A stretch of DNA of 64,000 bases from Cephalotus follicularis (lineage: Eukaryota > Streptophyta > Magnoliopsida > Oxalidales > Cephalotaceae), in NCBI GenBank assembly GCA_001972305.1, contig BDDD01000020.1:109573-173572 (forward strand), in the 5' to 3' direction. The translations under genes were made by a program, and so were the position numbers. The notes beneath the pieces were generated by a model that saw only the letters and a program-made list of their open reading frames with translations, did no database searches and had not been told where the DNA came from. Positions 1-64,000 of this stretch are shown piece after piece; within the stretch, counting starts at the first letter, position 1, and every line of letters begins with the position of its first letter.

Positions 1-416
1 ATCTCTATTTAGCAAGGCAAGTTTGGCATTCTTAACTTGCTCGGTACCCTCGTGGGTAGAATGAGCAATTTCCACACCTCATGTGCGGAAGTACATCTCC
101 TAACGAGATTGTATTCGGTCTTGTCTAAAGATACAAGTAAAATGTTCAAGGCCTTGTTATCTATAGTCAATTTTCTAAAGTCCTCTTCATCCCATTCATC
201 TTCCGGTTTGGAAACGAGTTCATTTTTGTCATTGAGCTTCATAGGGGTGTGGGGGCCATTTTTAACACTAAGCTAATTCCTAAAGTCTCTAGACTTAAGG
301 TATATCTCCATACGGCTTTTCCAATAAGGAAAATCGTCACCACTAAAGAATGGGACCTTAAATTCGGAGACGTCGTCATTGTGTCGGGATTGGTTGTTCA
401 TGCTAGTAGAGGCCAT
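1..416 (-). pseudogene. copia gag, N-terminal part, broken
   Basis: Gag is the structural protein that packages retrotransposon RNA in cytoplasmic virus-like particles. The start codon at 416 is the first ATG after the PBS. The reading has a Tyr-Trp-Lys motif near residue 31 (PYWKSRMEIYL), typical of copia gag N-termini. After residue 47 a TAG stops it; the same frame reopens and carries the acidic WDEEDF stretch and the EVW motif found in the UBN2 gag family. Near base 55 the frame shifts, since the expected EGT-QVK motif continues in another frame. It therefore cannot make full gag as it stands. Confidence 0.82.
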
Positions 417-457
417 TGATCTAAACTCAAGATGTTAATCTTAATAAAGAGTAACCC

Positions 458-469
458 GCTCTGATACCA
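458..469 (-). other. primer binding site, tRNA-iMet
   Basis: Read on the minus strand this is TGGTATCAGAGC, complementary to the 3' end of plant initiator tRNA-Met, two bases inside the LTR edge at 472. It fixes the direction of the element and shows that 472-1738 is the 5' LTR. Confidence 0.92.
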
Positions 470-471
470 AT

Positions 472-1738
472 TGTTGGAAGTCTAGAGGGGGGGTGAATAG
501 ACTAATAAAAATTTATCTAGCAAATATACCACCAATAAAATTAATTACTCAAACACACAATGCGGAAAGTAAAGAGTGTAGGATTTAGAGATTCCAAACG
601 GATATATAGTGGTTCGGCAAACCGCCTACGTCCACTCCCCAAGGCCTCCCCTTGAGTATTCACTAGGTATGCCCCATTCCGGGCTTGGAACTCCAACCGA
701 GCTCCAACAACTTTCACTCCAACCAAGCGAATTACAACTTTGCTCCAACCGAGCAATACAAGAGACAACCTCTCTTGTATGTGTGAAAGTAGTAGTGTAA
801 GTGTTTACAAATTCGTAGCGAATTTGTTTACAATGAAGCACAATTTATACAAAGCTACAAGTGTGTATGTAATGTAAGAATAAAGCTTTATAAATGTAGG
901 TAATTGCTTTGGATTGATCTCTTTTGATTGTATGATTGCTTAGTATTGAACTTGGGATAGCTTGAGAGAATGTGTAACTTGAAAGCTTGATCACTTGTGC
1001 AAGAAGTCCAATTTTCCTCTTATAGTTGAGCCTCCAACGGATCTATTTTTAACTGTCTGATATAAATCCAGTCGGCTGGATTTGGACGGTAGCTGGCTGG
1101 ATTGATGGCGCGTTTATTTGAATATAGCCGTTGGGAGTGGGCAGTCGGCTGGATCCTGTAGGCAGTCGACTGGTATGCTCGGCAGTCGACTGATGCCCTG
1201 CTTCAGTCGGCTGTTGAGGCTAATTTAGAAGTTGTAGAACCTACTGCCAGATTTTGCACAATTGAAGGCAGTCGGCTGGAACCCTATGGCAGTCGACTGG
1301 ACCCCCTGGCAGTCGACTGGTCCCCTGCTTCAGTCGGCTGGATTGGGTGTGAAATGTTACAGGAGCTTCTGCCTGATTTGTACCCCATGGCAGTCGACTA
1401 ATGCCCTGTGACAGTCGACTGGAATTGCCTGGCAGTCGACTGGACCCCTGTGTCAGTCGACTGGTGTGCTGTTTCTGCAGATTCTTGGTTTAGGTTGAAG
1501 ATACAGTCGACTACATGACTTTGGAAGTCGACTCCTAGCCTTGGCAGTCGACTGAATTGGTCTCCAGTCAGCTGGAATTGCCTGTATCTGCATAAACATT
1601 CTTGGCACAACTTTGGACAAAGAATCAAGTGAGTAAATGCATTTATAACTTAAAGAATTATGCATACAAGTAAATTATGTTTGTTAATCATCAAAATAAC
1701 TCATGGTAAACATTTAATCGGGGTGGCAAAGGCCAACA
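472..1738 (-). repeat. copia 5' LTR (1267 bp)
   Basis: On the plus strand the LTR begins TGTTGG and ends CCAACA, a 6-bp terminal inverted repeat, and abuts the PBS. A TATA-like box (minus CTATAAGAGG) lies at about 1018-1025, placing U3 at higher coordinates and the R/U5 part at 472 to about 990. U3 carries the palindrome array described separately. No internal ORF looks real. Confidence 0.85.
1071..1573. promoter_or_regulatory. four quartets of CAGTCGACTG palindromes in U3
   Basis: Positions of the GTCGAC core (or one-base variants such as GTCGGC and GTCAGC): 1144, 1165, 1185, 1206; 1271, 1292, 1312, 1333; 1393, 1414, 1435, 1456; 1506, 1527, 1547, 1567. Spacing within each group is 20 or 21 bp and the group starts are 127, 122 and 113 bp apart. 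A single copy lies at 1071. The array is upstream of the TATA-like box on the minus strand, so a role as an array of binding sites for a dimeric regulator is plausible but inferred. Confidence 0.8.
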
Positions 1739-2221
1739 AATCTCATGCTCCTTAGCACGAACCCTGCATTATGCTTTAGGATAAATCCAAATGGTAACGA
1801 GATAATCTATCCTCCACTAAACCCGAGAGCAAGCATAATACGGTAAGTCTTTGCGGTTCATCTATTTCCCTAAGAAAGTGAACCTATGACTGGGAACATT
1901 CTGTCAGAAGGGAGTAAGGATCTCATTCTCATAACCTCTCACGCATGAGATCCAAGCCCTCGAACGACAGGGCACTATATGTGTACCCGGAGGACATGGT
2001 GATCACCTGATCCATTTATGATGGTTTGGAATATACATATAGCGGGTTGCCATTATTGATTGTATATGCACTATAAAACACAAAAGGAATTCATATTGTA
2101 TAAATAGATAGTGTAATATACATACATACAGCCGGCCCGTGGCTTAAAGAGATATCTCCAGTTAAGGAGTGCATCTCATACATACACATATATTTATGCA
2201 GAGCCATCTCGTGGCATGCAA
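1739..2221 (-). repeat. dispersed repeat R1, left copy
   Basis: Reverse-complemented, bases about 1745-2060 align by eye with 46300-46620, sharing blocks such as TGAGAGGTTATGAGAATGA and GTCATAGGTTCACT. No ORF with a recognisable domain is present. The copia element to the left inserted into or beside it; to the right it meets a gypsy integrase fragment. The class of the repeat is unknown; it could be an LTR or the noncoding body of a non-autonomous element. Confidence 0.6.
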
Positions 2222-3350
2222 GGACACCCCTACTCTAACAATGTCTTGAACCATCTCGGGACCTAACAACTTACGATCCCCAACTTCATCCCAACACAAC
2301 GGAGTCCTACAACTCCTACCATACAAAGCCTCATACGGTGCCATACCAAGGCTGGTTTGGTAGCTATTGTTGTAGTCGAATTCGATCATGGTCAGACGAG
2401 AATCCCAACTGTCCTTGAAATCCATCACACAGGCTCTCAAAATATCTTCGAGAATCTAGTTCATGCGCTCAGACTGCCCATCAGTATGAGGATGATATGC
2501 CGTTCTGAGTGACAACTCCCTACCCAGCGTTGCTTGCAAGCTCTGCCAAAATCTCAAACTGAACCTGGGATCTCTGTCCGAAACAATACTGCTGGGGACT
2601 CCATGCAACCTGATGATCTTGTCCACATACAACAACGTGAAACTTTTCCAAGCTATACACCATCCGTATTGGCAAGAAGTCATCCGACTTGGTTAGTCGA
2701 TCCACTATGACCCATATAGCATTGTGTTTCCTCCATGTCAGGGGAAAGCCTGAGATGAAATCCATAGAAATATGATCCCACTTCCATTCAGGGATAGGAA
2801 GGGACTGAAGAAGACCTAACAGCTTCTGTCTTTCTGCCTTTACCTGCTGGCAGGTTAGGCATCTTGGCACGAACCTAGCAATCACCCTCTTCATTCCACG
2901 CCACCAATACTGAAGCTTAAGGTCATGATACATCTTTGTACTCCCAGGATGCATCGACCATGCTGAATAATGCATTTCATCCAAAATCTCACCCTTGAGC
3001 TCTACCATATGCGGCACACATATCCTCGGCCTAAACATCAGCGCACCATCCTTTCGGATGTGGAAGTCAGACCGAGCTCCTTCTCGGACTTGCTTCCTGA
3101 GCTTGACCAATCTCCAATCCTTATCTTGGGGCTCATAAATCTGATCAATCAAAGCAGACCTCACACGAAGAGAAGCTACCAATACACTGTTGTCCTTGGC
3201 AGACAACTCTACACCCAGAGATCTTAACTGCTCCATCAACGGTAAATATATCGTCTGCACATGCGCAAGGGGAAGGTAAGACTTATCGCTCAATGCATCG
3301 GCTACCACGTTAGCCTTGCCTGGGTGATATCAATGGTGCAATCATAATCC
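2222..3350 (-). pseudogene. Ty3/gypsy RNase H-integrase fragment, broken
   Basis: On the minus strand this reads the end of RNase H ([13 protein letters not shown], near 3338-3300), then integrase: the zinc-binding region HPGSTKMYHDLK...CLTCQQVKAE, the core with SMDFISGFP and IVDRLTK, then [17 protein letters not shown] and APYEALYGR. These are chromovirus-type integrase motifs. A one-base loss breaks the frame just before HPGKA, another shift lies near 2640-2690, and an in-frame TAG interrupts the TDGQSER region. The C-terminal part after the LGPEMVQ motif is missing at about 2222. No LTR belongs to it here, so it is a truncated remnant. Confidence 0.85.
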
Positions 3351-3351
3351 A

Positions 3352-4434
3352 CGTGGCAGGGTGATTGCTTATGCTTCGAGGAAGCTAAAACCTTATGAAG
3401 AAAATTACCCAACGCATGATCTCGAATTGCTTGCCATTGTTTTTGCTCATCAGAAATGGAGACACTATTTGTATGGGGCACATTTTGAGATATTCATTGA
3501 TCATAAGAGTTTGAAGTACCTATTCTGCCAAGATGAATTGAATATGAGGTAGCGTAGATGAGTTGAATTTTTCAATGACTATGATTGTAACATTCAGTAT
3601 CACCTTAGGAAAGCAAATGTTGCCGCTGATGCTTTGAGTTTTAAAGCTATGATAGCTAGTATGATGGTGTCACAATGGAGGATGTTAGAAGATTTTCAGA
3701 AATGGACTCCATTCGGACAATCCCCCGGGATTTTTATTGCTAATATTCGAGCATAGCCAGTATTGCTTGATGAGATTAAAAATGCTCAGATCCATGATCC
3801 TAAATTACAGAAGATTCGAGAGAGTATGGGATCGAGATCTGATTTTTAGATGCATTCTGATGGTATACTGAGATTTTGAGGATGGGTTTGTCTTCCGAAT
3901 AATGATGGATTGAAGAATGACCTACTTTATGAGACTCATAAATCTCAGTATAGTATTCATCCTGGTAGTACAAAGATGTACAAGGACATGAAGCGGAACT
4001 ATTGGTGGTCCGGTATGAAGCGTGAGATTGCTGAGTATGTTGCTAGATGTTTGACTTGTCAGAGAGTCAAAGCCGAACACTAAAGGCCGGCAGGATTATT
4101 GCAGTCATTGACAGTAGCAGAATGGAAGTGGGAACACGTAACTATGGATTTCGTTTCGGGTTTTCCATTGACTCGGAATCATCATAATGCATTGTGGGTT
4201 ATCATTGATAGACTCACGAAGTCCGCTCACTTTTTACTTACACATGTTACTGATTCAACGAGCAAGTTGGCTTGACTGTATGTAAAGGAAATTGTAAGAC
4301 AGCATGGTGTTCCTATAATTATTGTGTGTGATCGAGATTCGATTTTTATTTCCAATTTCTGGAAGAGATTCCAAACAGCTTTTGGGACAAAGTTGAATTT
4401 CAGCACAACTTTTCATCCACAGACAGGCGGATAG
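3352..4434 (+). pseudogene. gypsy RNase H and integrase core, many stops
   Basis: The reading begins with the RNase H motif [17 protein letters not shown], then [10 protein letters not shown], the decayed counterpart of [13 protein letters not shown], and the integrase HHCC region (HPGSTKMYKDMK, CLTCQRVKAEH), the core ([21 protein letters not shown]) and FHPQTGG. It is interrupted by about eight stops. By comparison with the paralogue at 29990-31144, most are Gln, Arg or Trp codons turned to TAG, TAA or TGA by C-to-T or G-to-A changes. It ends where the solo LTR inserted at 4435; the next codons are found at 7019. Confidence 0.88.
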
Positions 4435-5766
4435 TGTCACACCCCGTTTATCGAGAAGACAACAAACGGAGCGTGCATCCCATACTAAAGCGGTAAAGGA
4501 AATTAACACATAAATGCAGCTCATGTAAAACCATAAAATTTAACTCATAAACAAGATGTCAGTTGCGGAAGCATAAAGATTTATAAGCTGTAAACTTGTA
4601 GCGTGCATCCCATACTACACGCTATCCAAAAAAAGTCTGTCATTGTTAATCGCCCACAAACGGAGCGTGATCATAGTACAATATTAAGTCCATCATTAAC
4701 ATCACCATAAGTACAGTACATCGGAAATCCTTTAACGAAACAGTTTATTACAATCAGGAGAACAAAAAAACTAAGAACAACATAACAACTTCGTTCTTCG
4801 TCCATGCCAGTCCAATCGGTCCACTGCATCAATCTGTAAAGTAGGGGGTTAGCCTTTGTCCTCACTCGGCTAAGTCATAAATGTAGCTCAGGATCAACAT
4901 TAGATGCATGTCATGTAATGTATGTATAAATGATGCAGTGCAGGAAATACCAGTTATGTATATATGAGAAATATATATATTTTTTAGCAGTACAGTAAAA
5001 TATCAGTGGGCACATAAGAAAATATATGTATGCAAGAACAATACAATAGTGATCCGGCCAGGATCACATCCACAGTCACAGTAATGTCCGAAAAGGACCA
5101 ACAGGCAGTACAGTATGTCCATAAGGACCACAACAGTCAGGCAGTATATGTAACGCCGCCAACTCCTGGCCCCATGCTACACTCCCACTCTGGTCCCTAC
5201 TCCAGGCAACCGAGCGAGGCAACAGTACAGTACAGTACAGTGAGTCACCCAGCCATACTCCTGGCCCCTAGGTCAACCCTACCACTAGCCGGTGCTGGCA
5301 GCCTCTGCCATGCAACCAGTGGCTCAAGCACAATCACATAGAATTTCACAGAGCAAAACAGTGTATCAAACAGTAAACAGTGCAGTATCAGTACAATGGT
5401 GATCATTTCGATCAACAACAGTCAGTTCATTTCAAAATGTTTTCCAAGGATTATAAACATTTGAAATATACATATTCAGTAGCAGAAATACTTTTAAACA
5501 GTTTCAGTAAGCGGAAATTGCTTTCCCAATATGTTCGAAAATATAATAACACTCATCTTATTTTTTCGTTTTCAACATAATAGTTCCAACTCATATAAGC
5601 ATTTCTAAAGTAACGATACATGGAAATCATAGTCAATCTATGGACAGTCAAGAACAGGCAGTAAGTAATGCATATGCAATGCATACAAATGCTCTAATGC
5701 ATCCAAAGCGAAACGGGATCGTCGGGCATCAAAACAGTAAAAACTGTCCAAACAGGACTTTAAGGC

Positions 5767-5955
5767 GTCGGCGTTTATTCCTCAGGCGTCGACGCTTATG
5801 TGCCTCAAGCGTCACCGTTTAGTCCATTAGCGTCAGCGCTTACAGTGTCTGGGCGTCGATACCACCTCCCTTAGACGTCGACGTTTAGCACAATTCAACA
5901 TATAAAATGCAGTTCACAGTATTAAGCATCGACGGTCATTACTTAGGCATCGACG
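5767..5955. promoter_or_regulatory. GCGTCGACGC palindrome cluster (mid-LTR)
   Basis: Core positions are 5767, 5788, 5811, 5832, 5855, 5877, then 5928 and 5949: spacing 21-23 bp. It is the mid-LTR cluster, about 1.1 kb from the LTR start on the minus strand. Confidence 0.7.
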
Positions 5956-6730
5956 GTTTCAAGCAGGGGCCGTCTTCTACCTCACGACATGGCTAAACAG
6001 TGACATTTCCATGCATACAACATGCATTCCAATAGGTATAAAGCACAGAAAACGGCCATGCAATATCATGTGACACACCTAGTACAAGGTAGAATCATTT
6101 TAGTGACTAACACGGATCATCAAACCATGAAATTCATGCATGAACATCACTGGACAAACACTAAGTATTGAACACAAAATACAATTATGGCTTCCCCTAC
6201 CTCAGGCCTCAATTTAGAAGCCGAAAGTCCACCTCTTTTAGTATCCAATCAGTCACTTGAGTCCCCAGGTACGGCTTGAAAGCTCCCTGGTTCGTCCTAG
6301 CAGTTGGTGTGCAAGCTCCAAGCTCCCCTTTAGTTCAACAATGGTGATGGAGCTTCCTCTCTCAATCTCTCCTGCTCTCTTGTCACTCATAGTGTCATTG
6401 ATCCTCTAGCTCTCTGTAATAGATGGGAGGGGTGAGAGGAGTAGTCTTTATGCAGAAAGCGTTTTCCTCTCTGCCAAAAACCCCACCAGTTTAGTCCCTC
6501 TCCCTCATGCACATCAGGTGCCACAGGTGTCCTTTTCTTCCCTTCCACAGGCCATGCACTGAGGGATTTTCCCTCTGCCCCTGCCCTGATGTTGCAGGTA
6601 GGTCTGGCAACAAAAGGCATGCATGCCACATTCTCAAAACGTCTGCTATGCTGCTTGATAAGTGGCAATAAATCACCTCCCTGCGACACGTCCATCTGCT
6701 ATTATGAATATGCAGAACACGCCGCAAAGC

Positions 6731-6827
6731 ATCGATGTTTACATGCAGGCGTCGGCGCTTATGTGTTTGAATTTAAACGCGCGTTTTAATGGCTTAAGTG
6801 TCGATGCTCCTAGTCCAGGCGTCAGCG
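6731..6827. promoter_or_regulatory. GCGTCGACGC palindrome cluster (LTR start side)
   Basis: Two pairs, cores at 6731/6751 and 6800/6821, about 190-290 bp from the LTR start on the minus strand. The same early position is used in the LTRs at 7815, 23977 and 43268. Confidence 0.62.
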
Positions 6828-7018
6828 CTTTATCCTCAAAACTGTGCCGTTTAGCTAAATTACACTTTTAACATTCCTCTAACAATTGGACTCCAATTCT
6901 ACATCATCAGAGTTTGGGAAAACATCATCAAATTCAGAAAATCCATCTTTTATTAATTCCACAAATAAAGTACATTTACATTGTGAAATTACGACACATG
7001 AAAATTACGGGCGTTACA

Positions 7019-7800
7019 GATTGTCCGAGCGTACTATCCAGACATTGAAAGATATGCTCTGAGATTGTGTGATCGATTTTACTGGTACGTGGGAGGATCA
7101 TATTCCCTTATAGGGTTTTTGTATAATAATAGTTATCACTCGAGCATTGGTATGGCTCCGTACAAAGCTCTTTATGGAAAGAAATATAGATCACCTATTT
7201 GTTAGGATGAGGTTGGTGAACGATCGATACTTGGATCAGATCTTGTTGAGGAGACTACAGAAAAGGTCGAAGCGATTAAAGAGAGATTTCTTACAGCTCA
7301 GAGTTGACAAAAGAGTTATGTCGATAGTGTAAAGAGGAGACCTTTGGCTTTGATGTCGGAGATCACGTATTTCTAAAAGTTTCTCCTTGGAAAGGTGTTC
7401 AGAGATTTGGGGAAAAGGGCAAACTAACTCCATGATACATTGGTCCTTTTCAGATTCTTAAGAGAGTTGGGGAGGTACCATACCAACTTGCTTTGCCTCC
7501 TGCATTGTCAGGCATACATGATTTTTTCATGTTTCCATGTTACGAGGTTACATCCGAGATCCATCTCAAATCTTGGATTATGACTTGGTTCCAGTGCGAG
7601 ATGATCTTTCCTGCGTGGAATTACCTGTGAGAATCCTTGATTGGAATACTCAAGTGTTGAGGACCGAACCATTCCTATGGTGAAGGTTCAATGGCAGTTC
7701 CATCATCTTGATGAAGCAACGTGGGAACCAGAAGATGATATTCGGGAACGTTACCCTCAATTGTTTTACAAAGTGTTAAAATTCGAGGACGAATTTCTTT
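7019..7800 (+). pseudogene. gypsy integrase C-terminal part, broken
   Basis: This continues the integrase of 3352-4434 after the solo LTR. Motifs in order: [21 protein letters not shown], the GSDLVEETTEKV helix, KSYVDSVKRRPL, GDHVFLKVSP, GKLTP-YIGPF, and a C-terminal block with IPMVKVQWQFH-like and EATWEPEDD-like sequence, which is the chromodomain-like tail of plant chromoviruses. Stops replace Trp and Arg codons, and frameshifts occur in the last 200 bases. The end lies 14 bases before the 3' LTR. Confidence 0.85.
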
Positions 7801-7814
7801 GAAGAATGGGAGAT
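7801..7814 (+). other. polypurine tract
   Basis: GAAGAATGGGAGAT directly precedes the LTR start TGTAATGTCC, the expected place for plus-strand priming. Confidence 0.7.
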
Positions 7815-7978
7815 TGTAATGTCCCAAATGTCATTTTGATATATTATTGTAATCCTCATTTTAATTCCATAATGAATTAATGAGAATGATGGATTTTTCC
7901 AACTTGTCATATCGAATTTTGAGTAAAGAATGTTAAAGGATGTTGTGTTAATCGAAAATGTGGAAATTGGCTAAAAGT

Positions 7979-8072
7979 GCCGACGCTCAGAAGTAAAGCA
8001 TCGATGCCAAGAAGCAAAACATGCGTTAAGGCCCTTGCCTTAAAGCGCCGATGCCAAGAGGTAAGCATCGAC
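7979..8072. promoter_or_regulatory. GCGTCGACGC palindrome pairs (LTR start side)
   Basis: Cores at 7979/8000 and 8047/8067, spacing 20-21 bp, 165-260 bp from the LTR start and upstream of the TATA-like block. Confidence 0.62.
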
Positions 8073-8814
8073 GCTTAAAGACGACTACAGATGGACTTGA
8101 AACACTGACAACAAACGTGTGAAGGGCAGGTGAAGGCCACTATTGGGGTGCTTTACCATGCTAGTGGTAACGTGTTAGACATGTTACCATGTCTCCATGC
8201 CTGCAATGATAGACGTGTGTCATGCGGTAGGTGAGAAGCAAGATATAGGGGGTAGGTGGATGCCATCCATGTTCGGCAGGCAAGAAAGAGAAGTAGTGAG
8301 AAACGCACAACACCATAAAAATGCGCCTCTCTTTTTCTCCTTCGTCCAGCACCTAGAAAGAAAAGAAAAGAGAGGAAAAACCCAGGGAAATAGAGAGAAA
8401 CACAGAGAGAAACCAGAAATAGTGGGAAAGGAAGGGAGAAACATTTTCTCCATTTTTGGGCTTGACCAAAGCTTGGAAGCATGGAGCCACGGGACCAGAC
8501 TTGGAGCTATTGGGAAGCTCAACGCTACTGGTCGGTGAGCTTGAAGAGGTGGACTACAATTCCTAACTTGGAATCTAAGGTAGGGATTATATAAATGAAT
8601 TTTGAATTCAAATAAAGTGAATGATCATTGGTGAAATGCATGGATATTGTGGATTGTGGATTGAATGATTGATGTTATGGTTACTATGGATGGTTAACCT
8701 GCCATGCATGCTGTGTTCTGGAATGAATATGGTTTGAATTGCATGTGTTCATATGCTTGCATGCGAATGGTATTAGACGTGTTGAAGAAGACGATGCTCT
8801 GGTCTTCTTTAACC

Positions 8815-9260
8815 GTCGACGCTTAAAGGAAAATCATCGATGCCTTGGGTTGTTACACGAAAGAAGGACGCGACATGGTCATGGTTGTACTGGACCGTTG
8901 ACGCTTGTGAGAAAAGCGTCGACGCTTTTGACTATTATACGCTAGAAAAGTTGACGCTTAGAGGAAACATCGATGCTTTGGTTCATTGTGAATGGGAATG
9001 GACGCGTGAAGCGTTGACACTAAGGTTCCTACCTTAAAGCATGGACACTATGGGTAAAGCGCTGAGGCTCAAGGATCCTCACCTTGAAGCGTCGATGCTA
9101 AAGAGACAAGATATTGGCATATAAAGCTTCTGGTTCAAAGCGCTGACACCAAGAGTTAAAGGGTCGACGCTTAAGGGACATAAGCGTTGACGCTAAGGGT
9201 AAAACGACAACGCTTAAGTGACTGATATGAACGTTAACACTTAGACGGTACACGTTGATG
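8815..9260. promoter_or_regulatory. GCGTCGACGC palindrome cluster (mid-LTR), decayed
   Basis: Pairs at 8815/8836, 8897/8918 and 8950/8969 keep 19-21 bp spacing; further degenerate copies continue to about 9260. Many cores read GTTGAC or ATCGAT, as expected from loss of the central CpG. Confidence 0.65.
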
Positions 9261-9873
9261 CCAAAAGAGTTTGTTTGCATATTGAGCATATGTTTGCTTG
9301 CATAATTACTATGGCTTGAATTATGGATTGAAATGTTATTAATTCTAAAGCGTTTTATCATTTTAGAAAAATGCGTACATGGTTTTATAATAGATCATTA
9401 TTTTTCATGAAAATGTATATTTTTGAAGGATTGAAACGACGTTTCAAAGACTGAATTTTATTTCGAAGACTATTTGTACATTTTAAATACATGTATTGTT
9501 CGAGTATTTTATAACTTATAAAAAACTTGGAACAGATTGATTTTGTATTTATTGTTGGATTGTGTTTGGGATTGATGTCGTAGTAATCGCATGGTGGAGG
9601 TTTCCATTGATGGCTAATGGCGGGTTGGGCTCTAGGTGCCAGGAGATGGCTAGGGACACCCTCATTGGTTACTTAGTCGCCGTGCAAGTAACATGGATTG
9701 TTGACCTGCTTCTAATCGATCGTAGACGAGGCTGAAGTACGAGTATGACTTCGGGGCCAGGAGATGGCGAGGGCTTCGTACGTATGGATTGATTTATTGG
9801 TCCTTTGTGACATGATTGATGGATTGTGTTTATGCAGCCACTTGGCATGGTTGCTTACATATTTGCGATATGC

Positions 9874-9896
9874 ATATATATATATATATATATATA
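9874..9896. repeat. (TA)n microsatellite
   Basis: About eleven TA units inside the gypsy 3' LTR. Confidence 0.9.
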
Positions 9897-11344
9897 AACG
9901 TATTGATATATGTTATGTAGTGCATCACCATGCATTTATTACATGACATTTATTATCGTTGACCGCCAAATGCCTTTATATCTTTCCCACATAGCTAGTG
10001 GATTCGGCTAACCCTATCAATTTTAGATTGATGCAGTGGGATCGATATGGACAAGCGTGGTATTACAGAAGAGAAGAATAAAGTTGTATTTTCTTCTAGA
10101 AATGTTTAAATGGATTAATGTATTGAATGATTAATTGTTCATGCTCCGTTGAGTGCAATTAACGATGGATTATTTGTATTATTGTAATACCCTATTCGTT
10201 CATAAATGTATTTTTACAGGTTCGTAAATATTTTACGAATTTTATATGTGTTTTCGGGCTTTTAATTTTGTTTAATTTTAAAAGTCCGGTTGCCCTATGA
10301 TCGGGTTTATGTGAATTGTGCAGAATGATACCGGTCCGAAATTCGGGTATGTTATGCTATGTTTGGGTTTGGGTTTTATTAATTCTTATTTTAATACAAA
10401 ACTTATTTTATTAAAAACAATTATTATTCTTTTAATTTTTATAATTCCAAATTCTTTTTATTATTAATTCATTTTATTATCAATTCATTTTATTTCCTTT
10501 TCCTATTTTATCCATTTCTCCCACTTCCTCCCACCTTCTTCCTACTTTCCAGCAAATCCCACTATCAATTCACATGCTAAATCCTTCCTTTTTCCATTTC
10601 AAATCCAGAAAAGTTCCTTTCTTCCTCCTTTTGTCTCCTCCATCCTCCATTATTAGAGTATCTTGCCATTTTATATGTTGCCCACATCTTTCTTTGCAAG
10701 CTACTGCAGATTCTAACTTGTTAGTGTGTAACAAACTGCTGTGTAATTCATTCTTCAAATTCCAGGAGGTAATCTCAACCCTTAATTAATTCTTTTGGAA
10801 ATTCTCTTAGTTTGCTGTGTATGTCTAAGTATGTCATGGTTTTGTGTTCTTCTTCCACTGTTTTTGTTCACAGCAGAATTGTGTGTAGTGTTTGTGTTCC
10901 TCCTACTGTTTTCTGGGTTCCTTAACATCACTACAGGTCAGTAAATTCGTCCCCTTTAATGATAATCTTGTTGTAATGGCTTACTTTGAGTTTTTATGCT
11001 CTTGGTGTCTTTGAGTCTTTGATTCTTGTCTAAACATGTTGCTATTGTGTTAGTAATGTTATCTGCACGTTTTATGCACCTATATATATCACAAACTGAG
11101 TTTACAACTTCTGTAATCAATTAGAAACAAAATCTGGACATGTTCATGAAATGTCTTCTTGCTTCCTTTTGCAAGTTAAATCTTTGACAAGTCGTTTCTT
11201 TGTCAAATTTGTGTTTGTAAATCACCTACAAGTCATATATAATCATATATTTATGTCCATATGTCTCTAGTTTAATGTAGAAATCATTTGAACCATTTTT
11301 AGTAGCAAATCGTCGGATTTCCAACTGTTCTGTTGCCCAGAACA

Positions 11345-11504
11345 GTCGGCTGTCTTTGTGGACAGTCGACTGGAATGGTTGTGTAGTCGACAGGAGGGAA
11401 GAACACAGTCGACTACCTGCATTTTTGGTTGCGTAGTCGACTATTAATATGGTCCAGTCGACTGCCAAGCCTCCCCAGTCGACTGGACCCCTGTTCTAGT
11501 CGAC
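11345..11504. promoter_or_regulatory. two quartets of CAGTCGACTG palindromes
   Basis: Cores at 11345, 11365, 11386, 11408 and at 11436, 11457, 11478, 11499. Spacing is 20-22 bp inside the quartets and 28 bp between them, so quartet starts are 91 bp apart. Confidence 0.8.
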
Positions 11505-11932
11505 TGTTATGCCCTGGAATGTGCTGTTTTCAACTGTTTTGATTCGTTTGATCCCCGAATCGATCCGAATCTTTTCCAAACACTGTTATGAGTTTGTTTA
11601 ATGCTTCTAATGTGTTTTAAACTCTTATACATATGATTTTGAATGTCTTTATAGATTGTGGAGTTTCAAGTGGATTCCGTTTAAAATTGTCTATTCGTAA
11701 GTACTTTGCAAGCGCATAAGGTACGGATTTTCTGTTCCTTGGCTATCTGACCTTCAAACTGAAACTGTTTTGATAAGCTACTTTGTTTATGAAATCAACG
11801 ATGTTTTATGATTTTGATACGTTTCGAATTTAAAGTTGGTTTGACATTTTAATTGATTCCGACTTTATCTATACATATGTTATGGTACGATATGTTAGGA
11901 TACGATATGTTATGATATGACATGTTATAATA

Positions 11933-12184
11933 TTGTTGTGAGCAGTTTTTGAATATGTTGTGTGAAAACATATTTATGTGAGTTAAGTTGATTTTGATAA
12001 ATCAATTATTTTTTTTAAATTTAAATACTGAGTATTGTACCCACCTATGGGGCGTATCCATAGGCACGTCGTGGGCCTGGCACGGGGACGTGACACTTCC
12101 GTAGCGGTGTGATTAGACTACGGCGTCTCTGAGTGTATGAACGAATCCCATGAGGTGGATTTGTGGATCCGCTATGTGATAGAG
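11933..12184 (+). repeat. 252-bp duplication, copy ending at the gap
   Basis: By eye identical to 13406-13657, starting TTGTTGTGAGCAG and ending at the first N. It probably arose from scaffolding rather than biology. Confidence 0.85.
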
Positions 12185-12657
12185 NNNNNNNNNNNNNNNN
12201 NNNNNNNNNNNNNNNNNNNNNNNNNNNNNNNNNNNNNNNNNNNNNNNNNNNNNNNNNNNNNNNNNNNNNNNNNNNNNNNNNNNNNNNNNNNNNNNNNNNN
12301 NNNNNNNNNNNNNNNNNNNNNNNNNNNNNNNNNNNNNNNNNNNNNNNNNNNNNNNNNNNNNNNNNNNNNNNNNNNNNNNNNNNNNNNNNNNNNNNNNNNN
12401 NNNNNNNNNNNNNNNNNNNNNNNNNNNNNNNNNNNNNNNNNNNNNNNNNNNNNNNNNNNNNNNNNNNNNNNNNNNNNNNNNNNNNNNNNNNNNNNNNNNN
12501 NNNNNNNNNNNNNNNNNNNNNNNNNNNNNNNNNNNNNNNNNNNNNNNNNNNNNNNNNNNNNNNNNNNNNNNNNNNNNNNNNNNNNNNNNNNNNNNNNNNN
12601 NNNNNNNNNNNNNNNNNNNNNNNNNNNNNNNNNNNNNNNNNNNNNNNNNNNNNNNNN
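12185..12657. other. assembly gap (473 N)
   Basis: A run of N. The sequence immediately left of it (11933-12184) is repeated at 13406-13657, and the right contig starts TATAATATTGT, which also occurs just before 11933. The gap size and local order are therefore doubtful. Confidence 0.99.
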
Positions 12658-13084
12658 TATAATATTGTATAGTATAGTATTGTATAGCATAGGATTGTAT
12701 AGCATGGTATTGTATACATATCTATTTCAGCCTTAGTTAATTTTACAGTTTGGTTGAAATTTAAGCTTTGCATAGTTTTAGTATTTTGTAGCAACTAAAG
12801 TATTTGTTTCTTCGAATAGTTTTGTCAAAGTCAAACTTCCAGTCTATCGGTTCCTTGTCTTTTAGGCATGGAATACGCGAACGTTTCATGAATGCTTATC
12901 TGTTAAAATTTGCCTTAGGTGAACTTTGAGGTGTTAGATATTTCTGTAAGTTTTAGTATACATATTCTCAAATTTTGTGTAATCTTCGTAATTTGTTTGA
13001 GTATTGTCACAAACCTTTTCTAAGCCTAGCTAAGCCCCTAGTTTGCTTAGTTTTGTCAACTTTTGTCGTGTAAGGTCCCGTATT

Positions 13085-13244
13085 GTCAGCTGATCTTGTC
13101 CCCAGGTCAGCTGACCCCTCCGAACCGTCAGCTGACCTGGTATAATTATCAGCTGATGCGTTGGTTTTTACGTCCATCAGCTGACACAAGAAGGGAGGAC
13201 AGCTGATGTGTTGGTAAGGTCAGCTGACAGGTGTTTCTGTCGGC
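13085..13244. promoter_or_regulatory. two quartets of GTCAGCTGAC palindromes
   Basis: Cores (GTCAGC or variants) at 13085, 13106, 13127, 13148 and 13176, 13198, 13219, 13239. Spacing is 20-22 bp with a 28-bp gap; quartet starts are 91 bp apart, exactly as in the CAGTCGACTG cluster of the same LTR although the palindrome differs. Confidence 0.8.
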
Positions 13245-13405
13245 TGACAAGACCCGTTGTCTTGTCAACCTTTAGGCTGCTAAACGATGATTTTTACCAA
13301 GTTTACTAAAGATGTAATTTGATCTCTGTATACCTGTATTTATATACTAATATATACTGAACATCCACTAAATGTTTGTGTTTAAACTGTTTCTTTGCTG
13401 AACAG

Positions 13406-13657
13406 TTGTTGTGAGCAGTTTTTGAATATGTTGTGTGAAAACATATTTATGTGAGTTAAGTTGATTTTGATAAATCAATTATTTTTTTTAAATTTAAATA
13501 CTGAGTATTGTACCCACCTATGGGGCGTATCCATAGGCACGTCGTGGGCCTGGCACGGGGACGTGACACTTCCGTAGCGGTGTGATTAGACTACGGCGTC
13601 TCTGAGTGTATGAACGAATCCCATGAGGTGGATTTGTGGATCCGCTATGTGATAGAG
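13406..13657 (+). repeat. 252-bp duplication, in-context copy
   Basis: This copy continues into the rest of the LTR, including the CCACCTATGGGG block shared with the related LTR at 33520, so it is likely the true locus. Confidence 0.85.
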
Positions 13658-14563
13658 GCGTATGAATCGATTCTAGTTTATGTGATCTGAGGTGAATTCA
13701 AATATGTGGTCCGAGGTGTGATCGGACATGTGTATATGAGAATTGACTTGTGTAGTGCCGTACACTTCAATTATAGTGGGCATGTGGAATTAGCGCCTCC
13801 CTTGCCAAAATTATGATATGTGATATGAATATGGCTCAGTATGTTTTACGAACTACGATTTATAGCGTCTTAAATTGTTTCGTAATTGTTTTGAAAGATA
13901 TGAAATTGTCATTTGAATATGATTTAACTGTTTTATCTGTTAAAGATTTCTGTTACGTTATTATTGAAATATTAATATTTTTAAATTACGGTTTACTGTT
14001 TTATTTCCCTTATCCGTACTGAGGTTTACTCAGCCGCGTTTTTGTTTCCATGCGGCAGGTTTTCAGGAGCAGCGGGGGAAAGTGTGATTGAGTGGTGACC
14101 ACCCTGTGTGTTGGATCCTTAGGCGAGAGCGATCCTTATGTTATGATTAGTGGTCTGAAACATGGATTTTATGTTTTATGTTTTAAATTGGAACTGATTT
14201 ATGTTTTGAATTTTCCGCAACTACTTACTATGTCAAATGATTAAGTATTATTGTTTGATAAGACTGCCACGTTTTGGCTGTTATTGGCTAATAAAGCAAA
14301 CTTATGATTTGTTAAGTTGAGTTATGTTATGATATGACACTGTGATGACTCCCGCCGTCCGGGGGTGTTACAATTATCATAAACATTTGAGTAACATGTA
14401 GTATGGGATGCATGGTACATTATTTAAATTCAACTTATGTTAATGCTTCCACAATGATTTTTATATGGTTTGGAAAGTTTATAATTTTCCATATCTTCCT
14501 TCTAAGCTGAATATATGTTAATTGCCATGACCTCCAGTTCGATATTGGAAACGGGGTGTGACA

Positions 14564-15236
14564 ATAAAGGCCATACACACATAAAATGCATACTTAAATG
14601 ATCACCCTCCAAAATCTGACACGGGGTGATACAGCGACCGCGCCATGCCCAAACGTTTGAATTTAAAAACCTTAAAACATATAATTATTAAATCAAAAAT
14701 TAATATAATAATATATATTAAATGCGAAAATTAATGCATCAATATGTATTCGAATAAATAATACATTAGTATGTTTAAAAATAAAACCCGATATCACCGT
14801 GACCGCGCTAAGCGCAAACGTTTAAATTTAAAAAATTGAAAATATATCATTATGAAATCCGAAAGTAAAATAATAAAATATATTAAATCCGAACATCAAT
14901 GCATCAGTATGTATTCGAATAAATAATACATTAGTATGTATAAATAATAAACCCGATACAACGACGACCGCGCCAAGACTAAGCCTTTGAATTTAAAAAA
15001 CTGAGAATATAAAATTTCTAAATCTGACTTAATATAGGAATATATATTAAATCCGATAATTAATACATCAATATGTATTCGAATATATAATACATCAGTA
15101 TGTATAAAAAAACCCGATATGACCACGATCGCTCTAAGTGCAAACTTTTGAATTTAAAAAACTTAAAATATATAATTATTAAACAATTTAATAATTTAAT
15201 AATACATATTAAATCCAAAAACTAATGCATCCGTAT
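14564..15236. repeat. 164-165 bp satellite array, left part
   Basis: A GACCGCG-like anchor recurs at 14636, 14801, 14966 and 15127 (165, 165 and 161 bp apart). Each monomer has a GC-rich start (GACCGCGCCAAGCGCAAAC) followed by very AT-rich sequence with GCATCAGTATGTATTCGAA. The array is cut at 15236 by the Tat element and resumes at 41783. Bases 14564-14633 between the LTR end and the first anchor are not clearly assigned. Confidence 0.85.
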
Positions 15237-15732
15237 CGTTGATACAGAAATCCTCTCTTCAACAGTACTATACGTGGAAGGGTTTGATTTGTTAGGAGAA
15301 ACGCTGTGAATGGTCCGAGAGAATGGTGGTGATGGTTTTCCCTGCAAAGAATGAACAAACTCGTCGAAGGTCCATGAGGGTTTTCACCCGGGGACACTCC
15401 GATGCTAAAGTCAGTGATAGGAAGAGAGAATAATCACAAGGTGTTTTTGTGTGTAAAAATGGTGGACCTTGGTTATGTTTTTTATTCTGGTATTTATAGG
15501 ATGGATTGTAACTGCCTTGCTTAATTTTTGAAGGTGATTTGTGTTCCCTAAGGAAATGCCGAGCATGTCGAGATTTCCCTGATTCTCCACCGGATTTGGT
15601 GCCTAGCCGTTATTATGGGTTATCTTGCCATATTTTGATCGCTCGGCCACGTGGATATAGCCCTTGATGACATTTGTCTCCTTTTGTCGAGGACACGTAG
15701 CATTGCTTATGGACTGAATTTTTCCCATATCA
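15237..15732 (-). repeat. Tat element 3' LTR
   Basis: It pairs with 41281-41777; both share long blocks such as GTTAGGAGAAACGCTGTGAA and end CCATATCA on the plus strand. The first base here is C instead of T. A TATA box (minus TATAAATA) is at 15491-15498. No palindrome array is present. Confidence 0.9.
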
Positions 15733-15752
15733 TATGCTCCCCTGGTCTTCTT
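15733..15752 (-). other. polypurine tract of the Tat element
   Basis: The minus strand reads AAGAAGACCAGGGGAGCATA directly before the 3' LTR start TGATATGG. Confidence 0.65.
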
Positions 15753-16028
15753 TTTTCTGGGCCCGGCAGAGGAAGAAGACCATTTGTGCCCTGGCCCGAT
15801 TCTGAGTGGGGCTTTAATAAATGTTTAAATCATGACTTGGCTATTGGGCCTGGACTGCTCAGCCCAATTTGGATATTAACTCCAAGGAGGTAAGGCAAAC
15901 GTCCGTAACATTTTCGTCTATTCATTTTCCGCGTGTTAGCTCTTCACCTGTCGCACCTGACTTGACGAGTTTGATCTCAACCATTTAATCCGTGCGTGAT
16001 CCAATGGTCTGAAATAGGTCCCTGTCCC

Positions 16029-18659
16029 TTTAAAAGACGTTGTCTTCCAAGAGAAGTCTCCTTACCCTTCCTTGAATCCATACAGCTCCCGATCGTCTAA
16101 TACTCGACATTCTCAGATTTCCAATCAGTTTTGCACCTAGTCTTCTTCAAGGATCTCTGGTGAGGTTCTTTTCTTGTTTTACTTGTTTTTGAAAAACTGT
16201 TGGGTCTTCCTTAGGGGTTTTCTCAGCCTGCTCATCCTCTCTCTCTCTTAGGAACTTCAAATGGATAGAACCAAGCACACCTCCAGACAGGTTAACGACC
16301 CGGACGTGGTGAGTCCCCTGATTGAGGGCGTGACCATAGCTGAGAGCCCTCTAGATGCTGAGGTGGAGATGGATGCTATCACCGCGGGGTCTCCCGGATT
16401 AGCCTCCACCAGAGCGGGGACCCAAGTGTTTAGGGTAAAATTCGAGAAGAGCGTGCTCAACCGAGAGAAGGTGAAAGAGTTGGCCAATAAATTCTTCTTC
16501 CTAAGAGGCCTGATATATGGCCTTTCGAGCTATCCCAAGGAGGTAACTGAGAGCAAACTTGGGCTTTTTTCGGTATTCTTGGATGCTCTAGAGCACGGTC
16601 TGAGATTCCCTCTTCCACCCTTTGCTGTTGAGATCTTGGAGCATTTCAAGATCCACCCTGCATTATTACAGCCATAGTCCTGGCCCTTCATCATAGGGTT
16701 TTTGGTGAAGTTCTTGGAGTCCAAGGTGGATGCTACCATCGGACTCTTTAAAGAGTTCCACCTTATGGCAGTCTCCCCTGACAACCACGGGTACTACTTC
16801 AAGTCCTGCTCCGGACTGACCAAGAAGCTTTTGGTGGAGCCTACCAAGTCCGTCAAGGGGTGGAGAGGGAGGTACTCTCTTGTCAAGAACCTCCATGATT
16901 TCATTTCTTGCTGGTGGTCGGACTCCCTAGCTGTTCAAACACTCAACAAAAGGTCAGCTTTGAGTATGGCCGAAAAGGCCAACCTTGCAAGGCTCTCTAC
17001 TCTGGAAACCGAGGGGGTGAATCATACTGTCTGGGATGACCGCCTTTGTCGGGTTGGGCTAAGCATGTCCTTGGACTGACGGTTCCATCTGGATGAAGAG
17101 GACGAGATCCCAATCAGGATAGAGAGAGAGGGGGATGAAAACATCCATGATGATCCTGAGGCTCGGCGCGTGGCCAAGGAAGAAAGCTGTATAAAGCCTT
17201 CATCTCCTCCACTTTGACCTTCTATATTTCTTTAATTCCCCTACTATTTTCAGCCATGCTTTTGATCCTGTGGGTTCTGTGGTTTTTTGCAGCAATGGGT
17301 CCTTGACGCAGTGTGCACAACATTATGAGGGTCTGTGAGGAGAAGAAGAAGCAATCAGATGCTGAGGGATCAAAGCAGAAAGGCAAAACTGCAGAGGACA
17401 AAGGGTCGAAGCATAAGGAAAAAGTTGTGGCAGCTGAGGAGGCCCCCATTTCTGCTGCTGCCACGAAGAAAGGAGCTAACAAAGGCAAACGGACTAGGGA
17501 GGAGCATTCTCTGAGCACTCTACCCATCCCCCCAAACAAGAAAAGCAAAGGGGGGAAAGGGACTGAGGACATCCCTACTTTCGGCGCGAGCCTTCAGAAT
17601 CAAATTCAACTGCCCGCTCCTTAGAATCCTGACCAGATGATCAACGAACTGGAGGTCTTGGGCAACTCTAAGTTGAACCTGAGTGCTCCCGGTATTCCTC
17701 TCACTCTCTGCCAAGTGTTCTTCCTCCCATATGAGATTGAGGCAAGGAAGGGATGGACCAACGGGACTCTGATAAGCCAAAGCCTTCGGAGAAGTATCAG
17801 GGAAAGCAATTTCATCTATTTCTTTTTTAACATACTTTATGCCTTTCCTCTAATTTTCCTGTTTCTCTGGAAGGCTCTGAGTGATACCCATATGTTGGCG
17901 GAGACCGCTCGCTCGGCTAAAGCTCAACTGGAGGAAGTCCTGAGGGCTCAGGAGTCGTTTGTTGAGAAAAAGTAGCAGGCCGTTGAGGCTTTGGAAGAGG
18001 ATAGGGCTGAGTAGAAACCATTGAACAAGGAGCTTGGGCCCGTCAATGAGAGGTACATGTGCTAGAAGCGAAGTTCGAGAGCTACCAGACGAAAGATGAA
18101 GCTCGGGTAAAGAAAGCAGTTAACAAGGCCCTGATGGAATTCAAGTCCTAGTATCAATTCCACACACTGATGGAAGCCTCCATGGAGGATTTCAAGTCTT
18201 CCCCAGCCTTTGATGATGAGGTATTCAAGCAAGCTTCTGAGTATTTCCGTCGGGGCTTCTACTCTTGCCGGAATTGGGTTTCATCACTTCATCCCGATGT
18301 TTCTCTATCCGGCATTATGTTCTGCCCGACTGCCAATACCGTCGATATCTTTCCCAATGGGATCAAGGAGGAGGAGGAGAAAGCTGGGCTTGCCCTAGCT
18401 AAGGGAGCTCCTTCAACTCAGGAAGAAGATGAACCACAAAGGGTTGGGTCCCCAGATTTGGTCATCCTACCCTCGGATCCTGCTGTGGACTCTCTTTCTT
18501 TGCCAGCTGCTTTAGAGCTCGTCACTCGTCAACCCCCTTCAACTGAGCCCTTCAATGCTCCTCTGCCTGAGGATGGTCGAGAAGCTCCACCTCCAAGGTC
18601 TTAGTTTTTTCTTGTAATTTTCCTTTTGCAACTTGTACTCAACTTCTTGCATTAATAAA
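16029..18659 (+). pseudogene. antisense gene of the Tat element (gypsy-type transposon protein)
   Basis: This runs opposite to gag-pol, between pol and the 3' LTR. A TTTAAAAG box at 16029, a probable 5'UTR intron (GTGAGG at 16160 to TTAG at 16251), ATG at 16261, in-frame stops at 16675 and 17077, introns ending near 17293 and at 17873 (donor GTATCA at 17794), a TAG at 18602 and AATAAA at 18654 outline a spliced gene. The N-terminal 270 residues, with RFPLPPFAVEILEHF and the VSPDNHGYYFKS region, resemble the Pfam family called putative gypsy type transposon (Transposase_28); that match is from memory. Lys- and Glu-rich and coiled-coil-like sequence (MLAETARSAKAQLEEVL) follows, then an acidic, proline-rich C-terminus. 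Further stops near 17973 and 18015 make this copy nonfunctional. Its function is unknown. Confidence 0.65.
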
Positions 18660-19281
18660 GAAAGCTTTTAACATCACTGTGTATCTTCTTTATGTACTTC
18701 TTCATTTTTTTGCATGGCATGCTTGAGCTCTTTCCTAGCACTTTCGATTCCCTTAGGAAACTTTAATGCAATAGGACTTAACTTTTGCTTCATTAGAGCA
18801 TCATAATTCCCCCTAGGAATTTTGGCCTAGTCTAACTTATAGACTTTTTACATTGTGGTCTTACAATTTTCAGTCATAATTACCCAAGCTTTCTAGTCCC
18901 CTTAGGACACTTTGTTTCAAAAGCGCTTAGGCAACAATACTTAGTCTTTACGAGTTCCTGTGTGTTCGTAGACCAAGTTTTCAATCTACTCAAACAAGTT
19001 CTTATGGGTTTGCCGAGAAGGATCTCGTATGGTTTGTTATATTCTAAACCAGGTTGTATGAGCTTGCAGTCCTCATAGGGACACTTGTTTCAAAGTGCTC
19101 AGTCCAACGAACTTGATCGTTGAGAGTTCTTATGGACTCGCCTCTCAAGACACGATATTGGTTTGATCGGAGAAGTTCTTACGGACCTGCCGACCAGTGT
19201 TTGCTCCCTTGGGGGTCTTGTTGCTTCCTTAGAAGTCTTTTTAGGTTTGCTCCCTTGGGAGTCTTTAAGTTTTTTTTGGGT
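18660..19281. other. noncoding 3' region of the Tat element
   Basis: Between the antisense gene and the minisatellite I see no ORF with a domain. It is T-rich and includes loosely repeated CCCCTTAGGA and CTTATGGGTTT-like blocks. Confidence 0.5.
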
Positions 19282-19420
19282 GCTCCTCAGACAGGAGTCT
19301 CTAGCGCTCGTCAGAAGGAGTCTTTTGCGCTCGTTGGAAGGAGTCTTTAGCGCTCCTCGGAATGAGTCTTTTATGCTCCTCAGAAGGAGTCTTTAGCACT
19401 CCTCGGAAGGAGTCTTTGTT
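19282..19420. repeat. 23-bp minisatellite with an internal hairpin
   Basis: Six units of about 23 bp, consensus GCTCCTCGGAAGGAGTCTTT plus three bases. Each unit holds the small inverted repeat CTCCT-CGGA-AGGAG. It lies between pol and the antisense gene's 3' end, about 310 bp beyond the pol stop. Confidence 0.85.
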
Positions 19421-19731
19421 GATTTGACCTCGGTCTGTTCAAAACTTTAGTCTATATTTCCTTTACTCCCTTAAGAGTTTTATGTCTTCGTAAGATTTGG
19501 AGAGCTCGGGACCTGTATCAAGGGTTGTTCTAAATGCCCCCTTGGGAGCATGGTCGGACATGCTTGTATTAAAGCTTCTCGTTTGAGGGAGTTGATAGGT
19601 GGCTATTCAGAGGTTTAAGGACATGAACATTAGGCCTCCGGTCCCTTGCAAACTTGAAACTATGATCTTGGACACATTTTTAATTAAAAATTGAACTTTA
19701 TTTATAACTTTCAATATACAACTTACAATAA
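19421..19731. other. noncoding spacer after the Tat pol
   Basis: No ORF or clear repeat; AT-rich near the pol stop. Confidence 0.5.
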
Positions 19732-21845
19732 TCATTTGTAGTACTTCTTCAGATGCTCGGCATTCCAAGCTCTAGGAATTTCCCTGCCCCCAAGAGTTTC
19801 GAGTTTTAATGTTCCAGGTCGGAGCACTCTTTTAACCATGTAGGGTCCTTCCCAATTTGGGGCTAATTTTCCTATTGTACTAGTCGGATTTGCAATAGCC
19901 TAGTTGCGTAGGAATAGATCTCCTTCCTTTAATGGTAGGGGGTTTACCCTTTTGTTGTAATAACGGCTCACCCTCCGTTTGTAGGCTGCAACTTTGATGG
20001 CTGCCTTATCTCTGAGCTCTACCACTAAGTCAAGGATTTTCCTCAATCCATCTTCATTATTTTCCTCTATGAAATGTACAACCCTTGGTGACTGCACTCC
20101 AATTTCCACCGGTATCATGGCTTCTGTTCCAAAACAAAGGCTGTAAAGGGACTCACTAGTTGTGGTCCGAGGAGTGGTCCTATATACCCATAATACACTT
20201 GGTATAGCTCCTCTATCAATCTACCTTTGACCATTACTCTTGGGGTAGGCTATTGAGGCTAGCCTATGTTCAATTCTCTACTATTTGTAAAAATCACGGA
20301 ATGCTTGGCAATCAAACTGTTTATCGTTATCTAAGGCTATTGTCCTCGGGACTCCGAATCTTCAGATGATTGATTTCCAGATGAAGTTCTCCGTGTTCTT
20401 CTTTGTAATTGTGGCAAAAGGTTCTGCTTCTACCCATTTGGTGAAGTAGTCCACTGCCACAATGAGAAACTTCCTCTGCCCTGTTGCCATTGGTAATGGT
20501 CCGACGAAGTCAATCCCCCACTGTGCAAAGGGCCAAGAGGCCATGATAGACGCCAAAGGCTGTGAGGGTCTTCTGCTTATGTTAGCATTCCTCTGACATT
20601 TATCACACCTCCTTACTAAGTCTACGGCATCCTGGTGCATGGTCGGCAAGAAATAGCCCTGCCTCAACTATTTGTTGGACAAGGTTCTGCCCCCCATGTG
20701 ATTGCCACATACTCCTTCATGGACTTCCCTTAGAGCATAATCGGCCCCTAAGGGAGTGAAGCATCTCAGCCAAGGAAAAGAAAAAAGCCTTTTTGTAGAG
20801 GTTCCCATCTCAAAGTTGATATCTATTTGCTTTGTACACCAGTTTTCTCGCATCCGAGGGGTCCTCTGGAAAATTCCATTTCTCAGCCAACTGATGAGTG
20901 GAGTCATCCATTTTGGCTCATGTGGTGCATCTATGTCCATCACATCAATATCTGAGATGGTGGGTCTATCTAGGTAATCTACTAGCACGGTTTGATTTTT
21001 CTGTAACTCCTCTGCTGTGGCTAGTTTAGACAACTGGTCTACTCAGACGTTTTATGCTCTAGGCACTTTCAAGACTCCTAACACCTAGAAGGCTGACTTC
21101 AAACTCTGAACGTGTGCTAAGTACTTAGCCATGGAATCTTCTCTGGCTTCATACTCTCCACTGACCATACCAACTACTAGCTGAGAATCACTGGAGGCTT
21201 ATATTTTCGGAACCTCCAAGTGCTTTGCATTCGTCAGCACGATGATCAAAGCTTCCCACTCGGCTTGATTGTTTGTGGCCTTGAATCTGAATATCTGAGC
21301 ATACTCCAAGGTCCACCAACCTGGACTAGTTAACACCAATCCTGCTCATCTGTCGAAGGCGCAGGATGAGCCATCCATGGATAACTTCAATAACCCATTC
21401 TCTTCTTCATAAGTGTCTTCTTCCATACACTCCATAAGTGTATGGTCTCCTACAAAGTCGGCCAAGACCTGAGACTTTATTGCTGGTCTGGCCTCAAATT
21501 TTATGCCGTAATTGCCCAACTCGACCGACCATTTGATCAATTTTCCTGAGATGTCTGGCTTTGCTAGGACTTGTCTTAGTGGTTGGTCGGTCATGATCTT
21601 GATGGTATGAGCTTGAAAGTATGCCCTTAACTTTCTTGCTGCTATTATCAAAGCATAAGCATATTTTTCAACTTATCGATACCTCCCCTTGGCATCGTTC
21701 AAGGCCTTGCTGACATAATATACCGGCCTCTGAACTTTCTCCTCTTCCCTGACCAGCACTGCACTCACTCCGCCTGATGTTGCCGCAAGGTACAAATACA
21801 AGTCTTCCCCATCCTTAGGTTTTGATATCAGAGGAGGGGAAGCCG
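19732..21845 (-). pseudogene. Tat pol: RNase H, second RNase H, integrase
   Basis: Read right to left: the end of the first RNase H (ALIIAARKLRAYFQAH, MTDQPLRQVL), a linker, then a second archaeal-type RNase H (LSMDGSSC, the FKATNNQAEWEAL block, SSDSQLVVGMVSGEYE), which degrades RNA in RNA-DNA hybrids and marks Tat/Athila elements. Integrase follows: the HHCC finger ending CDKCQRNANI, the core QWGIDFVGPLP and VDYFTKWVEAE, and the C-terminal region (YYNKRVNPLPLKEGDL, PNWEGPYMVKRV, WNAEHLKKYYK). The stop is at 19732. At least five in-frame stops and the solo LTR at 21846 break it. Confidence 0.88.
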
Positions 21846-21953
21846 TGTAATGACCAGAAATTTTGTTAAAGTTATTGTTTATGGAAATATGGTTGACATA
21901 AGTGTTGTATGGTGTGTGTGTGTGTATGTTTTGCTTCTTGTGGCATTGAAAGC

Positions 21954-22229
21954 ATCGACTGTCTAATTTAAAGCGTCAACGGTTAGTCTGTGTTATGGGA
22001 TGAATACCTCAAGCATCGACCAATCTCCACACACCAAACATTTTAGTTTAAGCGCTGACAGTTTGTTCAAAGGGACGACGCTTATGCGGTAAACTTCCGA
22101 CGCTTATTTCCTTCCCTTCGACGGTTTGAACCCCATTTCTTTGTTAAACATGTTCAACCGATGACGCTTAGTGGCAAGCGGCAGCGCTTTGAGGTTAAAG
22201 CGTCGACGCTTAATGCTTATCCTTCGACG
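21954..22229. promoter_or_regulatory. GCGTCGACGC-type palindrome quartets upstream of TATA
   Basis: Quartets at 22054, 22074, 22096, 22117 and 22160, 22180, 22202, 22223 (spacing 20-22 bp; starts 106 bp apart), preceded by 21954/21975 and 22015. The last core is about 260 bp upstream of the TATA box. Confidence 0.72.
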
Positions 22230-22485
22230 CTGTAAGTAAAAACCTTGGAAGGGCCAACACTTATCTCTTTTTTTGTCGTTTTGTGAATTAATGAAAATAA
22301 TTATTGATAGATATCAAGCAATGGATGGTAGAGTTACGATCTTTTACCTGACTATTATTATTTTAAGATAAAAAAAGACAAGTGTCGTTAATTTGGTGTA
22401 AGAGAAATTTATCACGTGGGCAGCATAAACGTGGGCAACGTCAATGCTGATGCACGATGAGTAAGGAAGTCTGCTTTAAGTCCCC

Positions 22486-22493
22486 TATAAATA
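22486..22493 (+). promoter_or_regulatory. TATA box of solo LTR
   Basis: TATAAATA following CCCC, with a purine-rich leader starting about 35 bases downstream. Confidence 0.75.
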
Positions 22494-23709
22494 CAGAGAT
22501 AACTTCTGCCAAATTTACTGGGAAGGAGAGAAAGAAGGAGAGAATAGAGAATGAGAGAATGAGAGTGTAGAGAAGGAAAGTTCTGCTGAAATAAAGAGAT
22601 AAGGAGATTAAAGCAATGTAAGGATTCCTAGTAACTTTTCCAAAGTATTTTATGTTAGTAAGGAAAATTTTACTTTTTGCCAAAGTATTTTATGCTTACT
22701 CATTTTAAAGTATTCTCTATTATTTATGGAAAATTATGCAACCGATTGTTATGTTTATTGTATTTCGAATTTCTGGCAATTTCTTGATAAACTTATTGGT
22801 TTAAAATTACGGCTCATATTCTGTTGTTATGAAAATTATGATTTTATTATTCTAAAATCGTTGAAATGTCTACTATAATTTTATTGTTCTTTCAGTTTTT
22901 ACCAATGTTGTACGAATTTATTTTATGGATACCTTCAGCTGATCACTCAAAGTAATAAGAAATGATTTTATGAAAAGATAATAAGCTGAGATGAACAACT
23001 CTTGGGTTACGATCCAAGGGGGGTTAATCCGAGGAGGATTAAATGAGCAGAGAGTGCCCATGGACATGCATGTGATGTAAGGATAGTAATTGGGGAGAGC
23101 ACAATGCCCCGGTGAAGCAAAAGGTTTCAGTTGGGTTATTTAAGTTTAAACAACCCCTCAGTTATTTATGAAACGTTCTGATTCATGAGATATGATCAGA
23201 AAAAGAAACGAAATGTTATGTTTCATGAGATATGAACAGGAAATAATGAATGTGATGAAATATTTATTTTGAAACCCTTACTGGGCTATTTAAGCTCATT
23301 CCTTTCAATGTTTTGTTTTTAAATAAATTTTCCAGGGAATGGATGAACGAAGAGATTTCAAGCTTTAGAGGGAGCTCATAAATGAAGCTTTTGAAAAGAA
23401 ATTATGTTATACATTAATGTTCTGAATAAATTGCTTTTAATGTAATAAGTTAATATTTTCCGTTGTGAAATGTATTATGATAATGTTTTATAAATACATT
23501 GACTATGATCGTTATAGTTTATGATGATTTCAAAGAAAGCATGATGTTTTTGAAGTTTACTATTGAAATGTTGTAAGACTATGAGAGGTTTGATAAATGT
23601 TAGCAATTAGTAAGACTGTTAAAGGATTAAAGGCTTCACCCACACGTAACGCACCGAATCATCGTAGCTCACTTTGAGCATAAAGTTAACTCGGATCAGG
23701 GGCGTTACA

Positions 23710-23976
23710 AGCCAGGTATTCCTTGAACTTGTCGTAGGCTACTTGACATTCATCTGACCATGAAAATCCCTTGGGATCTCTCAGCAGTTTGAAAAAAGGA
23801 AGGCATTTTTTTGCTGATTTTGAAACAAACCTACTCAGGGCTGCTATTCTGCCATTTAATTTCTATATATCCCTGATAGTCTGAGGAGACCTCATGCTCT
23901 GAACTGCTGAATTTTTTTCTCAGTTGGCTTCTATTCCTCTGCTTCAGACCATGAACCTGAGCAACTTGCCAGAGGT
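23710..23976 (-). pseudogene. Tat RT thumb / RNase H start
   Basis: This segment links the RT at 38030-39484 to the RNase H at 21845 and below once both insertions are removed. The minus strand reads RIAALSRFVSKSAKKCLPFF and DECQVAYDKFKEYLA, the RT-RNase H connection of gypsy pol. At least three stops are present. Confidence 0.85.
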
Positions 23977-24145
23977 TGTAATAACCGCAATTTCAATTAA
24001 TGTATATTGTACATGAGATGAATAAAATATGCATTATATTGAATTTTGAAATGTCTAATTACTGTATAAATTGGGGTTATTGGATTTGATCAGAAATGCA
24101 AATGTGGTAAAATACACTTAACAAACAAAAACCAGCCTCAAACAG

Positions 24146-24220
24146 CCGACTATCATAGGATAACACCCGACTATTTTGATTCAAGGAGTGACAGTCGACA
24201 GTCACAGGGCAACAGTCGAC
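24146..24220. promoter_or_regulatory. CAGTCGACTG palindromes (LTR start side)
   Basis: Cores at 24146, 24167, 24194 and 24215 (21, 27, 21 bp). The 3' LTR has the equivalent cluster at about 35730-35815. Confidence 0.68.
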
Positions 24221-25106
24221 TGGTCTGGCATAGACAGGTGTCCGTGCATGGCGTGTAAAATAGAGCAGTGGCTGCCAAAACGTGTCTTGCTTGATAGATG
24301 CGTGCCACTAGGTGTGCAACATGCAAGAGTGGTGTCTTGCATGTTCTCTATTCCTTCTGCAGACCTGCAACCTGTAAAACAGAAGAGAAAAGAGTGAGAA
24401 GAGAAAAGAGGGAACCTTGAGTTATGACTAGAACTGGTCACTGGAACCATGAGTTCTATATATCAGTGCTGTATGAGTGTTTACAGAGTTAGAAACACTA
24501 AGAAAGAGCGGAATCTTACTGGTGATTCTGGACCTTGCGTGTTGGAGCTTGCATGTTGAAGGCTGAGTTAAAAGAGTTTTTGAAGCTTTGATCCCCTGGT
24601 AAGTCACCAATTCGAGTTCATTACTGATATTGAGATCGTAGTAATGTAACATGCTAATGTTAGATACATATAACCACTGTTAAACATGACTCAAGATTTA
24701 TAAACCTAGAATTAGAAAGGAAATCAAGTTGGTTAAAATGTGGAACTGGAGTAAGAGATTTCAATAAGCTACTGTTGGAGTTATAGTTATTATAATGACT
24801 AGATAACTAGATGAACTTATTGGGTTGATATCTAAACCTATAAACGTGCAATTGTATAGATTAACCTGCTGAAATTGGAAAGTTTGTGTGGAGTTGGGAC
24901 TTGGAACTCAAAGGAAGAAATCAACTAAATTGATTTCGGGATAGCATTTGAGGTAGGGGTTTTGACATGTTTTAGGATATATGATATGTATAGCATGTCT
25001 TGATAAATTCTCTGTGATTGCATGTTATTATTTTGGTTGAAATTGGATTGTGACATGCATCCTCTGTTTTTATGAAACTGCTGCCTGACATCTATGGACA
25101 AAAATA

Positions 25107-25215
25107 GTTGACTATTTAAACTTAATAGTTAATTGCTCAATGTAAACAGTCGACTGTTAAGGATAAACAGTCGACTTCTAATCAAAACAGCCGGCTACTC
25201 TTATGAACAGCCGAC
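25107..25215. promoter_or_regulatory. CAGTCGACTG palindromes (mid-LTR), six in phase
   Basis: Cores at 25107, 25128, 25149, 25170, 25190 and 25210: 21, 21, 21, 20 and 20 bp apart. The 3' LTR equivalent is about 36715-36815. Confidence 0.75.
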
Positions 25216-26271
25216 TGTTAAGTGACAAATTACTGATATTGGCTGCTGTTAGGCTTCAATTCTATGTAATTACCCTGGCCTCCACATGGGATGATTGTAA
25301 CAGTCAATCCTGGCCTGATGTAGTTACATTACAGAAAGTAAACAACTTATGCATACATTGTGAGAGTTGTGCAAAAATGAATAGGGTATACTAACATCTT
25401 GTTTGAACCCTTGAATTGTGATTGTTCCGCTACTATTTAATGATGCTGTTATACATACTGTATAGCTATTAAGTGTTCATAAATACTATTGTTACACTTA
25501 ATATCAATGATTGAACCAACTAGTGCTATAAGCACAAAAATGGATTTTCTTCTTATTGTTTTCAAAATGAAACTTATTGTCCAAGGATTTACTGATTTTC
25601 CTCCTTTGAGAGGCACAACTACTGTACTGAATACCGTTTCCTCCAACAAGAGGTACCATTACTGAACTGTTAAATGTTTCAAAAGACAACAACTTTTATA
25701 TTGCATATTATAGATATATGTAATATTGCTAATGAATTGAATGAATTGATTGTCTATGTTATTGCCGTTAGTCGAGTGATACGAGACTTCACTGGCTACG
25801 GGGTGGTCCTATTTGCCACGAGTTGGCTAGAGCTTCCACCACACTTATCTGCAATGCAGATCCTTATTGTTACCTGCCCGCTAAATGCCGGCAGAATTGA
25901 CCTGATCTATCATCTTCGGAGTGTAGGGTGATAGTTAGGTGGTGCACAGTTGGTGCTAGGAGTTAGCGACATGTGACACCCAAACCACTGTATTGATTGA
26001 TTTTACCCTTGTGCGGTATTCTTCAACTGTATTGTCTATGGCCACTTGGCATGATTGCTCATATATATTGAAATACTTATTTACATATTATATTTCAAAA
26101 TAAACTGTCATACATGTTTACATTTATATTTTTTTTTCTCATGCATTATTTCCTACTTAGCCAAGTGAGGATAACGACTAACCCCCTACAATTTCAGATT
26201 AAGTGAAGGCATCGGGGAAGTGCTGCTGAAGCTTTATTGGAGAGCTTCTATTTGTTAAGGTTGTTTTCTAT

Positions 26272-27170
26272 ATGAAGAGGTAGAAGGGGAAGGCGTAGAG
26301 CCGACGAAGGAATCAATGCTCCGCCAGTGCATGGAAATGAACCGCCAGTGAATGAAGGAGTGAATATTCCTCCAGTGCAAGAAGAGAGGAGTAATTTTGA
26401 CCGCTTGGCTAACCTCTTCCAGCAACAGATGCAAGCCAATGGGGCGAACATGGAGCAGATTCGGTAGATGTACGAGGCTAACCGAGCCTATCAACATGCT
26501 CCTGAAGCTTGTCATACTGGTGGATTTGGAAAAGATTTGGAGTGCTTCATGAGACATAATCCTCCAATATTCAATGGTGAGCTGAATACTACTGTGGCCG
26601 AGCAGTGGCTTAGAGACCTGGAGAAAATATTTGCTGCCTTAGAATGTACTGATGAACAGAAAATCAACTTTGCGATATACCGCTTATGGGGCGAGGCTAC
26701 CTATTGGTGGGAGATGACTGAAGCGAAATGGGTATCTCGTGGATTGGATCGGACTTGGGACAGTTTTCAGTCTGAGTTCTCTATAGCTTATGTTCCACGG
26801 ATGGAGCGTGACCGAAGGGAGACCGAGTTAATGGAGTTACGTCAAGGGGATATGACGGTAGCTCAGTACCAGACTAGATTTGTAGAGTTGGTAAGGCATA
26901 CACCTTATCTTGTGAAGGGTGAATTGAGGAAGATCATAAGGTTCCTGAAAGGCCTTCGACCTAACATCAGATCCAAACTGTTAATGTTGCAGCTAACTTA
27001 TTTTGTAGCTATGGCTGAAAGGGAAAGGATTCTGGAGGCCGATGCTAATGTAAGGAGAGTGGAGCGGTCTCGTGCTAATAATCGAGGCCCGCACAATCAC
27101 AGGGGCGGGGAAGTAATAATCCTGCTAAATCATCAAAGTCTGGTAACCGAGGTCAAGGAAGTTTGTTCAC
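26272..27170 (+). pseudogene. gypsy gag, first part
   Basis: A basic N-terminus and a repeated PPV(H/N) stretch are followed by the Retrotrans_gag domain: RHNPPIFNGE, AEQWLRDLEKIF, the YRLWGEATYWWEM block, and the helix with REFSIAYVPRME-like and LRQGDMTVAQYQTRF sequence. The largest open frame is 26468-27223. A TAG at 26466 and a frameshift near 26275 break the N-terminus; the original start was close to the LTR junction. The frame is cut at 27170 by the 1.1 kb insert. Confidence 0.88.
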
Positions 27171-28262
27171 GTAAAAAGAATGTTTTAAAATTTGTAGCCG
27201 CAAGTGCACGGATCATGCAGTAACGGGTCGAACGCAGGGAAACGTAAACTAGTTATAATTTATCCAACCTAGGCGAAGTATACCAATTTATGAGATAGAC
27301 TATCAAAAACTACTCCTAATTATGCAAAGTAAAATAAAACAATTGAAAATGAGAAATAAAATAAAATAACAGACTAAGATAATTAAAAATAAAGCGTGTA
27401 AATTAAAACTAATTAAAGCAATGAATAAAAACTAAGAGAAAATATAATTAAAAAGCGTTTTAGGGTATAGAAACTCACCGTAGATTGTATTAAACAATTT
27501 CCATGTAGTTGAAAGATCATACCTTGGTAAACAACGGCAGCTAGGTCGATACGGAGTGCTGCGGTGATGACAAGACGTATGAGTAGTCATGCTAGGTCTA
27601 TACGAAGTGTGGATTTTAATCAGACAAGACGTATGAGTAGTCAAGCTAGGTCTATACGAAGTGTGTTCGATGCGACAAATCGTATGAGTAGACTCCGTTG
27701 AATTAAGCTCCATTTATTCACCAACTTTCAGCTTCACCGACAAGATGAGTGTGGATTTTAATCAGACAAACAAAGTGTGTACGAAGGCAGAAATATTGAA
27801 GAACAAATAAAATAAAGGATTTTTTATTGATGGAAATGAAACAATAACAATCTAGGCTTGTTCTAACCCAAAACCTTCAGAAACTAGCTACAAAACATAA
27901 TAAAACTAAACTAAGGAGGGAGGTGGCTACTTCCACATACTCTCTGCCCTATTTGGCTGAAATAACATTGTTTATATACTACACAATTGATCAAAAACGG
28001 AAATAAAGTAATCCTAGTTACAAAATATGGCAAAAATCTAAACTTTCTATTTCTGCTGAATTTGGCATTTCTTCAATCTTTACTATTTTAAGCTCCAATT
28101 TGCACACTTTTGGGTAGTATTTTTGCACTTTGGTCATTTAGAACTTGTACCTGAAAATCAATATAACACACCCAAAGTAATCTATTCCAAGCATAAAAAT
28201 ATCACAAATAACACATTAAAAACAACACATTTTTATGCTAAACAAAGTTCTCCACGCTGTAA
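27171..28262. mobile_element. unclassified 1.1 kb insertion in gag
   Basis: Flanks TTCAC at 27166-27170 and 28263-28267 form a perfect 5-bp duplication, and gag resumes in the same frame after it. The ends (GTAAAAAG... and ...CACGCTGTAA) have no clear terminal inverted repeat and no LTRs. Inside are CCGCAAGTGCACGGATC near the left end and three tandem repeats. No coding domain is visible. It may be a non-autonomous DNA transposon or a truncated retroelement. Confidence 0.72.
27538..27705. repeat. about 52-bp tandem repeat, three units
   Basis: Units begin GCTAGGTC(G/T)ATACG and end GACGTATGAGTAGTC or CGTATGAGTAG. The ORF on the minus strand across them is only the repeat. Confidence 0.75.
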
Positions 28263-29139
28263 TTCACAATCAAGGACTCTTAACCGAAGCGGTCAATAGA
28301 ATTCGGATGGATGTACTTTTTGTGGTCGCCAGAACCATGATGAGACTGAGTGCTGGAAAAAGATGGGGAAACGCTTGAGGTGTGGCTCACAAGAACATAT
28401 GCTGAATGGTTGCTCAATGATGAGGGATCAAGCATGCGGCCAACAGAGAAGTGCTGGTGCTAGTGGTAGTGTTGCAGCTGCTCAACCGCGAAGGGATACC
28501 GGAAAAGGGATTGTGGAAGGTAGGGTTTACACCTTATCTAAAAATGATGTGCCATAATCTACTACTGTTGTGGGAGGTACCATTTTTATATCTGGCATAC
28601 TAGCTCATGTATTGATTGATCCTGGTGCGACACATTCATTCATTGCATCTTAATTTGCTTGCAACTTGCATGGTGCATCTTCTAGTTTGCCTTATGTATT
28701 GGAGGTGAGTACTCCAGCTGGTACTTGTCTTCTATCTGATACTATAATGAAAAATTGTGAGATCACGGTAGCTGGGATTCAGTTATCTGTTGACTTGATA
28801 GTGTTACCTATCTGGGATTTCGATGTAATCTTGGGGATGGACTGGCTGTATGCTCATCATGCTTGTGTTGATTTCGATAACAAGATGATGACCTTTTATC
28901 TTTTTGATGGGACTGAGTGCAAGTTTATCAGGGAGAAGAATGTTTCTGCTTCGATCATTTCATATACTCGAGCACAGAAGTATTTCAAGCAAGGATGTGA
29001 AAGCTATTTGGCGTATGTGATTGATCATACGAAAGGTACGCCTAGTATTGAGCAAGTTCCTGTTGTATGTGATTTTCCTGACGTGTTTCCGGATGATCTT
29101 ACTTCATTGCCACCGGAAAGAGATGTAGTTCAGCATTGA
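28263..29139 (+). pseudogene. gypsy nucleocapsid zinc finger and protease
   Basis: A TAG near 28297 precedes the first finger-like block CTFCGRQNHDETEC, followed by CGSQEHMLNGC, the nucleic-acid-binding region of gag. A stop at 28556 precedes the protease: VLIDPGATHSFIA (the Asp-x-Gly active site, here DPG as is common in this lineage) and VDLIVLPIWDFDVILGMDWL. A further stop lies at 28651. It reads to the linker VCDFPDVFPDDL and LPPERD, then shifts frame before RT at about 29136. Confidence 0.87.
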
Positions 29140-29143
29140 ACTA

Positions 29144-31144
29144 ATGCCTGGGACTGCTCCTATATCAAAAGCTCCGTGCCGAATGGCTCCTGCCGAACTG
29201 AAGGAGTTGAAGACTCAATTGCAGGATTATCATGATAAGGGCTTCATCAGACTGAGTGTATCGCCATGGGGAGCACCGATCCTGTTTGTGAAAAAGAAGG
29301 GTGGATCGATGTGGCTATGCATCGATTACAGGCTGCTGAATCAGGTAACTATGAAGAACAAGTATCATCTGCCACATATCGAGGAGTTGTTCGACCAATT
29401 TCAAGGCTCTACTGTATTCTCCAAACTTGACCTGAGAACAGGTTATCACCAGTTGAGGATAAGAGAAGGTGATGTGGAGAAGACTGCATTTCGAACCAGA
29501 TATGGGCATTACGAATTTTTTATATTTCCGTTTGGTTTGACAAATGCTCCTGTAGGCTTTATGTGTTTGATGAATAGAGTGTTCCAGCCCTATCTTGTCC
29601 AGTTTGACATTATATTCTTAGACGACATCCTGATTTATTCCAGGAGTATTGAGGAACAAATGCAGCATTTGAGGATTGTATTGCAGACATTGCGGAAGGA
29701 ACAATTATTCACCAAATTCAGCAAGTGCGAGTTTTGGATGGATCATGTGACTTTCCTAGGTCACATTGTGTCGAGTAAAGGATTATCGGTGGATCCTTCG
29801 AAGATAGAGAGTATTGTTGATTGGCCCCAGCCGAGGAGCATTACTGAGGTTCGTAACTTCTTGGGATTGGTTGGCTACTACCAAAGATTCATGAAAGGGT
29901 TTTCGAAGCTTGCTACACCATTGACACGTTTGACTCAGAAGAAGTCAATTTTTGTGTAGGATGACTCTTGTGAGGCAAGTTTCCAAGAGTTGAAGAGTCG
30001 GTTGATTTTGGCTCCAGCGTTGGCATTACCGGATGGTAATGAGGGTTTTACTGTGTATAATGATGCTTCTGGGAAGGGATTGGGATGCGTTCTTATGCAA
30101 CATGGTAGGGTGATTGCATACGCATCGAGAAAGTTGAAGCCGTACGAAGAAAACTATCCTGTACACGATCTTCAGTTGGCAGCCATAGTATTCGCCTTAC
30201 AGAAATGGAGACACTATCTCCACGGTGCCCAATTTGAGATCTTCACTGACCATAAAAGCTTAAAGTATTTATTTTCCCAGAAGGAGCTCAACATGAGACA
30301 GAGACAATGGGTGGAGTTCTTTAATGATTATAACTGTAACATCCAATACCACCCAGGAAAGGCGAATGTAGTGGCGGATGCACTGAGTCGCAAGGCAATG
30401 ATTGCTGGGGGAAAGGTTTCACAGTGGAAGCTATTGGATGAATTTCAGAGATGGAATCCGTTCATGGTTTCCCCAGGAGTTATTGTGGCAAATCTTAGAG
30501 CACAACCGGAACTTCTAGAGCGTATCATGACTGCTCAGTACAGTGACACTGAGTTATGGAGTATTCATGAGAACCTAGACACTGATTATGAATTCTCCAT
30601 CCATACTGATAGTATATTGAGCTTCCAAGGAAGGATATGTGTTCCAGATGACGAGAGCATCAGAGATGAGCTATTGCAGCAAGCCCACAAGTCAAAATAT
30701 AGTGTTCACCTGGGAAGTTCCAAGATGTGGCATGACCTGAAAAAGAACTACTGGTGGAGTGGTATGAAAAGAGAGATTGCTGAATATGTAGCAAGATGTT
30801 TGACCTATCAAAGAGTGAAGGCTGAACATCAAAAACCTGCGGGACTGCTACAATCGTTACCAGTGGTTAAGTGGAAATGGGAGCATGTGACCATGGACTT
30901 CGTATCGGGGTTACCGAGGTCACGGAGTCAGCATGAAGCAGTATGGATTGTAGTGGACAGACTCACTAAGTCTGCTCACTTCCTTCCAATGAACATGATG
31001 TATTCTATCAAGAAGCTGGCTCGATTGTATATCCGGGAGATAGTGAGATTGCATGCAGTGCCGGTCAGTATTGTTTTGACCGTGATGCTAGATTCACTTC
31101 AAGGTTCTGGAAGAAGTTCCAAGCAGCGATTGGAACAGCCTTGA
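29144..31144 (+). pseudogene. gypsy RT, RNase H and integrase, nearly open
   Basis: Reverse transcriptase (29144-29959, 271 residues): [26 protein letters not shown] and the catalytic FLDD at residues 158-161. One TAG at 29957 separates it from the same-frame continuation (29990-31144, 384 residues): RNase H with [24 protein letters not shown] and [15 protein letters not shown], then integrase with [20 protein letters not shown] and [12 protein letters not shown]. The finger reads CLTYQ where relatives have CLTCQ, losing a zinc ligand. A short deletion near 31075 shifts the frame at the second catalytic Asp; the reading continues at 31141 (FHPQTDGQS) until the solo LTR. Confidence 0.92.
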
Positions 31145-31224
31145 ACTTCAGTACTGCGTTCCACCCACAGACTGACGGACAGTCCAAGTGTACCATTCAG
31201 ACTCTTAAGGATATGTTGCGGGCT

Positions 31225-34200
31225 TGTAATATCCCGTTTTTCCGTATAGAATTTTCGGTCTTTTCGATCTGTTTCGTATGTGTTATTTATTTTATTTCGG
31301 TTTGTGGACTGCCCATTTTTCGGTTTGTTTTGCTTTTGGCTAGGCTAAGCGGGTTTTGGCCTTAGCCTAGTGGGTTTTGATATTAAGTTCACGAATAAAT
31401 AAAATATTTTTTTGGCATTTTATTTATTTGTTAAAACCCATTTTCAGTATTTTAAAAATTTAGAAACCCTATTTTATAAAATTAAAAAAAATGCTTTCTC
31501 TCCCACACTCTCTCTCTCTCCCGGCCACCCTCTCTCTCTCTCCTTCAGCTGCTATCATCGGCGACGCCACCAATATGGCACCGGCGAAGACACCGGTCTA
31601 ACCCCCGTGAGCTCCTGAGCCACCGGACCCAACCCTGCACCGGACAACGGCTCCACCGGCGTGCGCAACGTCTTCTCTCTCCTGCATCTATTTGGCATTG
31701 ATTCTCCCGCTTCGGTGATCGGCACGACAAGCCAAGGTGATATTTGGCATCCTGGCGTTGAGAGGAAGCGAATCCGACCAGTCTCGACCCTTGGCGACGC
31801 CGAAAAAGCAGATCGGCGCAAAGTCCAGCCGCGGTCAAAGGCGTCTGTTTCGAAGAAATGCGGCGGTTTCGTGGCAAACGAAACATGGATATGTGATCAT
31901 CGGCCTCAAATGCTCCAGATCGGCCCCTTTCATGGTCTGACCGGCGATGCGTTACAGACACGTGCCGGCCAGCGGCGGTGTGTGAACCCACTCGCGGCTG
32001 TCTCCGGCGACAATTTTTTGGACAGTTTCCGACTCCGTTCTCCGCATAGGTGTGATCCGTTCCAGTTCCACGATGTGATTATGGCACTGTTCTCCGTTCC
32101 GACTAATTTCCGTAAACTCTAAACCCTACTCCGTTAAATTCTGTTTTCGGTTGAATTATGTATTTATGTAATCGTTTTACGATATTATGAGCTGAACTAG
32201 TATTATGATTCGAAATTGGATGAATTGGACAAATTGGACTTACCTTAGCGAATTCAAAAATATGTTTAGATGAGACTTCTGCGAATTGGACGTATTAAAC
32301 CTATCATTATGTTATATGGTCATGATCAGTGTACAATGACCCATGAGTCGAGGTCTGATTTTATTTCAAGTCCTTATGAGAACGATTTTATTTCTGATAG
32401 ATGTTTGCAACAACCAATGAGCGGCCTAGAGAAGTCTTGATATATATTCTTGAGGTTGTTTTGGTGATCGCATGAGGTACGGATGCTTTCGTTCTTTGGC
32501 TATCTTCCCCTGATTTTATTAGAATATTCATTTTTACTTTTATGAATTAAATATGGATTTTTGGTTCTTGGTTATCTCTTTTCGATCTTGTTGGAATAAA
32601 TTCAGTCTTATTTTTATGAATGAGTACGGATTTTCTACTCTTTGGCTATCTGATTTTATTGGAACTGTCCCGTTTCACCTTTATGATTAAAGTACGGATG
32701 TCTTTCTTTCTTGGCTATCCTTCTGATTTTATTTGAAATAATTTTAGATTCTGTATTTGGTATGGATTCCCTTTCCTTGGTTTATCTATCCGTTTTATTG
32801 AAATGAATTTGGAATATGTTAATAAAGTACGGATATCTTCGTCTTGGATTATCATCATCGGTTTGGGTTTTAATAAATTTAGTTTTCGTTTTGGAAGTAC
32901 GGATTTCTATCGTTCTTTGGCTATCTGATTTTATTGAAACAATTCAATTTCACTTTTATGATTAATGTACGGATTATTCTTTCATTCTTAGATACTCCGT
33001 TCGATTTTATTTGAATGAAGTCGGTTATGTTTTTGTACGGATCTTCGTTTCTTGATACAATCTTACTGATTCAGTTCTGTTTTGAGAATAAATACGGGTT
33101 CTTTGTTTTGGTTATCATTCAGTTTTATCTGAATTGAAGTTGTTTTGTTTTAATGAGATGTGCGGATATTTCTCTTTTTGGACATCTGGTTTATTTGAAA
33201 TAAATTCAGTTTTATGAATATGTCCCTTTCAGATTATGAACTCCGTTATATTTGGATTTTGAAATAAAGTCAGTTAATATTTTATAGAATATATTTTCTG
33301 GCTTAATGAACTCCTCTATGTTATGTTTACGAAATGCTATGTAAATGTCTCTTTATTGTGAAAATAAAAGAGTTGCATTTTGATTATGAAAGTATATGTT
33401 ATGTGAAATTATATCGTTTGATAACGATTTATGATTATGTTTTGGAAACCTTTCTATGTGTTTTAAATTGATTTGATAAAATCAAAGTTTTTGAAATGGT
33501 GAAATACTGAGCTTTTATAACCACCTATGGGGGTACCATAGGTATGCTGTGAGCCTGGCACGGGGGCATGACAATTTTCGTAACGATGTGATTAGTTTAT
33601 GGCGTCTCTTTGGGATATCCTTGGATAGGATTTGTGATAGAGGCGTATGGATCGATCCTAGTTATATGTTTTTGGGATATGTTATGATATGGGAATTGTA
33701 TGTGTAGTGCCGTACACTGCAATTCTATTTGGCAATGTGGAATTAGCTACTCCCTTGCTACAATGTGTTTCTGATATGTTATGGGTTTTGGTGCTCTGTT
33801 ATGGAACCTATGTTTTGGGAAAGATATGCTTTATGTTTTGAAAGTTATGGAACTTATGTTTTGAAAGGTTTCTTGTATGTTTCGAAAGTTATGGAACTTA
33901 TGTTTTGAAAGGTTTCGTGTATGGTTTGAAAGTTATGGATTTGCTTTTATGAAAATTCATACGTGATTTCAAAGAATGTTTAAACTGATATATTGCTTAA
34001 GATTTCTATTTGGAGTTAACTTTGAAATCTTACTGCTTTTAAATTATCGTTATAGTTATCGTTTACTGTTTATTTTGTTTTGTTCCGTAATTTGTTTGTT
34101 TTGTACTGTTAAGAAACTGTTTTCTTTTGTTCCGTAAACTATTCTTTCCTGTTTCGTAAAGTGTTTCGTTTCGTAAAATATTTTGTATCGTATCGTGTTT

Positions 34201-34797
34201 GTTTCAGATACTGTATTGAGCATGGTATTGTTTTGTTTCGGATACTATTTCGTTTTGGTAAACTGCTTTGTTTCGGATACAGTTTTGTTTTGTTCTGTTA
34301 TGATTCGTAACTGTTCTGTTTTGTTTCGTAACTGTTCTGTTTCGATTCGTAATTATGTTGTTTCGTAACTGATTTGTTTCATAAACTGTTCGTAAACTGT
34401 TTTGATGATTCTATATCCGTACTGAGGTTTGCTCAGCCGCATTTTTTTTGTTTTTTATGCGGCAGGTTTTCAGGGACAGCATGGGCAAGTGTGATGAGAG
34501 AGTTACCCTATGTCAAAGGATCATCTAGGAGTTTGATCCGGTTATGTTCTTAGGAGTGTTATGGTCGTGTAAAGGCCAGTTATCTAAACAGTATTGTGAT
34601 TTTGGTTTATGACAAAGTTTTCAGATTATGTTTCAGATTCAGTTTATGTTCCATGATGATACATGTTATCAGACCTTTAGAACCACCACGTATTGATGAT
34701 GATCAAGATTAAGATCTTGAAATGTGTTAGTTCAGTTTTGTGTGACACACCGATCACGAATCGGGAATGATCCCGGTTCCGAATCGGGGGTGTTACA
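31225..34797 (+). mobile_element. solo LTR in integrase (3573 bp)
   Basis: It begins TGTAATATCCCG and ends GGGGGTGTTACA. Flanks GGGCT (31220-31224) and AGGCT (34798-34802) differ by one base, and the integrase resumes directly (DMLRAC | ACMIDF). It is related to 10183-14372. A CT-rich stretch (31498-31548) precedes a GC-rich, CpG-rich segment (31550-32110) with ORFs that match no family. A minisatellite fills 32479-33200, and 34080-34400 is a simple TTTTGTTTCGTAACTG repeat. No GTCGAC palindrome array is present. Confidence 0.87.
32479..33200 (+). repeat. about 70-bp minisatellite, eleven degenerate units
   Basis: Each unit carries GTACGGAT, then TTCTTTGGCTATCTGATTTTAT. Starts near 32479, 32550, 32626, 32691, 32760, 32829, 32898, 32968, 33037, 33093 and 33162, that is 56-76 bp apart. 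The related LTR at 10183 has one unit. Confidence 0.82.
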
Positions 34798-35514
34798 AGG
34801 CTTGTATGATTGATTTTGCTGGGAGTTGGGAGGACCATCTGTCACTGATTGAATTCTCTTACAACAACAGCTATCACACCAGCATTGGAATGGCTCCCTA
34901 TGAAGCCTTGTATGGGAGAAAGTACAGATCGCCTATTTGCTGGGTCGAAGTGGGTGAGAGACAAGTTCTGGGACCAGACTTGGTGCAAGAGACTAGTGAT
35001 AAAGTGGAAATAATCAAGAAGAGACTACTAGCTGACCAGAGCCGGCAAAAGAGTTACGCCGACATCAAGAGGAGGAAGCTATAATTCGAAAAGGGAGATC
35101 ATGTTTTTCTTAAGATCTCGCCTTCGAAGGGGATACACCGTTTTGGCCTCAAGGGGAAGTTGGCTCCAAGGTACATTGGACCTTATGAGATACTGGAGAT
35201 AGTGGGGGATGTGGCATATCAGATTTCACTACCACCCAGTTTGTCGGGTGTGCATAACGTATTTCATGTTTCCCTGTTACGAAAATATGTACCCGACCCA
35301 TCTCACATATTGAGCTACGACCCTTGATTCATCGGTGATAAATTGTCTTATGAAGAGAGGCCGACAAGGATTGTGGATCAAATGGAGAAAGTGTTGAGGA
35401 ATAAGACTATTCCTATGGTAAAAGTATTGTGGCGTTTTCATGGATCTGAGGAAGCCACGTGGGAGCGTGTAGATGAAATGATGGAAACATGTCCTCACTT
35501 GTTCGGAATGTAAA
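34798..35514 (+). pseudogene. gypsy integrase C-terminus with chromodomain-like tail
   Basis: It continues the integrase after the solo LTR: NNSYHTSIGMAPYEALYGRKY, KGDHVFLKISP, GKLAPRYIGPYEIL, VHNVFHVSLLRKYVPDP and the terminal IPMVKVLWRFHGSEEATWER, a chromodomain-like module thought to guide insertion to heterochromatin. A TAA at 35083 and a TGA near 35325 are the main breaks. It ends about 40 bases before the 3' LTR. Confidence 0.88.
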
Positions 35515-35538
35515 GGCTAAATTCGGCGACGAATTTTC

Positions 35539-35554
35539 TTTAAGGAGGGGGGAA
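35539..35554 (+). other. polypurine tract
   Basis: The purine-rich TTTAAGGAGGGGGGAA immediately precedes the 3' LTR start TGTAATAACC. Confidence 0.75.
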
Positions 35555-38024
35555 TGTAATAACCGCAATTTCAATTAATGTATATTGTACACGTGATGAA
35601 TAAAATATGCATTATATTGAATTTTGAAATGTCTAATTACTATATAAATTGGGGTTATTAAATTGTTGAATATGATCGGAAACGCAAATGTGGTAAAATA
35701 CACTTAACAAACCAAAACCAGCCTCAAAGAGCTGACTGTCACATGGAAACAGCCGACTGTCTTGATTCAAGGGGTGACAGTCGATTGTCACAGGGCAATA
35801 GTCGACTGGTCTGGCATAGATAGGTGTCCGTGCATGGCGTGTAAAACAGAGCAGTGGCAGCCAAAACGTGTCTTGCTTGATAGATGCGTGCCACTAGGTG
35901 TGCAACATGCAAGAGTGGTGTCTTGCATGTTCTCTATTCCTTCTGCAGACTTGCAACCTACAAAACAGAAGAGAAAAGAGTGAGAAGAGGTACATGTGAG
36001 AGAGAGAAGAGAAAAGAGGGAACCTTTGGTTATGACTAGAACTGGTCACTGGAACCACGAGTTCTATATATCAGTGATGCATGAGTGTTTAGAGAGTTAG
36101 AAACACTGAGAAAGAGCGACATCTTACTGGTGATTCTGGACCTTGCGTGTTGGAGCTTGCATGTTGAAGGTTGAGTTCAAAGAGTTTTTGAAGCTTTGAT
36201 CCCCTGCTAAGTCACCAATCTGAGTTCCTTACTGATATTGAGATCGTAGTAATGTAACATGCTAATGTTAGATACATATAACCACTGTTAAACATGACTC
36301 AAGATTTATAAACCCAGAATTAGAAAGGAAATCAAGTTGGTTAAAATGTGGAACTAGAGTAAGAAATTTCAATAAGCTACTGTTGGAGTTATAGTTGTTA
36401 TCATGACTAGATAACTAGATGAACTTACTGGGTTGATATCTAAACCTGTAAACGTGCAATTGTATAGATTAACTTGCTGAAATTGGAAAGTTTGTGTGGA
36501 GTTGGGACTTGGAACTCAAAGAGACAAATCAACTCAATTGATTTCGGGATAGCATTTGAGGTAGGGGTTTTGACATGTTTTAGAAGATATGATATGTGTA
36601 GCATGTCTGGATAAATTCTCTGTGATTGTATGTTATTATTTTGGTTGAAATTGGATTTTGACATGCATCCTCTGTTTTCATGAAACTGCTGCCTGACATT
36701 TCTGGATAAAAACAGTCAATTGTTTAAACCTAACATTCGACTACTCAATGTAAACAATCGACTGCCTAATGAAAACAACCGGCTATTCTTATGAACAGCC
36801 GACTGTTAAGTGACAAATTACTGATATTATCTGCTGTTGGGCTAAAATTGTGTGTAATTACCTTGGCCTCCACATGGGATGATTGTAACAGTCAATCCTG
36901 GCCTGATGTAGTTACATTAGAGAAAGTAAACAACTTATGCATACATTGTGAGAGTTGTGCAAAAATGACCAGGGTATACTAACATCTTGTTTGAACCCTT
37001 GAATTGTGATTGTTCCGCTACTGTTTAATGATGCTGTTATACATAATGTATAGCTATTAAGTGTTCATAAATACTATTGTTACACTTAATATCAATGATT
37101 GAACCAACTAGTGCTATAAGCACAAAAATGGATTTTCTTCTTATTGTTTTCAAAATGAAACTTATTGTCCAAGGATTTACTTATTTTCCTCCTTTGAGAG
37201 GCACAACTATTGTACTGAATACCGTTTCCTCCAATGAGAGGTATGGTTACTGAACTGTTAAATGTTTCAAAACAAAACAACTTTTATATTGCATATTATA
37301 GATATATGAAATATTTCTATTGAATTGATTGTCTATGTTATTGCCGTTAGTCGAGCGATAGGAGACATCACTGGCTACGGGGTGGTCCTATGTGCCAGGA
37401 GTTGGCTAGAGCTTCCACCACACTTATCTGCAATGCAGAGCCTGATTGTTACCTGATCTATCATCTTCGGAGTGTAGGGTGATAGTTAGGTGGTGCACAG
37501 TTGGTGCTAGGAGTTAGCGACATGTGACACCCAAACGACTGTATTGATTGATTTTACCCTTGTGCGGTATTCTTGAATTGTATTGTCTATGGCCACTTTG
37601 CATGATTGCTCATATATATTGAAATACTTATTTACATATGATATTTCAAAATAAATTGTCATACATGTTTACATTTATATATTCTTTCTCATGCTTTTTC
37701 CTACTTAGCCAAGTGAGGACAACGGCTAACCCCCTACAATTTCAGATTAAGTGAAGGCATCGGGGAAGTGCTGCTGAAGCTTTATTGGAGAGATTCTATT
37801 TGTTAAGGTTGTTTTCTATGTTAATTGTATTGAAATGAACGATCATACTCCGTTGTTGGTATTGTCTAAGCACGTAGTATGGGCTGCGTGTGGATAATTT
37901 ATGTATAATCTGGCAATGAAATGCTTCCGCTTATGTTATGATTGTTGATTAATGTTGAATGCTGGATTATTATTATATCTGATTTCACCATATATGTTGT
38001 CTTAATGGAAAACGGGGTGTGACT
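35555..38024 (+). repeat. Tekay-like 3' LTR (2470 bp)
   Basis: It starts TGTAATAACCGC and ends GGGGTGTGACT, the last base apparently mutated from A, followed by the GAGGT target copy. Palindrome clusters lie at about 35730-35815 and 36715-36815, and the TTAGCC/GGCTAA hairpin at 37704-37730, about 310 bp from the end. It supplies the segment missing from the 5' LTR. Confidence 0.92.
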
Positions 38025-38029
38025 GAGGT

Positions 38030-39484
38030 GACCCTAAAAGTACACTTCGAAGGATTGAGCTTCATCTTGTATTTCCTCAACACCTCAAAAGTTTCTTCCA
38101 AGTCTTTAATGTGGGGGCTCCTTGCTGGAGTTTTGACGAGCATGTCATCAATGTAAACCTCCATATTCCTCCTGATCTGAGGTTCAAAGATTTTACCAAC
38201 CAACCGCTGGTAGGTCGTCCTTGCATTCTTCAATCCAAAAGGCATGACTTTGTAGCAGTACATGCCTCTGTCAGTGATGAAAGCTATCATGTTCTCGTCA
38301 GGCCCATAAATGGGGATTTGATTATATCCCGAGTAAGCGTCCAAGAAGCTTAACATCCTATACCCCGAGGTCACATCCACCAAATGATCATTCTTTGGGA
38401 GGGGGAAGTGATCTTTGGGACAAGCTTTGTTGAGGTCAGTAAAATTGATACACATCCTCCTCTTGCCATTTGCTTTCTTGACAAGGACCGGGTTCGTCAG
38501 GCAGTCTGAATAATGCACTTCCCTGTTGAACCCCACTTGTAATAGCTTGCTCACCTCCTTGGTTATTACCTGTTCCCTCTTGGGAGCGAAGTTACTTTTC
38601 TTTTGCTTGGTCGGAGGCCTCATAGGATCCACATTTAGTTTTTGGACCATCACCTCTGGGCTGATCCCAGGGACCTCATCTGCAGACCAAGCAAATACAT
38701 CCTTATTATTTTTTAGGAACGTTATCAATTCCCCTTTCTCCACCTCTCTAAGCTGTGAGACGACTTGGAATACTCTTTCTGCATTGCCCTCCTCTAGGGG
38801 CACTTGCACTACATCTTCAATAGGTTGTGGACGCTCAGGCTCCACTTCCCTTCTGAGCTCCACATTTGCTATGGACAAGGCCTTCTCTTTTCCCTTATCC
38901 ATTATGGTAGTTTTGTAGCACTGCCTTGCTACATGTTGATCTCCTCGTACCTCCCCCACGTCAAACCTTGTTGGGAATTTTATCAGTAAGTGTCTCGTGG
39001 ACACTATGGCCTCCATCAAATTTAGTCCCGGGTGCCCAACTATAGCATTGTATGGGTTTGGTGTGTCTACCACTAGGAACGTCATCTGCACTTCGATCTG
39101 ACATGGGGCCGTGCCTACAACCACGGACAAGTAGATGGATCCGAGAGGATGGACCATCTTTCCTACAAAGCCCACTAGTGGGCTTTTTACGGGCCTAAGT
39201 TGGTCGGTCGGTATCCTCAGTTGATCAAAAGCATGATTGTACAGGATATCCGCCGAGCTCCCGCTATCAATTAGGATCCTCTTCGTGGTGAAAAGTGCCA
39301 CCTGAAGATTCACCACTACTGGGTCATCATGAGGGAGATGTACTCCCTCATAGTCCACCTCAGAGAAGGATGTCACCTCCTCATCTCCACCAGCCTTTAT
39401 CCTTTTGCTATGCTGGTATCGTTGCACAGCAAAGGTCTTCCTTACATAGGCCTTTGTAGACCTATTGTGGTCGCCACCAGACAC
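38030..39484 (-). pseudogene. Tat protease and reverse transcriptase (5' half of pol)
   Basis: This is an open frame of about 485 residues before the inserted LTR. Protease: ILIDSGSSADILY with catalytic Asp73-Ser74-Gly75, and NAIVGHPGLN. RT: RRMCINFTDLNKACPKDHFPLP, SGYNQI, KVMPFGLKNA and the catalytic YIDD at residues 444-447, ending at LNPSKCTF. The last dozen codons of the open frame belong to the inserted gypsy LTR, so this is a truncated chimera. The rest of RT lies at 23710-23976. Confidence 0.92.
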
Positions 39485-41226
39485 GACCCCCCCAGAGATG
39501 GTGTGAATAACACCTTTGGGTTGCTACTTCTCGATTTGTTGCAGAGCTTCTTCTCTGCGCTCCATCCTTTCCTGAGGAGCATTCTTGTCAACATACTTGC
39601 ATAAATGACCCTTATGAATCAGGTCATCAACCTGATTCTTCAAATTCCTACACTCCTATGTATCGTGCCCAAGGTCACGATGGTACCGACAATATTTATC
39701 CTAGTCCCTCTTCTCTGGAGTGTGTCTCAATGCTGCTGTACATTGAATTGGGACTTTGTCCTTCTCTACTGTAAGTATTCTGGTGCGAGTTTCCAAAAGG
39801 GGAGCGTAATTGTTGTAGCTCAGAATTGGTGTGCCTGTTTTTGGGGATTCCTCCCTTTTGGAAATCTTGTGTCTGAGGTCGTCCTTGGGCAGCTTGGACC
39901 TTTCTGTCCTCTCCTCTTTCTTCCCGGGAACACTTCGTGAGTGCTCCCCTTTCTCCACCTAATGACTCGACCAGAAGGTTTTTTGTTTCCTAGCGGCCAT
40001 CGCCTCCTCGGCTTTGACATATTTTTCTGCTCTCCTCAGTAGGTCTACCATATCCACCACAGGCTTCTTCATGAGAGAGAAAGTGAAGGGAGAATTGTCC
40101 TTCAGCCCACTATTCAGAGCTGCTAGATTTAAGGATGGCTCCAAGTCTTTCACTGTCAAAGACTCCTTGTTGAACCTAGTGAGGTAGTCTCTCATTGATT
40201 CATCTTTCCCTTGCACCACATTGATCAAATGAGTCAAATTTCTCCTCTGGGTGGTGCTGTTCAGGAACTTGGTGATGAACAGTTCCGTAAACTGCTCGAA
40301 ATTCACCACCGAACCCTTTGATAGGGTTGAATACCATGACTGGGCAACTCCAGTCAGTGTTGCCAGGAATCCTCGGCAAAGGATCGTATCCGAGGCCTGT
40401 GCACTAACATAACTTGGGTGTAGTAGAACACGTGCTAAATTGGGTTCGTGGACCAATTGTACTCCTTGAGAATCAGGAACCATAATCACCTAGGGATATG
40501 CTCCTTCATGATCTCGGATGTGAAAGGAGCAGCACTGATGTTACGTACCTCAGACAGGTACCCCTTTGTCTCCTCGGCTCCTTGGAGCCTTCTCTCCATC
40601 TCAGCAAGCCTTCTGTTCATTGCTTGCTCCACATCCTCAATGTTCCTAGTCCTGCTAGAAACTTGTGATTGTCCCGCCAATGTGACGGAATAGGCCGACC
40701 TACTCCCACGCACTGTCTCAGTCTTGTGCGAAGCGTGGGAGCGCGGTCGGGTCTCCTCGGCATCTCTTGGGCTATCAACTTCCATTAGTTCATGCTCGGG
40801 ATGCTCAGTCCGAGGATTGTTGCTATGATCCCGGGCAGTCGAGGACTCTACCCTCTGAGATGTATTAATCTCAAGTCTTATCCTCGGGGGTGTATCAACC
40901 CCTGACTGCCTTGATGGGGGCATGCCCCTCCTCGGCAGGTTTTTGCTAGGCCCTCGGGGGTGTTGTACTTCCACGGCTGGTCGGCTCGGACCAGACTGTT
41001 ATCGGATGATTGGTCGGGCAGGTCCAACCTGATCCTGGTTGGCTAAATTGGTTGCCAACATGTTGGTGAGACGCTCCATTCCCTAGAGGAGCTTACTGAA
41101 ATGCTCCCTATTAATGGGAGCTCGCTCAGTAGTAGCAGCAACCTGGCCGATGGCAGGTGGGTTATTTCCAGTAACAGCCTGGCTGCCATCAGCTACAGTG
41201 TTGTTGTTGTTTCTTCTCGGAGGCAT
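39485..41226 (-). pseudogene. Tat gag, broken
   Basis: Start at 41226 (MPPRRNNNN), 35 bases after the PBS. In order: an Asn- and Pro-rich N-terminus, MNRRLAEMERRLQG coiled-coil-like helix, the Retrotrans_gag domain (GVAQSWYSTL, EQFTELFITKFLNS, DYLTRFNKESLTV) and the zinc knuckle YCRYHRDLGHDT-EC, a variant with His in the second position, typical of Tat gag. Stops lie near 41082, 41000, 40487, 39960, 39699 and in the knuckle, and a frameshift lies near 40488. Confidence 0.87.
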
Positions 41227-41260
41227 GATTGAGTCTTAGTCTGAAGGCTTTTTGAAGCGT

Positions 41261-41278
41261 TTCCTACAAACGACACCA
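41261..41278 (-). other. primer binding site of the Tat element
   Basis: The minus strand reads TGGTGTCGTTTGTAGGAA two bases inside the 5' LTR. It begins TGG as expected for a tRNA 3' CCA end; which tRNA is not clear to me. Confidence 0.65.
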
Positions 41279-41280
41279 AC

Positions 41281-41777
41281 TGTTGATACATAAATCTTCT
41301 CCTCAACAGTCCCTTATGTGAAAGGGTTTGATTTGTTAGGAGAAACGCTGTGAATCCTCTGAGAGAATGGTGGTGATGGTTTTCCCTGCAATGAATGAAC
41401 AAACTCATCGAAGGTCTAGGAGATTTTTCTCCCGGGGACACTCCGATGCTAAAGTCAGTGATAGGCAGAGAGAATATTCACAAGGTGCTTTTGTGTGTAA
41501 AAATTACGGACCTGGGTTATGTATTTGATTCTGGTATTTATAGGATGGATTTTAACTGCCTTACTTAATTTTTGGAGGTGATTTGTGTTCCCCTAAGGAA
41601 ATGACGAGCATTTTGGGATTTCCCTGATTTTTCACCGGATTTGGCGTCTAGCCGTTATTATGGGTTATCTTGCCAGATTTTGAGCGCTCGACAACGTGGC
41701 TATAACCCTGGATGACATTTGTTTCGTTTTCCCAAGGACACATGGTATTGCTTATGGACTGAATTTTTTCCATATCA
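41281..41777 (-). repeat. Tat element 5' LTR
   Basis: Plus strand TGTTGATACA to CCATATCA, 497 bp, pairing with 15237-15732 with scattered differences. A TATA box (minus TATAAATA) is at 41535-41542. It is followed by the AGTAT target copy and satellite DNA. Confidence 0.92.
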
Positions 41778-41782
41778 AGTAT

Positions 41783-42728
41783 GTATTCAGAAAAAAAAAA
41801 ATAATACATCAGTATGTATAAAAAACAAAAACCGATATGACCGCGACTGCGCCAAGTGGAAAGGTTTGAATTTGGAAGACTGAAAATATATAATTATTAA
41901 ATCTGAAATTAATATCACGATATATATTAACTCCGATAATTAATGCATCAGTATGTACTCGAAAAAATAATACATCCATATGCATAGAAATAAACAAGAT
42001 ATTACCACGACCTCTCCAAGCGTAAACTTTTAAATTTAAAAAACTAAAAATATATATTATTAAATCTGAAATTGTATAATAATATATATTAAATCCTAAA
42101 ATTAATGCATCAATATGCATTCGAAAAAAATAATACATTTGTACGTATAAAAAGGAAAACTGATATTGCCGCGACTGTTCCAAGCGCAGACATTTGAATT
42201 TAAAAAACTGAAAATACAATTATTAAATCCAAAATTAATATAATAATGTATGTTAAATCCGAAAAATAATGTATCAGTATGTAGTCGAATAAATAATACA
42301 TCAATATATATAAGAAAATAAACTTGATATTACCGCCACCGCGCAAAGCACAAACATTTGAATTTATATAACCGAAAATATATCATTTTAAATCCGAAAT
42401 TAATATAATAATATATGTTAAATCTTAAAATTAATGCATCAGTAGGTATTCAAAAAAATAATAAATCAGTATCCATAAAAAAAAACCCAATATTTCCACG
42501 ACCGCTCCAAGCACAAACTTTTGAATTTAAAAAACTGAAAATATGTAATTATTAAATCCAAAATTAATATAATAATATATATTATATCCAAAAATTAATG
42601 CATCGGAATGTATTCAAAAAAATAATATGTCAGTGTATATAAAAAATAAAACGATATTACTATGATCGCGCCAAGCGTAAACTTTTGAATACAAAAAACT
42701 TAAAATATGTAATTATTAAATCCGAAAT
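41783..42728. repeat. 164-bp satellite array, right part
   Basis: The GACCGCG-like anchor recurs at 41845, 42009, 42173, 42336, 42500 and 42664, that is 164, 164, 163, 164 and 164 bp apart. Monomers share the sequence of the left array at 14636-15236. The last monomer is cut at 42728 by an LTR fragment. Confidence 0.9.
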
Positions 42729-43267
42729 TTGTCACACCCGTCCCGACCAAGACAGATGTGACCATCACGTGGCAAGCTTCCTTTCGAAAACCCCCACATG
42801 ATATCTTAAAACCAGTTTGAAAACTACTTAAGACCATATAATTAAATTAAAACCATAAAGTTGAAACTTATCTAAAAACTTGAAATTAATTCTAACTGTT
42901 AAATTTTTACAAAAAGCAGGCATGTAGTATCCGTATATCGGACTATGCCCCCTATAAAGAAAAACACAATTTATAAAATGGGCTCAACCCTCAGCAAACA
43001 TAAGCAGTAATAAAAAAAAGGGGTCTGGCTCAGCCTCGACCAAACGGAACTAAAAGAACTGAAAGTAAATTAAATATATACAAAACATGGTTATGAAATA
43101 TAATAAAACTCCCCAAAATGCCCCAGGTGCATGAAATGCAGAAATGAGGCATGCAGACTCGGTAGGCGTACTAAGTACCTCCTCGTGATACTTCGACTGA
43201 CGGACGCAGCTGAAAAGTAAGCTCAACAAGAGAGCTAAATCACCGGTCTCAAAACTGAAAGAAAAGT
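42729..43267 (-). repeat. degraded LTR fragment, first part
   Basis: It begins TGTCACACCCGTCCC, like the reverse of a gypsy LTR end. A solo LTR interrupts it at 43268 and it resumes at 45767. It contains CCTCGTGATACTTCGAC and GGCTCAACCCTCAGC blocks, the latter resembling a hairpin remnant. No gag or pol belongs to it. Confidence 0.6.
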
Positions 43268-44280
43268 TGTCACACCCCGTTTCTATAACAACACTTAGAT
43301 CATGACAATTAATATAATATTCACCTTATATGAAAATACGGGAAATCTAAAGCTTTCCAAACCATACAGAATATCATTGCAGAAGCATTTAACATAAGCC
43401 GAAACAAGAACGTAACATGCACCCCATACTACATGTTACCAAAACATAACACACTACCGTCATTATTAACTGCCCTCAAACGGAGCGTGAACAAATAGTT
43501 ATCAATACATAATCTCTCAATACAGCAATCCAATAAAACATTATTCAGAAGAAATACAACTTCTTCTTCACTTCACTCGCCCTATGCTCACAGATGTCGA
43601 TCCGCTGCATCAATTTGAAATTGATAGGGTTAGCCGAATCCACTGGCTAAGTAGAGAAGATTTAATTACATTTGGGGTCAATGATAATGAATGTCATGTA
43701 ATGAATGCATTCGTGATGCAATACGTAGTATATCACAATACATATATATGTACACGTGCCAATAGGTAAGCAACCATGCCAAGTGGCTACAGCCATTCAA
43801 TCCATCAATCATGTCTCAAAGGACCAATCCGATCAATCCAGTCAATCCACTGCTACTTGCACGAAGGCCAAGTAACCAGGGTGTATGGGTGTCCCTAGCC
43901 ATCTCTTGGCCCCTAGGCAAAAAATCCCACCCCTATCCCTTAAGGACAACTCCGTCACGTGGCTAGCGCGGCATCAATCCAATCACAAACATCAATCAAT
44001 CCAAAGTCAATCCATTTCTCAAGTAGTTTATAAGTTATAAATTACTTGAAACAGTACATTTTTAAATGTATAACAATCCTTTGAAATAACTTTCAATCCT
44101 TCAAAAATATACATTGTTACAATATACATTTTCGTGTAAAATAATGATTTATTACAAAATCATGTATGCACTTCTAAAATGGTAAAACACTTTAGAAATC
44201 ATTCAGATTTAAATCCACAATTGAATCCACAACAGTTATGCAAGCAATATATGCTCAAATGCAAAACAGACCCTTTTGGC

Positions 44281-44637
44281 GTCAACGTGTATCCTTTAGG
44301 CATCGACGCGTATATCAGCCCTCTTAGGCGTCAACGTGTAACTTATGCATCAACGCACATGGAAATCCCTCTGGGAGTTAACACGCAACCTAGGCGTTAA
44401 CGTGTACAACAGACCATTAAGGGTCGGTGTTTCGATCCTTTGCGTCGACGCTCTAAGGTAGGAACCTTAGGCGTCAACGTCTACCTCCTTTTTGGCATCG
44501 ACACTATAAGGTAGGAACCTTAAGCGCCAATGCCTTATCCCTAGGCGTCAACATCACCTCATGGCGTCGATGCTTAAAGCATCTTCTTCTCTGCATATCG
44601 GGCCAAGGTGTCAATGTCTTTTCCTCAAGGCGTCGAC
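44281..44637. promoter_or_regulatory. GCGTCGACGC palindromes, alternating 20 and 28 bp
   Basis: Cores at 44281, 44302, 44330, 44349, 44377, 44396, 44423, 44444, 44473, 44497, 44526, 44547, 44566, 44610, 44632. Up to 44547 the spacing alternates 19-24 and 27-29 bp, a dimer of about 48 bp. Many cores read GTCAAC, ATCAAC or GTTAAC instead of GTCGAC. Confidence 0.75.
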
Positions 44638-45316
44638 GTCTATCGAACCAGAACAATATCACAATGCACCAGTGTATCAAACCAGCAGAAATCATGCATA
44701 CACCACATGCAAACCAATCCATTTTCACTCCAAGTCACACCATGCATACCGGTTATGGCAAACCTCAACATGCATAGTAGCAATCCGACACTCATGCATT
44801 TCACCAAATGAGTGTCCACTATATTTGAACTCAAATTGGAAGTATATAGTCCCTACCTTAGATTCCAAGTTAGGAATCGAAGTCCACCTCTTTAAGTCCC
44901 GCCGACCAGTACCTTCGTGCTCCCAGGTCCGGCACAGCAGCTCCAAGTTCGAGCTTCCAACTCCCAAGCCTCCAAGATTTTTCACGAATTCAACAATGGA
45001 TGAAATGTGGTTCCTCTCTTTTTCGTTCCTCTCATGTTTTCTCTCTGTCTTTCTCTCTATTCTTCCTCTTCCTGGTGTTGGTCGAAGAAGGAGAAAGAGA
45101 GCGTTTTATGGAGGAGTTTCTCTTTCTCCTCTTACCCACTTTCTTGGCGTCAAGTGCCTCTCTCTCTCTTTCTCTCTACCATTGCAGGCATGCCATTGTC
45201 CTTTCTTTCCTTTCTCTTAGCCATTTCAACAGATGGGGAATAGATAAAGTGTCTTACACTTCTCTTTCACGTGCCTTCTACCAGTTTTTTGTCTTACTCT
45301 ACCGAAAGTCTTTGGC

Positions 45317-45600
45317 GTCAACGTCTATGATGCGCGTTGACGCATTGACTCTCTCCCTTGGAACTAACAGGTTCTGCGAACCGCGTTAATGCCTGCTTCT
45401 TTAATTCCCATCGATGGGCGTCGATGTCACCACTTGGCGTAGACATCTCAAGGCAAGGAGCCTTAAACGCGCCCTTCGTTCCTTGGTGTCGACGATACTT
45501 CATGGCATCAATGCTACTTCATGGCGTCGACGCTTTAAAGCCTGAAGCCTTAAGCGTAGTGTTCGTTCCTTGGCGTTGACGCCATCCCTTAACGTCGACA
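45317..45600. promoter_or_regulatory. GCGTCGACGC palindrome cluster (LTR start side)
   Basis: Cores include 45317 and 45336 (19 bp) and further copies around 45419-45600. The cluster is 160-450 bp from the LTR start on the minus strand, upstream of a TATA-like CCATAAAACGC block near 45110. Confidence 0.6.
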
Positions 45601-45766
45601 CTCCATGCCCTTTTTCTTGCATTTCCATTCCATACAACATTCTTAACATTCTCAACTCAAAATTCAAAACCACAAGTTGGAAAAATCCATCATTCTCATT
45701 AATTCATGAAAATTTACATTGAGAATTATAACAATACATTAATAGACGTCTGGTCATTACAAAAGT

Positions 45767-46029
45767 AAAACGGGGAAGGGGGGTTTTGTCCACAGAACTA
45801 GTGAGTTGAAACAAAATAAAAGACTTAGGATACACTCGCTCGCCTATACTCGAAGTTCAAATTAAAAATACTTGTATTGGTATACCGATAAGCAGAATTT
45901 AAAGTAGAGTAAAATAGAATCTAAAATAGAAGTAAAACATAAGTAAAACATAATAATATCATAAGTAAAATAGAATAATATCAGAATTAAAATAGAGTAA
46001 TATCAGAAGTAAAACAGAGTAATGCAGGT
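45767..46029 (-). repeat. degraded LTR fragment, second part, with short A-rich repeats
   Basis: It continues 42729-43267 beyond the solo LTR. From 45905 it turns into loose repeats of AGTAAAACATAATAATATCAG-like units (period about 17-27 bp). The outer boundary is uncertain. Confidence 0.5.
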
Positions 46030-47650
46030 GATACAACGGTCCCTGATAATAATGATGACGCCTGGGCCCTATCGGGCTGAACGTCCAGCAGAAACAGACC
46101 TCGATACACATGTAGAGATAAGCCCCTAAGGTTGGTAACAGTATCATCAATGAACTAGGTCCCCAGCTGTTAGATTAGGGTGTCCCTGAAATCCATGAGG
46201 GGGATACAAGCATATGTTTAATACATATGATACACTCTTTAATCGTACATTCTTAATTCCATTCATGTTCAATGTGCATATATTAGTACAGATTGGCATC
46301 TTGCTATATGTATTATCCCAAACCGTTGAATCGTTGATCACCATGTCAACTGAATCCACATATGGTGCCCTGTCGATAAAGGGTTGGATCTCATGCCTGA
46401 GAGGTTATGAGAATGAAATCCTTACTCCCTTCTGACAAGACGTTCCAAGTCATAGGTTCACTCTCATAGGGCAATTGATGAACCGTAAAGACTTGCCGTA
46501 TTGTTCTTGCCTTCTTGTGTGTGGGGGATGGATCATCTCATTGTCAATTGGGTTTACCCTAAAGCTGATGCGGGTGCATGCTGAGAGCATGACACGGAAC
46601 TGACCCAACATAGGAAACCTATTTGGATGGTCAATACCTTTGTCAATAGGATTCCTATTGTCTCGATAGTGTTTAGTCAAAGGTGGATGGTGGGTACTTT
46701 AAGACTCACGTTGTATCCTTAGACTTGAGCAGCTAGCATGCGTTGTGTGGTAACTGCTTGGCTTTGATTTTTGCCTTCCCCGGCACTAGCCACGTGCTGG
46801 AAAAAGGGTTTTCTTTGGGAATTGTGGAAGCTGCATTGAGATGTGTGGGCAGGCTTGCAATAGAGGATCGTCACACCTTTATTGACTGTGACCAACTCTA
46901 TAGTAGCTATGATGATTAAGGCTTGAGTTCCTGGCCAAGAAATTAGGGAGATTGAAACGAGGTTTCATTGGGAGTCTCCCAAGAGTCTCAATATGTTCAT
47001 GGATTTATAGTTATCGTGGCTTTACCTAGGGTTGGCAATGATCCAAACCCTATGCCACGGTTGGAGCTAAGCATGATAAGGGATACACGGCACATAAACC
47101 AAAGATAATGATAAAGTACTAGATGATCTGGCTAACGAATGATAGACGTGGTATACACGAATATGGTGGTGGTTGGAGGTCACACCGAGGCTATAGGATA
47201 GTCTGGGGCTATGAGGATAATCATACCAGAATCATGGGATTTCTGGGAAGCATATCATCGTACTGGAACTCATCAAGACTTTCGGGTCTTTCCTGATTTT
47301 GGAATAGGTTGACATGTGTGGAACACAAGTCATTTAGTGAGAGATTAATATCCGAGAGGTGTTAATTTGCTAGAGAACTTTCATTTGTTGATTATACATT
47401 AAGCATCAACATAATGGAATTGATTCCGAGCAAAGGATTGTTTGTTCTAACTTGTAGGTGCTTTTGTGCATCTCTTTGTGGAGAAAGTTTGTGGACATGT
47501 GGGCTTATTGGACTTGGGATTTCCTATCCCACATTGGGTAGAAATTGGGCCTTGTTTATGTCTTGTGTATGGCCGGCCCAAAGAGTAAGCAACAATGGTC
47601 CAATTGTAAATACCATAGCCTACTAAACCTGACTATTCAAAGGTGATTAT
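46030..47650. repeat. repeat-derived noncoding DNA including R1, right copy
   Basis: Bases 46300-46620 match the reverse complement of about 1745-2060. The remainder holds a TATCCCACATTGGGTAG block (near 47530), a motif I associate with plant LTR or TRIM promoters, but no LTR pair or domain-bearing ORF is visible. Confidence 0.5.
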
Positions 47651-48890
47651 AAAATGCATTTGTTTAATACATTTGTTCTCTTTCTCTTTCTTTTTTTTTT
47701 TTGCCTTTTTCCTTGGTTGAATTTGAGCCTTGTTTTGGCAGTCCTTGTGTGCCAAGAAAGGAGAGAAATGAATTGGGCATTTGTCATGTGTTGATTGGTT
47801 ACATGTGAGAATGAATTTTATATTGCATTCTTACTTAATACAAAAGACAAAGGCTTGCACATCCCAATTCATTCCACGCGTTTTCACCCGTGTGAATAGC
47901 AAGCTCTCTCTTCTCTTCTCTTCTCTTCTCTTCTCTTCTCTTCCTTTTCCATGTGTGCTCTCCATTGTTGAACACACCAAGAGCTTGTGTGCTCTACAAG
48001 AGAAGAAGAACAAATAACTTTCTCTTACCCTCCATATTCATAATCGGTGGAGATAGTTTTCTCATTGAATCTATCTTTACATATTATGATCTTTAGATTA
48101 GGTTAAACACTTCAGCCTACATATATTTTCATGTCAAGGGCTTGAACATCATCTTTGGTGAAGGAGCAAAGCTTGGATCAAAGTACAGAGGAAGCAGTAG
48201 AAGGAAGGAGTGAAAGACTAGGGTAATGGATCAAAACTTTCTCTCTTTGTGTATTTATTTTTGGGGCATGATAGGTGCGGGTTTTTTCTAGGGTTTGTAT
48301 ACCCTAACTAGCACCATGTGTTCCATAAATGGAACCCTAGAAAACCCTTAGGGTTTGGGTACTTTAGGTTTGGGTTTTTGAGCCATGAACTTAGGGCTTA
48401 GATGTGCAAATGTTAACCCTAAATTTGGAGAACCCGGAGCTAGGATTAATGAATCCCTAGCTTAACCCAAACTCTAATCTTGTTTGGAATGTGTAATTGG
48501 TTCAATTGATAGTTACATTAGTGATCCATAGAATAATTTATGCAATCTTGGACCTAGGGTTTAGGTAGTCTCAATGTATGGAGACTTAGGGAAACCTGAA
48601 TTTTAAAATGTAACCCTAAGCCCTAATATACCAAAATTGATTCAATGCATTTAGAGCCTTTCCAACACTAAGTGTATCAACAATGTATACTATTAAAACA
48701 TTTATTTAAAGCAGAAATCGAAGTGACTTAAAAATCCTTGTTGTAAAGCTAATTTATAGAAGACATAGGCCTTGAGTATGACTACTAGTTTCAATTTAAT
48801 ATTTCATAATATAATTGAAAAGAATTTTCAGAAATCTATAAAAACATTAAAAGCATTTCATAAATAATATGACTAAACAGAAAGTTCCTG
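47651..48890. other. noncoding stretch, no gene seen
   Basis: Contains a T tract, a TCTCT microsatellite and several AACCCTA/TAGGGTTT-like words around 48270-48620, too scattered and variable to be a telomere array. It ends at the gypsy LTR start. Confidence 0.5.
47905..47943. repeat. (TTCTC)n microsatellite
   Basis: About seven perfect five-base units. Confidence 0.92.
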
Positions 48891-49388
48891 TGATGACCCG
48901 AATGCCCTTTTGGTACTGTTCATGCATACATTATACCGTATTGTACTGTATCGGACCGTATTGTATTGCATTGAATTGAGGTATTCCTATACCTAATGAT
49001 ATTGTATTGCTTATAAGCATGTATAATCGGGATTCTGGGCTGAGTTTCAAAGAGTTGGTCGAATTGACTATATAAGTCAATTTCTCACTCTCATCCTCTC
49101 ATTCTTTCATTCTTCTCCCTCTCTCTATCTTTCTCCCTCTCTCTCTCTTGCTGGCAGCCTCCCTCCATCTCCCTAGCAGCCGAATTTGCATCTCCTTCAA
49201 CAAGGATATTGATTACAAGTTGTGGGTTGCCGATTGAACAAGAAAGTAGCGGGTTATTGGGCGATTTCTGCCGGTCGATTGATTGGAAGCTCAACTTTTG
49301 AAGCTTCAGTGATAGGTAAGACTTCTTACTGAATTGCCTACTACCTGTATTGAGTGATTGAATTAAATTGATTGTACTGAATGATTGC

Positions 49389-50675
49389 TGAAATATAACA
49401 CTCTTGCAATATACAAGAGGGGGGTGAATTGAATATTGAAGTAAATATTGGAAATTTAAAAACTTTAAATGTAAAGAGTCAAGGAAAGAAAAAACTTCTC
49501 AGAATTTAGAGTGGTTAGGCTAACTCTTGCCTACGTCCACTTTTCACAAGGGAGCTCCTTGAGTTTCCACTATCTCGATTTGATTAAGGCAGCAAATCGT
49601 TACACCTCACAATTTCGTGATTGACCTCAATCACAAGACCTTGACCTCAAAGCCTTAGAGGATTCTCCTCTTTTACAAGTAATGATAAAAGTGTTTACAA
49701 GATGACCTCTCACATAGGTAGGTATGAAAAATACAGCTCTCAATATGAAACACTCAGATAATCTCAAAGAATAAAGCTTAGAAGCTTTGTAGAGCAGTAT
49801 AGAGCACTTTGAGCTTTTTACACAAGTATGCTTGGATTTGATATTTCTCTTGATGTTGTGTGATTGATGTGAATAATTCTGAATTGTTGTTTTTTTTTCT
49901 TCTGAGGTTTCAGTCTTCCTTTTATAGTCATAAGAGATTTGTAGCTGTTGCATAGATCATGGAAGCTTTTGATTTAATAATGTGTAGTTGCAATCTTTGA
50001 ATTTGTCTTCTGTTGACATAAAGACGTCGATGTCATTCAAAAGGCGTCGATGTCTTTATGGTTGATAGCCGTTGGAAGTGCTCGTACTAGTCGTTCCATG
50101 TTTCCCGGGTCTTGTTCATTTAAAAAGACGTCGATGTCTTTTTAAAGGCGTCGATGTCATTTCTGAGAAATCTCCAGGATTTGAATCTTTGAACATCACA
50201 TCGACTTCTTCTGTGGGAGTCGATGTATTTTCTGGGAAATGCAAGTAGCTCTAGAAAGGCATCGATGTCTATGGAAAGGCGTCAATGTCTTTCGTACAGA
50301 CGCCGATGTCTTTACTGATAAGCATCGATGTCTTCACTCGAAATTGTCCTGTAACTTTGGCACCTAAAGACGTCGATGTCTTTCTGATAGGGATCAACTT
50401 CTTTCGTATGGACGTCGATGTCTTTACTGATAAGCATCGATGTCATCACTCAAAATTGTCCTGTAACTTCTGGCATGAAAGGTGTCGATGTCTTGTTTAA
50501 AGGAGTCGATGTCTTTCTGTACGGACGTCGATGTTATTCCTTGAAAGTCGATGTCTTCTTCTGCAGATGGTATTTTTGCTTTGGTATTGAACTTGTAATT
50601 TCTTGCACATCAAGTAAACTTGTTAAATGCAAATATGTTATCATCAAAACTAAGATTGAGACTAAATCGTCAACA
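49389..50675 (-). repeat. copia 3' LTR (1287 bp)
   Basis: Plus strand TGAAATATAAC to CGTCAACA. Nearly identical to 58951-60218 except for one extra 20-bp palindrome unit, one T and scattered substitutions. A TATA box (minus CTATAAAAGG) is at 49919-49926; the palindromes are upstream of it. Confidence 0.95.
50026..50553. promoter_or_regulatory. GACGTCGATGTC palindromes: three pairs and three quartets
   Basis: Pairs: 50026/50046, 50130/50150, 50200/50219. Quartets: 50261, 50281, 50302, 50324; 50372, 50393, 50414, 50436; 50484, 50505, 50527, 50547. Spacing is 19-22 bp; quartet starts are 111 and 112 bp apart. The array begins about 100 bp upstream of the TATA box and fills most of U3. Confidence 0.85.
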
Positions 50676-50690
50676 ATCTCCCCCTTTTTG
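50676..50690 (-). other. polypurine tract
   Basis: The minus strand reads AAAAAGGGGGAGAT next to the 3' LTR; the inner derivative has the same tract at 52478. Confidence 0.88.
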
Positions 50691-51274
50691 ATGATGACAA
50701 AAATTTGCTCAAAAGGCATAAATTAAAGTAATACCAATTTAAAAATATAAGTGAATACCAATAGAGACAAATTATAATGTAAGCAATTGTAATGTTCATG
50801 CAATATCAAATAAGCACTGAGTCTTAATCTTCCATATTGAGCCTTTTCAAAAAAAATCATAACATTTTGAGCCATTAGCATTTCTCCCCAAAACATATTT
50901 CTTTTGAGCCATTAGCATTTCTCCCCCTTTTTTGTATAGCATCAAAAAGTTCTACAAAAGGAAGAAATCATTAGCTCCCCCTTAATAAAAGCAAGGGTGA
51001 AAATATGAACATAAGCATTAAAATCAAAATATCGGCAATGAACATAATTATCAGCAATAATTGAGAAAACCTAATCATACAACTCAATTATATCATAAAT
51101 CAAAAATATATTCATACAATCATAAACACAATTCATAACATCATTTCATAAACATATGAACATTTCATTAATATCAAACTTGTTCTTACAAAGGACAAGT
51201 AAACACTTAGTTTCATTACAACACAACTAAAAACAAAAACAACAAAAAATAGAAAAACAGAAACAACAACAAGA
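50691..51274. other. noncoding 3' region of the copia element
   Basis: AT-rich, with repeated TTTGAGCCATTAGCATTTCTCCCC; no ORF of note. Confidence 0.55.
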
Positions 51275-51599
51275 TCATGCAGCAGGAGGAGGGGCATCGG
51301 AATCAGATTCATCGCCCGAAGTCTCTTCGCAACGATCAATAGTCTTGGAATCGGCAAGTTTTCGTTCCATTCTTTTGAGACGCCTCTTAACGACTTTTAG
51401 ATCGTAGAAGATGGTGTCATCAACATTTTCGTAGTCGGAATGAAGTATTTTATGATCGTTCTCCAATCTAGTGAGCCGCGTGTTGACTTGCTCAAATTTA
51501 TCTTCAAGCGAGGCTTGCATAGAAGCAAATTGAGAACGCATGAACTCCATTACCCTGTCATAATCAGTAGAGGATGAGCTTCCTGGAGCTTGAGCCTGA
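51275..51599 (-). pseudogene. extra copia ORF, C-terminal part
   Basis: On the minus strand this reads a Pro/Ala/Gln and Ser-rich linker, then MEFMRSQFASMQASLEDKFE and a heptad-like coiled coil (VNTRLTRLENDHKIL), ending in an acidic DESDSDAPPP tail. When the inner insertion (51605-54379) and one GCAGG copy are removed it is continuous with 54380-54489. The coiled-coil tail resembles the C-termini of plant proteins with the Transposase_32 (putative plant transposon) domain, whose central domain is absent here. Confidence 0.65.
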
Positions 51600-51604
51600 G
51601 CAGG

Positions 51605-52477
51605 TGCAGTTTCTTCATGTGCTTCTCAAGGAGGATTGTCTTCTTGCTCTTCCCTTGCAATCCTTTGCACTTGATCAATTTTGGGGCAATAAGTCCATAT
51701 TCCTTCTTGCTTCTTCCACCCCATCCGATTCAAAGTACTCTTGTTGTACGTGTCTTCTTTCTTCAATTTGGTTGCTATCTCTCCTTCTAGCTTTGATTTG
51801 AATGCTTTGAGTGTGATTTTCTTGAATGATGTTTGTATGCTTGATTTGCTTGTGTTGTTCTCTGTTCTGCACTTTAAAACATTCGTCCATTTATAGCTTC
51901 TTGCCTCATAGATCCGTTGGGATTAGTTTAGGATTAATTCCTTAATGGAATGTCCACTGAAAACTGTCAGAAATTACTGCAGACGATCAAAGCGTCGACG
52001 GACTCCTCTAAAGCGTCGACGGTCATGTGACCTTTGGGGCTCCCAAATTTGAATTCTCTGCTTCAAGCGTAGACGTTGCATTGCTGATGTCGACCGCCAG
52101 ATAAAGCGCGGACTCTTAGGCTTGAGCGTCGACGCTTAGGCACATTTTAATTGCCATTTCTTCTCTACCTAAGACGGCAGACGCTTTGCACTAAGCGCAT
52201 GCGTTTTGCGCCTCAAAGCGCGGACGCTTGATTTTGAGCGTCGACGTTTTGAGCTTTATCCCCAATTCTCCAAGTGCTTCACCGGTAGACGCTTTGTTCT
52301 TATCTCGGCCGTCTGGTAAAGCGCAGACGCTTTAATTGCAAGCGTCGGCGGTCTGGGCAGTTTTCTGCATAATTCTTTCTGATTTGTTTATCTTTTATCT
52401 TTCTTGCACATAAAGAAACTTTGTCAAATACAAATATGTTATCATCAAAACATAGGATTGAGACATAAATGTCAACA
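51605..52477 (-). repeat. LTR of the copia derivative, complete (873 bp)
   Basis: Plus strand TGCAGTTTC to TGTCAACA. A TATA box (minus CTATAAATGG) is at about 51886-51894, and the palindrome array 51994-52349 is upstream of it. Confidence 0.8.
51994..52349. promoter_or_regulatory. AGCGTCGACGCT palindromes, pair plus quartets
   Basis: Cores 51994/52015; then 52069, 52089, 52108, 52128; 52177, 52197, 52220, 52240; and 52285, 52308, 52323, 52344. Quartet starts are 108 bp apart. Many half-sites are degenerate (GCGGAC, GCAGAC). The second LTR holds the same array at 53914-54249. Confidence 0.75.
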
Positions 52478-52492
52478 ATCTCCCCCTTTTTG
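52478..52492 (-). other. polypurine tract of the copia derivative
   Basis: The minus strand reads AAAAAGGGGGAGAT next to the LTR edge, proving that 51605-52477 is the 3' LTR of a minus-strand element. Confidence 0.88.
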
Positions 52493-53234
52493 ATGATGAC
52501 AAAATTTGTTATAATTAAAGCATAAAAATTGTTAAGTTTATAAACATTAACAAAAGAAGAGCATGTGAAGTAGGAATTGACACTTTAAACCAATTGAGTT
52601 CAAACACAATAGCTCCCCCTGAGTTTATTATCTCCCCCTTAGTCATATAAGGGTTAAATTTCCTTGTCATTTAACTCATGATTCTATCCTAAGTACTTCT
52701 TTCAATAATGTCATTTCTCCCCCAAAGCTTTTTCTTTAAAACTTTGAACTAATGCATTAAGTACTTGTATTCTCCCCCTTTTTGTTATCATCTTAAAAGG
52801 GATTTAAGGAACTCATCCAACCTTATGACTAAATGCCCTTTTGAGCATGCAATCTATGCTCCCAAGGTTAAAAAAAACATTTTTAATTTGAACAAGGTAT
52901 GAGCTTTTAAACATTTGGCATATGAGAATGTTGCAAAGGACATAGTAAGAATGAATATGAACAGAGATAGTAAAGGTATGCATTAATATTTAAGCCTGTG
53001 CATACTAAAACGATTGAACAATATACCAAATCATTTCAAACTACAAGCATTAAAACCATAGTCATTACATCAAGCTGTAATTTAGTACACCAAAGCATAA
53101 AAAACATGAACTTCATTTCATTAAAACCAAAACATAGTCATTACATAAAAAGATTGAACTTTCAAACTACAAGAATGTATCCAGAAATGCAAGAGAACAG
53201 AAAATGCAGAACACAAAAGAAATGATGCACATGC
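52493..53234. other. noncoding 3' region of the copia derivative
   Basis: AT-rich, with several TCTCCCCCTTA/TTTCTCCCCC words that look like extra copies of the polypurine tract (52611, 52630, 52708 and 52771). No gene. Confidence 0.55.
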
Positions 53235-53906
53235 TCAATCCTCCATGCGTGTGCCTGCATCATCTCCTCCGAGATCTCCCTCCATGTCATCAGTTGCCGC
53301 ATCGTCTGGGGGATTATCATCGTGGCTCGAGGATGGAGATATGAGGCGGTCATACACAATAAGGCCTGCATCAGCAAATCTCTTGAGAAATCTCTTTTGT
53401 CGCCTCTTCATGCACTCAATGTTCTTCTGCATGCCTGTGATTACGTCGAACATCTCATCCATCCTATTTCTTGGAGGATGGTCATCTGGAATCTGTTGAG
53501 GTGGTGGTTCGATCTGTAAAGGTGCATTCTCCGATTCCTCACCAGCCTCGGCTTCTCCCTCCTCTTGCTCTATTTTGTTTGAATCCTCGTCTCTTGGAAT
53601 CCAAGCACCTGTCCTCTTGTGCTTGTTGAACCCCATTCTTGCGAGGGTTCCTTTTCCCAGCTTATCAGAAGTTTGAAGGTCATTGTGCACCTCTCCAGTG
53701 AAGTCGACCCCAAAACACTCTAGAATCCTGGTTATGATATTGCTATATCCTAACCGAGCGTTCTCCCGGTCATGTATCAAGTGCATATATTTCACAATGA
53801 GAAAGGGTAGATTGATTGGCCGTCTAGTGATAAAATGGTACATAGTGAAGGCTTCCATGTGGGTTACCTCATCAAACCCACCGGCCTTAGGAAGGATATG
53901 CGTGCA
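53235..53906 (-). pseudogene. extra ORF with putative plant transposon domain, N-terminus lost
   Basis: The minus strand is open from the deletion junction: CTHILPKAGGFDEVTHMEAF, RRPINLPFLIVKYMHLI, GYSNIITRILECFGVDF, a linker, a Glu-rich stretch, then a coiled coil (MDEMFDVITGMQKNIECMK) and an acidic tail; 207 residues from the first Met at 53858. The domain resembles Transposase_32, a plant family of unknown function carried by retrotransposons. The frame enters at the LTR junction without a start, so the N-terminal half is gone. Confidence 0.72.
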
Positions 53907-54379
53907 CCTCTAAAGCGTCGACGGTCATGTGACCGTTGGGGCTCCCAAATTTGAATTCTCTGCTTCAATCGTAGACGTTCCATTGCTGATGTCGACCGCC
54001 AGATAAAGCGCGGATGCTTAGGCTTGAGCGTCGACGCTTATGCACATTTTAATTGCCATTTCTTCTCTGCCTAAGACGGCAGACGCTTTGCACTAAGCGC
54101 ATGCGTTTTGCGCCTCAAAGCGCAGACGCTTGATTTTGAGCGTCGACGTTTTGAGCTTTATTCCAAATTCTCCAAGTGCTTCACCGGTAGACGCTTTGTT
54201 CTTATCTCGGCCGTTTGGTAAAGCGCAGACGCTTTAATTGCAAGCGTCGGCGGTCTGGGCAGTTTTTTGCATAATTCTTGCTGATTTGTTTATCTTTTAT
54301 CTTTCTTGCACATAAAGTAACTTTGTCAAATACAAATATGTTATCATCAAGATATAGGATTGAGACATAAATGTTAACA
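53907..54379 (-). repeat. second LTR of the copia derivative, truncated
   Basis: It matches 52004-52477 with scattered differences and ends TGTTAACA before the GCAGG target copy. The TATA-proximal part is deleted. Confidence 0.88.
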
Positions 54380-54489
54380 GCAGGGTCGGGAGAACGTTCT
54401 CTAATCTCAAGCCTCTGCTTTTTAGCAGATTTCGGAGGCTGAGAGGATGAAGCACCCTTCTTTTTGGCAGCAAACTTTGATCTAACCAT
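54380..54489 (-). pseudogene. extra copia ORF, N-terminal part
   Basis: Start ATG at 54489: MVRSKFAAKKKGASSSQPP, a basic, Ser-rich start that could serve as a nuclear localisation signal, then LEIRERSPDP. The inner copia derivative cuts it after about 36 codons; it continues at 51599. A palindrome array lies about 200 bp upstream. Confidence 0.68.
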
Positions 54490-54695
54490 TTTTACAAATA
54501 GTTGGTGTGAAAAAGAGTCAAACACAAAGAGTGATAAAAACAGACGTATTGGACACGACGAAAACTATTTTTGAAGATGGAGAAGGAATCAGAGGATGTT
54601 TTACGACCTAATAGAACGATTTTTGACGAAAAACAGAGAGGGTAGAAAATTTTCAAAATCTCAGAAATAGGGTAGAAGTGATAAATGAACATAAG

Positions 54696-54977
54696 ATCGA
54701 CGTTTTTATGAAGAAGTCGATTTCCGAGTAAAAGACGTCGACGTGATTAAAAAGAAGTCGACGCGTTCTTTAAATGAACGGAAGAAATCGATACAGAAAA
54801 TGGTGCGTTTTGAAAAGCATCGACGCGTTCGAAAAGAAGTCGACGTGTTTCAGTAAAACACAAAGGGATCGACGTTTTTCAAAAAGGATCGAGGTGATTT
54901 TCATAAGTCATAAATTTTCCAGAAAGGAAGTCGACTTGTTTTTATAAGACATAGAATTTCCAGACAAGAAGTCGACG
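54696..54977. promoter_or_regulatory. palindrome array outside an LTR, upstream of the extra ORF
   Basis: Cores at 54696, 54716, 54737, 54757 (20, 21, 20 bp), then 54787, 54819/54839, 54868/54888, 54930 and 54971. Units read AAGAAGTCGACGTGTTTT and variants. It lies between the pol stop (55088) and the extra ORF start (54489), 207 bp upstream on the minus strand, the same relation that the LTR arrays have to their TATA boxes. A dedicated promoter for the extra ORF is an inference. Confidence 0.7.
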
Positions 54978-55087
54978 TTTTTGTAAAACAGAACAGAAAA
55001 TCAAGCCAATAAACAGAACACAAACCAAGAAACAATCATCTCATCAATTTAACATTCAATTAAACAATCATTCAAACATAATAAACA

Positions 55088-57277
55088 TCATTCAATCTCA
55101 CATAAACCTAATTCTCTTCTAAACTTAGAAAAAGAATTTTCATCTAGGGGTTTGGTGAAAATATCCACCACTTGTTTTTCGGTGGGAATATATTTTAATA
55201 CTATGTCACCACTTTCTACATGTTCTCTTAAGAAATGGTATCTAATGTCAATATGTTTTGTTCTAGAATGATGCACTGGGTTCTTAGCAAGACAAATACT
55301 ACTAGTATTATCACATTTGATAGATACATCCTTAACACATATACCATAATCAACCAATTGTTGCTTTTGCCAAAGAATTTGAGCACAACAACTACCTACT
55401 GCAATATACTCAGCTTCAGTGGTGGATAAAGCTACTAAATTTTTCTTCTTGCTAAACCAAGAGACTAGCATGCTTCCTACGTATTGGCATGAGCCACTAG
55501 TGCTCTTGCGGTCTACTTTATAACCACCAAAGTCGGCATCCGAGTAAGAGTGTAAATCAAAACTAGAGTCTCGGGAATACCATAAGCCTAATGTAGGAGT
55601 GTATGCAAGATATTTAAAAATCCTTTTCACAGCAAATAAATGGGATTCCTTAGGATTGGATTGAAAACGGTCACACAAGCACACACTAAACAAAATATCG
55701 GGTCTACTTGCGGTTAAGTACAATAAAGAACCTATCATACTTCTATAAAGCTTTTGATCGATACATTTACCTTGTTCATCTTTGTCAAGCTTTGTAGAGG
55801 TACTCATAGGTGTCTTGCTCGTTTTAGCATTCTCCATCCCAAACTTCTTGAGAATATCCTTTGTATATTTTGTTTGGTTGATGAAGATCCCTTCTTCGTT
55901 TTGTGTGACTTGTAGTCTAAGAAAATAGTTGAGCTCTCCCATTAAACTCATTTCAAATTCAGATTTCATTGTATTTGAAAATTCCTTGCATAAAGAATCA
56001 TTAGTAGATCCAAAGATAATATCATCAACATAAATTTGAACAATAAGTAAATCATTACCTTTAGATTTTGTAAAAAGAGTGATATCAACATTTCCACGTT
56101 TAAAATCGTTTTCAATTAAAAATCTTGTCAATCGCTCATACCAAGCACAAGGAGCTTGTTTGAGTCCATATAAAGCTTTATTCAATTTGAAAACATGGTT
56201 TGGAAAGTGAGGGTCCTCAAAACCTTGAGGTTGTTCAACATATACATCTTCTCTGATAAAACCATTTAAAAATGCGCTTTTCACATCCATTTGATACAAT
56301 TTGAAATTATTAAAACATGCAAATGCAAGCAACAAACGAATGGATTCTAGTCTAGCAACCGGGGCATAAGTCTCGTCATAGTCTATTCCTTCTTCTTGTG
56401 AATAGCCTTGGGCAACAAATATAGCCTTATTTCTAATAATGGTTCCTTGATCATCCATCTTGTTTCTTAAAACCCATTTGGTTCCTATAACCGAATGGTC
56501 CTTTGGTCTAGGTACTAAAAAGCAAACTTTGTTTCTATCAAATTGGTTTAGCTCTTCTTGCATAGCTAAAATCCAATATTCATCTTTTTCCGCTTCTACA
56601 AAGTTTTTGGGTTCTAGGTGAGATAGGAATGCAACATAGTTACAAGTGTTTGCTCTAGATCTAGTCCTAATGCCTTGTTGAATGTCACCTATGATAGCCT
56701 CATGTGGGTGGTCTCTAACTACCTTATAAGTCTTGTCCATAAGTTCTTTTTGGTAATTTTCCTTAGGTTCTATATCAAGGTCCTCCGATGGTCCATGAAA
56801 ATCTATACTATCATGCACATGTGAAGTTGAATCATGCAATTCATCAAAAACAACATGCATAGATTCTTCAACTAATAAAGTACGCTTATTGAAACATCTA
56901 TAAGCTTTACTAGTGAGAGAGTAGCCAAGAAATATACCTTCGTCCGCTTTGGAGTCAAACTTACCAAGTTGGTCTTTTCCGTTGTTGTGAATGAAGCATT
57001 TACATCCAAAGGCACGAAAGTAACTAATGTTAGGCTCTCTCTCCTTCCATAACTTGTATGGAGTCTTTTTGAGAATAGGCCTTATTGATGTTCTATTCAA
57101 AATATAGCATGCGGTGTTTGTGGCTTCCGCCCAAAAATACTTTGGTAAATCATTTTCGCAAAGCATTGTTCTTGTCATTTCTTCCAAAGTTCTATTTCTC
57201 CTTTCAACAACTCCATTTTGTTGAGGAGTCCTAGGGGTTGAAAACTCATGTTTAAAACCATTTTTTTTGGTACCCAA
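55088..57277 (-). pseudogene. copia integrase tail, reverse transcriptase and RNase H
   Basis: An open frame of 729 residues. It opens with the end of the integrase core (TPQQNGVVERRN with the catalytic Glu25), the integrase C-terminal region (FRAFGCKCFIHN, GIFLGYS), then RT (YDETYAPVARLESIRLLLA, MDVKSAFLNG, LYGLKQAPCAWY, catalytic YVDD at residues 416-419) and RNase H (SYSDADFGG, STTEAEYIAV, KHIDIRYHFLRE). The stop is at 55088. RT and RNase H look intact by eye. The Met at the frame start lies at the deletion junction and is not a real start; in a full element gag-pol is one frame. Confidence 0.93.
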
Positions 57278-57702
57278 GTTGCTTTGGGTCCGGGGGGGTT
57301 AGTAACAAATGTTCCTTTAGGAACCCATATAGTTCTTATTTTCAACAATTTATTTTTCAACAACAAATTTCTCTTGTGCATATCATTTTTCTTGCGATAG
57401 CAAGTGTGTGTAGTGTGGCCATATCTATTACAATAATTACAAGCCATGCTAGATGAGATCTTTTGATTATCCTTCTTTTCAAGATATTTTTGAAAATGTT
57501 TAACATTGTTCATCTCATCATAACCTAGGCCAGCCTTCTTGAAAACACATCTTTGAAGATCTAAGAGCTTATCAAGTTTTTCACTACTATTTGAAAATTT
57601 TGAAAAAGTCTTCTTAAAGGCATCAATTTCAACCTTTAAAGTTTCATTTTCTTTTTCTAAAGAAATAACCTTATCCTCTAATGACTTACTAGATAAACAT
57701 TC
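57242..57702 (-). pseudogene. copia gag-pol linker with second zinc knuckle, to deletion point
   Basis: Same frame as gag after a TAG at 57703. Contains a Lys- and Glu-rich helix, CNYCNRYGHTTHTC (second CCHC knuckle) and the IWVPKG and GPKATWVPKK motifs that normally precede protease. At an A8 tract (about 57263-57271) it jumps to the NGFKHEFSTP segment of integrase in another frame, so protease and most of integrase are missing. Confidence 0.87.
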
Positions 57703-58881
57703 CTATTCATGTTTTAAGCTAGCATTTTCTTTATTAAGAGCTTTAACGGTCTTTTTAAGAGAAGCATTTTCAAAACTAAAATTTTCAAGTAGTTCAAGAA
57801 GTTCACTTACCTCATTTTCATCTTCATCATCATATTCATCTTTGTCACTATCATTGATTGCCATCAATGCTATTTGTGCAACTTCTTGGTCTTCTTCTTC
57901 TTCGGAACTTGATTCATCACTATCCGACCAAGTAGCAAGCATAGCTTTCTTCTTCTTGATAGTGTCCTTTGCTTTCTTCAATCTTGGACATTCACTTTTG
58001 TAATGTCCGGGTTTATTACATTCGAAGCAAACTATTTCTTCCTTCTTTGTTTTGGATTTTGATGGGAATGTCTTCTTGAAATGTTTGTTCCCAAACTTTC
58101 TTTTTGCTAGATACTTCTTGAATCGTCTTGTGATTAAAGCCATTTCATCGTCACTTTCTTCATCACTTGAGTCCGGTGTGGAGGACTTGAATGCAATGAC
58201 TTTCTTCTTCTTTTTATCTTGTTCTTCATCATCCTCATGATTTTTGATGGTCATTTCTTGTGTCATGAGTGATCCAAGAAGTTCTTCAAGTGGCAAGGTG
58301 TTGAGGTCTTTTGCTTCCTCTATAGCCGTAACTTTGGGCATCCAACTTTTAGGTAGACACCTAAGAATCTTTCTTACCATCTCACTATTAGTGTAGCATT
58401 TATTCAAAGATTGTAAGGAATTAATAATATTTGTAAATCTAACAAACATACCGGAAATGTTTTCGTTTTCCTTCATAGAGAACATTTCGTATTCTCTTAC
58501 AAGCATATTTATTTTTGCATCCTTGACTTGGTTGGTACCTTCATAGGTAACCTCTAATCTATCCCACATCTCTGTTGCGGTAGCGCAAGATGATACTCTA
58601 TTGAATTCATTTGAATTTAAAGCACATATAATAACATGTTTTGCTTTAGCATTTAATTGTACCTTTTTGCGATCATCATCCGTATATGAGCTTCTCGGTT
58701 TGAGGGTTTTGATACCTTCTTGCGAGATGATGTGAGGGAGTTCCGGGCCGTCAATAATGATGTCCCATAAGTTGAAGTCAAGAGCTTGAATGAATATAGT
58801 CATCTTTGCCTTCCAATGACTATAGTTGTTTCCATCGAAAAATGGAGGCTTTGAGATGGACATGCTTTCCTTGTTTGACAT
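57703..58881 (-). CDS. copia gag with CCHC zinc knuckle
   Basis: Gag coats the element RNA and forms particles. The frame is open from 58917, but the second Met at 58881 (MSNKESMSISKPPFFDG) starts right at the conserved gag N-terminus and is the better start. Relative to 58917: KPPFFDGNNYSHWKAKM near residue 23, the UBN2-type domain with MWDRLEVTYEGTNQVKDAKI (118-136), a Lys-rich stretch and the knuckle CFECNKPGHYKSEC at 297-310, then acidic and coiled-coil sequence. A TAG at 57703 ends it where relatives probably read through. Confidence 0.9.
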   Translation of the reverse strand: MSNKESMSISKPPFFDGNNYSHWKAKMTIFIQALDFNLWDIIIDGPELPHIISQEGIKTLKPRSSYTDDDRKKVQLNAKAKHVIICALNSNEFNRVSSCATATEMWDRLEVTYEGTNQVKDAKINMLVREYEMFSMKENENISGMFVRFTNIINSLQSLNKCYTNSEMVRKILRCLPKSWMPKVTAIEEAKDLNTLPLEELLGSLMTQEMTIKNHEDDEEQDKKKKKVIAFKSSTPDSSDEESDDEMALITRRFKKYLAKRKFGNKHFKKTFPSKSKTKKEEIVCFECNKPGHYKSECPRLKKAKDTIKKKKAMLATWSDSDESSSEEEEDQEVAQIALMAINDSDKDEYDDEDENEVSELLELLENFSFENASLKKTVKALNKENASLKHE

Positions 58882-58936
58882 ATTCAATTCTATAAGGATC
58901 TTTGTAATCTCTAACAATTAAGAAATAAGATTAACC

Positions 58937-58948
58937 GCTCTGATACCA
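58937..58948 (-). other. primer binding site, tRNA-iMet
   Basis: Minus strand TGGTATCAGAGC, two bases inside the 5' LTR edge. Confidence 0.93.
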
Positions 58949-58950
58949 AT

Positions 58951-60218
58951 TGAAATATAACACTCTTGCAATATACAAGAGGGGGGTGAATTGAATATTG
59001 AAGTAAATATTGGAAATTTAAAAACTTTAAATGTAAAGAGTCAAGGAAAGAAAAAACTTCTCTGAATTTAGAGTGGTTTGGCTAACTCTTGCCTATGTCC
59101 ACTTTTCTCAAGGGAGCTCCTTGAGTTTCCACTATCTCGATTTGATTAAGGCAGCAAATCGTTACACCTCACAATTTCGTGATTGACCTCAATCACAAGA
59201 CCTTGACCTCAAAGCCTTAGAGGATTCTCCTCTTTTACAAGTAATGATAAAAGTGTTTACAAGATGACCTCTCAAATAGGTAGGTATGAAAAATACAGCT
59301 CTCAATATGAAACACTCAGATAATCTCAAAGAATAAAGCTTAGAAGCTTTGTAGAGCAGTATAGAGCACTTTGAGCTTTTTACACAAGTATGCTTGGATT
59401 TGATATTTCTCTTCATGTTGTGTGATTGATGTGAATAATTCTGAATTGTTGTATTTTTTTTTCTTCTGAGGTTTCAGTCTTCCTTTTGTAGCCATAAGAG
59501 ATTTGTAGTCGTTGCATAGATCATGGAAGCTTTTGATTTAATAATGTGTAGTTGCAATCTTTGAATTTGTCTTCTGCTGACATAAAGACGTCGATGTCAT
59601 TCAAAAGGCGTCGATGTCTTTATAGTTGATAGCCGTTGGAAGTGCTCGTATTAGCCGTTCCATGTTTCCCGGGTCTTGTTCATTTAAAAAGGCGTCGATG
59701 TCATTTATGGGAAATCTCCAGGTTTGAATCTTTGAACATCACATCGACTTCTTCTGTGGGAGTTGATGTCTTTTCTGGGAAATGCAGGTAGCTCTAGAAA
59801 GGCGTCGATGTCTATGGAAAGGCGTCGATGTCTTTCGTACGGACGTCGATGTCTTTACTGATAAGCATCGATGTCTTCACTTGAAATTGTCCTGTAACTT
59901 TGGCACCTAAAGACGTCGATGTCTTTCTGATAGGGATCGACTTCTTTCGTATGGGCGTCGATGTCTTTACTTATAAGCATCGATGTCATCACTCGAAATT
60001 GTCCTGTAACTTCTGGCATGAAAGGCGGCGATGTCTTCTTTAAAGGAGTCGATGTCTTTCTGTACGGACGTCGATGTTATTCCTTGAAAGTCGATGTCTT
60101 CTTCTGCAGATGGTATTTTTGCTTTGGTATTGAACTTGTAATTTCTTGCACATCAAGTAAACTTGTTAAATGCAAATATGTTATCATCAAAACTAAGATT
60201 GAGACTAAATCGTCAACA
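58951..60218 (-). repeat. copia 5' LTR (1268 bp)
   Basis: It pairs with 49389-50675. It lacks one 20-bp palindrome unit (compare 59685-59710 with 50121-50160) and has one more base in the T tract near 59455, accounting for the 19-bp length difference. The array otherwise follows the 3' LTR. Confidence 0.95.
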
Positions 60219-60444
60219 ATTGCATTGAGTGTATTGAATGAATTGGGGTTTTTAGGGTTTTTAGCAAAACCTTGACCTAATTATTAATAGAAAGATTGAA
60301 ATGTTAATTTAAAGGTTGTAACTAGTTTTACTAACCTTAAAGATTGGTTTTAACCCTTTATTTCTTAAAGAATGGGTTTTGATTGGATTTTGGCTTGAAA
60401 ATTGTTTGTTTTCTGTAAAAAAATCGGCCATTCCCAGCAAATAC

Positions 60445-60696
60445 ATCGATGTCTTTCAAAGACATCGACGTCTTTTTCTTGAGATGCCTTTCCCCAGAGA
60501 AGGCATCGACGCGAGACATCGATGCGTATTCCCAGGCCATTTTTATTGAAATTCGTCGACGTCTTTGTCCAAGGACCTCGATGTCTACGGCCAAATTTAG
60601 AAGGACATCGATGTCTTTCAAAGACATCGACGTCCTTCTACCGTTTTTAAAGGCATGCCCTGATACGCATTGATATGTTTGGCCTAGGACATCGAC
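60445..60696. promoter_or_regulatory. GACATCGATGTC palindrome pairs in the gypsy LTR
   Basis: Pairs at 60445/60464, 60505/60518, 60555/60577, 60607/60626 and 60669/60691. The first and fourth read ACATCGATGTCTTTCAAAGA with the reverse next to it, giving long inverted repeats. The motif is the one used by the copia LTRs nested in this LTR, although the elements belong to different superfamilies. Confidence 0.78.
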
Positions 60697-60976
60697 GCCT
60701 TTCGGGCTGAGTGGAGTTTTTAACTGTTAAAGCTGGTTTTTCAACCCTTTTCACATTGCCGCTCTACTGGAGCCTCACTTGAGGTATTCAAGCATTTAAA
60801 ACATAGTTTTCAATTGTTTTCAAATATCGAATTGATAGATTGATAGAGTAACAGCTTGAGCCATAAGTGTGACCCAGTGACTTTCATTGACCAAATAGAT
60901 GTTCATTCCTATTCTATCGATTCGATTGTCACCGCCTAGAGGTTATTGATAGATTGATTGATTGTTTGTTTGTTGC

Positions 60977-61220
60977 GTCATAAGTGTTGTTGTGATTCTA
61001 AGTCCGTATTATGGACGCGCGTTCCCATTTCTCCATTTGACACCACCACTTATTGGCTTTGCTTCGACGTTGTATTGATACAGTGCTCGATTGCTTGAGT
61101 CATATGTGTTACTGCGAGTCTAAGTCGGTAAAATGGACGCACGTTCCCATTTCTCCATTAGACACCACCACTTATTGACTTTGCTTGGATATTGTACTGA
61201 CATGACTGATTGTATTCTAT
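60977..61220 (+). repeat. 122-bp tandem duplication in the gypsy LTR
   Basis: Two units starting at GTCATAAGTGTTG (60977) and GTCATATGTGTTA (61099), sharing GCGTTCCCATTTCTCCATT-type sequence and CACCACCACTTATTG. Confidence 0.85.
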
Positions 61221-62233
61221 GGATCCTATAGAGCGACCTTATGATTCATGTCGGTATGTTAGGTTGTTCACTCTGTACACCTATTCTGTTGATCGTATCA
61301 TTTATTGGATTGTATTGACCTGCTGACGAGCAGTATTGTATTGATTGATGATCGATGCTCCCGGAGGGTCGTAGCTCCCTAACGGTATAGTAGCTCCCCC
61401 ATGATTGTAGCTCATCGATATTGTATTAACCCAACCATAGGCTGGAAGATCTACGAGTTCCAGACCTGATCAGTCTGAGAACAGTAGGTAGATCTCTGAC
61501 CTTTTTCGAAGGACTACCTTCCGTGGGATTGATCATTGTTATTGATTGACATTGTATTGACCCGGGGTCGCATGCTCTATAGGATATTGATTGATTGGAT
61601 TAGGTGTTTTAGACACCACCATTGAGTGTCTGCCATTGATTGATTGTTATAGATCCTATCCGTATGCTCTGCTATGGGCCATTGTCATACGGGTAGTCCG
61701 GTCACCAACTGTACATATGCATTTTTCATGTCATGCATTTATATTGTACACCGCACATCTATATTATATAGATTGTCACCGATATTGCACGTTGTACATG
61801 CATACATGCTGCATGAGGTTTCTGCTTAGCCAGTGTGGCTAACCCTATCCATCGGGTGGGGCTGTTTTGTACTTTGTGTGCGGCACAGGTAGGGCAGCAG
61901 GTAGCAGCGGACAGAAGAACTGAAGACTCGATTTGATCGCACGACTGGTTGGGTATTGCAGAGCTTGTTGTGAGATATTGAAGTGGAAGGATTGAAATGT
62001 ATAGTATTGAGATGCTATATTAAAGAATTGATAAGTGTACTGTAAAAGATTGTTATTATAAAGGATTTGTACTGTATGGATGGTTTATTGTTTTGTATCT
62101 TCCGCACAATGACATGTATTGCAAAGTTTTATGTTTTTCCGCATTTTTATATTGCTAGTCCCAACCATTGTATTATGTATTGGATTGAGAGTAATGCCAC
62201 GTGTCCGCCCTACAGGCGCGGGGTGTTACAGAA

Positions 62234-62245
62234 TGGTATCAGAGA
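62234..62245 (+). other. primer binding site, tRNA-iMet
   Basis: TGGTATCAGAGA, four bases after the LTR end; one mismatch to the usual TGGTATCAGAGC. Confidence 0.9.
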
Positions 62246-62337
62246 CATTGGTTGGCCTGCTAGCTAAGTATATTAATGCATTGATTGAGATTGACCGAAT
62301 GGATTTGCATAGAGATTGATATAGAATTTGAAATAGA

Positions 62338-62925
62338 TTGTATATGATCATCCCGTTGTTAGGCCACTTCTTAAAGTTGCAGTCTCCAGCATTTGTAGGA
62401 CTCCCTGATCCTACTCTTGCTAAGCCCTGGCTAACCCATTTGGAGAAGATCTCTGAGGTCATGGGATGTGATGATGAACAGAAATTGGTATTGGCAGTGT
62501 ATATGCTCCAAGGAGAAGCTGAACACTGGTGGGCTATGGTTAACACAGATTGGACAAGGAATGGTACAGTCCGCTCTTGGGATGCCTTCAAAAGAGAATT
62601 CAATGCAAGGTACTACCCTCAGGTAGAGACAAACAGAAGAGAGATTGAATTTGCTAACTTGGTACAAGGAAGCATGACAGTTGCTGAGTATGAGGCTAGA
62701 TTCATGCAATTAGCCCGATCTTCCCTGTACTTAGTGGAAGGCCAAGAGCATAGAGCAAAGAAGTTACTTCGGGGACCGAGATTGGATTTGAGGAGGCACC
62801 TGACTTCCTTGGGTTTGACCTCCATATCAGATATTTCTTCCCGAGCTATGCAGCTTGAGGATATTGCAACTGAGGCTAAATTGATGAGAGATATAGCACG
62901 CACCAGGCATACTCCTTCTTGGTAG
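62338..62925 (+). pseudogene. gypsy gag
   Basis: The Retrotrans_gag domain is clear: PAFVGLPDPTLAKPWLTHLE, GEAEHWWAMV, WDAFKREFNARYYPQVETN, LVQGSMTVAEYEARFMQLAR and LRGPRLDLRRHL, 195 residues. The Met at 62338 may not be the true start, since relatives have a longer N-terminus and the DNA between the PBS and 62338 carries stops. It ends at TAG 62923, with the zinc-finger part in the same general region but another frame. Confidence 0.88.
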
Positions 62926-63400
62926 AGTGGTACTGACAGTGGCAGTGCTAAATCGGAGAAGACTGATAGTAGCCCCTCACCTGGTTCTCATGGTAGCAAT
63001 CAGGATAGCGGGAACTCGTCCTATTTTCGGAGGAGAGGCAGATCGAGGAATGAACATCGAGGAGACCGATCTTCAGCACCTTGTTAGGGTACACCCTCCA
63101 GATTTTCTGAGAGTGGTAATCAGAGTGCTACGGTTCCTTGTGCGCTTTGTCAAAAGACTAACCATACTTCTGAGAATTTTAGATGGTTCTTGGGCCATTG
63201 CTTGGTTTGTGGTGGTTCCGACCAAATTGCTAGAGATTGTCCTCGGAGACACAGTGGTCACTGCCCCCACCGGGACTGACAGCCAGTGTACCGTCTGCTT
63301 CCCGTGGGACTTCGTAGTCCAGAGGGAAACGGCCTATGAGTTCTGCTCCGACAGTTCATGCTAGAGTGTTTGCTTTTGAACTGAGTGCTGCAGTAGGGTC
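62926..63400 (+). pseudogene. gypsy nucleocapsid region, broken
   Basis: A Ser/Gly-rich linker and an Arg-rich stretch (YFRRRGRSRNEHRGD) lead to CALCQKTNHTSE and CLVCGGSDQIARDCP, where the His expected in the knuckle is replaced by Gln. A stop after the Arg-rich block and further stops near 63280 break it. Confidence 0.75.
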
Positions 63401-64000
63401 TGATGTTGTGATTGGAGGTACCATTTGACTCTTTCAGCTTCCAACACGAGTTCTTTTTGAACTGGGTTCATCCTATTCATTCATTGCATTGCATTTTGTC
63501 TCCCATGTTGGTTTGAGACCCGAGTACCTTCCTTTCTTGATGGAGGTATCCACACCTCTCGGTGAGTCAGCGACCACCGATCGAGTGTGCAGAGCTTGTA
63601 TTGTAGAGATTGATGATCATTGCTTGTTAGCCGATCTTATTGTTTTACCGATGGATAGCATAGATGTGATTCTTGGCATGGATTGGTTATCTGCTAGCTT
63701 TTCTCAAGTGGATTGTCATCAGAAAGTAGTGGTTTTCAGTCCTCTGGGACAACCACCTTTTCAGTTTCTTGGCACCTTAGAGCCATTGTTTGTTCCGATG
63801 ATTTCGGATTTGCATATGGACAGATTGTTATGACAGGGATGCCAGGGGTTTCTGGCACATGTGATCGATACAGACAGATGGCGGCCAGAACTGGAAGATA
63901 TTCCAGTGGTTTGCAAGTTCGGAGATGTTTTTCCTCTGGATTTGATGTCGTTGTCACCAGAAAGAGAGATAGAGTTTGTGATTGATTTGGTACCAAAAAC
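63401..64000 (+). pseudogene. gypsy protease and linker to RT
   Basis: After VIGGTI and a TGA, the protease active site reads VLFELGSSYSFIA, so the catalytic Asp of the usual D-S/P-G is replaced by Glu-Leu-Gly. It continues with IVLPMDSIDVILGMDWLSAS, a TGA at 63831, then VCKFGDVFPLDL, LSPEREIEF and DLVP at the window edge, where RT would begin. Confidence 0.85.

Follow-up and report, generated by a model that had tools for sequence, protein, structure and literature searches.

The long terminal repeats (LTRs) of both Sirevirus (copia) and gypsy retrotransposons in a 64,000-nucleotide stretch of the Cephalotus follicularis genome (contig BDDD01000020.1, positions 109,573 to 173,572; hereafter the window) carry arrays of short palindromic sites about 21 bp apart, and these phased arrays are real and genome-wide. 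All array sites have the core RTCGAY in common, with flanks that vary by family. Judging from the sequence patterns, the arrays are probably cis-regulatory and made up of cooperative sites for a dimeric host protein, with array units that have partly moved between the two superfamilies. The arrays of the window are collected in Table 1.

Table 1. Arrays of palindromic sites in the window and the assembly artefact (window coordinates)
Feature	Coordinates	Strand	Context and composition
Array A	1142..1575	-	5' LTR of Sirevirus (copia) element, LTR ~472-1736; four quartets, CAGTCGACTG-type
Array H	5765..5957	-	gypsy-type LTR ~4436-7064; six-site run then two; more pairs 6729-6829
Array G, first	7977..8074	+	gypsy 3' LTR G (7815-10182 and 14378-14564, split by B); GCGTCGACGC-type
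Array G, second region	8813..9213	+	LTR G
Array B	11343..11506	+	solo LTR of gypsy type, 10183-14372, with ATTAT target-site duplication; two groups of 4 CAGTCGACTG-type sites, 28 bp apart
Assembly artefact	12658..13407	.	reversed uncomplemented copy of 11184-11933; creates false GTCAGCTGAC palindromes
Array K (weaker sites)	21952..22230	+	gypsy-type LTR from 21846; upstream of CTATAAATA box at 22485
Array D1, 5' LTR	24143..24222	+	gypsy D (LTRs 23977-26271, 35555-37819); pair, 28 bp, pair
Array D2, 5' LTR	25147..25217	+	gypsy D; four sites, spacings 21,20,20
Array D1, 3' LTR	35728..35808	+	gypsy D; pair, 28 bp, pair
Array D2, 3' LTR	36713..36805	+	gypsy D; decayed
Array, second G-type LTR (43267-45762)	44279..44640	-	
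Second array, G-type LTR 43267-45762	45315..45601	-	near LTR 5' end
Array E, 3' LTR copy	50023..50555	-	Sirevirus E (LTRs 49389-50677, 58951-60220); ACGTCGATGT-type pairs and quartets
Array F	51992..52352	-	partial Sirevirus LTR ~51605-52477; GCGTCGACGC-type pairs; second copy ~53915-54250
Array J	54693..54979	-	linker of E (between pol and 3' LTR); quartet 54698-54759 and more sites
Array E, 5' LTR copy	59587..60098	-	Sirevirus E
Array I	60443..60699	+	gypsy 5' LTR 48890-49388 and 60226-62231 (split by E); ACATCGATGT-type, mainly pairs

An initial annotation had noted dyads about 21 bp apart in copia and gypsy LTRs and proposed that their distances be compared with those in randomised sequence; the regular spacing holds against shuffles in the window, and against jittered positions both there and in a 200-kb replication. 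A scan for quartets that assumes no motif (score of at least 16) recovered 4 clusters in the window, whereas 100 dinucleotide shuffles gave 0.06 on average and never more than 1. Of the four, three are real (~1146–1571, 11347–11501 and 25151–25212), and the fourth belongs to a reversed segment (750 bp, 99.7%) that is an assembly error. Its GTCAGCTGAC array at 13090–13242 is the array at 11348–11502 spelled backwards without complementing, and GTCAGCTGAC was rejected as an independent palindrome. With this artefact masked, the window holds 134 RTCGAY sites, which form 41 pairs at 19–23 bp and 3 at 10–18 bp, as against a mean of 8.1 and a maximum of 19 pairs at 19–23 bp in 1000 jitters. The replication sample of the same genome, 20 pieces of 10 kb chosen by place, gave 66 pairs at 19–23 bp (jitter mean 12.3, maximum 25), 5 at 10–18 bp and 1 at 24–27 bp. 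When the 64 palindromic hexamers were compared in this sample, GTCGAC had 19 pairs at 19–23 bp versus 2 at 8–18 bp; among the best 14 of the 64, ATATAT and TATATA had 19 and 17 pairs at 19–23 bp but far more at 8–18 bp, and the next, TTTAAA, had 4 at 19–23 bp. Tolerantly matched sites have nearest gaps of 19–23 bp in 223 cases (mean 20.7, sd 0.86) versus 10 at 10–18 bp, the corresponding figures being 3 and 10 in a backward-read control. Genome-wide, 38,284 pairs of CAGTCGACTG have a gap of 5–15 bp versus 34 with 0–8 bp, although the copies are related, so that neither these genome counts nor the shuffle tests count independent events. Among the matches listed (contig C1 only), the pairs with the wider gap are all 29–32 nt long.

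The sites stand mostly in twos and fours, at times in sixes. The recurrent grouping by four claimed initially applies to 32 of 87 tolerant runs, which are not independent of one another; 36 have two sites, and the others have three (10), five (4), six (4) or eight (1). Four as a universal number was accordingly rejected, with run lengths varying from 2 to 8. In 8 gypsy D-type copies the first array has 2+2 sites, 27–28 bp apart, and the second has six sites in five copies, five in one and four in two. In array A the spacings (plus-strand order) are 21,20,21 / 21,20,21 / 21,21,21 / 21,20,20, with groups separated by 65, 60 and 50 bp and an extra site at 1073. The claim that every site faces the same side of the DNA is upheld inside a group but not across the longer gaps, where helical phasing was rejected for want of a clear phase (R 0.24–0.30 at all five periods tried).

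Elements of both superfamilies can be recognized by their coding and terminal features. Element A has a copia gag fragment at 1–359 (tblastn; its pol lies beyond the window) and the Sirevirus junction CA-ATTGG-TATCAGAGC at 458–473, and element E has copia Retrotran_gag_2 and RVT_2; the CA/ATTGG and TATCAGAGC junction, a Sirevirus feature of the 5' LTR end as defined in PMC2829016, is present in A and E, and this end is missing in F. A terminal polypurine tract followed by AT/TG is found at 50677 in E and 52479 in F, with more tracts at 50920, 52631, 52716 and 52771 (the comparison covers E and F, the 3' end of A being beyond the window). Allowing up to 3 mismatches, A has 17 sites and the two LTRs of E have 17 and 16. 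Among the gypsy elements, D has gag, RVT_1, RNase H and integrase between its LTRs, the LTR of array I is accompanied by gypsy gag at 62332–62925, a B-like LTR lies downstream of gypsy pol at locus L022, and an H-like LTR lies beside gypsy gag and RT at locus L007. Chromoviruses of the Tekay/Del type typically have LTR ends of the form TGTAAtaCCC...GGGTGTtACA; in a comparison covering B, G, G2 and I, the ends come near this. A search for a chromodomain after the integrase gave a Chromo profile match at L022:1373–2287 of 19 bits, below the cut-off of 25.1, and none in the L010 pieces or the window ORF 30970–31365.

The palindromes were initially held to differ between LTR types. Their flanks are family-specific, but CAGTCGACTG, GCGTCGACGC and ACRTCGAYGT all contain RTCGAY and are thus less different than had been held, and GTCAGCTGAC is false. 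Perfect symmetry is not required: the 200-kb sample has 114 RTCGAY sites on the lattice, of which 21 are perfect 10-bp palindromes, and several LTRs preserve their two half-sites unequally. The dyad symmetry nevertheless extends about 9 bp to each side: it is 0.45–0.76 at offsets 4–9 in 181 lattice sites versus 0.16–0.36 in 101 isolated sites. Conservation of the half-sites exceeds that of the 5+5 flanking bases in all 10 tabulated LTRs (0.81/0.97 versus 0.35 in array A, for example, but barely so in the left half of G, 0.53 versus 0.50), an outcome favoured by the choice of sites through consensus match. RYCGAC is also the DRE core of the AP2/ERF (CBF/DREB) factors, and the sites could be read as stress boxes of this kind, their palindromy a by-product of the GTCGAC core on both strands. 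The variants GCCGAC, GTCGAC and ATCGAC do recur among the sites, and Sirevirus repeats are reported to match mainly stress factors (PMC2829016); a monomer site, however, leaves the 9-bp-per-side symmetry and the fixed two-turn spacing unexplained, and we regard this reading as very improbable.

The near-absence of closer spacings, the conservation of sites over flanks and the symmetry of about 9 bp on each side make an array of binding sites the best-supported reading, consistent with the dimeric or tetrameric binding proposed at the outset. In this model, a host-encoded DNA-binding protein would bind each dyad of about 10–18 bp as a dimer and would cooperate with a neighbour bound to the following dyad, two helical turns further along; such cooperation would fill a pair or quartet as one assembly on one face of the DNA, and the binding may activate transcription. 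Half-sites of at least two types, CAGTC and RCRTC, suggest two or more related proteins.

The initial annotation had also considered a structure selected in RNA. Neighbouring palindromes could form hairpins or cruciforms that act in packaging or dimerisation or as small-RNA templates; the last role has been proposed for maize Sireviruses, in which small RNAs are drawn to the palindrome clusters (PMC10760457, citing Bousios 2016). Compared with dinucleotide shuffles, the array RNA of A and E indeed folds better (z -3.43 and -3.47; 0 of 100 as good in each). Yet the pairing-restoring double variant CAGCCGGCTG was observed beside a consensus site 578 times, whereas free combination of the two single variants (11,649 and 17,941; unvaried 38,284, over a wider gap range) would predict about 5,460; the copies counted are related. 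Likewise, 0 of 191 CAG-type sites in the window have the double variant (TA 105, CA 39, TG 35, others 12), a count that dropped sites with at least 3 mismatches, among them one double variant, CAGCCGGCTA. RNA pairing moreover neither requires a centre distance of 21 bp nor excludes 10–18 bp. Base-paired structure is therefore disfavoured by the scarcity of the double variant, and we consider it unlikely.

The same flank types occur in Sirevirus copia and gypsy LTRs, and some spacers are identical or near-identical in the arrays of both, inverted sense included. A common 31-mer, CAGYCGRCTGTCACAGGGCAWYAGTCGACTG, is found at 1117/1146 places, and of its first 12 loci, 4 are LTRs of Sirevirus A and the other 8 are of the gypsy D type. 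At 8 or more matches, A and D share 9 spacer pairs in sense versus 0.89 in shuffles, and 13 in inverted sense versus 0.77. B-type and A-type spacers are not clearly above shuffles at this threshold (p 0.41 sense, 0.12 inverted); at 9 or more matches p is 1.0 in sense and 0.04 inverted. These shared spacers support the spread of arrays between elements, which had been raised as an alternative. They are also expected if the arrays are passengers only, of single origin and spread by template switching or gene conversion, with tandem duplication and recent ancestry giving regularity without constraint; duplication of whole groups is evident as 127-bp and 111-bp units, the latter in the 3' LTR array of E. 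Against pure passage, spacers have diverged more than sites (the sites being consensus-chosen) and the 19–23 bp spacing is kept across families with different flanks; passive decay should have broadened it, and just those 34 close pairs were counted in the genome. Passage without function thus appears to have little probability. In the protein-binding model, the array unit of two sites and a spacer would have partly moved between superfamilies and then multiplied in tandem. More tentatively, it is possible, if doubtful, that dyad pairs two turns apart form an interchangeable regulatory cassette common to both superfamilies, with one host protein per dyad type and palindromes that aid template switching in either orientation.

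Palindromes in Sirevirus LTRs are already known; the gypsy arrays, the two-turn phasing and the sharing appear to be new, going by the open-licence literature. Element-specific palindromic repeated motifs (RMs) were described from the LTRs and linkers of 13 Sireviruses, present in 8 to 32 copies that sit mainly in the upper LTR half before the TATA box (Bousios et al. 2010, PMC2829016). In the present window, A, E and F directly fit that description, and array J parallels the linker copies. While 12 of the 13 RMs have a CGG-CCG signature (Tnd-1 is the exception) and the core here is RTCGAY, the Vitis RM CGGTCGACCG and the tobacco Tnd-1 RM ACAATCGATTGT have a TCGA core in common with the present sites. 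RMs are there called Sirevirus-specific relative to classic copia elements, whereas here gypsy D and eight D-type loci also carry arrays; the RM text of PMC2829016 gives no inter-site spacing, which is 19–23 bp here. The maize Copia palindrome CACCGGACNNNGTCCGGTG, discussed as secondary structure, small-RNA source and cis-regulation, is likewise clustered in Sirevirus LTRs and found in another superfamily, but its sequence is different and that superfamily is Helitron rather than gypsy (PMC10760457). The initial statement that no published description was known hence fails for the copia half, going by PMC2829016; no description of gypsy arrays, of two-turn phasing or of copia–gypsy sharing was found in the open-licence literature, where the matches listed for CAGTCGACTG had no retrotransposon context in the title or abstract start. 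That sites with the same phasing number in the tens of thousands would point to a strong, undescribed protein–DNA interaction, predicted to be one on which two unrelated retrotransposon superfamilies depend. As array DNA is a ready-made bait, it could serve to isolate the binder directly, which would open to testing the question, left from 2010, of what reads these palindromes in Sireviruses. Should array units indeed pass from copia to gypsy elements or back, regulatory sequence would be able to cross between superfamilies with otherwise unrelated LTRs.

Upstream promoter elements do not account for every array. A search for TATA-like boxes, using a short pattern that also matches by chance, found none ahead of or between the arrays of E5, G2 and H; in D, array D2 follows the box, the boxes found in B and I precede the array, and G has one box between its two arrays. 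The array comes before the box in A, E3, F and K, as does array 1 in D; the box lies at LTR coordinates 888 in A, 752 in E3 and 583 in F.

Scanning the window for dyad quartets at 20-22 bp without any motif, we recovered three real places, in the Sirevirus (copia) piece A and the gypsy LTRs B and D, where shuffled sequence averages 0.06 such clusters in all; a motif-based reading of the window added the arrays of E, J (in the linker of E), F, G, H and I, and a weaker one in K. RTCGAY or its decayed forms are common to the array sites. In the masked window, the 134 occurrences of RTCGAY form 41 pairs at 19-23 bp versus 3 at 10-18 bp, and jittering the positions, with shifts no larger than 40 bp, leaves 8.1 pairs on average in the former range. 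The quartet scan thus upholds the proposal of the initial annotation that arrays with a period of about 21 bp occur in both copia and gypsy LTRs beyond shuffled expectation, and the pair spacing of RTCGAY was replicated.

For this, 200,000 bases of the same genome were sampled by place (20 stretches, 11,173 N). The sample holds 263 RTCGAY, with 5 pairs at 10-18 bp, 66 at 19-23, 1 at 24-27, 11 at 28-32, 3 at 33-39, 30 at 40-44, 23 at 45-60 and 21 at 61-65, and its 29 lattice clusters are spread over 15 of the 20 stretches. Genome-wide pattern counts of repeats are lower bounds, and all counts come from one genome and are inflated by the relatedness of copies: CAGTCGACTG pairs number at least 34 with a gap of 0-8, at least 38,284 with 5-15 and at least 42,853 with 14-40, the centre distances of the last clustering at about 27-28, 40-43 and 48-50 among the matches listed, on contig C1. 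Pairs of a second type, CATCGACG with a gap of 6-30, occur at least 19,972 and 20,069 times on the two strands, versus 79 and 93 in a backwards control, in which each pattern is read reversed without complementing.

The window consists of nested LTR retrotransposons, and a chromodomain match in the gypsy elements was weak, scoring below the cut-off.

Features of the window (G000:C20:109573-173572; assembly size 1.58 Gb); gypsy-type LTRs are classed by termini and neighbours
Feature	Position	Strand	Basis or content
Element E, Sirevirus	49389-60220	-	copia gag and pol, Sirevirus primer-site junction, polypurine tracts
A, Sirevirus piece			junction and gag fragment
F, Sirevirus piece			polypurine tract
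Element D, gypsy	23977-37819	+	2.3-kb LTRs; internal gypsy-type gag, protease, RVT_1, RNase H, integrase
B, gypsy-type LTR			B-like LTR elsewhere (locus L022) adjoins gypsy genes
G, gypsy-type LTR			preceded by stretch homologous to end of internal region of D
H, gypsy-type LTR			H-like LTR elsewhere (locus L007) adjoins gypsy genes
I, gypsy-type LTR			gypsy gag downstream, at 62332
K, gypsy-type LTR			gypsy-type by its start alone
ORF in F linker	53235-53909	-	224 aa; PF20167 (plant transposon protein) 35.6 bits, under cut-off 45
ORF with RVT_1	37985-39523	-	512 aa; 28% identity to gypsy reverse transcriptase of D
~165-bp tandem repeat	14630-15236; 41795-42729
496-bp stretch, two copies	15238-15732; 41282-41777		89% identical; adjoin ~165-bp tandem repeats
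111-bp tandem units, both LTRs of E	50255-50558; 59798-60101		up to four sites per unit
Reversed, uncomplemented segment	12658-13407		750 bp, 99.7% match to 11184-11933; right of 473-N gap
Exact direct repeat, 252 bp	11933-12184; 13406-13657		flanks gap and reversed segment

The palindromes had been described as different, which is true of their flanks but not of the sites as unrelated words, the core being shared. Type CAGTC unites copia A with gypsy B and D, ACRTC copia E with gypsy I, and GCGTC copia F with gypsy G, H and K; the latter two types intergrade in the sample. A and D have in common, in the same LTR sense, the spacer TCACAGGGCA(T/A) that separates two sites, and over the 31 bp that include it A matches the 3' LTR of D at 93.5% and the 5' LTR at 90.3%. 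This shared 31-mer occurs at no fewer than 1117 and 1146 places on the two strands of the genome; the first 12, cut out as loci, comprise 4 that match A and 8 that match D. Further, the copia spacer TTTTGGTTGAG of locus L015 is the reverse complement of the D spacer in L020, a match that would require orientation-changing template switching or repair; the unit with TTTTGGTTGAG is found at least 308 and 286 times on the two strands, the element class being known for L015 and L020. Spread of the array between elements, initially raised as an alternative, is supported by the A-D spacers, which are shared beyond letter shuffles in both orientations, but gains little from A and B, with only a weak excess. 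Since the spacer set is small, hand-picked and includes related, possibly constrained spacers, we consider transfer of array units between copia and gypsy no more than likely on these sequence comparisons.

Grouping by four stood in part: among 87 tolerant runs from the window and sample (related copies; chance of a weak site in a random slot, 0.066), 32 have four sites, but pairs are commoner (36), and runs of three (10), five (4), six (4) and eight (1) occur. Three of the 12 31-mer loci, the Sirevirus A-type L025, L029 and L036, carry four quartets separated by about 65, 60 and 49 bp, and at a distance of 52-74 bp from the quartets there are one or two more sites; a fourth A-type copy, L035, reads 3+3+4+4 plus one further site. 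In the eight gypsy D-type copies the first array has 2+2 sites (spacings 21, 27-28, 21), and the second, about 1.0-1.2 kb on, has six sites in five copies, five in one and four in two. Whole groups multiply by tandem duplication: the 111-bp units in both LTRs of E each hold one group. The array comes before a TATA-like box in A, D (first array), the 3' LTR of E, F and K, and after one in B and I; in G a box lies between two arrays, and none was found before or between arrays in the 5' LTR of E, the second G-type LTR or H.

In each of the ten LTRs tabulated, conservation is higher in the half-sites than in the 5+5 bases beside them, though the sites were picked by consensus match. The 181 lattice sites have a dyad symmetry of 0.45-0.76 at offsets 4-9, which falls to 0.21-0.29 at 10-12; for 101 isolated sites the value at offsets 4-9 is 0.16-0.36. 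One-arm variants of CAGTCGACTG beside a consensus site number at least 11,649 (CAGCCGACTG) and 17,941 (CAGTCGGCTG), and the two-arm, symmetry-restoring variant at least 578 versus about 5,460 predicted by free combination, in a comparison of related copies with a gap of 5-15 for the unvaried count and 9-12 for the variants. This rarity speaks against selected base pairing as the explanation of the arrays. Shuffled RNA folds less well than array RNA, as expected of repeated self-complementary words, and a selected structure stays a less likely alternative. The variant counts instead fit a dimer that would tolerate one weak half-site.

Palindromic repeats, element-specific in 13 Sireviruses, are termed Sirevirus-specific against 30 classic copia elements in the sections of PMC2829016 considered here, which give no inter-site spacing, and the corresponding parts of PMC10760457 describe a maize palindrome common to Copia and Helitrons, with a small-RNA idea. 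Hence the copia arrays are known in kind, contrary to the initial view that no description had been published; no description of gypsy arrays or two-turn phasing was found in the open-licence papers searched, and as far as that literature goes the gypsy arrays appear to be new, as do the two-turn rule and the sharing.

The GTCAGCTGAC array, initially listed among the differing palindromes, was rejected as genuine: it arises from the reversed, uncomplemented segment. Other such self-matches in the window reach only 34-35 bp, at two places, and no complement-only self-match was found there. The 252-bp direct repeat probably belongs to the same gap-closing error. In seven genome pattern searches with more than 500 forward places each, the backwards control returned 0.28-0.54% of the true count on both strands, except for one strand of the two-arm variant search (5 of 538, 0.93%); two smaller searches gave 1 versus 34, and 0 versus 308 and 286. 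Given these control matches, there are probably many reversed, uncomplemented segments throughout the assembly.
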